From Alloyangia mangrovi (GTDB taxonomy: Bacteria > Pseudomonadota > Alphaproteobacteria > Rhodobacterales > Rhodobacteraceae), in contig NZ_NTHN02000051.1 in the NCBI RefSeq assembly GCF_002300555.2, positions 1 to 41,604 of the forward strand: DNA of 41,604 nt, written 5' to 3'. The notes beneath the pieces were generated by a model that searched no databases, was not told where the DNA came from, and worked only from the letters and a program-made list of their open reading frames with translations. Within the stretch, counting starts at the first letter, position 1, and each line of letters begins with the position of its first letter. A program made the position numbers and the translations under genes. Positions 1 through 41,604 of the stretch are shown here, piece after piece.

Positions 1-26
1 CAAGCAGTTTCAAGATTTACCGAACA

Positions 27-218
27 ATGTCCTACCTCGACAATATCCGCACCTTCGTCCGTGTCTACGAGTTGGGCAGCATGTCCGCCGCGGGACGGGT
101 GTCGGGGCGCCGAGGGGGCGGAAAACTGCCCGGAAATCGAGCCTTACGCAACGTGCGGCCAGCGGCCGGTGGCGAGGCGCGGAAGCCGGCACTGGCCAGC
201 AAAAATTCTCCTCGCTAA
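27..218 (+). pseudogene. LysR-family regulator, N-terminal remnant
   Basis: The ATG at 27 opens a reading frame beginning MSYLDNIRTFVRVYELGSMS and continuing AAGR, which is the typical first helix-turn-helix segment of LysR regulators of the MSYLDNIRTFV type. After about residue 24 (position 98) the similarity stops abruptly: the following residues to the stop at 218 are unrelated to the LysR fold, and no other frame on this strand continues it. About 275 residues of a normal LysR protein are missing. The sequence downstream looks like the upstream region of the aldehyde dehydrogenase, so this is probably the scar of a deletion or an assembly join. It cannot make a working regulator. Confidence 0.6.
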
Positions 219-325
219 GACTTTTGCAGAACCTTCGGTCGCGACGCTGCCCCGCGGCGGCTGGAATGCTGCGCGGCGCGTCCTGCCAACGACACGAAGC
301 GCACAAGACCAACATGAGGTGCCAC

Positions 326-1789
326 ATGACCATCGCTTTCGATCCCGACAGGCTGACCCTGCCGAACCAGCATTTCATTGGCGGCGAATACGTCTCGGGT
401 GACGACGCGCTGGAACTGCGCTCACCCTCCACCGGCAAGCTGCTCGGCGCCATCCCCTGCGCCGATGCGGCTCTGGTCGACCGCGCGGTGGTGAACGCCC
501 GCAAGGCGCTCGAGACCTCGGGCTGGGCCGGGCTGCAGCCGCGTGCCCGGCTGCGCGCGCTCTATGCCTGGGCCGAGTTGATCGAACGCGAGGCCGAAAC
601 GCTGGCCAAGCTCGAGGCGATCTGCTCCTCGCGGCCCTATGCCGCGGCGCTGGCCGGGGACGTGATGGTGACCGCCGAGCAGATCAAGTTCTTCGCCGAG
701 TTCGCCGACAAGGAGGCGGGCACGCTGGTGCCGACGGCGGACAGCCAGTTCGGCTTCATCTCGGACCACCCCTACGGCGTGATCGGGGCGATCACCCCGT
801 GGAACTTCCCGATCTCGATGGCCGCCTGGAAGCTCGGCCCGGCGCTGTCGGCAGGCAACGCGGTGGTGCTGAAACCCTCGGAGATGACCCCTTACACTAC
901 GCTCTACCTTGCCGAGTTGGCGGTGAAGGCGGGGCTCCCGGCGGGGCTGATCAACGTGGTTCTGGGGGACGGGCCGACCACCGGTGCCGCGATCACCGGC
1001 CATGCGGGCATCGACAAGGTCTCGTTCACCGGCTCGACCCGCGCCGGGGCCGCGATCATGGAGAACATCGCCCGCACCGGCATCAAGCCGATGACGCTGG
1101 AGCTCGGCGGCAAGAGCCCGATGGTGGTCTTCGCCGACGCCGACCTCGACGTGACCGCCGACGCGCTGGTCACCGGCATCATCCCCAACGCGGGGCAGTT
1201 CTGCGTTGCCGGCTCGCGGATGATCGTCGAGGCCAGCGTTGCCGATGAGCTGGCGGCCAAGCTGTCGGAGCGGTTTGCCAAGATCACCCCGTCGGCGACC
1301 CATAACGCCGAGGCGGGCTTCTCGCCGATCATCTCGGAAAAGCAGCTTCAGCGCATCGACAGCATCGTGCAGGCCGCGACCCATCAAGGCGCGGAACTGA
1401 TCTGCGGCGGCGGGCGCTTCGAACACGAGGGCGCCTTCTATCGGCCCACCCTAATTGGCGGCGTCGACGAGACGAATCCGGCGGTGCGCGAGGAGATCTT
1501 CGGCCCGGTGGCGACCTTCCAGACCTTCGAGACGGAAGAACAGGCCATGCAACTCGCCAGCCATCCGACCTACGGTCTGGCGGCCGGGCTCTTCACCTGC
1601 GATCTGTCGCGCGCGCTGCGCCTGACGCGCGACCTCGAGGCGGGCACCGTCTGGGTCAACCGCTACGGCCGCACCCGCGACCACATCCTTCCGACCGGCG
1701 GCTGGAAGGCGAGCGGGCTCGGCAAGGACCTCGGGCGCGAGGCCTATCTCGCCAACCGTCGGACGAAGACGGTGCTGATCGACCTCTGA
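326..1789 (+). CDS. NAD(P)-dependent aldehyde dehydrogenase
   Basis: The 487-residue product is a full-length cytosolic aldehyde dehydrogenase that oxidises an aldehyde to its acid. The NAD-binding stretch has TPWNFP around residue 157-162 with the oxyanion Asn160. The general base Glu259 lies in LELGGKSP and the catalytic Cys293 in GQFCVAGSR. The ATG at 326 is chosen because GAGGT lies just upstream and the protein then starts like its family; longer starts back to 224 read through non-family sequence. A terminator hairpin follows at 1817. Substrate cannot be read from sequence. The BCCT transporter and BKACE next door make a betaine- or trimethylamino-aldehyde plausible, but that is inference. 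The usual ETGKP-like segment near residue 100 reads ICSSRPY instead, a small deviation. Confidence 0.93.
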   Translation: MTIAFDPDRLTLPNQHFIGGEYVSGDDALELRSPSTGKLLGAIPCADAALVDRAVVNARKALETSGWAGLQPRARLRALYAWAELIEREAETLAKLEAICSSRPYAAALAGDVMVTAEQIKFFAEFADKEAGTLVPTADSQFGFISDHPYGVIGAITPWNFPISMAAWKLGPALSAGNAVVLKPSEMTPYTTLYLAELAVKAGLPAGLINVVLGDGPTTGAAITGHAGIDKVSFTGSTRAGAAIMENIARTGIKPMTLELGGKSPMVVFADADLDVTADALVTGIIPNAGQFCVAGSRMIVEASVADELAAKLSERFAKITPSATHNAEAGFSPIISEKQLQRIDSIVQAATHQGAELICGGGRFEHEGAFYRPTLIGGVDETNPAVREEIFGPVATFQTFETEEQAMQLASHPTYGLAAGLFTCDLSRALRLTRDLEAGTVWVNRYGRTRDHILPTGGWKASGLGKDLGREAYLANRRTKTVLIDL

Positions 1790-1816
1790 GACGCCTCTAT
1801 GTGAGAAGGTAAGAAA

Positions 1817-1844
1817 CGCCGGTCCCATGCGGGGCCGGCGTTTT
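1817..1844 (+). terminator. Rho-independent terminator after aldehyde dehydrogenase
   Basis: A 10-bp stem (CGCCGGTCCC with GGGGCCGGCG, one G-T wobble) around the loop ATGC is followed directly by TTTT, 28 bases after the dehydrogenase stop. It separates that gene from the transporter and argues against a transporter start at the TTG in 1843, which lies inside the T-tract. Confidence 0.8.
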
Positions 1845-1947
1845 GCTGTCCGTCCCGCGCCAGCGGCAGGCTGCAAATATCGGAACCATCGCGGAACTCA
1901 TCGGTTCGAAAGGGAGCCCACACGGAAATACACATAGGTTTGAGCCA

Positions 1948-3624
1948 TTGGAACAGCTTGCCCGCCGTCTCGGACTGCGTACCGATCCGACGATCTTCTT
2001 CATCTCCGCCGGTTTCACCATCGTCTTCGTTCTCGCGCTGGTGATCTTCCCCGAAGCCATAGGTGACGCCTTTGCTGCCGGGCGAAGCTGGATCGTGACC
2101 AACCTCGGCTGGTTCTTCGTGCTGGGGGTGAACGTCTGGCTGGGCTTCCTGATCTGGGCCGCCATGTCGCGCCACGGGCACATCCGGCTGGGCCGCAAGG
2201 GGGAGCGGCCGGTCTATTCGAACCTCTCGTGGTTCACCATGCTCTTCGCGGGCGGCATCGGCACGGTGCTGATGTTCTGGGGCGTGGCCGAGCCGATCAG
2301 CCATTTTTCCACCCCGCCGCTGCCGGGGGTCGAGCCCTACACCGAGGAGGCCGCCAAGGACGCGATCTCCATCGCGATCTACCACCTCGGGCTGCACACC
2401 TGGACGATCTTCACCCTGCCGGGGCTGGCATTTGCCTATTTCATCAACCGCTACGATCTGCCGGTACGGGTGAGCTCGGTGTTCTACCCGCTGCTGGGCG
2501 AGGGCATCCACGGTCCCATCGGCAAGGCCATCGACATCGCCTCGATCCTCGGCACGCTCTTCGGCGTGGCAGTCTCGCTCGGCCTGGGCTCTAGCCAGAT
2601 CGCCGCGGGTCTCGACGCGCTCTTCGGCACCGGCGACGGCGCCTTCGTGAAGGTGATGATCCTGACCGTTCTGACCATCGTGGCCGTGGGCTCGATTGTC
2701 GCCGGGCTCGACAAGGGCGTGAAGATGCTCTCGAACCTTAACATCGCCATGGCCGTGGCGCTGATGATCTTCGTCCTGGTCTGCGGCTCGACGCTTTTCC
2801 TGCTGCGCGGCATCGTGGAGACCTTCGGGCTTTACCTGTCGAACCTGCCGCGTCTGGCGTTCTGGAACGACATGCTGGCCAATGAGAACCCCAGCACCGA
2901 CGGCTGGGGCTGGCAGGGCAGCTGGACGGTGTTCTACTGGGCCTGGACCGTCACCTGGTCGCCCTTCATCGGGCTCTTCGTGGCGCGAATCTCGCGCGGG
3001 CGCACGGTGCGCGAGTTTGTCTTCGGCGTGCTCCTGGCGCCCTCGCTTTTCACCCTGATCTGGTTCGCCATCTTTGGCTGGCAGGCAATGGACTTTGACG
3101 GGCTGGGCCTCGCCGCACGCGAGGCGATGGGGGACAGCGCGGGCGAGATCAGCCGCGCCGTCGCCGACAGCGTGCCGCTGGCGATGTTCGCCTTCTTCGA
3201 ACACTTCCCCTTCACCACTTTCATCCAGGGCTTTGCGGTGGTGATCGTGGCGATCTTCTTCGCCACCTCCTCGGACTCGGCCTCGCTGGTAGTGGACATG
3301 CTCTGCACCGGCACAGCCACGCCCGGCCCGGTGCATCAGCGGGTGTTCTGGGGCGCGGCCGAAGGGGTCGTGGCAGCGATGCTGATCGTGCTGGCAGGGG
3401 ATGCGGGTCTCACCGCGCTGCAGCAGGTGATCACCGTCGTGGGCCTGCCGATCTTCGTGCTGGTGAGCATGATGATCCCGGCGATCATCCGCGGCTTCAA
3501 CGCCGAAGACATCGAGCATATCTCGATCGGCACGCGACCGGGCCTCGAGGAGTTCGGCCACGGCCCGGTGAGCGAGGAGAGCACCTCCGGCGGGCTGCGG
3601 CCGGAGCCGACCGCAGCCGAGTGA
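1948..3624 (+). CDS. BCCT-family betaine/carnitine/choline transporter
   Basis: This inner-membrane secondary transporter has about twelve hydrophobic segments and the BCCT signature WAWTVTWSP followed by ARISRGRTVREF (around 2940-3020). The family imports trimethylammonium compounds such as glycine betaine, carnitine or choline with Na+ or H+. There is also the ATSSDSASLVVD segment typical of the late helices. The start is uncertain: no in-frame ATG or GTG precedes the first membrane segment, so I use the TTG at 1948, giving 558 residues; a TTG at 1843 sits in the upstream terminator. The gene converges on the BKACE gene with only four bases between stops. The N- and C-terminal extensions are too short to be an osmosensory domain, so nutrient uptake is more likely than osmoregulation. 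Confidence 0.88.
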   Translation: MEQLARRLGLRTDPTIFFISAGFTIVFVLALVIFPEAIGDAFAAGRSWIVTNLGWFFVLGVNVWLGFLIWAAMSRHGHIRLGRKGERPVYSNLSWFTMLFAGGIGTVLMFWGVAEPISHFSTPPLPGVEPYTEEAAKDAISIAIYHLGLHTWTIFTLPGLAFAYFINRYDLPVRVSSVFYPLLGEGIHGPIGKAIDIASILGTLFGVAVSLGLGSSQIAAGLDALFGTGDGAFVKVMILTVLTIVAVGSIVAGLDKGVKMLSNLNIAMAVALMIFVLVCGSTLFLLRGIVETFGLYLSNLPRLAFWNDMLANENPSTDGWGWQGSWTVFYWAWTVTWSPFIGLFVARISRGRTVREFVFGVLLAPSLFTLIWFAIFGWQAMDFDGLGLAAREAMGDSAGEISRAVADSVPLAMFAFFEHFPFTTFIQGFAVVIVAIFFATSSDSASLVVDMLCTGTATPGPVHQRVFWGAAEGVVAAMLIVLAGDAGLTALQQVITVVGLPIFVLVSMMIPAIIRGFNAEDIEHISIGTRPGLEEFGHGPVSEESTSGGLRPEPTAAE

Positions 3625-3628
3625 GGGT

Positions 3629-4462
3629 TCAGGCCGCGCGCAGCCCCAGCAGCGCGCGGGCTTCGGCGGGGGTGGCGATGGAGCGACCGTGCTTCTGCGC
3701 CACCTCGACCGCCCGGGCCACCAGCGCGGCATTGGACGGTGCAAGCCTGTCCTTGTCGAGGCGGATGTTGTCCTCGAGCCCGGTGCGCAGGTGCCCGCCC
3801 GCGGCGGCGGCCCAGTCGTTCAGTTCGATCTGGTGCCGGCCGATCCCGGCGGCGCACCACGGGGCATCCTCTCCGAAGAGCACCTTCACCGTCTCGACGT
3901 AATAGTCGAACACCCGCTTTACTGCGGGCATCGAGTTCTTCACCCCCATGACGAACTGCACATAGGGCGTGCCCACCAACTCGCCGCGGTCGGCCATCGC
4001 TTTGGCCTGGTAGATGTGCGACAGATCGAACGCCTCGATCTCGGGCTTGATGCCGTAGGTCTTCATCTCTGAGGCGAGCCATTCCACCAGGTCCGGCGGG
4101 TTCTCGTAGACGCGGGTCGGGAAGTTGTTCGACCCTACCGAGAGCGAGGCCATGTCCGGTCGCAGCGACAGCATGCCGCCGCGGGTCTTGCCCGCGCCCG
4201 AGCGGCCACCGGTCGAGAGCTGCACGATCATTCCGGGGCAGTGTTTCTCGATCCCTTCCTTCAGCGCGGCGAAGCGCTCGGGGTCGGAGGTCGGCTTCCC
4301 CTCGTCGTCGCGCACGTGGCAATGGGCGATGGTGGCTCCGGCCTCGAAGGCTTCCTGCGTTGACTCGACCTGCTCGACCACGGTGATCGGCACGGCGGGG
4401 TTGTCCGCCTTGGTGGGCAGCGAGCCGGTGATGGCAACGCAGATGATGCAGGGCTGGGTCAT
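3629..4462 (-). CDS. Beta-keto acid cleavage enzyme (BKACE, DUF849 family)
   Basis: The 277-residue protein belongs to the Kce/BKACE family, Zn-dependent enzymes that condense a beta-keto acid with acetyl-CoA and release acetoacetate plus a new CoA ester. The zinc ligands known from Kce fit exactly: His47 and His49 in AHCHVRDD and Glu230 in GLEDNI; STGGRSG (83-89) and GIGRHQ (206-211) are also conserved. The ATG at 4462 begins MTQPCIICVAITGS, the normal family start. It lies downstream of the phospholipase D gene on the same strand (88 bases apart) and tail to tail with the BCCT transporter. Dehydrocarnitine cleavage is the reaction best suited to a BCCT partner, but other BKACE substrates (3-keto-5-aminohexanoate, beta-ketoadipate) cannot be excluded. 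Confidence 0.92.
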   Translation of the reverse strand: MTQPCIICVAITGSLPTKADNPAVPITVVEQVESTQEAFEAGATIAHCHVRDDEGKPTSDPERFAALKEGIEKHCPGMIVQLSTGGRSGAGKTRGGMLSLRPDMASLSVGSNNFPTRVYENPPDLVEWLASEMKTYGIKPEIEAFDLSHIYQAKAMADRGELVGTPYVQFVMGVKNSMPAVKRVFDYYVETVKVLFGEDAPWCAAGIGRHQIELNDWAAAAGGHLRTGLEDNIRLDKDRLAPSNAALVARAVEVAQKHGRSIATPAEARALLGLRAA

Positions 4463-4550
4463 GGCGGGGGACTCCGTCGCTTCGTTTCGGTGCCGTACCG
4501 GCACCTTGCCGGAAACATGTCGCAAGCCGCGGCCCGCCGCAACCGCGGGC

Positions 4551-6110
4551 TCAGAGCATCCATTCCACCGGCAGCCAGCCGATGACATGGGTCAGGCCGC
4601 GCTTCAGCAGCCCGGTGTTGGGCTCGTGATGGAAGACCAGCGGAGGGCCGACCTCGGGGGTGTTGGTCCAGACCAGATCTCCGGCGTCGTCCAGCGTCAC
4701 GTGATAGGCGTAGCGGGGCGTGTCGAGTTGCTCGGAAAGCGAGGCGGCGATGGTCGGGCTGTCGATCAGGATGCCCATCTCGGTGTTGATCTGGGCCGAG
4801 CGCGGGTCGAGGTTGAACGAGCCGATGAAGGCCCGCTTGCCGTCGATCCCGAAGACCTTGGCATGCAGCCCCGAGGCCGAGCCCGAAAGCACTTCGGGCA
4901 GGGATCGCTTCACGTGCTCCTCGCGCATGGCGCGCAGCTCGTAGAGCGTGACTCCGCCTGCGAGCAGCGGCTCGCGGTAGCGCATGTAGGCGGCATGCAC
5001 CGGCATCACGTCGGTGGCCTCCAGCGCGTTGGTCAACACCCGGACCCGCGCCCCCTTGCGGGCGAGGGTGATCAGCGCCTCGGTGCCGCGCTCGCCGGGG
5101 ATGAAATAGGCCGAGACCAGGTCGAGCTGGCTTTCCACCCCGCCGACGAGGTCGAACATTCGCTCGGCGATCTTGCTCTTGACGGTGGCACGGCCCAACC
5201 CCTTGGCGGGATCGTCGACGATCAGCTCGGCGGTGCCCCATTCCAGATCCAGCGCCCCGCCTTTCAACCCCGAAACGAGCCGGCTTTCTGCCACCACCTT
5301 CAGATAGCCATTGCCGACCGAGGAGCCGCGCGCTTCCTTCCCGGCCTCGGCCAGCGCCGGGGCGACGACGGGATCCAGCAGCAGGTCGGCGTCATAGGCA
5401 GAGGCGCTGTTCCAGTAGCGGTCGAAGGAGGTCGAGACGTCGCCGACGATCGGCCCCAGCGCCAGCGCGTCGACGTCGAAGAAATGCGTGCCCTCGCCGT
5501 ATTCGAAGTAGATGTCCCCGATGTTGCGCCCGCCGACCACGGTGGCGATCCCGTCCACGGTCATCGACTTGTTGTGCATCCGCCGGTTCAGGCGGCTGAA
5601 ATCGAAGAGATAGGAGGCGAGCTTGGGATTGCGCAGGGTGAAGGGGTTGAAGATGCGCACGTCGGCGCTCGGCATGGCGTCGAGCTCTGCGAGCAGGGCA
5701 TCGAGCCCGGGGATGCCGTTGTCGTCCACCAGCAGCCGCACCCGCACGCCCCGTTCGGCGGCGGCGCGCAGCTCGTCGAGCAGGATCAGTCCCGTCGTGT
5801 CGTCCTGCCAGATGTAGTATTGCGCGTCGATCGACTGTTGCGCCGCCCGCGCCAGAAGCACCCGCGCGGCAAAGGCGTCACGCCCGTCGGCAAGCGGAAG
5901 CACCCCGCTCTGCCCCGCGTGCGCGGCGGTGATCGGGGCGATGATCCGGCCAAGCTCTCCTTCTGAGTCAGGCGGCAGCTGCAGCTGCCTCTCGGCAAAA
6001 TTCCGGTCGGGCAGGGGGAAGATCAGCTTCATCCCGAAGACGAAGGTGACAAGCAGGAGAATGACAAAAAGAAGGACTTCAAGAAAACGCATCGGACGCA
6101 CCCACTTCAA
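4551..6110 (-). CDS. Phospholipase D / cardiolipin synthase-like protein (ClsC type)
   Basis: The 519-residue protein has one N-terminal membrane segment (about residues 8-28) and two HKD catalytic motifs: HNKSMTVDG (His179, Lys181, Asp186) and HAKVFGIDG (His416, Lys418, Asp423), each followed by the usual GGRNIGD or GSFNLDPRS stretch. This two-HKD layout with GGRNIGDIYFEY is that of ClsC/YmdC-like cardiolipin synthases, which join or transfer phosphatidyl groups at the inner membrane. A second start at 6092 (MRFLEVLL) is possible. The gene lies 177 bases downstream of the patatin-like lipase on the same strand, so a lipid-remodelling pair is possible but co-transcription is not shown. Enzyme class is clear, exact substrate is not. 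Confidence 0.9.
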   Translation of the reverse strand: MKWVRPMRFLEVLLFVILLLVTFVFGMKLIFPLPDRNFAERQLQLPPDSEGELGRIIAPITAAHAGQSGVLPLADGRDAFAARVLLARAAQQSIDAQYYIWQDDTTGLILLDELRAAAERGVRVRLLVDDNGIPGLDALLAELDAMPSADVRIFNPFTLRNPKLASYLFDFSRLNRRMHNKSMTVDGIATVVGGRNIGDIYFEYGEGTHFFDVDALALGPIVGDVSTSFDRYWNSASAYDADLLLDPVVAPALAEAGKEARGSSVGNGYLKVVAESRLVSGLKGGALDLEWGTAELIVDDPAKGLGRATVKSKIAERMFDLVGGVESQLDLVSAYFIPGERGTEALITLARKGARVRVLTNALEATDVMPVHAAYMRYREPLLAGGVTLYELRAMREEHVKRSLPEVLSGSASGLHAKVFGIDGKRAFIGSFNLDPRSAQINTEMGILIDSPTIAASLSEQLDTPRYAYHVTLDDAGDLVWTNTPEVGPPLVFHHEPNTGLLKRGLTHVIGWLPVEWML

Positions 6111-6154
6111 TCGGACCCGTCCGGTTGGGGTGAACGCGGCGCAACTCGCGCGCG

Positions 6155-6175
6155 CCGGTCGGAGCTTCCGACCGG
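6155..6175. repeat. 9-bp perfect inverted repeat between patatin and phospholipase D genes
   Basis: CCGGTCGGA and TCCGACCGG are separated by GCT. It lies in the 176-base gap below the patatin stop, on the path into the phospholipase D gene. There is no T-tract on the minus strand, so it may be a weak transcript-end hairpin or an operator; nothing more can be said. Confidence 0.5.
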
Positions 6176-6286
6176 TACCTGCGCGCCGCCGTTTTCCCTT
6201 CCGTCGCGGGTCTTTGCCGTCGCTTGGGAGAAATCCTAGCGCGAAACAGGCGCTTGCGTCGAGCGTTACCTACAGGCGCGGTTGGC

Positions 6287-7369
6287 TCAGGTCTGCAGCA
6301 TCTCGTTCAGGTAGCGCTCCCTGAGTTTCGCCGTGCCCCGTTTGCCGAGATGCTGGAAGTTCTCCTTCAGCCAGCCCGTCGCCGCGGCGCGCCCGGTTTC
6401 ATGCAATTCGAGCAGCATGTCGAGCGCCGGGTACATCTTGGTATGGGGGTCGAGCACGGACAGGCTCGCCTCGTCGTGGATCTCGTGGAAACGCAGCTCG
6501 TGCAGGTCGCGCAGCAGGTCCGAGCTGCTGTCGCCCTCATGCGACTTCATGTGCTCGATCAGCGCGTCCTGGATGATGGCGATGCCGCGCAATTCGGTGA
6601 GCAGCGCCTGGTTGAAGACCATCTCGCTGACCCGTTCGGTGATCTCTTCGGGCGAGCGCGCGGTGAAGGTGCGGCGGGCGGGGTTGATGGTGACCAGCAG
6701 CAGGTCGGCCTGCGGGGTGAAGCGCACGAGGGCGGCGATGGGCGGGTTGGCGGCATAGCCGCCGTCCCAGTAATCGACCCCGTCGATGGTTACAGGCGGG
6801 AAGCTCATCGGCAGGCAGGCCGAAGCGATGGCCACGTCGGGGCTGATCTCGTCGTTGCGGAAGATGCGCGCGCCGCCGCTGCGGGCATTGGTTGCCGACA
6901 CGAAGAGCTGCGGCGCACCTTCGCGCTTCAGCGCGTCGAAATCCACCTGCTCTGCGATCAGCTCGCGCAGGGCCATCTGCGCGGCGCGGCCCTGCCAGGG
7001 GCGCGACGAGACGGTGACCTGACCGCCGCTGACCATCTGCCACCAGGCGGCGGAAGCGGCGAAGAGCCCAGGGAAGGTCTCGAGCATCTGGAACACCGGC
7101 GTCGCCTCGCGCGCCGCGGCATTGACCGAGGTCCAGAACCGGCGAAGGGCCGCGCGCCCGCCCTCGCGCCCGCCGGTGGCGATGCCCGAGGCCACGACGA
7201 TGGCGTTCATCGCCCCGGCGCTGGCGCCGGAAAGCGCGCCGATTTCAAGGCGTTCCTCCTCGAGGAGCGCGTCGAGCACGCCCCAGGTGAAGGCCCCGTG
7301 TGCACCGCCACCCTGCAGCGCCACGTCGAGGATCAGCTTGTTGGATTCGTTGGATTTTGATGTCGTCAT
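6287..7369 (-). CDS. Patatin-like phospholipase family protein
   Basis: The 360-residue protein is a Ser-Asp dyad lipid acyl hydrolase of the patatin family. It shows the oxyanion loop QGGGAHGAF (19-27), the nucleophile elbow LSGASAG with Ser50, and the catalytic Asp201 in DYWDGGYAANPP. No signal peptide is visible, so it should act on the cytoplasmic side or on granules. The ATG at 7369 gives the usual short N-terminus before the first strand. It follows the GFA gene on the same strand after 112 bases. Relatives in this group of bacteria are often called phospholipases without known substrate; a role on membrane lipids or polyhydroxyalkanoate granules is inference only. Confidence 0.9.
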   Translation of the reverse strand: MTTSKSNESNKLILDVALQGGGAHGAFTWGVLDALLEEERLEIGALSGASAGAMNAIVVASGIATGGREGGRAALRRFWTSVNAAAREATPVFQMLETFPGLFAASAAWWQMVSGGQVTVSSRPWQGRAAQMALRELIAEQVDFDALKREGAPQLFVSATNARSGGARIFRNDEISPDVAIASACLPMSFPPVTIDGVDYWDGGYAANPPIAALVRFTPQADLLLVTINPARRTFTARSPEEITERVSEMVFNQALLTELRGIAIIQDALIEHMKSHEGDSSSDLLRDLHELRFHEIHDEASLSVLDPHTKMYPALDMLLELHETGRAAATGWLKENFQHLGKRGTAKLRERYLNEMLQT

Positions 7370-7481
7370 GGAAATGCAAAAAGCCTCCGGGGAAGGGAGA
7401 AATTCTGCGATGCAGCGTAACGCGGGCCGGGATTCGCCGCCAGCGGGCGGATCCGGCGATCGGCGGTGCCGCGCCGAAGGC

Positions 7482-7845
7482 TCAGCGGGTGGAGCCGGGC
7501 GGCATGTCGCAGCGCCCGTCGTAGCGCCGGGTCCGCAGCGTGAAGACGTCGAGGCCCTCGATGCAGCGGGCGTTGACGGCGATCCGGTCCCCCCCAACCG
7601 CTGCGCAGCACGGCAACACCGCACTCGGGGCAGAAGTGGTGGCCGCCATGGGCGTCGCGCCAGAGGTAGGTGGCCAGCCGTATGCTTTCGGTCTGCAGGG
7701 TCACCGCCTCGAGAGGCAGGAGCCAGCGCAGAAACCCTGTGCGGGCGCAGGTCGAACAGTTGCACTCGAGGATATCCTCGGGTTCGGCGTGCACTTCGGC
7801 GCGGAAGCGGCCGCAATGGCAGGAAATCGTATATGGCCGGGGCAT
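7482..7845 (-). CDS. GFA-family zinc-binding protein (frameshifted in this sequence)
   Basis: This is a small (about 120 residues after correction) protein of the GFA / CENP-V family. Zinc-ligand cysteines are visible: CHCG at 9-12, CNCSTC around 28-33 and FCPECG near 75. The start MPRPYTISCHCG is at 7845. The open frame breaks in a run of seven C at 7589-7595 (seven G on the coding strand). Reading six instead continues as GWGDRIAVNARCIEG and ends at 7482 with MPPGSTR, the normal family C-terminus. The shift is therefore probably a sequencing error. The family is named after glutathione-dependent formaldehyde-activating enzyme, but most members have no proven activity, so I assign no reaction. 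Confidence 0.8.
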
Positions 7846-7914
7846 GGGTGCGCTCGCGTCTGTCGGGCTTCGGCGCAGGATGCGCCCCGCCCGGCATCGG
7901 CGCAACGCTGGTGT

Positions 7915-7942
7915 GCCCGCCCAGACAGTGCTCCGGGCGGGC
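7915..7942 (-). terminator. Hairpin at the end of the PQQ dehydrogenase transcript
   Basis: GCCCGCCC and GGGCGGGC form an 8-bp stem just past the dehydrogenase stop at 7950. The minus-strand exit has no T-tract, so it may stabilise the 3' end or act with Rho rather than terminate on its own. Confidence 0.45.
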
Positions 7943-7949
7943 GCCGCGC

Positions 7950-10070
7950 TCAGAGCGGCAGGCGGTAGACCGAGATCATGTCGCCCACCGAGGGCTTCAG
8001 GATCGAGTTGCCGCCCGAGATGAAGGCGACATATTCGTGCCCGTCATGCTCATAGATGGCCGGGTTCGAGACCGAGGGCGCCTCGGTCAGGTCGCTCCAC
8101 AGCTCTTCGCCGCTCTGCAGGTCGTAGGCGCGGACCATGCCGTCCATCGTGCCGCCGATGAAGATCAGCCCGCCGGCGGTGATCGCAGGGCCGCCGATCG
8201 TCGGGGAGCCCCAGGCCTCGGGCATGTAGAAGCCGTAGCGCTGCGACATGCCGAAGGGTTTGCGCCAGAGCGTTTCGCCGGTGGTCATGTCGAGCGCCAT
8301 GATCTCGCCGAAGGGGGGCTCCCAGCAGGGCATGCCCCAGCGGTTCATCGCGCTCTGCAGCGACATGCCGTAGGGAGCGCCGGTCTGCGGGTGGAAGCCG
8401 CTCTCGCCGACGCCGGCCTGCCCGTTCGCGGCCTCGTAGTCCTCGCGCGACCATAGCTTGATGTGCTGAACGACGTGGCTGAGGTTCACCACGGCGATCT
8501 GGTGCTCGGGGTCGAAGCCGACGCCGCCCCATTGCACCACGCCCGCCGAGTTCGGATAGGCGCCAGCGCCTTCGCCCTCGGTGGTCGGCGCGGTATACAT
8601 GCCGTCGTAGGTCAGCTTGCTCCAGAGCTCAGAGCATTCGCCGAAAGAAGCGAGATCGGCCAGTTTCCACACGTCCGGCAGGCGCGACTGGTCGAGCAGC
8701 GGCTTGGGGATCGTGGGGAAGGGCTGGGTCGGCGCGTAGCGCTCGCCCTCGACTGTCCCCGCGGGGACAGGGCGTTCCTCGATCGGCCAGACGTCCTCGC
8801 CGGTTTCGCGGTTCACCACGAAGAGAAAGCCCATCTTGGTGGCCTGCATCAACGCCGGGATCTCCTCGCCATTGACGGTGATGTCCATCAGGGTGGGGGC
8901 GGAGTTGATGTCATAATCCCAGATGTCGTGATGCACCCATTGCCGCGACCAGATTACCTCGCCGGTGTTCACGTCGAGCGCGGTGGTCGAGGTGGCATAG
9001 GGGATGTCCTCGGTGCGGTTGCCGCCCCAGTAGTTGGGCGAGGGCGAGGCCACGGGCAGGTAGACGATGCCGCGCTCCTCGTCGGCGCTCATCGCGGTCC
9101 AGACGTTGGCGGTGCCGGTCTTTTCGCGGATGCTCTCGGGGATGGTGTCGAAGGTCCATTCCAGCTCGCCCGACTGCGCGTTGACCGAGAAGACCGAGCC
9201 CGGAGGCGCCTCGGCCCAATCCCAGTCATTGCCCGCCCAGCCGATGATCACGTGGTCGCCGACGATGGTCGGCGGCTGCAGCAGCGACAGCGGCCAGCGG
9301 TCGTTGACGGTATTCCACTGGTTGACGTCGAGCACGCCGCCATCGGCGAAATCCTCGCAGGGCTTGCCGGTGTCCGCGTCCATGGCAAAGAGCCGCGCAT
9401 CCATGGTGCCGAGATAGACGATCTTCTGGCAGGCCGCGCCCTCCTGCGGCTCGGCGGCCTCCCAATAGGCGACACCGCGGTTCTTGAGCGCGGGCTGCGT
9501 GAGGGCTTCGAGCTTGGACTGGCTGTCGAAGGACCAGACTTCCTCGCCGGTAGAGGGGTCGAGCGCCAGCACCCGGTAAAAGGGTGTGCCGATGTAGAGC
9601 ATGCCGTTGGCGTAGATCGGGGTGGCGGACCAGACGGTTGCGGGCAGATCGCCCGAGCCGTCCGAGACGTCGCCGGTCTCGACCCGCCAGGCCAGTTCCA
9701 TGTCGCCGACGTTTTCCGGGGTGATCTGGTCGAGCGGCGAGTATTTCGCGCCCGAGACCTGCCCGTGGAAGCTGGGCCATCCGGTGCCGGGTGTGGGGAC
9801 CTTGGCATCGGACGAGGGGCGCGCGGCGGGCACTTCCACGGTGATCGTCTCGGCGTTGGGCTCGGGCTCGCTGTCGTCCTGCGCCTCGGGGGCCGGTGTT
9901 GCGGGGCCGTCCTCCGTTGCCGTTGCACCGGGCGGCGGGGTCTCGGGGGTCTCGGTTTCAGGCGCGGCGCTTTCGGGCTGGGCTGGGGGTGTCGGCGTGT
10001 CTGCCTGCTGTGCGAAGGCGGGGCCGGCGAGCAGCGCGAGCAGGGCGGTGCTGCGGAGGAGAGGGGTCAT
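7950..10070 (-). CDS. Periplasmic PQQ-dependent (glucose/polyol-type) dehydrogenase
   Basis: The 706-residue protein starts with a Sec signal peptide (MTPLLRSTALLALLAGPAFA), then a Pro/Glu/Thr-rich linker to about residue 80, then an eight-bladed quinoprotein propeller with repeated blade-closing motifs such as LDPSTGEEVWSF, VNAQSGELEWTF, LDVNTGEVIWSR and YDLQSGEELWSD. The WPSFHGQVSGAKYSPLDQI opening is that of membrane-bound glucose/quinate/glycerol dehydrogenases, which oxidise sugars or polyols in the periplasm and pass electrons to ubiquinone. Unlike E. coli Gcd it lacks the N-terminal membrane domain. The gene upstream encodes a small membrane protein and overlaps by four bases (ATGA), so the two are translationally coupled. 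Substrate is inferred as glucose from the neighbouring sugar transporter. Confidence 0.9.
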   Translation of the reverse strand: MTPLLRSTALLALLAGPAFAQQADTPTPPAQPESAAPETETPETPPPGATATEDGPATPAPEAQDDSEPEPNAETITVEVPAARPSSDAKVPTPGTGWPSFHGQVSGAKYSPLDQITPENVGDMELAWRVETGDVSDGSGDLPATVWSATPIYANGMLYIGTPFYRVLALDPSTGEEVWSFDSQSKLEALTQPALKNRGVAYWEAAEPQEGAACQKIVYLGTMDARLFAMDADTGKPCEDFADGGVLDVNQWNTVNDRWPLSLLQPPTIVGDHVIIGWAGNDWDWAEAPPGSVFSVNAQSGELEWTFDTIPESIREKTGTANVWTAMSADEERGIVYLPVASPSPNYWGGNRTEDIPYATSTTALDVNTGEVIWSRQWVHHDIWDYDINSAPTLMDITVNGEEIPALMQATKMGFLFVVNRETGEDVWPIEERPVPAGTVEGERYAPTQPFPTIPKPLLDQSRLPDVWKLADLASFGECSELWSKLTYDGMYTAPTTEGEGAGAYPNSAGVVQWGGVGFDPEHQIAVVNLSHVVQHIKLWSREDYEAANGQAGVGESGFHPQTGAPYGMSLQSAMNRWGMPCWEPPFGEIMALDMTTGETLWRKPFGMSQRYGFYMPEAWGSPTIGGPAITAGGLIFIGGTMDGMVRAYDLQSGEELWSDLTEAPSVSNPAIYEHDGHEYVAFISGGNSILKPSVGDMISVYRLPL

Positions 10071-10408
10071 GCGTAGGCTCCTTCCGGGCCGGAGAGCGCG
10101 GCGATCCAGCCGAGCGCGCAGATGCCAAGCGCGGCCAGCATCACCCATTGGTGCATCAGGAAGGTGGCAAAGGCGGTGAGCAGCAGGCCGAGGGCAAGCA
10201 GCAGCAGCAGGAAGACGCGCAGGCCGCGGCCCCGGGCGCGCACCATCAGGGCCGCTCCGAGCAGCAGGCAGAACGCACCGAAGGCGCCTGCAAGCGGACC
10301 CCAGGCCCCGGTCACGCCGGTGAGTGGGGCGAAATAGGCGTAGAGGCCGCAGCCGAGCGCGACCAGCGCCGAGACCATCATGACGGTCAGGCCGGTTCGA
10401 TAGGACAT
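10067..10408 (-). CDS. Small membrane protein, likely anchor subunit of the PQQ dehydrogenase
   Basis: The 113-residue protein has about four hydrophobic helices with short loops (MSYRTGLTVMMVSALVALG at the start, then segments around residues 33-50, 58-78 and 85-108). In Gcd-type quinoprotein dehydrogenases a comparable membrane domain is fused to the N-terminus of the catalytic propeller and carries the ubiquinone contact. Here it is a separate gene whose stop overlaps the dehydrogenase start by four bases. I infer that it anchors the propeller and links it to the quinone pool. The family identity is by position and topology rather than by clear motifs. Confidence 0.78.
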   Translation of the reverse strand: MSYRTGLTVMMVSALVALGCGLYAYFAPLTGVTGAWGPLAGAFGAFCLLLGAALMVRARGRGLRVFLLLLLALGLLLTAFATFLMHQWVMLAALGICALGWIAALSGPEGAYA

Positions 10409-10528
10409 GAGAGGTTCCCGTTCAGTTTCACGGCGGGTCGCGCTGCGGGGGCTCGCGGCCACGTCCCTTTAAGGAGTAGGGCGCAATCCCGAACTGGCAA
10501 ATTTCCGCGCGTTATCAGCTCGGGCGGC

Positions 10529-11983
10529 TCAACCTCGCCGGATGGTGAGAACCGCGCGCAGACCGTGCGGCGCCGTCTCGAAGTGCAGATCGCCGCCGTG
10601 CATGATGGCGATGGTCGACACGATACTCAGCCCCAACCCGATGCCGTCGCTCGAGCGGGCGTTGGCGCCGCGGCGGAAGGGGGCCATCAGCGCCTCGATC
10701 TCTTCGGTGGAGCGCATGCCGCTCTCGTCCTCGACGGTGATCGTGGCGGTCTCGGCACTGGCCTCGAGCCGCAACCGAGCGCTGCGCCCGTATTTCAGCG
10801 CGTTGTCCACGAGGTTTGACACGGCGCGCTGGATCGAAACCGGGCGGGCGGTGACGATGACCCGATGCGCGCCCTCGATCACCTGCGTGCCGCGCCGCGA
10901 CGTGAAGAGCGACTGCCCGCCGCGCAGCACCATGGGCTCGACGGCGGCGAGGCTCACCGGCTGGCCCATGTCGCGGTAATCGTCCACCAGCGCCTCGACC
11001 AGTGCCGAGAGCGACAGCTCGCGCGGCGCTTCGACGTTCAGCTCGGCGCGGGTGTAGGTCAGGGCGCTTTCGATGATCGCGGTCATCTGGTCGATGTCGG
11101 CCTCGAACCGGGCCCGCAGCGCGTCGTCCTCGATCAGCGCCGAGCGCAGCCGCAGCCGGGTCGCAGGCGTGCCAAGGTCGTGGCTGACCCCCGAGAGCAC
11201 CACCGCGCGCTTGGCGAGCTGTTCGCGCTCGGCCTCGAGGTAGGTGTTCACCGCGCCGACGATGGCGCGAAGCTCGGCGGGGCCCGTGGCCTCGTAGCTC
11301 TCGGGTCCGCCGAGGCGGCGGCGTGCGGCGAGGGCGGCGGCGAACTCGGTGAAGCGGGCGGCGGTGCCGGTGACCAGCGTGAAGATCACCCCGAGCGCCA
11401 GCAGCGACAGGCCGATGGCGGGCAGGCGCAGATCGGCGGGGGCGGCCTCGCACCCCCAGACACCGGGCGCTTCGACGCGCAGCCAGTCGCCTGCGTCCGG
11501 GCGGGCGATGATCTGCGGGTGACTGCAGTAGCGCGCCATCAGCCGGGTAAGCTGGCCGAGCGTCTCCTCGGGGCGCTGGCCGGGGCGCGAGGGCAACTCG
11601 GCGATGCGGTATTGCAACCCGTCCGAGATCACGGCGAGCTGCAGCCCGGGGCCACCGGTGCCGTCGGGCAGGATGGGGGCGAGGGTGACATAGGCGGGCC
11701 TTGGCAGGGCCGAGAGCTGCGCGAAACTGCCTTGCTCGGCGCGCTCGGCGTCGGCGGGCTCCAGCGGGGCGAGGCTGACACCCTCGGGCGGGGCCAGTCC
11801 CCGGGCGAGGGTGCCATAGAGCAGGAGACCCGCCCGCTCGGCGCGGTCGAGATGCGTTGTCCAGCGGGTCTGCGACAGGCTCCACATGCCGGTGATCACC
11901 ACCCCGGTCAGCGCCGCGGCGAGGATCAGCAGCGTGCCCGAGAAGCGCAGGCTCGGGCCGCCGGGGCCTGTGGCCTCGGTCAT
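10529..11983 (-). CDS. Sensor histidine kinase of a sugar-responsive two-component system
   Basis: The 484-residue inner-membrane kinase has membrane segments at about 15-35 and 188-207, with a roughly 150-residue periplasmic sensor domain between them, a short linker/HAMP-like region, the phosphoacceptor box SGVSHDLGTPATRLRL and an ATPase domain with N-box VDNALKYG and G2 box DGIGLGLSIV. The G1 region reads VEDESGMRS rather than the canonical DxGxG, a mild deviation, and the usual HDLRTP is HDLGTP. Its start overlaps the regulator stop by four bases. With the divergent sugar ABC operon and the PQQ dehydrogenase this arrangement recalls GtrS/GltR of pseudomonads, which control glucose uptake; the ligand is therefore inferred to be a sugar or sugar acid. 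Confidence 0.88.
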   Translation of the reverse strand: MTEATGPGGPSLRFSGTLLILAAALTGVVITGMWSLSQTRWTTHLDRAERAGLLLYGTLARGLAPPEGVSLAPLEPADAERAEQGSFAQLSALPRPAYVTLAPILPDGTGGPGLQLAVISDGLQYRIAELPSRPGQRPEETLGQLTRLMARYCSHPQIIARPDAGDWLRVEAPGVWGCEAAPADLRLPAIGLSLLALGVIFTLVTGTAARFTEFAAALAARRRLGGPESYEATGPAELRAIVGAVNTYLEAEREQLAKRAVVLSGVSHDLGTPATRLRLRSALIEDDALRARFEADIDQMTAIIESALTYTRAELNVEAPRELSLSALVEALVDDYRDMGQPVSLAAVEPMVLRGGQSLFTSRRGTQVIEGAHRVIVTARPVSIQRAVSNLVDNALKYGRSARLRLEASAETATITVEDESGMRSTEEIEALMAPFRRGANARSSDGIGLGLSIVSTIAIMHGGDLHFETAPHGLRAVLTIRRG

Positions 11984-12714
11984 GTCTCCTCGGTGGTCAC
12001 ATCCACCGCGAACACGTAGCCAACGCCGCGCTCGGTGCGCAGCATCTGCGGCTCCTTCGGCGTCTTCTCGATCTTCGAGCGCAACCGCCCGACCAGCACG
12101 TCGATGGCCCGGCCTTGCGCGTCCTCGGTGCCGCCCTCGCCGGTGACGTCGAGCGCCGCGGCGATCTCTTCTCGGGTGAGCGGGATGAAGGGATTGGCCA
12201 GCAGCGCCTGCAGCAGCATGGTCTCGCGCCGCGACAGCGCCACCTGGAAACCCTCGGGCGAGGTCACCTCCTCGCGCTTGGCGTCGTACCGCCAGCCGGC
12301 GAAGCGAAAGGCCTGCGTGCGGCGGCGGTGGGCCAGCGAGGCGGTGCGGCGGGTGCGGGCCAGCACCGCGCGCACCTGCGCCACCATCAGCTCGGGGTTG
12401 AAGGGCTTGGCGATGTAGTCATCCGCGCCGACCTCGTAGCCCGCCATGCGCTGATGATCGGCAGAGAGTGCCGAGACCATGATGATCGGCACGTCCTGCT
12501 CGCGGCGCAGCTGGGCGCAGATCTCGAGCCCGCTCTCGTCGCCGAGCATGACGTCGAGCAGAATGAGGTCGATCCGCCCGGCCTCCATGGCGGTGGTGAT
12601 TTCGGCCAAGTTCTGCGCGCCATGCGCGATGAATCCCTGTCTTTGCAGGAACTGTGTCATCATGCTGCGCATCTCGGAATCATCGTCGACGACCAGCAGT
12701 CTTGAGATGGTCAC
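11980..12714 (-). CDS. OmpR-family response regulator
   Basis: The 244-residue regulator has a receiver domain with acidic pocket VVDDDSE, phosphoacceptor Asp54 in ILLDVMLGDE and Lys103 in YIAKPFNPE, then a winged-helix DNA-binding domain (about 135-240) with LSRRETMLLQALL, IDVLVGRLRSKIEK and the final RGVGYVF. The start is a GTG at 12714 preceded by GAGGAGAG at a good distance; no suitable ATG exists. It is co-transcribed with the kinase. The divergent intergenic region holds two CTGTAACAG copies ten bases apart, the spacing OmpR-family dimers use, so it probably controls both its own operon and the sugar ABC operon. Confidence 0.9.
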   Translation of the reverse strand: MTISRLLVVDDDSEMRSMMTQFLQRQGFIAHGAQNLAEITTAMEAGRIDLILLDVMLGDESGLEICAQLRREQDVPIIMVSALSADHQRMAGYEVGADDYIAKPFNPELMVAQVRAVLARTRRTASLAHRRRTQAFRFAGWRYDAKREEVTSPEGFQVALSRRETMLLQALLANPFIPLTREEIAAALDVTGEGGTEDAQGRAIDVLVGRLRSKIEKTPKEPQMLRTERGVGYVFAVDVTTEET

Positions 12715-12770
12715 ACGTCTCTCCTCGCGGCGGGGTCCGGCGCGGAGTTTTTCCCCGGTCCGGCAGTCTT

Positions 12771-12805
12771 GGCAATCGTGCTGTAACAGCCTGTAACAGA
12801 TTGCC
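12771..12805. promoter_or_regulatory. Composite operator between regulator and sugar ABC operon
   Basis: Two identical 9-mers CTGTAACAG (12781-12789 and 12791-12799) stand ten bases apart, and each is itself symmetric (CTGT-A-ACAG). They are framed by an inverted repeat, GGCAATC at 12771-12777 and GATTGCC at 12799-12805. Ten-base head-to-tail spacing fits an OmpR-family dimer. The element sits about 57 bases above the regulator start and 123 bases above the binding-protein gene, where it could act on both. Confidence 0.65.
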
Positions 12806-12927
12806 GGGATTTCTGAAGGGATGCTGCGCAGCGGCGTGGGGTAAGGACTTGCCGACCCGCGGGGCCAAAGCGCAGGATTTCGCCCACCGCCGTCCAAGGG
12901 GGCGGCACGTATGGGAGGAATACCGAT

Positions 12928-14172
12928 ATGAAATATACCGCAAAAGCGGCGATCTCCGCGCTCGCCCTGACGGTTGCCGGCGTGGCGCATGCCGAGCCGC
13001 AGGCCGAGGTTCTGCACTGGTGGACCGCCGGTGGCGAGGCAAAGGCCGTCGCCGTCCTGCAGGAAGAGTTCTCGGAAAACGGCGGCACCTGGACCGACAT
13101 GCCGGTCGCCGGTGGCGGCGGTGACGCCGCGATGACCGCGCTGCGCGCCCGCGTCCTGTCGGGCAACGCGCCGACCGCCGTGCAGCTCAAGGGTCCGGCG
13201 ATCCAGGAATGGTACGAAGAGGGCGTTCTCGCCGACATCTCTTCGGTTGCCGAAGCCGAGGGCTGGGCCGACGTGCTGCCCGCACAGATCGCCGAGCACA
13301 TGAAGTGCGAAGGCTCCTGGTGCGCCGCGCCGGTGAACGTGCACCGCGTTGACTGGATCTGGGCCAACAAGTCGGTTCTGGACGCCAACGGCATCGAGAT
13401 GCCGACCACCTGGGACGAGTTCAACGCCGCAGCCGAGAAGCTGAAGGCGGCGGGCGTCATCCCCCTGGCGCACGGCGGCCAATCCTGGCAGGACGCCACC
13501 GTCTTCGAGACCGTTGTGCTCGGCCTCGGCGGCCCCGAGTTCTTCCAGAAGGCACTCGTGGATCTTGACCAGGACGCGCTGACCTCGGACACGATGGTCA
13601 AGGTGTTCGACGAGATGCGCATCCTGCGCGGCTACGTCGACGACAACTTCTCGGGCCGTGACTGGAACCTCGCGACTGCGATGGTGATGAACGGCGAAGC
13701 CGCCTTCCAGATCATGGGCGACTGGGCCAAGGGCGAATTCCTGGCCGCCGGCAAGGTGCCGGGCGAGGACTTCCTCTGCGCCGCGACCCCGGGCGAGGGC
13801 TACCTCTACAACGTCGACAGCTTCGCGATGTTCGACGTCGATGGCGACGACAAGAAGGCCGGGCAGGAACTGCTCGCCAAGCTGATCGTCGGCCCGAACT
13901 TCCAGAAGGTGTTCAACCTCAACAAGGGCTCGATCCCGGTCCGCACCGACGTCTCGCTCGACGAGTTCGACGACTGCGCGGTCAAATCCTCCGAGGACAT
14001 GAAGGCCAGCGCCGAGAACGGCTCGCTGCTGCCCTCCTACGCCCACGGCATGGCACTGCGCGGCGCGCAGTCCGGCGCGATCACCGACGTGGTGACGGCG
14101 CATTTCAACTCGGACATGAGCTCCGAGGACGCGGTGAAGATGCTCGCGGACGCTGTCGCGAACTCGATGTAA
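12928..14172 (+). CDS. Sugar ABC transporter, periplasmic substrate-binding protein
   Basis: The 414-residue protein has a Sec signal peptide (MKYTAKAAISALALTVAGVAHA, cut near residue 22) and the extracellular solute-binding family 1 fold. LHWWTAGGEAKA, NAPTAVQLKGP, VHRVDWIWANKSVLD and the hinge segment around GGQSWQDATVFE closely resemble glucose/mannose-binding proteins of the GtsA type. GGAGGA upstream of the ATG is a strong ribosome site. It is first in a four-gene operon and is separated from the permeases by a GC-rich hairpin, as is common for highly expressed binding proteins. Glucose or mannose is the inferred ligand. Confidence 0.92.
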   Translation: MKYTAKAAISALALTVAGVAHAEPQAEVLHWWTAGGEAKAVAVLQEEFSENGGTWTDMPVAGGGGDAAMTALRARVLSGNAPTAVQLKGPAIQEWYEEGVLADISSVAEAEGWADVLPAQIAEHMKCEGSWCAAPVNVHRVDWIWANKSVLDANGIEMPTTWDEFNAAAEKLKAAGVIPLAHGGQSWQDATVFETVVLGLGGPEFFQKALVDLDQDALTSDTMVKVFDEMRILRGYVDDNFSGRDWNLATAMVMNGEAAFQIMGDWAKGEFLAAGKVPGEDFLCAATPGEGYLYNVDSFAMFDVDGDDKKAGQELLAKLIVGPNFQKVFNLNKGSIPVRTDVSLDEFDDCAVKSSEDMKASAENGSLLPSYAHGMALRGAQSGAITDVVTAHFNSDMSSEDAVKMLADAVANSM

Positions 14173-14200
14173 TCGTCCCCGGTCTTCGACCAAACCCAAG

Positions 14201-14226
14201 CGGGCCCGTCTCACGGGGCGGGCCCG
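14201..14226 (+). repeat. Intercistronic hairpin between binding protein and permease genes
   Basis: Two copies of the self-complementary octamer CGGGCCCG (14201-14208 and 14219-14226) form a stable stem in the 69-base gap. There is no T-tract. Such hairpins protect the 3' end of the binding-protein message and lower permease expression in many ABC operons. Confidence 0.65.
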
Positions 14227-14241
14227 TCAAAGGAGAACACC

Positions 14242-15111
14242 ATGGCCAAATGGTTCGAAACCCATTTGCCGAAGATCGTGCTGGCGCCCAGCTTCATCGC
14301 GGTCCTGATCTTCGTCTACGGCTTCATCGGCTGGACCGCCTGGGTGTCGCTCACCCGCTCCAAGCTGATGCCGCGCTACGAGATCGACGGCTTCATCCAA
14401 TACGACCGGCTCTTTGCCTCCCCGCGCTGGGACACGGCAATGAACAACCTCTACATCTTCGGGGGCATGTTCATCGTCATCTCGCTGGTGCTGGGGCTGA
14501 TCCTCGCCATCCTGCTCGACCAGCAGATCCGCGTCGAGGGCGCGATCCGCACGATCTACCTCTACCCCATGGCGCTGTCGATGATCGTCACCGGCACCGC
14601 GTGGAAATGGATCCTGAACCCGGGCCTCGGCGTGCAGGCCATGGTGCAGGGCTGGGGGTTCGAGAACTTCAAGTTCGACTGGCTGGTGAACCCGGACATG
14701 GCCATCTACACGGTGGTGATGGCGGCGATCTGGCAGAGCTCGGGCTTTGTCATGGCGCTCTTTCTCGCCGGGCTGCGCTCGGTCGATACCGAGATCATCC
14801 GCGCGGCGCAGATCGACGGCATCCCGACCTGGCGCGTCTACACCGCGATCATCATCCCCTCAATGGCGCCGATCTTCCTGTCGGCCTTCATCGTGCTGGC
14901 GCACCTCGCCATCAAGAGCTTCGACCTGGTGATCGCGCTGACCGGCGGCGGCCCCGGCTATGCCACCGACCTGCCGGCCACCTACATGTACGCGATGGCC
15001 TTCTCGCGCGGCGACGTCGGCCAGGCGGCCAGCTCGGCGATGATCATGATGATGGTGATCTTCATCATCGTGGTGCCCTATCTCTATTCCGAACTGAGGG
15101 CGAAAAAATGA
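14242..15111 (+). CDS. Sugar ABC transporter permease (MalF type)
   Basis: The 289-residue inner-membrane permease has six predicted helices and the cytoplasmic EAA loop EIIRAAQIDGIPTWRVYTAI around residues 185-205, which docks with the ATPase. AAAGGAGAA precedes the ATG. The stop overlaps the next permease start by four bases (ATGA), showing coupled translation. As the first permease of a CUT1 carbohydrate system it pairs with the following gene. Confidence 0.93.
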   Translation: MAKWFETHLPKIVLAPSFIAVLIFVYGFIGWTAWVSLTRSKLMPRYEIDGFIQYDRLFASPRWDTAMNNLYIFGGMFIVISLVLGLILAILLDQQIRVEGAIRTIYLYPMALSMIVTGTAWKWILNPGLGVQAMVQGWGFENFKFDWLVNPDMAIYTVVMAAIWQSSGFVMALFLAGLRSVDTEIIRAAQIDGIPTWRVYTAIIIPSMAPIFLSAFIVLAHLAIKSFDLVIALTGGGPGYATDLPATYMYAMAFSRGDVGQAASSAMIMMMVIFIIVVPYLYSELRAKK

Positions 15112-16016
15112 CTGATGTCTCCGCAACGCCCACTGCCGCCGCGGCGGCCCGCTCGCAGGGCGCGGGCATGAAGACCGCGCTGCGCTGGGGACTCTACCTG
15201 ATCCTCGGCCTCTTCGCGGTCTACTACCTGATGCCGCTCTTCGTGATGCTCACCACCTCGCTCAAGAGCCTCGAGGAGATCCGCACGGGCGATCTCGTCG
15301 CGCTTCCGCGCGAAGTCACATTCGACGCCTGGGCCAAGGCCTGGTCCGGCGCCTGCACCGGCATCCAATGCGAGGGCGTGCGTCCCTACTTCTGGAACTC
15401 GGTGCTGATCGCCGTGCCCGGGGTGCTGATCTCGACCCTGCTGGGGGCGGTGAACGGCTATGTGATCGCGCAATGGCGCTTCAAGGGCGCGAACATCATC
15501 TTCGCGCTGATGCTCTTCGGCTGCTTCATCCCGTTCCAGGTGGTGTTGCTGCCCATGGCGCGGCTGCTCGGCCTGATGGGCATCGCGGGCACCATTCCGG
15601 GCCTCGTCTTCGTGCACGTCATCTACGGCATCGGTTTCACTACGCTGTTCTTCCGCAACTACTACGTCACGATCCCGCAGGAGCTGGTGAAAGCGGCCAA
15701 GGTCGACGGCGCGGGCTTCCTGCGCATCTTCTGGTCGATCTTTCTGCCGCTCAGCATCCCGATCATCGTGGTCAGCGTGATCTGGCAGTTCACCCAGATC
15801 TGGAACGACTTCCTCTTCGGTGTCTCCTTCAGCTCGGCCGGCACCCAGCCGGTGACCGTGGCGCTCAACAACATCGTCAACTCGACGACGGGCGTGAAGG
15901 AATACAACGTCGACATGGCCGCCGCGATCATCGCCGCGCTGCCGACCCTCCTCGTCTACGTCGTCGCCGGCAAATACTTCATCCGCGGTCTGACCGCCGG
16001 ATCCGTCAAAGGATGA
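15108..16016 (+). CDS. Sugar ABC transporter permease (MalG type)
   Basis: The 302-residue permease has a short Ala/Thr-rich N-terminus, six helices and the EAA loop ELVKAAKVDGAGFLRIFWSI near residues 190-210. The ATG at 15108 overlaps the upstream permease stop. With its partner it forms the CUT1 membrane channel; the second half (FTQIWNDFLFGVSFSS) is typical of glucose/mannose-type MalG proteins. Confidence 0.93.
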   Translation: MTDVSATPTAAAAARSQGAGMKTALRWGLYLILGLFAVYYLMPLFVMLTTSLKSLEEIRTGDLVALPREVTFDAWAKAWSGACTGIQCEGVRPYFWNSVLIAVPGVLISTLLGAVNGYVIAQWRFKGANIIFALMLFGCFIPFQVVLLPMARLLGLMGIAGTIPGLVFVHVIYGIGFTTLFFRNYYVTIPQELVKAAKVDGAGFLRIFWSIFLPLSIPIIVVSVIWQFTQIWNDFLFGVSFSSAGTQPVTVALNNIVNSTTGVKEYNVDMAAAIIAALPTLLVYVVAGKYFIRGLTAGSVKG

Positions 16017-16021
16017 TCCCC

Positions 16022-17119
16022 ATGGCTCCGATCCTCGATATCCAGCACCTCTACAAGAACTACGGCGCGACCGAGATCCTCAAGGACATCAACGTCTCGA
16101 TCGAACCGGGCGATTTCCTCGTGCTCGTCGGCCCCTCGGGCTGCGGCAAGTCCACGCTGCTCAACTGCATCGCCGGGCTCGAACCGATCACCGGCGGCAC
16201 GCTGAAGATCGGCGGCGAGGACATGACCCATGTCTCGCCCAAGGACCGCGACATCGCCATGGTGTTCCAGTCCTACGCGCTCTACCCGACGATGAGCGTC
16301 GCCAAGAACATCACCTTCGGCATGAAGGTGCGCGGCGTCGACCAGGCGACGCAGGACCGCAAGCTCGCCGAGGTTGCTCGCCAGCTGCAGATCGAGCCGC
16401 TGCTCAAGCGCCGTCCCGGCCAGCTTTCGGGCGGCCAGCGGCAGCGTGTGGCCATGGGCCGGGCGCTGGTGCGCGATCCCAAGCTGTTCCTGTTCGACGA
16501 GCCGCTGTCGAACCTCGACGCCAAGCTGCGGGTCGAGATGCGCACCGAGATCAAGTCGCTGCACCAGCGGCTCGGCGCGTCGATGGTCTACGTGACCCAC
16601 GACCAGATCGAGGCGATGACGCTGGCCACCAAGATCGTCGTCATGAAGGGCGGCGTGATCCAGCAGATCGGCACCCCGGCCGAGATCTACAACAAGCCTG
16701 CAAACCTCTTCGTCGCGGACTTCATGGGCTCGCCGGCGATGAACCTGATCCCGGCCAAAGCGCGCGCCAATGGCGTCGGCACCAAGCTTGAGATCGCCCG
16801 CGACGGCGCCGAGCCGATCGTGCTGACCGACACCCGCGCCACCAACCTGCCCGAGGACGTCATCCTCGGCCTGCGCCCCGAGGACATCTCGGAGCCCGGC
16901 TACCGCTCGGGCGAGTCGGTGCAGCAGGCGCAGTGCAAGGTCGAGATCGTCGAGCCCGCGGGCGCGGATACCTACGTGATGACCACGCTCGGCGGCAAGC
17001 AGATCACCGCGCGGCTCCATGCGGAGACCGCGGCGGCCCCGGGCGCGGCGCATACTTTCGCCTTCGATCTCGGCAAGGTCTCCTACTTCAACCCCGGCAC
17101 CGGCGAGCGCATCCTCTGA
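16022..17119 (+). CDS. Sugar ABC transporter ATP-binding protein (MsmK/UgpC type)
   Basis: The 365-residue ATPase shows Walker A GPSGCGKST (37-45), Q-loop VFQSYALYP, signature LSGGQRQR (135-142), Walker B LFLFDE (155-160), switch His in VTHDQ, and a C-terminal OB-like regulatory domain (LGLRPEDIS). It energises the two preceding permeases. The ATG at 16022 is preferred because AAAGGA lies eight bases upstream; an in-frame ATG at 16013 overlaps the permease stop but has no ribosome site. A strong terminator follows at 17157, closing the operon. Confidence 0.94.
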   Translation: MAPILDIQHLYKNYGATEILKDINVSIEPGDFLVLVGPSGCGKSTLLNCIAGLEPITGGTLKIGGEDMTHVSPKDRDIAMVFQSYALYPTMSVAKNITFGMKVRGVDQATQDRKLAEVARQLQIEPLLKRRPGQLSGGQRQRVAMGRALVRDPKLFLFDEPLSNLDAKLRVEMRTEIKSLHQRLGASMVYVTHDQIEAMTLATKIVVMKGGVIQQIGTPAEIYNKPANLFVADFMGSPAMNLIPAKARANGVGTKLEIARDGAEPIVLTDTRATNLPEDVILGLRPEDISEPGYRSGESVQQAQCKVEIVEPAGADTYVMTTLGGKQITARLHAETAAAPGAAHTFAFDLGKVSYFNPGTGERIL

Positions 17120-17156
17120 GCGTCGGCCGGGGGCGCCCGGCACCCAATGCATGACG

Positions 17157-17194
17157 CGCGCGGCGGCAGACCCCTGTCGCCGCGCGTTTCTTTT
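17157..17194 (+). terminator. Rho-independent terminator of the sugar ABC operon
   Basis: CGCGCGGCG pairs with CGCCGCGCG, and the stem extends inward by GCAG/CTGT to a 4-base loop (13 bp, one wobble). It is followed by TTTCTTTT, 38 bases after the ATPase stop. Confidence 0.85.
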
Positions 17195-17522
17195 GCCGCA
17201 CCACCCGGCCCGGGCCTCCGGCAGAACCCCGCCCATTCTCCCATGGACCGGGGGATCGCGCTTGCGCGGAGGGAGGTGGCTATCTACCGTCGAAGGCAGG
17301 GCGCAGGTGGGTTTCGCGCCGCGTAAGCCACTTTCATTGAGATATTTCCGATCACGACCGCGCCGCGGATTTCGCGGCCTCCCCTGTTTCGACGCTTGAG
17401 ACGAGTGCTGCACGGTGGTCCGCTTGTGGATCCGCCAGAGCCTTTCCGTACCCGGCCCCGGCCGGTCCAGCGCCAGTTCCCCGGTTTCCCGCTCCCCCCC
17501 GCGCCGCCACCCGGAGGACGGC
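17195..17522. other. Non-coding gap before the glycosidase gene
   Basis: After the ABC terminator about 330 bases carry no convincing gene. The only marks are a run of seven C at 17494-17500 and the GGAGGA ribosome site at 17513-17518 serving the glycosidase ATG. Reading frames on either side of the C-run give Pro/Arg-rich sequence with no signal peptide, so I see no hidden N-terminal extension. A promoter for the glycosidase must be here but no clear -35/-10 pair stands out. Confidence 0.5.
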
Positions 17523-19235
17523 ATGCCCCTTGCCCTGCCAGCGGATGTCACCGTGACCGGCGTGCCCGCCGGGGCGGCGCTCTTTGGCGGCAACATCCTC
17601 GCGCCCCGCACGGCGATGACCGGCGAAGGCTCTTATGCCGAGGCGATCGCGGCGCTCAATGTCACCGGGCTGCGCTACCCGGGCGGCTCCCTCACGGAAT
17701 ACTATTTCGATCTCGCCGAGCCCGATGCCGCCACCGCGAGCCACGCTGAAACCGGGGCCGAGACCGCCTTCATCCCGCTGTCGGAGTTCATGGCCTATGC
17801 AGGTCAGGCGGGCCACGCGGTGACCCTCGTGCTGCCGACCCGCGACCAACTGTCGGGTGCGGTGGACGCGACCGGCAATCGCCTGCCGCAGATCGACGAG
17901 GAGGTGCTCCGCGACTTCGTGCACGACCTTGCATCCGGCACCTACGGCGAGGCGGAGATTGCCGCGCTGGAGATCGGCAACGAGTACTGGGGGTCGGGCG
18001 AGATGACGGCGGTGGAATATGGCCGGCTGGCGGCGCGGATGGCCGAGATCATCGCCGACGAGCTGGCGCTGGTGGCCGAGGTGATGGGGACCGACACAAG
18101 CGAGATCCGCGTGCTGGCACAGATGGGCCAGAACTACGGGGTTTCGAGGATCTCCGACGGCTACGCGGGCTGGGAGGCCGAGGAGATCATCGCCGACCTG
18201 GCGCAGACCTATCCGGGGGCCGGGCTCACCGGGGCCAATATTCGCGGCAATGGCGAGGTGAACTGGTCCGAGGTTACCAACGCGCTCGTTCGCATGGGTT
18301 TCGAGACCGAGGCGCAGCAGGAGGCGCTCGACGGGGTGATCGCCCATGTCTACGCACGCGGCACCGAGGACAGCCGGTCCTACGATCTCGACACGATCCA
18401 CGACACATGGCTCGCGCAGGAGGGGTTCGAACATCTCGAGGTGCATGTCACTGAATGGAACCTCAAATCCTCGGACAACCTCGATGCGGAGTCGGACTAT
18501 GGGCTGCTGCAGGCGCAGGAGATGCTGGAGATCGTCGAGGAGTTCCTCGAGGCGGGCGTGGACCAGGCCCATGTCTGGCCACTGATCCAGAACACCGCGA
18601 ACGCGCTTTCGACGGGGGTCAGCTTTGAAGCGATCACCGTGCCCGGCGAGATGTTCGCCATGATGGCCGCGGCGCTTCCCGGCAAGGCACTGCTCGATTT
18701 CACCCCGGGCGGCGCCAGCGGCACCGAGGCGCAGGATGCGGGGCTCGACGTGCACGGCTTCGCAGGTGCGGGGGATCTTGTGCTTTACGTCACTTCTCAC
18801 GCGGGGGAAGTCGGCGTCACCGACCTCGATCTGTCCGGCCTTCTGACCGGCTTTGCCGGAATGGAGATCACCCTGCTCGGCGTTGCCGAAGGGGAGCTTC
18901 CCGGCGATGCAGGCGCCACGCCGAGGCTCGAAACGCGCGACCCGGGGGAGCTCTACGGGGACGGGCTGCTCGAGGTCGCCCTCGCACCCCACGAAATCCT
19001 GCAGGTGGTGATCCGGGACGTGGCCCCGACCGAGGCTTTCGCCCCGATCCTTGCCGGGATCGATGCCGAGGCTGGCGACACCGCGCCCGAGGCGGTCCTG
19101 CCCCTGATCGATCTGGCCGAATCCGAAGATGCCGAGCCGCCTGCAGCGGACGACGACACGCAGGAGGACAGCGGCTGGGGCAACCTCGGCTTTCTCCTCG
19201 CGCTTCTGCCATTGGCCGGGCTGCTCGCAGGCTGA
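17523..19235 (+). CDS. Clan GH-A-like glycoside hydrolase (GH39/GH51-type barrel), substrate unknown
   Basis: The 570-residue protein has a TIM-barrel glycosidase pattern: RYPGGSLTEYYFD early, the acid/base candidate Glu154 in EIGNEYWGSG, His-Tyr in IAHVYARG and the nucleophile candidate Glu311 in HVTEWNLKS, then a C-terminal beta domain (about 400-520). The last 20 residues form a hydrophobic tail after an acidic linker (DDDTQEDSGWGN). There is no N-terminal signal peptide although such enzymes normally meet sugars outside the cytoplasm; the tail may anchor or target it. The ATG at 17523 has GGAGGA upstream. It sits alone between the sugar ABC operon and amine catabolism genes. The family assignment rests on the Glu motifs; the substrate is not predictable. 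Confidence 0.7.
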   Translation: MPLALPADVTVTGVPAGAALFGGNILAPRTAMTGEGSYAEAIAALNVTGLRYPGGSLTEYYFDLAEPDAATASHAETGAETAFIPLSEFMAYAGQAGHAVTLVLPTRDQLSGAVDATGNRLPQIDEEVLRDFVHDLASGTYGEAEIAALEIGNEYWGSGEMTAVEYGRLAARMAEIIADELALVAEVMGTDTSEIRVLAQMGQNYGVSRISDGYAGWEAEEIIADLAQTYPGAGLTGANIRGNGEVNWSEVTNALVRMGFETEAQQEALDGVIAHVYARGTEDSRSYDLDTIHDTWLAQEGFEHLEVHVTEWNLKSSDNLDAESDYGLLQAQEMLEIVEEFLEAGVDQAHVWPLIQNTANALSTGVSFEAITVPGEMFAMMAAALPGKALLDFTPGGASGTEAQDAGLDVHGFAGAGDLVLYVTSHAGEVGVTDLDLSGLLTGFAGMEITLLGVAEGELPGDAGATPRLETRDPGELYGDGLLEVALAPHEILQVVIRDVAPTEAFAPILAGIDAEAGDTAPEAVLPLIDLAESEDAEPPAADDDTQEDSGWGNLGFLLALLPLAGLLAG

Positions 19236-19511
19236 GCACCTGCCAGAGGGGCGCCACCCTACCAAGCTCGGACCGCCTCCGGCCACGATGTTGATGCCTG
19301 CAAGAGGCCCGCGCCCGCCTTTTCTTCTAGGCGCAAATATCCCGGGGAGCTCGGCGCGCAGCGCCGGGCGGGGCGGAGCCCCATCCTGCGCCGCCCGGGC
19401 CACCATGCGCCGCGCGTGTCGGCCCATGCGCAAACGGCACTGGACGCCGGCGGAGGCTCTGGCCAAGAATGGCCCCGCGGCCAAAGAGGCCACGAGGACC
19501 GGGCTGAAAAC

Positions 19512-20796
19512 ATGGAAGAATTCCCCAAGGGCAACCTCTGGCATGCCAGCGTCTCCGAAGCGGTCGTGGCGCCTCCGCTCGACGGTGATCTCGATGTCGA
19601 ACTGGCGGTGATCGGCGGCGGCTTCACCGGCTGCGCGGCGGCGCTCGAAGCGGCGCGCCGCGGCGCCAGCGTGGCGCTGCTCGAGGCGCGGGAGATCGGC
19701 CATGGGGGCTCGGGACGGAACGTCGGGCTGGTCAACGCCGGGCTCTGGCTGCCGCCGGACCAGATCCTCGCGCAGATGGGCGAGACCGAGGGGCGGCGGC
19801 TGATCGAGGTTCTGGGCGGGGCCCCGGCGCGGGTCTTCGGGCTGATCGAACGCGAGGGGATCGCCTGCGAGGCGACGCGGAACGGCACGCTGCACCTCGC
19901 GCATGCGGCCTCGGGGGCGGAGGATCTCGCTTCGCGCCACCGGCAGGGCAACCGGGTCGGTGCGCCGGTGCAACTTCTCGACGCTGCCGAAACCGCGCGG
20001 CGCACCGGGTCCGAGGCCTTTCACGGTGCGCTGCTCGATCCGCGCGCGGGCACGGTGCAGCCGCTGGCCTATTGCCGCGGGTTGGCGCGGGCCGCGCAGG
20101 CGGCGGGCGCAAGGCTGCATGGGAGCACGAAGGTCACAGGGCTGTCGCGCTCGGGCAACGGCTGGGAGGTCCGCGCGGGCGGCCACCGGGTCCGGGCCGG
20201 GGCCGTGCTGATGGCGACCAATGCCTATCACGAGGGTTTCTCGGACCCGTTCCGCCCGTCTTACGTCGCGGTGCACTACAGCCAGTTCGCCACCGCGCCT
20301 TTGCCGGAAGAGATGCGCGCGCGGATCCTGCCGGGGGGGCGAGGGCTGTTGGGATACGGCGCTGGTTATGTCCTCTTTCCGCATGGATCAGGCCGGGCGC
20401 ATGATCCTCGGCGCCATGGGCGACGCCGAGGGGCCGGGCGGTAGCGTGCATGCGGGATGGGCGCGGCGCAAGCTGGCGCAGGTCTATCCCGAACTGGCGG
20501 ATGTGCCCTTCGAGCATGCCTGGCAGGGGCGGATCGCGATGACCAGTGACCATGTACCCAAGGTGGTGCGCTTCGGGCCTTCGGCGCTGTCGATTTTCGG
20601 CTACTCCGGCCGCGGCATCGCGCCGGGGACGGTTTTTGGCACCGCCGCTGCCGTGGCGCTGCTCGAGGGGCGCGAGACCGGGCTGCCGGTGGCGGCGATC
20701 GACGGCTACGCCGAGCGCTTCATCGGGCTGCGCGGCGCCTACTACGAGGCCGGGGCGACGCTGACCCATGCGCTGAAGCCGGGGCCTATGGGGTAG
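19512..20796 (+). CDS. FAD-dependent amine/pipecolate-type oxidoreductase (DAO family, frameshifted)
   Basis: The corrected 427-residue protein has an N-terminal FAD Rossmann motif VIGGGFTGCAAALEAARRG (33-51), the GGSGRNVGLVNAG stretch of the PuuB/OrdL-like DAO family and a C-terminal FGYSGRGIAPGT FAD contact. The frame shifts in seven G at 20333-20339: before it the protein reads RARILPGG, after removal of one G it reads EGCWDTALVMSSFRMDQ, the normal family sequence. It converges with an ALDH7 dehydrogenase across a shared terminator. In Pseudomonas the pair AmaA (pipecolate oxidase) and AmaB works in lysine catabolism, so AmaA is the best guess; a gamma-glutamylputrescine or other secondary-amine oxidase is possible. 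Confidence 0.82.
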
Positions 20797-20806
20797 GGCG
20801 AAAGGC

Positions 20807-20834
20807 AAAAGGCCGGGCGGTGGACGCCCGGCCT
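20807..20834 (-). terminator. Terminator between convergent FAD oxidase and ALDH7 genes
   Basis: AGGCCGGGCG and CGCCCGGCCT make a perfect 10-bp stem with a 5-base loop. On the minus strand the stem is followed by TTTT, so it terminates the dehydrogenase gene; it may also end the oxidase transcript on the plus strand. Confidence 0.8.
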
Positions 20835-20840
20835 AGCGCT

Positions 20841-22361
20841 TCAGTCGATATCGAAGACCACGCCCTGGGCCAGAGGCAGCTCCGAGGAGTAGTTGATCGT
20901 GTTGGTTGCCCGCCGCATGTAGGCGCGCCAGGCGTCCGAGCCGCTCTCGCGCCCGCCGCCGGTCTCCTTCTCGCCCCCGAAGGCGCCGCCGATCTCGGCC
21001 CCCGAGGTGCCGATATTGACGTTGGCGATGCCGCAGTCCGAGCCGCGCGCCGACAGGAACGTCTCCATCTCGCGCAGGTCGGTGGTGAAGATCGACGAGC
21101 TGAGCCCGCCGCCGACGGCGTTGTGCTCCTCCAGAACCTCGTCGAAGTCGCTGTATTTCATCACGTAGAGGATCGGCGCGAAGGTCTCGCGCAGCACCGG
21201 GCCGGCCTGTTCGGGCATTTCCACCAGCGCGGGCTTCACGTAATAGGCAGCCTCGCTTTCCACCGGTTCGCGCTGACCGCCGTGCACGGTGCCGCCAAGC
21301 TCAACCGCCTCCCTCAGCGCGGCCTGCATGCTCTCGAAGGCGGCCTTGTCGATGAGCGGCCCGACCAGCGCCTGAGTTTCCAACGGGTTGCCGACAGTGA
21401 CGCTGGCATAGGCCTTGCGCAGCGCCGGGACGAGCTGGTCATAGGCGCTCTCGTGGACGAAGAGCCGGCGCATGGTGGTGCAGCGCTGGCCGGCGGTGCC
21501 CATGGCGCCGAAGGCGATGGCGCGCAGGGCCATGTCCATGTCGGCCGTGGGGCAGACGATCCCCGCGTTGTTGCCGCCGAGCTCGAGAATGCACTTGCCG
21601 AAGCGCGCCGCCACCTTCGGCCCGACAATGCGGCCCATGCGGGTCGATCCGGTGGCCGAGATCAATGCCACCTTGGGACTGTCCACCAGCGCTTCGCCCA
21701 GCTCCGGCCCGCCGACCAGCACTTGACTCAGCCCTTCGGGCGCGTCGCCGAAGCGGGCAAGCGCACGCTCCAGCACCGCCTGGCAGGCGAGCGCGGTGAG
21801 AGGGGTCTTCTCTGAGGGTTTCCAGATCACCGGATCGCCGCAGACCAGCGCCAGCGCGGCGTTCCAGCACCAGGGGGCGCAGGGGAAATTGAAGGCGGTG
21901 ATGATCCCGACCACGCCAAGGGGGTGCCAGGTTTCCATCATCCGGTGGCCGGGGCGCTCGGTGGCGATGGTGAGGCCGTAGAGCTGGCGCGACAGGCCGA
22001 CGGCGAAATCGCAGATGTCGATCATCTCCTGCACCTCGCCAAGACCCTCGGAGGGTGACTTGCCCGCCTCGATCGAGACCATGCGGCCGAGCTCTTCCTT
22101 GGCCTTGCGCAGTTCCTCGGCGTAGAGCCGCACCAGCTCGCCGCGGCGCGGGGCAGGCACGAGGCGCCAGGCGCGGAAGGCCCGGGCTGCGGTGTCGATG
22201 GCCCCGGCAGCGTCCTTGGCACTGTGGGTCGCGAGCGAGGCGACGATCTCGCCGGTGAGCGGGGAGACGACCTGCAACCCGCCCGCTACGTCGAGCGCGG
22301 CGCTGACACCGCAGCGTTCGAGGGTTTCGGCGGTGAGGGCGGGCAGGGGTTTGCTCAGCAT
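20841..22361 (-). CDS. amaB: ALDH7-family semialdehyde dehydrogenase (AmaB / antiquitin type)
   Basis: The 506-residue enzyme is of the ALDH7 group, which oxidises alpha-aminoadipate semialdehyde (piperideine-6-carboxylate) in lysine and pipecolate breakdown. Glu260 lies in LELGGNNAGIV, Cys294 in GTAGQRCTTMRRLF, and the diagnostic C-terminal stretch GGAFGGEKETGGGRESGSD is present. The ATG at 22361 follows a clear family start. A LysR gene is divergent upstream and the FAD oxidase converges downstream, so the three form a likely catabolic unit. The symbol is based on family and the oxidase neighbour, not on tested function. Confidence 0.88.
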   Translation of the reverse strand: MLSKPLPALTAETLERCGVSAALDVAGGLQVVSPLTGEIVASLATHSAKDAAGAIDTAARAFRAWRLVPAPRRGELVRLYAEELRKAKEELGRMVSIEAGKSPSEGLGEVQEMIDICDFAVGLSRQLYGLTIATERPGHRMMETWHPLGVVGIITAFNFPCAPWCWNAALALVCGDPVIWKPSEKTPLTALACQAVLERALARFGDAPEGLSQVLVGGPELGEALVDSPKVALISATGSTRMGRIVGPKVAARFGKCILELGGNNAGIVCPTADMDMALRAIAFGAMGTAGQRCTTMRRLFVHESAYDQLVPALRKAYASVTVGNPLETQALVGPLIDKAAFESMQAALREAVELGGTVHGGQREPVESEAAYYVKPALVEMPEQAGPVLRETFAPILYVMKYSDFDEVLEEHNAVGGGLSSSIFTTDLREMETFLSARGSDCGIANVNIGTSGAEIGGAFGGEKETGGGRESGSDAWRAYMRRATNTINYSSELPLAQGVVFDID

Positions 22362-22511
22362 GGAGGCCTCCGGGTTTTTTGGTCGACGATAGAATACCAA
22401 GCGGGCCGCCGATGCGCATAACGCCAAGTCGGGCTGACCCCATGCGCGTTTGGCATGGTGATCGCCCCTGCCGCGGCCTATCGTGAGCGGCGCATCAACC
22501 CGAGGTTAGAC

Positions 22512-23414
22512 GTGCCGCTGCAACGACGCCTGCTTCCCGATATGAAGGTGCTGCAGACCTTCGAGCTTGCCGCCCGACACGGCAATTTTACCCGCGCGGG
22601 CGCGGAACTGGCACTGACCCAGAGCGCGGTCAGCCGGCATGTGCGGGACCTCGAGGAGCAGATCGGCAAGCCGCTGTTCGACCGTCTGCGGGGGCGGGTC
22701 GTGCTGACCCAGGCCGGGGCCGAGCTGCTGCCCGAGGTGCAGCGCCTGCTGCGCATGGCCGAGAGCACCATGCGCCACGCCACCGCCGGCGCGCAGGGCC
22801 AGAGCCTTCTGGCGCTGAACGCGCCGCCGACATTCGCCACGCGCTGGTTGATGCCGCGTCTGCCCGACTTCCTGGCGCGGCACCCGGGGCTGCGGGTGGA
22901 TGTGAGCACGAACACCGGCGTCTTCGACCTCGGCAGCCGCCAATGCGACCTCGCGTTGCACTTCGGCCAGCCGCTCTGGCCGGGCGGGCAATGCAGCTAC
23001 CTGTGCAGCGAGATCGTGGTGCCCGTGGCAGGCGGAGCGCTGCGGGATCTCAAGGTTGCGCGGGCCGGGGAACTGCTGGCGCAGCCCAAGCTGCATGTGA
23101 CCACCCGCGCGACAATGTGGGGCGAGTGGTTCGCCAGTCAGGGGCTGGAGGCGGCCGATGCGCAGGGTGGCCACTGGTTCGACGAATTCGCGCTCAGCAT
23201 CGAGGCGGTGAGGGCCGGGCTCGGCATCGCGCTGCTGCCGCGCTACCTGATCGAGGCGGAGTTGGAACGCGGCGAGCTGTGCATCGTTCTGGACGCGCCT
23301 CTGAGCACCGAACAGGCCTGGTACATCGTCGCGCCGGAGGGGCGGGGCGACAAGGCGGCGGCCTTCGCGGATTGGCTATTGGGGCAGGTTTCCTTCCGCC
23401 CGCTGGTCGGGTGA
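22512..23414 (+). CDS. LysR-family transcriptional regulator (GcvA-like)
   Basis: The 300-residue regulator has an N-terminal winged helix (LQTFELAARHGNFTRAGAEL then LTQSAVSRHVRDLE) and a type-2 periplasmic-binding-like effector domain. The GTG at 22512 is preferred, with GAGG six bases upstream and a family-like N-terminus; an ATG at 22455 would place the start in the promoter shared with the divergent dehydrogenase. LysR regulators typically control the divergent gene with a small-molecule inducer, here presumably an amino acid or amine of the AmaAB pathway. Confidence 0.88.
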   Translation: MPLQRRLLPDMKVLQTFELAARHGNFTRAGAELALTQSAVSRHVRDLEEQIGKPLFDRLRGRVVLTQAGAELLPEVQRLLRMAESTMRHATAGAQGQSLLALNAPPTFATRWLMPRLPDFLARHPGLRVDVSTNTGVFDLGSRQCDLALHFGQPLWPGGQCSYLCSEIVVPVAGGALRDLKVARAGELLAQPKLHVTTRATMWGEWFASQGLEAADAQGGHWFDEFALSIEAVRAGLGIALLPRYLIEAELERGELCIVLDAPLSTEQAWYIVAPEGRGDKAAAFADWLLGQVSFRPLVG

Positions 23415-23581
23415 GCGGGTTTGATTAATCTTTTGTAAACAGGCGCTTCCCGCATCGTCCCGACGACCCTCCGAGCCATGCGTCGTATGCAAGGCGGGTC
23501 TTCCCTTTCGGCAGTGGTGCTGCGGCGCAGCAAGTGGCATCAATGGCTCATCGGCACCACGCAGTGCCGAGGAATTTTCTA

Positions 23582-23653
23582 GAGGCTCTCCTCCTCCTCC
23601 CTGAGCCTCGGAAATCGGCGACGGCCCTTCTCCTCCTCCCTTGGGTCGTCGCC
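23582..23653 (+). ncRNA. Candidate cuckoo/CcsR-type sRNA with two anti-Shine-Dalgarno hairpins
   Basis: Hairpin 1 has a perfect 7-bp stem GAGGCTC/GAGCCTC (23582-23588 and 23603-23609) and the loop TCCTCCTCCTCCCT. Hairpin 2 has an 11-bp stem with one wobble, GGCGACGGCCC/GGGTCGTCGCC (23617-23627 and 23643-23653), and the loop TTCTCCTCCTCCCTT. Both loops expose CCUCCUCCC, complementary to ribosome binding sites. Two adjacent hairpins with this loop motif define the cuckoo RNAs of alphaproteobacteria, including CcsR1-4 of Rhodobacter, which are stress-induced and bind proteins or messages. Transcript ends are not visible; a competing pairing CCGAGG (23568) with CCTCGG (23606) could remodel hairpin 1. 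The direction is inferred from the C-rich loops. Confidence 0.6.
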
Positions 23654-23868
23654 ACCCTTCCTTCCCCCCCCGAGACGTTCTCAAGCCAGCAGATCTGCAT
23701 GCGCTTCTGCATTGGTGCGCGAAGTCCCGACCGTTGGGCTGCCGGCGGCGTGTGCTGATGTGATGCACGATCCAGTCGACGCGCGTACGACGCTCCGGCG
23801 AGATGCCCCGGCTCCGATGTTTTTTTGGAGCGCAAGCGGCGCGATACAGCAGACGCCAGAGGATTGAC

Positions 23869-23898
23869 TTGACAGCACCGACCCATTGTTGCTGCAAT
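23869..23898 (+). promoter_or_regulatory. Sigma-70-like promoter for the LuxR-type regulator
   Basis: TTGACA (23869-23874) is followed after 18 bases by TGCAAT (23893-23898), a consensus -35 with a 4/6 match -10. It lies about 150 bases upstream of the regulator ATG in an AT-rich stretch. Confidence 0.45.
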
Positions 23899-24047
23899 CT
23901 AGGGGTGTTTTATCGAAAAATTTATACAACCAAAAACTGCACCCTTTCTGCCGTGCTGATAGCACGTGTGAGGTTTTCTTTCTTCAGTTCATTTTACGCA
24001 GGCGCGTGAAATAAACGCGCAACTCTCATGATTTCACCCAGGGGACG

Positions 24048-24774
24048 ATGGATGAGATTGATCACATGTTTGAAGACACTTATTCGAAGCGCCTCGCGAA
24101 CAAAGAAGATGCGGCGCACTCCATATTCTTGGACAAGCGGCTTGTCGGTTTGGTCGACAGAAGTGCGGCCATGTGTTCTGCATTGGCCTCGCAATTGAAT
24201 GACGCAGAGGAATTCGAGTGTCGAGAATTCATTCTTGGAGATTTAGAAATTCTTGATGTGGTATTGAAGTTCCGACCGGCCATTCTTATTATAGACCCTC
24301 TCGAATTTGGGCCGCCAAATAAATCTAATTGGGCTGAGGTCGTTGGCGAAATAAAGCGGGCGAGCCCGGACACAAAGCTTCTTGGATATACGCTCAGGGT
24401 CGACGGCGAGACGCTTCGCGTCGCGATCGAGGCGGATTTGCATGGGTGCGTCGGTAGGAATTCGGATCTCCTCCAGCTCAAGATCGCGATTGCGGCCATC
24501 CTGTCCGGGGGGGATGTATTTTGATCCCGGGTTCGTGCCGCTGCTGTCGCGGATCCTCGGCACGCGCAAGGCGGGGGCCGACGGCCTGAGCGAGCGGGAG
24601 CGGCAGGTCGTGAGCCGCGTTGCGAAAGGCCAGAACGCCAAGGAGATCGGCAGCGCCCTCTCGATCAGCGCCAAGACTGTCGAAACTTACAAGGCGCGGG
24701 CGCAGACTAAGCTCGGGTTGCGCAGCCGTGCCGAGCTCGTGGATTACGCGCTGTCGCAGGGGCTCTGGAGCTGA
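24048..24774 (+). CDS. LuxR/NarL-type regulator with degenerate receiver domain (frameshifted)
   Basis: The corrected protein (about 241 residues) has an N-terminal receiver-like domain and a C-terminal LuxR helix-turn-helix (LSERERQVVSRVAKGQNAKE then SAKTVETYKARAQTKLGLRS). The receiver keeps an Asp at the expected strand-3 position (ILIIDPLEF) but has only one acidic residue at strand 1 (GLVDRSA) and an Arg where the conserved Lys should be (CVGRNSD), so ordinary phosphorylation is doubtful. The frame breaks in seven G at 24507-24513; six restore ILSGGMYFDPGF. The first 420 bases are much more AT-rich than the rest of the window, hinting at transfer or a different history. Its place directly before the alginate-type operon suggests it controls polysaccharide synthesis, which is inference. 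Confidence 0.75.
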
Positions 24775-24881
24775 AGCGGCACCGGCTCTCTCTCCGGCAA
24801 CTGCGCATCCGGCGCAACGCGACCCGAGGTGGCCAGAGCACGTTCCATGCCGCGCCCTCCCTCCCATGAAATGAAATCACT

Positions 24882-24911
24882 GCGGACGCCGGCAGGCGTC
24901 CGCCGCAGTTT
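24882..24911 (+). terminator. Probable terminator after the LuxR-type gene
   Basis: GCGGACGCC and GGCGTCCGC form a perfect 9-bp stem with the tetraloop GGCA, followed by CGCAGTTT. The T-tract is short and six bases away from the stem, so termination may be partial. Confidence 0.5.
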
Positions 24912-24982
24912 GCCGTGATCGCGCGCCACGGAGACATCAGTGAGGCACCGGTTCCCGTGGGGCTTGCTCGCAAGGCCCGCAA

Positions 24983-25022
24983 AGTCGGGAGGATGCCTAC
25001 AGGTGTAGGCATCCTCCCGACT
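24983..25022. repeat. Perfect 19-bp-arm palindrome in the algD leader
   Basis: The arms 24983-25001 and 25004-25022 are exact reverse complements with only GG between them, the longest perfect inverted repeat I see in the window. It ends 65 bases before the algD ATG. No T-tract follows, so it does not look like an ordinary terminator. As RNA it would give a hairpin of 18 bp; as DNA it could be a large operator or cruciform. Together with the preceding terminator-like hairpin it fills the 313-base gap 24775-25087, where no gene and no clear promoter are visible. Confidence 0.85.
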
Positions 25023-25087
25023 GTATCCGGCTATCTTTGGCCTTCACGCTGCGAACATCGGTTCCCTTTGCAGTCCAAGAGGTACAG

Positions 25088-26407
25088 ATGGCCAGGATCA
25101 GCGTGTTCGGAATAGGCTATGTCGGTGTTGTCGCAGCTGCCTGTCTGGCCAAGGCCGGGCACCAAGTCGTGGCCGTGGACGTGGACCAAGCCAGGATCGA
25201 TGTGATCAACGCTGGGAAGTCGCCCATCGTGGAAAAGGGCCTCGCCGCGCTCGTGGCAGAGACCGTGGACTCGGGCCGGCTGTCGGCGACCCGCTCCGTC
25301 GCCGAGGCCATCTCGGGAACCGAGGCTTCTTTTGTCTGTGTCGGCACGCCCTCCGGTGCCGACGGTGCGGTCGGGCTGATCTACATCGAGCAGGTTTGCA
25401 AGGCGATCGGCGCGGCTCTGGCGGAAAAGGACGGATTTCATTCGGTCATCCTGCGCTCGACGATTGTCCCCGGTACCTGCGAAAGAACCTGCATTCCGCT
25501 GCTTGAGAAATACTCGGGCAAGACCGCGGGAGAGGATTTCGGTGTAGGGTATTACCCGGAATTTCTCCGGGAAAGCACGGCGATAGAAGACTATCATGAT
25601 CCCGGCTTGATCGTATTCGGATCTCTTGATGCACACACCGAGGCGCTTTTGCGCGAGATCAACATGGGAATGGATTGCACGGTTCACTCCGTGGATCTGC
25701 GCACTGCCGAGATGGTGAAATACACGTCGAATGCCTGGCGCGCGGTGAAGGTCTCCTTCGCCAACGAGATTGGGAATATCTCGAAGTCCTGTGGTCTGGA
25801 CGGGCAGACGGTTATGGAAATTCTCTGTTCGGATCACAAGGTTGCCATCTCCCCTTATTTCATGCGCCCCGGATTTGCCTTTGGCGGATCCTGTCTGCCC
25901 AAGGACATCCGGGCCCTGCGCCATCTCGCGATGACAAATGGCGTGACGACCCCGGTTCTGGCGGCGGTGGAGGAGGCGAACGCCGAGCAGATCGCCCGGG
26001 CCGAGACTCTCGTCACCGAGGCCAAGGCCCGCCGCGTCGGGATGGTCGGGGTCAGTTTCAAGGCAGGAACCGACGATCTGCGCGAAAGTCCGCTTGCGGA
26101 ACTCGCCGCAAGGTTGATCCGCTCCGGCGTGTCGGTCGAGATCTACGACCCGTTCGTCTTCGAGGCCTTCGCCGCGGGCAATGCCACGGCCGGACGCGGC
26201 AATGCGACGGTGCCGGATCTGGAGTCCCGGCTGGTCGGCAGCCTCGAAGTGCTGCTCGAAAGGTCCGATGCGATCGTCGTGGGCAACCTCTACAAGGAGG
26301 CGCTGCCCTCGCTTGCCAGGGCCGCCGGCCGGACGCCGATGATCGACCTGACGCGGCTGGACCGCAGCCTGGTCTCGGGCGGCGGCTACAGCGGGATCTG
26401 CTGGTAG
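25088..26407 (+). CDS. algD: GDP-mannose 6-dehydrogenase AlgD
   Basis: The 439-residue cytosolic enzyme oxidises GDP-mannose to GDP-mannuronate with two NAD+, the committed step for alginate. It has the Rossmann motif GIGYVG (8-13), VGTPSGADG, the central YTSNAWRAVKVSFANEIGN helix and catalytic Cys269 in GFAFGGSCLPKD, matching Cys268 of the Pseudomonas enzyme; the length is nearly identical (436 there). The ATG at 25088 has GAGG upstream. It is the first gene of the polycistron and six bases from alg8. All expected residues are present, so precursor synthesis should be intact. A general UDP-glucose dehydrogenase is less likely given the neighbours. Confidence 0.93.
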   Translation: MARISVFGIGYVGVVAAACLAKAGHQVVAVDVDQARIDVINAGKSPIVEKGLAALVAETVDSGRLSATRSVAEAISGTEASFVCVGTPSGADGAVGLIYIEQVCKAIGAALAEKDGFHSVILRSTIVPGTCERTCIPLLEKYSGKTAGEDFGVGYYPEFLRESTAIEDYHDPGLIVFGSLDAHTEALLREINMGMDCTVHSVDLRTAEMVKYTSNAWRAVKVSFANEIGNISKSCGLDGQTVMEILCSDHKVAISPYFMRPGFAFGGSCLPKDIRALRHLAMTNGVTTPVLAAVEEANAEQIARAETLVTEAKARRVGMVGVSFKAGTDDLRESPLAELAARLIRSGVSVEIYDPFVFEAFAAGNATAGRGNATVPDLESRLVGSLEVLLERSDAIVVGNLYKEALPSLARAAGRTPMIDLTRLDRSLVSGGGYSGICW

Positions 26408-26413
26408 CGCGCC

Positions 26414-27916
26414 ATGTTGGGACATGTTGCCTATCTGTCGGTCATCGTCATTCTCGGCGGCGCCGTGACCAGCGACATGCTGGGCCGGGCTGGGGCGCCG
26501 GCGCTGGTGGTCGGAGTCCTGGGTATGTGGCGCTATTCCTGGGCCGCGCTGAATTTTCTGCGCGCGATCTATTTCCGCCGGGTGGTCCATCCGCGCCGCA
26601 AGGCGCGGGCGCAGGCGCGCTTCGCCGACGCGCGGCATCCAGTGCATGCCTTCTTCCTGGTCACCTCCTACGGCATCGATCCCGAGGTCACCATCCAGGT
26701 CTACCGGTCGATCTTCCGCGCCGCCGCGCGGGCGCGTGACGGGGCAACGATCGTCGCTTCGGTGGTCGAGGGGGCAGATGCGCGGCTGATCCGCCAGGTG
26801 TTCGAACAAGCGTTCGGACAGGTGGTTGGACCGGAGGGAGGTGCCGGCGCAGGCGGGTCGCAAGGGGTGCGGCTCATCGTCGATCGCATCCGCGGCACAG
26901 GCAAGCGCGACGCGATGGCGCGCTCGCTCCGGATCATCGCGCGGCACTGCCCGTCGTCGCGGGACATCGTGGTCTTCGTCGATGGCGACTCCTGCGTGCC
27001 CGAGACGCTCGTCGCCGAGGCAGCGCCGTGGTTCACCGACCAAAGCGTCGGAGCGCTGACCACCGACGAGGCGGTCGACATCCCGCGGCCCGGCCTCTTC
27101 CGCGACTGGTTCCGTCTGCGCTTCGACCAGCGGCAGATGATGATGTGCTCGATGGGCCTGTCGAACCGGGTGCTGACGCTGACCGGGCGCATGTCGGTGT
27201 TCCGCGCAGACCTGGCCACCGATCCGGGGTTCATCGAGATGGTGCACGCGGACTTCATAGATCACTGGCGGCTGGGGCGGGTGAACTTCCTCACCGGCGA
27301 CGACAAGTCGACCTGGTTTTGGCTGCTGCGCCAGGGCTACGAGATGATCTACCTGCCGGACGTGCGCTCGGTCTCCGCCGAGAGCCAGCCGCGGTCCGGA
27401 TTCCTCGAGTCCGCCTCGGTGCTGATGGTGCGCTGGTTCGGCAACATGCTGCGGACCAACGGCCGGGCGCTGAAGCTGTCGCCGTGGCGGATCGGCCTGT
27501 TCACCTGGTGGTCGATCCTCGACCAGAGGGTGTCGATCTGGACCACCTTGTCGGGGCCGATCCTGGCGCTGACCGCGGCCTTGGCCTTCGACATGGCGGT
27601 GCTGCCGGCCTATGTCGCCTGGGTCATGCTGACCCGTTACGTCTTCTGCTGGGGGATCGCGGGGTTCCGCGGGCGCCTGGGATTTCCGATCAGCTACGCC
27701 TTCCTCCTCTATTTCAACCAGCTCTTCGGCGCGCTGGTGAAGAGCTTCGTCTTCTTTCGCCTCGACCGGCAGAAATGGACCCGCCAGGCCTCGGCCCAAG
27801 GTGGCGGGCGCGCCGGCCTCGCCGAGCGGCTGGTCGCGGCAGGCTCGCTGCATGTCCATGCCCTGACGATGGGCTGGCTGACGGTGGGCCTGTTCTGGTT
27901 CGCCGGTCTCTTCTGA
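26414..27916 (+). CDS. alg8: Alginate synthase glycosyltransferase Alg8
   Basis: The 500-residue inner-membrane GT2 enzyme polymerises mannuronate from GDP-mannuronate and passes it to the periplasm. It has an N-terminal membrane segment, the cytosolic GT domain with FVDGDS (Asp190, Asp192), TGRMSVFRADLA, the acceptor-site motif TGDDKSTW (294-301) and VRWFGNMLR (339-347) at the position of the RW motif, then C-terminal helices. Length matches Pseudomonas Alg8 (494). It is six bases after algD and 130 bases before alg44, the only sizeable gap inside the cluster; a short GC-rich inverted repeat (CCGGCGC/GCGCCGG) lies there. Confidence 0.92.
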   Translation: MLGHVAYLSVIVILGGAVTSDMLGRAGAPALVVGVLGMWRYSWAALNFLRAIYFRRVVHPRRKARAQARFADARHPVHAFFLVTSYGIDPEVTIQVYRSIFRAAARARDGATIVASVVEGADARLIRQVFEQAFGQVVGPEGGAGAGGSQGVRLIVDRIRGTGKRDAMARSLRIIARHCPSSRDIVVFVDGDSCVPETLVAEAAPWFTDQSVGALTTDEAVDIPRPGLFRDWFRLRFDQRQMMMCSMGLSNRVLTLTGRMSVFRADLATDPGFIEMVHADFIDHWRLGRVNFLTGDDKSTWFWLLRQGYEMIYLPDVRSVSAESQPRSGFLESASVLMVRWFGNMLRTNGRALKLSPWRIGLFTWWSILDQRVSIWTTLSGPILALTAALAFDMAVLPAYVAWVMLTRYVFCWGIAGFRGRLGFPISYAFLLYFNQLFGALVKSFVFFRLDRQKWTRQASAQGGGRAGLAERLVAAGSLHVHALTMGWLTVGLFWFAGLF

Positions 27917-28046
27917 GACCGGTGCCGATGGGTGTGTGATCCGGCGCGGCAGTGTGGCGCCGGCCAGAGCCGAGAAAACCGCGCCCCGGGGCGTGCCCGG
28001 AGACCTGGCCCAGGGGCGACACCCTGGGGTGAGCAAGGACCGAACC

Positions 28047-29157
28047 ATGGCCACGAGCGAACCGACCCACAACCTGCCCACCGGCTTTGCCCATGACGGC
28101 GAGCACCCGCTGGTGCAGATGCCCTTCACCGTGCTGATCGGCACCCGCCAACTGCGGGGCGAGAGCCTGTCTCTGACCCGCGCCCATGCCGGCGGGCTGA
28201 TGCCGCGCAGCAGCGAGGAGCGGGTGACCCCCATGACCCTGCGCTTCGATCTCGAGGGGTTCTCGGTCAGCCTCTATCTCGATGCGCGGATCACGGCGGA
28301 CCCGTCCGAGGACGGTCGCGTGGTTCTGCATTTCACCGATCCCACCGGCGCGCATCTGCCGCCGCTGCGCTACCTCCTCAACAGCTACATCGCCGGTGAC
28401 GTGGTCTCGGTCGGGGGGGATGCTGGGCTACACCGGCCCGGTCTCGTTCAAGTCCAAGCCCGCCGCGGTGGTGCAGCCGGCGCTGCACCGGGTGGCGGGG
28501 CTGGGGCGGCGGGGGTTGGTGATGGGGTTGACCGCCGCGCTGGCGATCGTCGCGGCGGGCATCGTGCACGAGCGGCTGGTCTACGCCTACGAGCCGCGCC
28601 CGGTCATCCTCACCGAGGGTGGCCAGACCATGCGCGCCACCGCGGCGGGTCAGCTCTCCTACGTCGATCCCGACGCGCAGTTCGGCGAGGTGGTCTATTC
28701 GATCCTCGCCAATTCCGGCGACCTGCTGAGCGTGAAGATGCCCTGCGACTGCCGCATCGCCCCGCTCGAGGCCTTTGCCAGCGGCGCGACGGTGCTGCCG
28801 GGCACGCCGCTGCTCGACCTGCTGCAAAGCGAGGGCACGCTGACCGCCAGCACCGAGATCACCTTCGAGGGCAGCGCCCGCGCACTGGCGGGCGACGGCG
28901 CCCAGCTTGTGCTGCAGGATGGCAGGGTGGTGCCGGTGACGCTGGAGCTGCTGCCGGCGCCGGGCGCCGGGGCGGCGCTGCAACCGGTGCGGATCAACCT
29001 CCCCGGGAGTGCTGACCTCGAGCGCGGCAGCTCCGCCCGCCTGCGCTTCAAACGCCAGCTCCTGCCCGCACCGCTCGCCGCGGGATTGGCGGTGATCGGC
29101 CGGGGCCTGTCGATGGGTGGCGGAGCCAAGGCGGAGGAGAACCCCGATGCGCGATGA
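28047..29157 (+). CDS. alg44: Alg44-like synthase subunit with degenerate PilZ domain (frameshifted)
   Basis: The corrected protein (369 residues; Pseudomonas Alg44 389) has an N-terminal cytosolic PilZ-like beta region (1-125), one membrane helix (about 155-173) and a periplasmic HlyD-like domain. The frame shifts at seven G, 28413-28419; removing one joins DVVSVGG to MLGYTGPVSFKSKP. In Alg44 the PilZ domain binds c-di-GMP through RxxxR and D/NxSxxG and switches on Alg8. Here the first site reads EHPLVQMPFTV, with no arginine, and the second region reads GESLSLTRAHAGG, not the motif. Activation by c-di-GMP is therefore doubtful. AAGGA precedes the ATG at 28047. The 3' end overlaps the longer candidate start of algA. 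Confidence 0.82.
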
Positions 29158-29230
29158 GGGACCCCTGCCGGATGTCCTCCCGACCGGCCCGGCGGCTGAT
29201 GCAGCGCGCAGGGAAGAAAGGGACAAGGAC

Positions 29231-30634
29231 ATGTCACGGGTCGTTCCCGTCGTCCTCTGCGGGGGCATCGGCGCACGGCTCTGGCCGATGTCTCGGAGCC
29301 AGAGCCCCAAGCAGTTCCACCCCGTCGCCGATGCGGGCTCGCTGACTTTCTTCCAGAGCACGGTCCAGCGGCACCGCGCCGGCTGCTACGCCGATCCGGT
29401 CGTGGTCACCGCGACACCACATGTGCAGACCGTCCTGCGCCAGCTCGCCGGGCTGCAATGCGAGGGGCGGCTGATCGTCGAGCCCTTCGCGCGCAACACC
29501 GGCCCGGCGGTTCTCGCCGCCGCGCTGGAAATCGCGGCAGAAGATCCCGACCGGCTGATGCTCGTGCTGCCTTCGGACCACGTGATCTCGGGCGACTTCG
29601 ACAGCATCGTTGCCGACGCGCGCAAGGCGGCCGAAGACGGGCGGATCGTGCTTTTCGGGATCACCCCGGCCTACCCGGAAACGGGCTATGGCTACATCGT
29701 CGACGGTGGCATCTTCCGGCATAACGCGGCGCTGCGGCGGGTGGCGAAATTCGTCGAGAAACCTCCGAGGGAGCAGGCCGAGGCGCTGATTACCTCCGGC
29801 AGCGCCTATTGGGCGTCGGGGATATCGCTCTTTGCGGCGCGCACGATCATCGACGAGTTCCGCAGGATCGATCCGAAGACCTTCGCGGCGGTGAGCCTTG
29901 CCTTCGAGAACGGCATCCGCAAGGCCGGACAGGTGCATCTCGGCGGCGAGGCCTTCCGCCATGCGCGCGCCGAACCGACCGAACGCATCATCTTCGAGCA
30001 TTCCCCGCATGTGATCCTCGCCCCGGCGGATATCACCTGGAGCGACGTGGGCTCGTGGACCTCGGTGCATGGCGTCGGCCAGCAAGACGAGAAGGGCAAC
30101 GTCTTTCATGGCGACGTGATCGCCACCGACACCGAGAACGCGCTGGTCCGCGCCGGGGATCGCCTGGTGGCACTGGTCGGCGTTCCCGAGGTCATCGTGA
30201 TCGACACGCCCGACGCGCTTCTGGTGACCCGCAGGGGGCGCTGCCAGGACGTGCAGAAGGTGGTCGAGCTGCTGCGCCGCAGCCAGCGCCTCGAAGCCAG
30301 CCGCCACAAGCGGCGCGAGCATGAGTGGGGCCGGAGCATGAGCCTGTTGCGCTCGGGCGGCCTCGACATGGTGATGCTGACGATCAACTCGGGCACTTCG
30401 GTCAACATCGACCCCGAACCCGGGCGCAAGCTGATCGTCACGCGCGGGACGATCGAGATGTTCGATGGGCCATGGCGGCGCAGCGTCGGGCAGGGCGAGC
30501 ACGTCACGCTCGACAACCTCCAGCCCTGCCGGTTGGTGAACGCCGGCGCGCAGGAGGCGGAGGCGCTGCTGATGACCCTGCGGCCGACCTTGATGCTCGC
30601 GGCGCAGGCAGGGGTGTCGCACCATGTCTCCTGA
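29231..30634 (+). CDS. algA: Mannose-1-phosphate guanylyltransferase AlgA, isomerase domain degenerate
   Basis: The 467-residue protein makes GDP-mannose from mannose-1-phosphate. The nucleotidyltransferase half is well conserved: VVLCGGIGARLWPMSRSQSP with KQF (8-29), LPSDHVI, FVEKP (174-178) and SDVGSW (271-276); YWNSG of the family reads YWASG. AlgA is normally bifunctional, with a C-terminal cupin phosphomannose isomerase whose metal site reads like QMHHHRAEHW plus a later His. Here that stretch is SVNIDPEPGRKLIV (390-403) and the later site QPCRL, with no metal ligands, so the isomerase is probably dead. The ATG at 29231 fits the family start with AAGG upstream; ATG 29147 with GGAGGAG is a possible longer start. 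It overlaps algG by 11 bases. Confidence 0.9.
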   Translation: MSRVVPVVLCGGIGARLWPMSRSQSPKQFHPVADAGSLTFFQSTVQRHRAGCYADPVVVTATPHVQTVLRQLAGLQCEGRLIVEPFARNTGPAVLAAALEIAAEDPDRLMLVLPSDHVISGDFDSIVADARKAAEDGRIVLFGITPAYPETGYGYIVDGGIFRHNAALRRVAKFVEKPPREQAEALITSGSAYWASGISLFAARTIIDEFRRIDPKTFAAVSLAFENGIRKAGQVHLGGEAFRHARAEPTERIIFEHSPHVILAPADITWSDVGSWTSVHGVGQQDEKGNVFHGDVIATDTENALVRAGDRLVALVGVPEVIVIDTPDALLVTRRGRCQDVQKVVELLRRSQRLEASRHKRREHEWGRSMSLLRSGGLDMVMLTINSGTSVNIDPEPGRKLIVTRGTIEMFDGPWRRSVGQGEHVTLDNLQPCRLVNAGAQEAEALLMTLRPTLMLAAQAGVSHHVS

Positions 30635-32090
30635 CCGCTCCCCGGTCGCGGCGCTGCTGCTGGCGCTGTGCATCCTGCTGACGGGTCCGGCGGCCGCGCA
30701 GGAGGTGCCGGGAGATGAGGCGGAGCGGATCGAGGCGCGCTACATGGGCCTTCGGGCACAACTGAGCGACCTGCAGGATCCGCGCGACCTGCACTCCCGC
30801 CTCGGCGTCGATCTCTCTCCGTCGCCCGGCGGCCCGCAGGCCAAGGTCGAATTGTTCGACCTGCGGCTGGCGCTGGCGCAGATGGCGCTGGTGGTGGGCA
30901 CCAACGACCAGCTCACCGTGCTGCGGGCGCAGCCGCAGGGGCGGCTTGTGGCGATTTCGCTGCGCGAGGGCAGCATCGACGCGGACAGGCTGCTCTCCGA
31001 GGCGCGCCGGCTCGACCCGGCGGCAGTGGTCGAGGGAGCCATGGCCTACCCGGTGCTGGTGCAACAGGGGGCAACGCTGCGCATCGAGGATGGGGCGGTG
31101 CTGGCGCTCGACCGCGGTGCCGGCGCCTTCGTGGTGAACCTCGGCCGGCTCGAGCTGGCGGCGGGCGGCATCGTCGCCCGCGGCGCGGTCAATGCCAGCG
31201 CCCATGAGTTTGCCCCCTTCGTGGTTACCGCCGGCACCGGGGTCCTGCAGGCAGAGGCGGCGCTCTTCTCGGGGCTTGGCTTCGGGCGGACTCCCAGCTT
31301 TTCCGGCCTCGCGGTGATCGTCAGCGGCCTCTACCGCCCGAGCGAGCCCTCGGTGCTGCGCGCCTCGCTTCTGCGCGATCTCAACGCGGTGCGCTTCGTG
31401 ATGACCAAGGACAGCGCGATCTCGGACAACATCTTCGTCGATGCGCGCAGCACGGCGCTGGAATTGCGCGGAACGTCGGGAGCGCGGCTTTCCGGCAATC
31501 TCTTTGTCGATGGGGCCGGCGATGCGATCCGGCTCAGCGACGGCGCGCGCGCAACGCGCCTCGAAAGGACCGAGATATACCGCCCGGCGCTGAACGGGAT
31601 CCGCCTGCGGGGCGCCAGCAACGGCACGCTGGTCCGCGACACGCTGGTCTGGCAGGCGGGCAAGAGCGCCCTGTCGGTCAGCCGGTCGGATTGCACCTCG
31701 GTCGAGGGGCTGCGGGCCATCGCGTCAGGCCAGAAGGGGCTGGCGCTGCGCCAGGCGCGCGCCTCGCGCATCACCGGCAGCACGATCGCGGGTTCGGGCA
31801 GTTCCGGTCTCTACGTCACGCAGCAGCCCGAAGGCACCGTGCTCGATCTCGAGGGCAACCGCTTTTCCGCCAACCGTGTGGGGATCGACACCGCCGCCCC
31901 GGCGCGGCTGGTGCTGAGCGCGAATGATTTCTCGGACCAGTTTCCCCGCTTCCTGGACGGCGACGTGCAGGACGGCAGCGCCGCGCTGATGGCCGACCTG
32001 TCGGGGCGACAACCGCTGGTCCTGGCCGCCGGGGGCACCGACGCGCGCTTCCTGCCGCCGCCGGACTGCGCGGCATCGGACGAGGGGTGA
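30624..32090 (+). CDS. algG: AlgG-like periplasmic right-handed beta-helix protein without DPHD motif
   Basis: The 488-residue protein has a Sec signal peptide (cut near AAAQ, residue 26), a helical N-terminal part and from about 150 a right-handed parallel beta-helix with CASH-type repeats (ISDNIFVDARSTALELRG, ARLSGNLFVDGAGDAIRLS, ASNGTLVRDTLVWQAGKSA). Position and fold match AlgG, the mannuronan C5-epimerase that also protects polymer in the periplasm. The catalytic DPHD motif of AlgG is not present anywhere; the likely corresponding stretch reads NAVRFVMTKDSAISDN (254-269). I infer a structural or polymer-binding role without epimerase activity. The start overlaps algA by 11 bases, and algI follows after six. 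Confidence 0.75.
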   Translation: MSPDRSPVAALLLALCILLTGPAAAQEVPGDEAERIEARYMGLRAQLSDLQDPRDLHSRLGVDLSPSPGGPQAKVELFDLRLALAQMALVVGTNDQLTVLRAQPQGRLVAISLREGSIDADRLLSEARRLDPAAVVEGAMAYPVLVQQGATLRIEDGAVLALDRGAGAFVVNLGRLELAAGGIVARGAVNASAHEFAPFVVTAGTGVLQAEAALFSGLGFGRTPSFSGLAVIVSGLYRPSEPSVLRASLLRDLNAVRFVMTKDSAISDNIFVDARSTALELRGTSGARLSGNLFVDGAGDAIRLSDGARATRLERTEIYRPALNGIRLRGASNGTLVRDTLVWQAGKSALSVSRSDCTSVEGLRAIASGQKGLALRQARASRITGSTIAGSGSSGLYVTQQPEGTVLDLEGNRFSANRVGIDTAAPARLVLSANDFSDQFPRFLDGDVQDGSAALMADLSGRQPLVLAAGGTDARFLPPPDCAASDEG

Positions 32091-32096
32091 CCGGCC

Positions 32097-33554
32097 ATGG
32101 TATTTTCCTCCGAGACCTTCCTGTTCCTCTTCCTGCCGCTCTTCCTCGTGGCTTATTTCGCGGTGCCCTGGCGCTTCAAGTCGCTGGTGATCCTCGCCGG
32201 ATCCTATCTCTTCTACGCCTGGTGGCGGCTGGACTTCCTCGGGCTTCTTTTTGCAACCACGCTCTTTGCCTATCTCGTCGGGCAGAGGATCGCGCGGCAT
32301 CGCGACACGGCGCGGGGCAGGCTCTGGCTCGCCGTGGGGATGATCGGCTGCCTCGGCGTGCTGGGGGTGTTCAAGTACCTGAACTTCTTCATCGACAGCT
32401 TTGCCACGCTGCTCGGCACCGACGCCGCGGGGGTGGGCGTGCATTGGCGGCTGATCCTGCCGATCGGCATTTCCTTCTACATTTTCCAGGCGCTCAGCTA
32501 CCTGATCGACGTCTGGAGGGGCGACGCGCGGGCGGATGCGAAATTCGTCGATTTCGCCGCCTTCATCGCGCTTTTCCCGCAGCTCATCGCCGGGCCGATC
32601 CTGCGCTACAAAGACCTCGAGGACCAGTTTCGCAGCCGGACCCATTCGCTCGATCTCTTTTCCGAGGGCATGGCGCGCTTTCTCGTCGGCCTCGGCAAGA
32701 AGGTGCTGCTGGCCGATGCGGTGGCGCCGCTCGCGGATCTCGCGTTCAACGGCAGCGGCGAGGTCGGCCTGCTGCTCGCCTGGGCGGGGGCAGGGGCCTA
32801 CATGCTGCAGCTCTACTTCGACTTCTCGGGCTATTCCGACATGGCGATCGGGCTCGGCAAGATGATGGGCTTCCACTTCCCCGAGAACTTCCTTTTTCCC
32901 TACATCAGCCGCTCGATCACCGAGTTCTGGCGGCGATGGCACATTTCGCTTTCGACCTGGCTGCGCGACTACCTCTACATCTCGCTCGGGGGCAACCGCC
33001 TTGGCCGGGCGAGGACCTACGCCAACCTGATGGCGGTCATGGTGCTGGGCGGACTGTGGCACGGGGCGAACTGGACCTTCGTGCTCTGGGGGCTCTGGCA
33101 CGGCTGCCTGCTGGCGCTGGAGCGCGCCACCGGCCACGACCGCCGCGCGGCGGGACTGGTCTGGTCGCTGCCGCTCACCCTGCTGCTCGTGTTGCTTGGC
33201 TGGGTCATGTTCCGGGCCGCGAACGTGGGGCAGGGCTTCGAAATCTACGCCGCGATGCTGGGGGCGAACGGGCTCTGGGGCGATCCGGCCCTGTGGCACG
33301 CGCTGACCCGTGAAAGCCTTGCCCTCACCGGCATCGCCGCGCTGGTCGCCTGGATGGAGCCCCGCCTTGCCGAACGCCGCGAGGGGCAGGCGGCCCTCGG
33401 CGGGCAGCCCCTGCAACCGGGCGGGGGTATGCGGGTGATCGGCGGCGTCGCGGCGCAGGCGCTGACCGCGACCCTGCTGCTCGGCCTCGGGGTTCTCACC
33501 GTGCTGAAGCTTTCCGAGCAGAGCTTCTCTCCCTTTCTCTACTTCCAGTTCTGA
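32097..33554 (+). CDS. algI: Alginate O-acetyltransferase AlgI (MBOAT)
   Basis: The 485-residue membrane-bound O-acyltransferase carries acetyl groups across the inner membrane for polymer acetylation. It has about ten hydrophobic helices, the MBOAT core FDFSGYSDMAIGLGKMMG and PYISRSITEFWRRWHISLS, with His282 in RWHISLS and the catalytic-type His322 in GLWHGANWTFVLWG, the same number as in Pseudomonas AlgI. The start MVFSSETFLFLFLPLFL is the standard family start. It is tightly packed between algG and algJ, and its active-site residues are all in place. Confidence 0.94.
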   Translation: MVFSSETFLFLFLPLFLVAYFAVPWRFKSLVILAGSYLFYAWWRLDFLGLLFATTLFAYLVGQRIARHRDTARGRLWLAVGMIGCLGVLGVFKYLNFFIDSFATLLGTDAAGVGVHWRLILPIGISFYIFQALSYLIDVWRGDARADAKFVDFAAFIALFPQLIAGPILRYKDLEDQFRSRTHSLDLFSEGMARFLVGLGKKVLLADAVAPLADLAFNGSGEVGLLLAWAGAGAYMLQLYFDFSGYSDMAIGLGKMMGFHFPENFLFPYISRSITEFWRRWHISLSTWLRDYLYISLGGNRLGRARTYANLMAVMVLGGLWHGANWTFVLWGLWHGCLLALERATGHDRRAAGLVWSLPLTLLLVLLGWVMFRAANVGQGFEIYAAMLGANGLWGDPALWHALTRESLALTGIAALVAWMEPRLAERREGQAALGGQPLQPGGGMRVIGGVAAQALTATLLLGLGVLTVLKLSEQSFSPFLYFQF

Positions 33555-33562
33555 GGCCCGCC

Positions 33563-34691
33563 ATGTCGTTCCCCCACTCGGTCAATTTCGCGCTGAAGCT
33601 GGTCGTGCCCGTGGCTTTCTTCGGCTACGCGGCGGCGGCGAACATGGCGCTGGTTCTGGGACCCGCGACCGCCCTGCCGCAGCACGCGGGGCTCGGGCGG
33701 CATGGAATGACGCAGGAGATCGACACGCTTTACCGCGAGGGCATGCCGCACCGGGACCTGGCGATCCGTCTCATCGGCGCGGCCCGCTACCTGCTGCTGA
33801 ACGAGGGCCGCCCCGGGGTCGCGGTCGGGGCAGGCGGCGTGCTGTTCACCGACGAAGAGCTGCGCCAGCCCGCGGCGGCGGGTGCCGCCTATGCCGCCGC
33901 GCTGGACGAGATCGTGCGCAGCGCCGAGGCCCTGCGCGCGAGCGGCACCGAGCTCATCGTCGTCCCGGTTCCGGCCAAGCTCGACCTTCTGGCCGCGCAG
34001 GGCCCCGACCCGGCTCTCTCGGAAGAGCTGCATCGCTTCTACGACAGGTTCCGCGCCGACCTCACAGATCGGGAAATCCCAACGGTCGACAGCCGGTCCG
34101 CGCTGGCGGCACTGGCGGCGCCCTTCCTCGCCACCGACACCCATTGGACGCCGGGGGGGCGCCCGGGCCGTGGCGGTGCGGATCGCGGCGCAACCGGGGC
34201 TGACCGGCAGCGCGCAGTTCACACAGGTGCCGGGGGCGGAGGTCCGCTTCACCGGCGATCTCGTGTCCTATGTCACCTCCGGCGAACTGGCGCCGCTTGT
34301 CGGCCTCTCTGCCGAACGCGTGACCCCCTACGAGGCCGTCTCCATACCCTCGGGGCAGGAGGCCGCGCTGGACCTCTTCGGCGAAGCGGGCGCGGGCGAG
34401 GTGGTCGATCTCGTGGGCACTTCCTATTCCGCCAACCCCAACTGGAGCTTTGCCGAGGCGCTGAAGCTGGAGCTGGGCCGCGACGTGATCAACTACGCAA
34501 CCGAGGGGCAGGGACCCTTCGTGCCGATGCGGGACTACCTGCAAAAGCGCGCTCCCGAGACCGCTGCAACCACGGTCCTGTGGGAAATTCCGCTGCGCTA
34601 CCTGCTCGACCCCGAGCTGCCCGAGACGCTGGCAGCGGAGGCGGGCCCCGAGGCGCAGTCCCTTGAGTTGGCCGAGGAGGGCGGGACATGA
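33563..34691 (+). CDS. algJ: Alginate O-acetylation protein AlgJ (SGNH-like, frameshifted)
   Basis: The corrected 375-residue protein has an N-terminal signal anchor (about 8-32) and a periplasmic SGNH-like acetylesterase/transferase domain. The catalytic residues are Asp192 and His194 in TDTHWTPGGA and Ser287 in VGTSYSANPNWSF, as in Pseudomonas AlgJ. The frame breaks in seven G at 34153-34159, directly inside the DxHWTP motif region; six G read DTHWTPGGARAVAVR, the expected sequence. It passes acetyl groups from AlgI toward AlgX or the polymer. The stop overlaps the next gene by four bases, so translation is coupled. Confidence 0.88.
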
Positions 34692-35521
34692 CGCGCCTGC
34701 TGCACGTCCTGCCATTGCCGCTGCGCCAGCTTGGCCATCTCGCGCTCTTTGCCCTTCTGCTGCCGGCGACGGTGGCCCGGGCAGCGGAGGGCAGCCTGAA
34801 CACCGGCGTCGCGGTCTATCGCGGTGCGGCGGCGACCCAGGTCGACGTCACCATGGTGCGGGGCATCACCCGCTCCGACCAGTTACCGCCGCATCTACTG
34901 GCGGTCCGCAAGCGCCTGTCACGCGGCGCCTACGTCCGGTTCGCCCAGCTGCGCGATCTCGCGGATCACCGCGACGGCAATGCGGCCTTCCAGCTCGCAA
35001 ACCGGCTTGACCTCGACGCGCGCCCCGACCTTGCCGCGGACATCGCCCATTACTACGCAATCGCCGCGGTGACCGGCAGCGGTGGCGCCATCTTCGGCTT
35101 TATCGCGGCGCTGGACCGGGTGGACCCCGGCACCACTTCCCCGGGCCGTCTCGAGGTGCTGAAGAATGCGCTGCTCGCCTATGCCATCGCCGGCAGTTCC
35201 GCCGCCACCGAGGCGCTGATCCGCCACCACGTGAGCGGCACCCCCTTCGGCCCGATGCAGGACGAGCTCGAGGCGCTGGCCCGCCGCGAGGGCGCGCCGG
35301 GGGCCGATGCCGCCGCGCTGCAGCTCGCCAGCGAGATCCTGCAGGACAAGGCCGCCACAGCCGGCGACCTGCGCCGCGCCCGGGGGTTTCTCGAGGCGGC
35401 CGGCCGGGGCAGCAGCCTGCGCCAGCGGTTGATCGTGCAGAACCTAGGCCCGGTGGTTGATACCCGTCTCTCCGAGGCGGTCTCGCTGGCCTTGCTGACG
35501 CTAAGGGAGGGACCCCGATGA
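34688..35521 (+). CDS. Unrecognised periplasmic helical-repeat protein of the alginate-type cluster
   Basis: I do not recognise a named family. The 277-residue protein has a signal peptide (leucine-rich stretch ending VARAAEG, about residue 37) and then an almost wholly helical region with Sel1/TPR-like pieces such as NAAFQLANRLDLDARPDLAA and AHYYAIAAVTGSGGAIFGFI. Both ends overlap neighbours by four bases (algJ before, algX after), so it is firmly part of the operon. Pseudomonas operons have no gene at this place. It could be a second scaffold next to the AlgK-like protein, or replace part of the export complex made by AlgK-AlgE. Confidence 0.8.
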   Translation: MTRLLHVLPLPLRQLGHLALFALLLPATVARAAEGSLNTGVAVYRGAAATQVDVTMVRGITRSDQLPPHLLAVRKRLSRGAYVRFAQLRDLADHRDGNAAFQLANRLDLDARPDLAADIAHYYAIAAVTGSGGAIFGFIAALDRVDPGTTSPGRLEVLKNALLAYAIAGSSAATEALIRHHVSGTPFGPMQDELEALARREGAPGADAAALQLASEILQDKAATAGDLRRARGFLEAAGRGSSLRQRLIVQNLGPVVDTRLSEAVSLALLTLREGPR

Positions 35522-36867
35522 GCGGCCTGTCCAAAGGGGTGCTGCTTGCCACGGCGCTGATCGCCGCCACCGGCATCCCCGCGCTCGCGGGCGAGAGCGC
35601 CTATGGCTGTACGGGGCTCGAACGCAACCGCGACCTGCCCAGCATCGAGGGGCGGGACGGGGTGTTCTTCCGCATCAATGCCGACCTCCGCATGAACCAC
35701 CCCTTCTCGCAAGGTGTCGTCGACGGTCTGGCGCAACTGTCGCGGGCGCTGGAGCGCCGGGGGACCACGCTGATCTTCGTGGCGATCCCGACCAAGAGCG
35801 TGTCGATGCCGGACTACCTGCCCCCAGAGGCGGCGCTCTACGGGTTCGATCTGGAGGTCGCCACCGAGGTGCATCTGGACATCCAGCGCCGGCTCGCTGC
35901 GGCAGGCGTGGTCACTACGGACATCCGAGAGGCGCTTCTGAACGCCGAGCCGGGGCAGCTTCCGTTCTTCGGCACCGATTTCCACTGGTCTGCTTATGGC
36001 GCGGACCTCGGCGCCCGCGCCATCGCCGATGTGATACGCGCGCAGCCGGCCTATTCCGCCCTCGCCAAGACCGAGCACGAGACGGTCAGGATCGGCCATG
36101 AACCCTCCTTCTCGGGGATGCGGCGCATCCTGCAGGCGCTCTGTACCGAGACCCTGCCGGAGCCGGAGACCGACACATTCGAGACCACAGTGGCGCAGCT
36201 CGACCTCGTGCCCGAAAAGGATGTGGGCGGCATGCTCGATCTTTTCGGAACCGAGACGGAGACCCTCGATATCGCGCTCGTCGGCACCTCCTTTTCGGAC
36301 TCACCGATCAACAACTTCCCGGGGTTCATCGCGCAGCACAGCGACCTCGAGGTTGTCAATTACGCGATCACCGGGGGCAACCAGTTCGGCGCGATCACCT
36401 CTTATCTTACCTCCGAGGAGTTCGAGGAGGCGCCGCCGGTGTTCCTCGTCTGGGAGAACCCGATCTACAACAACCTCGCGCAATACGGGGACCAGCCGAT
36501 GCGCGAGCTGATCGCGGCGGCCAGCGGGAACTGTACCACGCGGATCGCCTCGGAGGTCTCGCAGGACCGTAGGTTGCTGCACGCCGATCTCGGCGGGCTG
36601 GGGCTCGGGCCGGCGGACACGCTGTTTCTGGACACCAACGGATCGACCGCGCTGGAGGTCGAGTTCCGCTTCCGCTCGGCGGCGGGATCGGAGCGCAAGA
36701 AGGTCCTGCACCGCAGCGAGCGCATGCGTCGCTCTGGCCGGTTCTACATGCCGCTCTCCGGGCTCTGGCCCGAGGGTGCGGACGGGATCGAGATATCCCT
36801 GTCCGCGCCGCTCGGCGGCGATCCCGCCCTATATACCTGCACGACCCCCTCGGAGGACAAATCATGA
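35518..36867 (+). CDS. algX: Alginate O-acetyltransferase AlgX
   Basis: The 449-residue periplasmic protein has a signal peptide (cut near residue 24), an SGNH-like domain with Asp154 and His156 in GTDFHWSAYG and Ser258 in VGTSFSDSP, and a C-terminal carbohydrate-binding-like beta domain (about 340-440, FLDTNGSTALEVEFRF). This matches AlgX (474 residues in Pseudomonas; Asp174, His176, Ser269), the enzyme that places acetyl groups on the polymer. Its overall pattern resembles AlgJ, but the C-terminal binding domain identifies AlgX. Catalytic residues are intact. It overlaps both neighbours by four bases. Confidence 0.9.
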   Translation: MSGLSKGVLLATALIAATGIPALAGESAYGCTGLERNRDLPSIEGRDGVFFRINADLRMNHPFSQGVVDGLAQLSRALERRGTTLIFVAIPTKSVSMPDYLPPEAALYGFDLEVATEVHLDIQRRLAAAGVVTTDIREALLNAEPGQLPFFGTDFHWSAYGADLGARAIADVIRAQPAYSALAKTEHETVRIGHEPSFSGMRRILQALCTETLPEPETDTFETTVAQLDLVPEKDVGGMLDLFGTETETLDIALVGTSFSDSPINNFPGFIAQHSDLEVVNYAITGGNQFGAITSYLTSEEFEEAPPVFLVWENPIYNNLAQYGDQPMRELIAAASGNCTTRIASEVSQDRRLLHADLGGLGLGPADTLFLDTNGSTALEVEFRFRSAAGSERKKVLHRSERMRRSGRFYMPLSGLWPEGADGIEISLSAPLGGDPALYTCTTPSEDKS

Positions 36868-37514
36868 TCACGCGCCGTCTTTTCCTTGCCGGAGGGAGCG
36901 CCGCCGCTCTCTTCGCCTCGATTGCCAGCATTGCGCCCAGTGCCGCGCGGTCCGGGGATGAAGGTCTCTACCGGGATGTGTTCGACCCGGACTCGAGCTT
37001 CATCCGCATCCTCGCGCCGGGCCAGAGCTTTGCCGCGGTGGATGGCAAGACGATCCGGGATTTCACCTCGGGCCTCTCGGGCTACGTGAACGTCATGCCG
37101 GGGCCGATCACCGTCTCCTTCTCGGCAAGCTCGATCGACTTCGTCGTGGCCCCCAGCTCGCATTACACCGTGGTTGTTCCTGCGCAGGGCGAGCCTCTGG
37201 TGACGCAGGACATGCTCGAGATGAGCCCGGCGAAATGCGATGTGACCGTGTTCAACCTGACGCCTCAGCCGGCGCTGAGCCTCTACGTGCCGCTGGCCAA
37301 GGCGGTGGCGATCGACAATCTCGAGCCGGTGGAATCCCGGTCGGTCGCACTGAAGGCCCCGCTGACGCTCGACTTGGAGCTGCGCGACGGATCGCAGGCG
37401 CTTGCCACCATCGCGGCGGTCGAGCTCAAGCGCAAGACCGGGGTGACCATCGTGCTGACCGAGCTCGACGGCACCTATTCCGCCGCCGCGGTGCCGAATT
37501 TCTACATTCGCTGA
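36864..37514 (+). CDS. algF: Alginate O-acetylation adaptor AlgF
   Basis: The 216-residue periplasmic protein matches AlgF, a non-enzymatic adaptor of the acetylation complex. GLYRDVFDPDSSFIRILAPG (about 34-53) corresponds to the family's LYxPxxPxxSSFVRVL opening, followed by two small beta domains. The signal peptide begins MITRRLFLAGGSAAAL, with the twin arginine followed by LFL, so Tat export is possible though a Sec signal is equally likely. The ATG overlaps the algX stop by four bases and algK follows after 16. Confidence 0.88.
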   Translation: MITRRLFLAGGSAAALFASIASIAPSAARSGDEGLYRDVFDPDSSFIRILAPGQSFAAVDGKTIRDFTSGLSGYVNVMPGPITVSFSASSIDFVVAPSSHYTVVVPAQGEPLVTQDMLEMSPAKCDVTVFNLTPQPALSLYVPLAKAVAIDNLEPVESRSVALKAPLTLDLELRDGSQALATIAAVELKRKTGVTIVLTELDGTYSAAAVPNFYIR

Positions 37515-37530
37515 GAGACGGAGCGCGCCC

Positions 37531-40309
37531 ATGCCCCCGATGCAGACCGCCGCCGCCGCGATGCGATGCCTTGCCCTGGCGCTCGGCATGGCCCTCGGGC
37601 TGCTTGGCGGCCCGTCGTGGGGAAGGACGCTCGACCTCGAATTCCGGCCACCGGATCTCGACATCGACCCGATCTGCGTCGCCCGCCCCCCCGGACGAGG
37701 AGACAACCGCCTTCTGGGGGGCGTGGAACGCCGAGGCGCTGCCCGACTGGGAAACCGCGATGGTGCGCCGCGACCTCTCGCGGCTCATGCAGATTGACCC
37801 GGCGCGCTGGTTCGACACGGCGATGGCCATGATCGCACGCCTCGAGGAACGCGACCCGAGGTTCCTGGGGCAGAACGCGCTTCTGGCCCGGATCACGGTG
37901 ATGGAGGCGGCCGGGCGCTTCGAGGAGCTGATGAGGAGCGGCATGGTCCCGCGGCTCGCGGGTTATGGCGACACGCTCTCGGCGGGCAGCCGTACGGCAT
38001 TGGCGCGCTTCTACCGCGACGGCATCGGCGTTGCGCGCGACGTGGCGCAGGCGGATGCACTGCTGATCTCGGCGGGCTATGCGGGCAACGCCGATGCGTT
38101 GCTGACGCTCTCGTCGATGGTGCTCGCGGGCGAGGCGCCCGCGGCCTGGGACGTGCCGCTCGAACTGGCGGTGACCATGGCCTTCGGTGCCCTGGTGGGC
38201 GAGCTGAACACCACCATCTGCGACCGCACCGCCCGCATCGCCCGCGAGTACCATTCGGGCGAGATCGTCACCAAGTCGCCGCAGCTTGCGCATGACTGGT
38301 TCCGCTTCACCGCCGATCTCGGCGATGCCCACGCGGCCTGGAAGGTGGTCGAGTACCACCTTGAGGCCGAGGGCTTCGCGAAATCGAACGATCTGTTGCT
38401 GAAATACCTGCGGCAGGCTGCCGACGCTGGGCTGCCCTACGCAGAGATCGAACTGGGCCGGCAATACGAGAGCGGGGCGCTGCTGCCGCACGACCTGAAC
38501 CAGGCGCTCGAGCTCTACGAGCGCGCCGCGGTCGATGGCGCGCGGGCGGGGCTGACACGGGTGGCGCTCTTCCTGGAGTTGCACGCCGCGGACTTTCCCG
38601 ACAAGCGGCCGCGCCGGCTGGAAGCCTTGCGCGCGCTGGTCGCGCTCGAGGATGCCCCGGGTTGGGCCTTCACCCGCCTCGCCACGGCGGTGCTCAAGGA
38701 CAAGGGACGCTGGGCCGGGGCTGCTGAGGCGAGGGTGCTGCTGGAAGAGGCGGTGAAACACGAGGATCTCGACGGGACGGTGAGCCTTGCCGAGCTGCTT
38801 CTGGCACAGCCCGAAAGCCCCGGCGACTTCGACCGGGCGGTGGATTTGCTGTCGCGCGCGGTCTCGGTCAGCGGCGGGGTTACGCCGCTCAAGGTGCTGT
38901 CCTCGGCCTTTGCCTGCCGGGCGCCGGACGCGCCGCGCATGCAGGAGGCGGCCTATTGGGCCGAGCTGGAACGCGCAACCGACACCGCCAATCTCGACCT
39001 GCCCGGCGCGAAACTGGTGTCGCTCTCGCCACGGAGCGATCCGCTGGTCTTCGCGGTGTTGCAGTCCCACGCGCTTTACGGCCGCCCGTCCGCGGTGGCG
39101 GGCTGGTTGAAGCTGCTCGAGAAAGACCCGGCGACAACCGGCGAGATGCGCGCCTTCTGGCTGGAATATTCCAAGCGCTACGGCCTGGTGAGCGATGCGC
39201 TGATGAAGCTGGATCTCGAGCTGGACGGCCGCCGCGATGCGATGCTGGATGAGGCCCGGCAGCTGCGCAACGTCTATGCCAGGTCAGGTCCGTCAACGGC
39301 GCTCATGCTCGCGGAGATGCTGCTGGGCGGCGCGCCGGGCGATGCTCCGCTGCAGCGGATGGAAGAGCAGGCCGAGGCCCTCGAGCTGCTCGAGGGCCCG
39401 GCGGAGCAGGGCATGGGCCGGGCGATGCAGCTCATGGCCGACCATGCCCGCACCGCGGTGGAGCGTCAGGAGATCTTCGAGCGCTACCGCGAGGTGATCG
39501 CAAGGGACGGGGATTTCGAGGCCATTCTCTTTGCCGTGCCCTTCGTTGCGCCCGGCGCGGAGCGGACGCGCTACCTCGCGCGGGCCAAGGGGATCATGAC
39601 CTGCGACTACAAGAGCGCTATCTCGATGGCCAACGTGTCGATCCTGACCGGCGAGCGCGAGACGGCGGAGCATTGGATCGAGGTGGCCACGCAGTTGCTC
39701 GGCGACAACGCCTGGGCGATGACGGACCTTGCCAAAACCGTGCTGGCGCTCGGCAAGCCGGGGGCCCTGCCTGCGGCGGTGGCACTGCTGACCCGGGCGC
39801 GGGCGATGGGCGATCAGACCGCGAGCCGGACCCTCTTCGAGCTGGCCATCGCCAGCGGCACCGACAGCTACGATCCGCAGAAGGCAGCCGAAATGCTCAC
39901 CGAGGCCTCGGCCAACGCCGAGTACGAACTGCTGGCAGGGTTTCTGGCGCGGCTAAGGCGCGCGGATGATCGGGTTCGGGTGTTTATCGGGCAGATGCTC
40001 GACATGTCAGACCTCTATCGCAGGGCGGCCGAAAGCGGCGATCTGATCTCGATGCGCAGCTACGGTCTCTACCTGCAGGACACCGCCATATCTCCGGCGC
40101 AGCTTGCCGAGGCGAGCGACTGGCTGCGCCGCGCTGCCGAGGGCGGGGACACTGCGGCGATGTCCGAATACGGCGAGGCGTTGGCCTTCGGGATCGGCGT
40201 GGCTCCGAACCCGGATCAGGCGATCCACTGGCTCGAACGCGCCGCGGCGCAGGGCAACCAGCGCGCGGCGGGGATCACCCGTCTTGTGCGGATGAGCGGG
40301 GGAGGCTGA
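37531..40309 (+). CDS. algK: Very large AlgK-like Sel1/TPR scaffold protein (frameshifted)
   Basis: The corrected protein has about 925 residues, nearly twice Pseudomonas AlgK (475). A hydrophobic export signal (about 8-30) ends in GGPSWGRT; there is no lipobox cysteine, whereas AlgK is an outer-membrane lipoprotein. Sel1-like repeats are plain: ARFYRDGIGVARDVAQADAL, ELGRQYESGALLPHDLNQAL and YGEALAFGIGVAPNPDQAIH. The frame breaks in seven C at 37686-37692; six join ICVARPP to DEETTAFWGAWNAE. AlgK organises the periplasmic complex and helps place the porin AlgE, whose gene is not in this window. The symbol is by position and repeat type; it could be a fusion or extension with extra partners. 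Confidence 0.72.
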
Positions 40310-40310
40310 G

Positions 40311-41348
40311 ATGCGCCGGATCTCTCTGCTCCCCACGGTGCCATTTCTGTTTCTCTCCGCAGTCCCGGCGCTGGCCGAAGGCTGCCCCGGCGCGCCCGAG
40401 CCGGTTGTGACCCTCGACTACGGCAGCCGTTACGCCGAGGACGACCCGTCGCGCTCCTCCATCGACACGGAAAGCAACGCGGCGGTGAACCGGGCGCTGA
40501 GACCGATCGACGCCTTCATCCGGGACCTCGTGGCGCAGTCCAACGCGGTGCTGGCAGAAGGGGAGGACAGCGCACAACAGGCCGACTGCGTGCTCTCGCG
40601 CATTGCCGCTTGGGCCGAGGCCGACGCGCTCTCGGACCTCGGCAGCTTCACCGCGCGGCTGTCGGTGGGGGCCCGGCTGGCGGGGATCGCGGAAAGCTAC
40701 CGGCAGGTCCGGCCCCTTGCCACCGACCTCAAGGCCGCCGCCGGGATCGAGGATTGGCTGACTCGGCGCAGCGCCGAGCAGATCGACTTCTGGGAGAAGG
40801 AGGCGACCTCGGGCGCCCGCACCGGCAACCTGCGGGCCTGGGCGGCGCTGGCGGTGCTGCTGACCGGCGAGGTCACCCGCAACGACATGCAGATCGGTTG
40901 GGCCTCGGCCTCGGCGGTGCGGATCCTCTGCACGGCGCGGCCCGACGGCAGCCTGCCGCAGGAAACCAAGCGCGGTGGCTACGGGCTGCACTACCAGTTC
41001 CACGCGATCGCGCCGCTAGTCACCATCGCGGCGCATCTCGACCGTCTGGGCCAGCCGATCACCGAGAGCTGCGACGCGGCCCTCGAGCGCGCCGTGGGCT
41101 ACGCGCTGTCGGACTACGCGGCGAAGGGGGCGCTCACCGAGGCCTATTCCGGCAAGCCCCAGTCCTACTTCGACGGCACGGAAACCCTGCAGCCGCACGA
41201 GCTTGCATGGCTCGTGGCTTACCGCGCGCTGTTCCCGCAGTCCGACATCGCCAGCCCGCTTCCCAGAAACGAGCCGCTAATCAACTCCAAGCTCGGAGGC
41301 GACCAGCGGCTGCTCTGGAAGGACGGCGGCCAAGGTGAGCTGCCGTGA
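40311..41348 (+). CDS. algL: AlgL-like PL5 alginate lyase homologue, catalytic histidine lost
   Basis: The 345-residue periplasmic protein (signal peptide cut near residue 22) has the PL5 alpha/alpha toroid. Conserved landmarks are GSRYAEDDPSRSSID (38-52) and DGSLPQETKRGGYGLHYQFH (212-231), keeping Arg221 and Tyr228 at the active-site positions. The family motif NNHSYW, which holds the catalytic Asn-His pair, reads GNLRAW (172-177): the Asn remains but His is Leu174. Lys of the GSKY motif is Arg40. I infer a lyase with little or no activity, perhaps kept as a structural or binding part of the complex. It begins one base after algK and is the last gene of the cluster in the window. Confidence 0.82.
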   Translation: MRRISLLPTVPFLFLSAVPALAEGCPGAPEPVVTLDYGSRYAEDDPSRSSIDTESNAAVNRALRPIDAFIRDLVAQSNAVLAEGEDSAQQADCVLSRIAAWAEADALSDLGSFTARLSVGARLAGIAESYRQVRPLATDLKAAAGIEDWLTRRSAEQIDFWEKEATSGARTGNLRAWAALAVLLTGEVTRNDMQIGWASASAVRILCTARPDGSLPQETKRGGYGLHYQFHAIAPLVTIAAHLDRLGQPITESCDAALERAVGYALSDYAAKGALTEAYSGKPQSYFDGTETLQPHELAWLVAYRALFPQSDIASPLPRNEPLINSKLGGDQRLLWKDGGQGELP

Positions 41349-41419
41349 CTGCGCGCCCGCAATGCCCGGATGTGCCCGAGTGTGAACTCACGCCGAAGCG
41401 CAGAGTCTTATTTCCTGTT

Positions 41420-41524
41420 TTATATCAGTCGGTCCTGGATATCCACGAGCTTGGCTTCGAAGACCTCGGCAGGCGTTCGGTAGCCCAGGCATTTGCGGGG
41501 CGTCGCGTTGACGCGCTGGCAAAT
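41420..41524 (-). pseudogene. IS30-type transposase, C-terminal remnant
   Basis: Read on the minus strand, 41524-41420 encodes ICQRVNATPRKCLGYRTP continuing AEVFEAKL and stops at 41420. The NATPRKCLGYRTPAEVF motif is the hallmark end of IS30-family transposases. The sequence before it (41525-41604) no longer matches a transposase in any frame, so only the tail is left, or the element is damaged close to the window edge. The 71 bases between algL and this remnant hold nothing recognisable. The remnant marks the right boundary of the polysaccharide cluster. Confidence 0.7.
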
Positions 41525-41604
41525 CGACCTCAAGTATCGATTTGTCAGCGGTCGCCATCGGATGCGCCATCGGTCCGAGCGACGATGGCGACGGCTCGGT
41601 CGAG

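Follow-up and report, generated by a model that had tools for sequence, protein, structure and literature searches.

Loss of epimerase and c-di-GMP sites and retention of acetylation residues in an alginate-type operon of Alloyangia mangrovi and its relatives

Introduction

The chemistry of bacterial alginate is known from work on Pseudomonas and Azotobacter, in which the biosynthetic genes lie in the order algD-8-44-K-E-G-X-L-I-J-F-A. This order matches the genes seen in three of the four Pseudomonadaceae clusters that we fetched. The epimerase site of AlgG is described as DPHD together with Tyr314 and an arginine that shields the carboxylate (PMC4444821), and the catalytic residues of the PL5 lyase as Asn201, His202, Arg249 and Tyr256 (PMC8829089). 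Bundalovic-Torma et al. 2020 reported alginate operons from which loci for outer-membrane transport, or part of the acetylation machinery, are missing (PMC7112194); that survey is not known to describe the present residue losses, a link between AlgX and AlgI, or an alginate operon of the present lineage by name. In the literature searched, mostly abstracts and with most subscription papers outside it, the residue changes reported here are not described in Rhodobacterales or Rhizobiales.

Here we analyse such an operon from Alloyangia mangrovi. The operon is a complete synthase-dependent one of the polyuronate kind. On balance its product is probably an O-acetylated mannuronan, made with neither C5-epimerisation nor the c-di-GMP switch of Alg44.

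Results

The window, a stretch of 41,604 nucleotides, carries an alginate-type operon at 25088-41348, with all listed genes on the + strand and a LuxR-type gene directly 5′. As in the Pseudomonas/Azotobacter operon, homologues of AlgD, Alg8, Alg44, AlgK-like, AlgG-like, AlgX, AlgL-like, AlgI/J/F and ManC/AlgA are clustered, and the acetylation residues are kept. The window operon differs in its gene order, in an extra 277-residue protein, in that no AlgE-family gene was found, in the loss of the epimerase, c-di-GMP and isomerase sites, and in a rebuilt lyase pocket. Against the four Pseudomonadaceae operons, profiles of the clade proteins scored 147-166 bits (AlgG), 133-145 (AlgL), 59-90 (Alg44) and as much as 416 (ManC/AlgA); homology of these four proteins to their Pseudomonadaceae counterparts is secure. 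The description of the locus, in a sequence-only reading, as a sister system to Pseudomonas alginate rather than a copy of it stands.

The operon was compared with 80 of 163 related loci and with 19 carrier genomes, some of which may be the same species as named loci (20 genomes matched; G010, whose weak match has only AlgI/AlgJ beside it, is excluded). Up to 80 Rhodobacterales and Rhizobiales loci entered each comparison, and the same changes are common to them, so that recurrence in other genomes is borne out. The picture of four separate losses in one operon is not, as the changes are common to a clade that forms one stem in the Alg8 tree. The altered sites are of two kinds: those of AlgG, Alg44 and AlgA are lost and drifting, and the pocket of the AlgL-like protein has changed and is held fixed.

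AlgD (25088..26407) has Cys269, as previously read, and matches the Pseudomonas GDP-mannose dehydrogenase (1mfz) over its full length at 429 bits, against 236 bits for the best UDP-glucose dehydrogenase. In ManC/AlgA (29231..30634) the guanylyltransferase domain is intact, and the C-terminal cupin metal site of the bifunctional GMP-PMI enzyme (QMHHHRAEH) is absent, again in agreement with the sequence-only reading; the metal-site Glu occurs in none of 73 readable ManC rows of the clade, and the protein scores 343 bits against TIGR01479, under the cut-off of 373. Loss of the isomerase step is not implied, because a second ManC elsewhere in the genome keeps the Q-x-H-x-H-x3-E-H metal residues. 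The ManC and AlgD homologues would supply GDP-mannuronate. Among the fetched stretches of the 80 loci AlgD is missing in two and ManC in six, some of these coming from contig ends.

The family 2 polymerase Alg8 (26414..27916; Pfam GT2, 2.6e-27) contains both DGD and TGDD in translation. A second Alg8 was sought and rejected, the protein having a single match in its own genome at E 1e-10. As copolymerase, Alg44 (28047..29157) completes a core that also comprises GDP-mannose dehydrogenase and the Alg8-type polymerase; it matches the solved Alg44 weakly as a single sequence (E 0.04) and clearly by profile, and is missing from one of the 80 fetched stretches. Its PilZ-like N-terminus lacks RxxxR and [DN]xSxxG in the window translation and in relatives (0 of 80 rows, L026 counted twice), which upholds the claim that the c-di-GMP motif is absent. 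The reference rows for Alg44, AlgJ and LuxR are copies of L026, not the window, hence the double count. One Ser is invariant in 80 of 80 Alg44 rows and could stand at S46 depending on alignment register. Conservation of D44 and S46 was scored in one MAFFT register only; in the other, the invariant Ser falls at S46 and the D44 position is mostly G, S or R, never D.

The LuxR/NarL-type regulator (24048..24774) has a receiver-like N-terminus and, in its second frame, a GerE domain (1.4e-18); its orthologue in L026 is unbroken (7686-8393). Of the 80 loci, 35 have a LuxR match 5′ of algD: 32 of the 41 loci that carry AlgI, and three untyped loci. We take a W[FLM][TS]R-type motif to be the signature of c-di-GMP-sensing LuxR proteins; [WY][FLM][TS]R was found in none of 38 rows, and a c-di-GMP sensor of this kind was rejected. 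Also rejected was a conserved hairpin 5′ of algD: the perfect 19-bp inverted repeat at 24983..25022 (no strand), 65 bases 5′ of the algD ATG, is confined to the window, and any repeats at the other loci differ from it and are 9-12 bp long. Synthesis would be set by transcription through the LuxR-type regulator, not by c-di-GMP acting on Alg44.

The AlgG-like beta-helix protein (30624..32090) lacks the epimerase active site, both DPHD and Arg345 being absent, as had been noted; we take Arg345 to be the carboxylate-shielding arginine. DPHD was sought in 76 AlgG-like rows, one stopping short of the site, and found in none; in L065 and L059 a D-x-H-[DE] occurs elsewhere in the protein, and five of the 80 fetched stretches have no AlgG-like gene. 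A second AlgG was ruled out at E 1e-3, no family match being present elsewhere in the genome. The DNA pattern for GxDPH[DE] gave six genomic matches against one for the reversed control, and the in-frame reading frames, judged by eye only, are not beta-helices. The earlier proposal of no epimerisation is thus supported, with no other epimerase recognised in the genome, though one of a kind missed by these searches may exist. The AlgG-like protein would serve as a periplasmic scaffold. The columns of the lost AlgG, Alg44 and ManC sites are as variable as the bulk or more so (49th-96th percentile); judged from the alignments, AlgG DPHD, the Alg44 motifs and the ManC isomerase metal site are gone and their positions drift.

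A cluster in genome G431 (L162/L163), from the same class and another family, likewise has AlgD, Alg8, Alg44, AlgG, AlgL-like and AlgK-like genes, and its AlgG carries the C-terminal AlgG motif of the clade. Unlike the clade, it keeps DPHD, Arg345, RxxxR, DxSxxG and NNH. No AlgI/J/F/X profile match was found in the fetched stretch.

The acetylation residues were present as first read. The MBOAT acetyltransferase AlgI (32097..33554) has His322; AlgX (35518..36867) has an intact D154/H156/S258 triad; and the SGNH-like AlgJ (33563..34691) matches PF16822 in both of its pieces, with the D-x-H residues Asp192/His194 in one frame and the GTSYS serine in another. AlgF (36864..37514) was recognised by PF11182 and by 6czt (4.6e-5). 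These four proteins keep the known features of the acetyl relay. By gene content 41 of the 80 loci are of an acetylating type with AlgI (type A), 34 are of a type without AlgI/J/F (type B), and five are too short to type. An intact AlgX triad is present in 39 of 39 loci that carry AlgI, and the triad has been lost in 33 of 34 that do not. The sole exception, L053, keeps the triad and AlgF with no AlgI, Alg44 or ManC detected; an AlgX triad without detected AlgI counts against the favoured reading. AlgF was found in all 13 acetylating-type genomes (nine over the Pfam cut-off) and in none of six with only the other type, and in the Alg8 tree the type without AlgI/J/F arose at least twice independently. 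The co-occurrence of AlgX, AlgI and AlgF fits the described AlgI-AlgJ-AlgX relay, which is bridged by AlgF (PMC10641220). Selection on acetylation is supported.

The AlgL-like PL5 protein (40311..41348; PF05426 at 2.1e-22) keeps three of the four catalytic residues, and His202 is Leu, so that the reported absence of the catalytic His is confirmed. Relative to Pseudomonas its pocket shows K66R, H202L, S203R and Y259H, with N201, W205, R249 and Y256 kept; the window residues are R40, N173, L174, R175, W177, R221, Y228, Q229 and H231. These columns are near-invariant in 34 rows and in 15 clade members aligned apart, the window being in both sets. The AlgL rows of the first 80 loci belong to the type without AlgI, and type A is represented by the window and 11 others. 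GNLR, W177, R221, Y228 and Q229 are invariant in the best 120 of at least 474 homologues among 8000 candidates scored, at a mean column identity of 48%. In samples that overlap in part, Leu replaces His202 in 33 of 33, 15 of 15 and 120 of 120 readable members.

Because the pocket is altered but frozen, with the acid/base Tyr and the Arg kept, the claim that the polymer is made without lyase trimming is not supported. The chances are about even that the protein still works as a PL5 lyase through a rebuilt centre, in which Tyr256 and Arg249 would provide proton transfer and carboxylate neutralisation and the polymer would be trimmed or cleared as in Pseudomonas. Near-invariance of the pocket in all three samples argues for activity, as does the finding that P. 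aeruginosa AlgL H202A grows like the wild type and R249A and Y256F do not (PMC8829089). Against it, H202A had no measurable activity in vitro and K66A about 1% efficiency (PMC8829089). In such a lyase the work of His202 would pass in part to the conserved His that stands in place of Tyr259; the nearness of this His is judged from the alignment, and one of 15 clade members (L139) has Tyr there. Somewhat less probable is a protein that has lost its activity and is retained in the periplasmic complex to bind polymer. Replacement of His202 in every readable member checked would suit such a role; a pure binder has no obvious need for the Tyr/Arg pair, which is kept in every readable row. On the favoured reading the AlgL-like protein would still bind, and perhaps cleave, polymer in the periplasm. 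An active lyase would refine that reading, contradicting only the earlier 'no lyase'; the possibility of a trimmed polymer counts against the favoured reading.

The AlgK-like Sel1/TPR protein (37531..40309, about 920 residues) is some twice the length of its Pseudomonas/Azotobacter counterpart, with no lipobox seen by eye. Alginate operons pair a periplasmic TPR protein with the outer-membrane pore AlgE; the AlgK-like protein is present here, and the AlgE family (PF13372) was found in none of the 19 carrier genomes and in three of three Pseudomonadaceae. A porin fused to the AlgK-like protein was ruled out, as its PDB matches are limited to Sel1/TPR repeat entries, and a downstream porin was rejected, no gene 3′ of AlgL being common to more than five of 14 loci (L122 has about 1 kb there). 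Wza-type exporters occur at five places in the genome, with nothing linking them to the operon. The chain would leave by an outer-membrane channel outside the AlgE family; missing AlgE leaves export unexplained and weighs against the favoured reading. The 277-residue protein (34688..35521), between AlgJ and AlgX, has a signal-like start and no assigned family. It has a match in 67 of 80 loci, beside AlgX in the clade; the window member has no Pfam family at 0.01, and no profile match was found in the four Pseudomonadaceae operons.

It is unlikely that the product is a different uronic-acid polymer, or a mixed one, in place of mannuronan. The joint change of the AlgL pocket and AlgG would be compatible with a new polymer, and L037 and L039 have no AlgD or ManC match in the fetched stretch; however, GDP-mannose dehydrogenase is the closest match of the window AlgD by a wide margin, and ManC lies in the same operon. 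We take the names Yangia and Alloyangia to overlap. The exopolysaccharide of Yangia sp. ND199 is reported as about 96% glucose, fructose and galactose, with acidic sugars minor, which speaks against the favoured reading, and a table in the same source assigns one gene, from a related strain, to O-acetylation and alginate biosynthesis (PMC7892980); these strains are not known to carry the present operon.

Four genes change frame in the assembly, each at a run of seven G/C: luxR, alg44 and algJ at G runs (24507, 28413 and 34153) and the algK-like gene at a C run (37686). The sequence-only reading had passed over these shifts, as it had the lack of an AlgE-family gene, the 277-residue protein and the second ManC. 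We scored 30 stretches totalling 441 kb of the 5.53 Mb genome, window included, with L119 (a 2,500-base contig) and the overlap piece L110 excluded. Twenty G/C runs of at least seven could be scored, and at 19 of them the frame moves by the same step (16 of the 19 lie outside the window); the counts are 0/9 at length six, 10/232 at five and 32/1113 at four. In 258 kb of relatives, scored with the codon table of the window genome, the sole scorable run of seven is unshifted and runs of six shift in one of 11. Decay of the operon in this genome is therefore very improbable and, with operon-targeted phase variation, was rejected, because long G/C runs carry such shifts all over the part of the genome sampled, an indication of assembly error, and luxR, alg44 and algJ are each in one frame in L026.

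Discussion

Taken as O-acetylated mannuronan synthesis, the operon suggests a simpler acetylated sugar-acid polymer under different control: the cell would make O-acetylated poly-beta-D-mannuronate, with no guluronate from the operon. Two observations are new: the acetylating and non-acetylating types, between which the AlgX triad is split, and the failure to find the AlgE family in any of the 19 carrier genomes. More tentatively, and at less than even odds, the clade may be an old alphaproteobacterial branch of alginate systems without epimerase, Alg44 c-di-GMP control or AlgE, with a PL5 enzyme whose relocated catalytic His suits acetylated or pure mannuronan, a non-AlgE outer-membrane route, and an AlgX made non-catalytic in parallel where acetylation was lost.

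The lineage, which shares the core of the system but has its editing and switch sites removed, is spread over many marine genera and some that are associated with soil and plants. It separates roles that are entangled in Pseudomonas: scaffold and enzyme in AlgG, binder and lyase in AlgL, copolymerase and c-di-GMP sensor in Alg44. The two types are a natural experiment on acetylation, in which the AlgX triad tracks the presence of AlgI. If acetylated polymannuronate is the true product, it would be a defined homopolymer of practical use.

Gene order and flanking sequence

The window is the entire contig C116 of a 5.53 Mb genome in 169 contigs. From position 24048 the genes run in the order luxR-type, algD, alg8, alg44, manC/algA, algG-like, algI, algJ, a gene for a 277-residue protein, algX, algF, algK-like and algL-like, the last ending 256 bases before the end of the contig. 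The operon seems to end at algL-like, because any one gene downstream of algL is common to at most five of 14 other carrier loci. The flank at 1-23414 encodes an aldehyde dehydrogenase, a BCCT transporter, a beta-keto acid cleavage enzyme, an ABC importer, an FAD oxidoreductase and a LysR regulator, with no visible link to the operon. A perfect 19-bp inverted repeat with a 2-base loop lies just upstream of algD (24983-25022); none of the relatives scanned had this sequence ahead of algD, and the sampled genome held no second copy. The closest named relative among the matches listed is Alloyangia pacifica KcN7-14 (locus L026; Alg8 identity 87%), and the AlgL homologue of Salipiger pacificus (name as recorded) is 98% identical to that of the window. 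Loktanella salsilacus is another carrier.

Frame changes at G/C runs

The reading frame shifts at runs of seven G/C in luxR (24507), alg44 (28413), algJ (34153) and algK-like (37686). To distinguish artefact from biology, the coding frame was compared on either side of G/C runs over 30 stretches of this genome, 441 kb in total. The frame was shifted at 19 of 20 scorable runs of at least seven, always by the same step, and 16 of these 19 lie outside the window. At shorter runs shifts were found in 0/9 (length six), 10/232 (five) and 32/1113 (four). In 258 kb from relatives the sole scorable run of seven was unshifted, and runs of six were shifted in 1 of 11. The shifts are therefore a property of this assembly: long G/C runs in coding DNA mark a systematic assembly fault, which will create false pseudogenes. 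Window runs lie at 20333, 24507, 28413, 34153 and 37686, those at 24507 and 37686 having been seen by eye, outside the scored shifts; further cases occur on other contigs. In L026, luxR, alg44 and algJ are each in a single frame (its algK-like gene extends past the fetched locus), and in seven other relatives the algK-like open frame exceeds 900 residues.

Sites lost from AlgG, Alg44 and ManC

Profiles built from the clade recognise each of the reference proteins, which come from operons of Pseudomonadaceae genomes, so the comparison is between homologues. The sequence-only reading had noted the absence of AlgG DPHD, the Alg44 c-di-GMP motif, the ManC/AlgA metal site and the AlgL catalytic His. 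That observation is correct, and more general than one sequence could show, since the losses recur across the clade. DPHD is found in none of 76 AlgG-like rows, one of which stops short of the site, and the window reads ELR where DPHD aligns; 4 of 75 readable rows retain the catalytic Arg. RxxxR and [DN]xSxxG are absent from all 80 Alg44 rows (from the 80 loci kept of 163 relatives). The QMHHHRAEH site of ManC is gone, its Glu being present in 0 of 73 readable rows, and AlgL His202 is Leu in 33 of 33. The ManC guanylyltransferase residues checked (Arg, Glu, Lys and Pro) are kept in 75/75. The genome of the window matched no type I isomerase, and encodes another ManC with an isomerase domain (167 bits) in which the Q-x-H-x-H-x3-E-H residues are intact, so another locus can supply the isomerase step. 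Judged by their variability (49th-96th percentile), the AlgG, Alg44 and ManC site columns are unconstrained, unlike the frozen site of the AlgL-like protein.

The AlgL-like pocket

In the first sample (P. aeruginosa numbering), K66R was found in 33/34 rows, N201 in 33/33, S203R in 32/33, W205 in 32/32, and R249, Y256, H257Q and Y259H each in all 31 readable rows. In a second set, made up of 15 clade members (12 acetylating, the window among these), Leu202 was present in 15 and His259 in 14. Among the best 120 of 474 AlgL homologues, GNLR, W177, R221, Y228 and Q229 (window numbering) are invariant, and R40 and H231 are kept in at least 90%, at a mean column identity of 48%. In P. aeruginosa AlgL, according to PMC8829089, H202 neutralises the intermediate and R249 the carboxylate, Y256 is proposed to serve as acid/base, and Y259 takes part in substrate binding. 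The H202A mutant is inactive in vitro and normal in vivo, and R249A and Y256F are not tolerated in vivo. By alignment, the clade protein keeps the residues important in vivo in P. aeruginosa, with His at the Tyr259 position. Because these residues are kept, the pocket columns are frozen and His replaces Tyr259, we do not accept as shown the earlier proposal that lyase function is lost.

One lineage, two types

A tree of Alg8, built by a quick method, contained 82 clade rows and five canonical rows, four from Pseudomonadaceae and one from G431, a genome of the same class and another family. The clade split from the canonical rows with SH-aLRT support of 99. As G431 keeps DPHD, Arg, RxxxR, DxSxxG and NNH, the canonical state occurs within the class, and the clade state would most simply be a single derivation. 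Among the clade rows, 42 have AlgI (type A, including the window), 35 lack it (type B, with strains of Martelella and Sulfitobacter among them) and five are untypable. Type B emerges within type A at least twice, in a large Rhodobacterales group and in Martelella, with locus L053 a third, odd case.

All 39 type A rows holding AlgX keep its D-H-S triad; of the 34 type B loci, 33 have lost it, the exception being L053. The 30 losses in the large group read D-R-E or D-R-D in 23 and other letters in seven; the three Martelella read D-L-R. AlgI His322 (41/41 readable rows) and the AlgJ triad (41/41) are kept, and AlgF was detected in all 13 genomes carrying type A (nine above the Pfam cut-off) and in none of six with type B only. 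The route proposed for acetate in P. aeruginosa leads from AlgI through AlgJ and, together with AlgF, on to AlgX (PMC10641220). The joint loss, twice, of the donor side and the AlgX triad is good evidence that the acetyl relay works in type A, the window included.

L053, from a Cognatishimia MAG, has a shortened operon (~8500-17000) in which Alg8 is followed directly by AlgX, with no match to Alg44, ManC, AlgG-like, AlgI or AlgJ; it is either real or a misassembly. Acetylating and non-acetylating copies occur together in Jannaschia pagri AI_62 (L039, L054) and in genomes G146 and G065; these two may coincide with named genomes. For type A loci L037 and L039 the stretch retrieved gave no AlgD or ManC match, so their nucleotide sugar must either come from genes elsewhere or be a different one.

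Regulation

A gene of LuxR type precedes algD in 35 of the 80 loci kept from 163 relatives: 32/41 of type A, three untyped and 0/34 of type B. Among 38 rows of its product, at least 90% keep a receiver-like Asp-Pro and none contains [WY][FLM][TS]R. Control may have shifted from c-di-GMP on Alg44 to transcription.

Export and additional proteins

PF13372 (AlgE) had no match in the genome of the window, 18 other carriers or G431, and was matched in 3/3 Pseudomonadaceae and in genome G506. Atypical alginate operons without outer-membrane loci are reported in a survey (PMC7112194). The AlgK-like protein (~920 residues) has a signal-like start and matches Sel1 repeat proteins; no lipobox was seen by eye. 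The 277-residue protein, matched in 67 of 80 loci (of 163 relatives) and in no Pseudomonadaceae operon, gave no Pfam match for the window member at a threshold of 0.01.

Distant clusters and the predicted product

Unlike the clade, the G431 cluster (L162/L163) has canonical AlgG, Alg44 and AlgL residues; its fetched stretch matched no AlgI, AlgJ, AlgF or AlgX profile. A distant alginate-like cluster, L165 in G506, has AlgG without DPHD, AlgL with NNH and a PF13372 gene ~7 kb away; its AlgG is possibly an independent epimerase loss. The literature searched, of limited coverage and partly available text, did not describe these residue changes for the lineage. The best-supported product, predicted from the genes, would be an O-acetylated polymannuronate without guluronate, and the operon a new variant of alginate biosynthesis.
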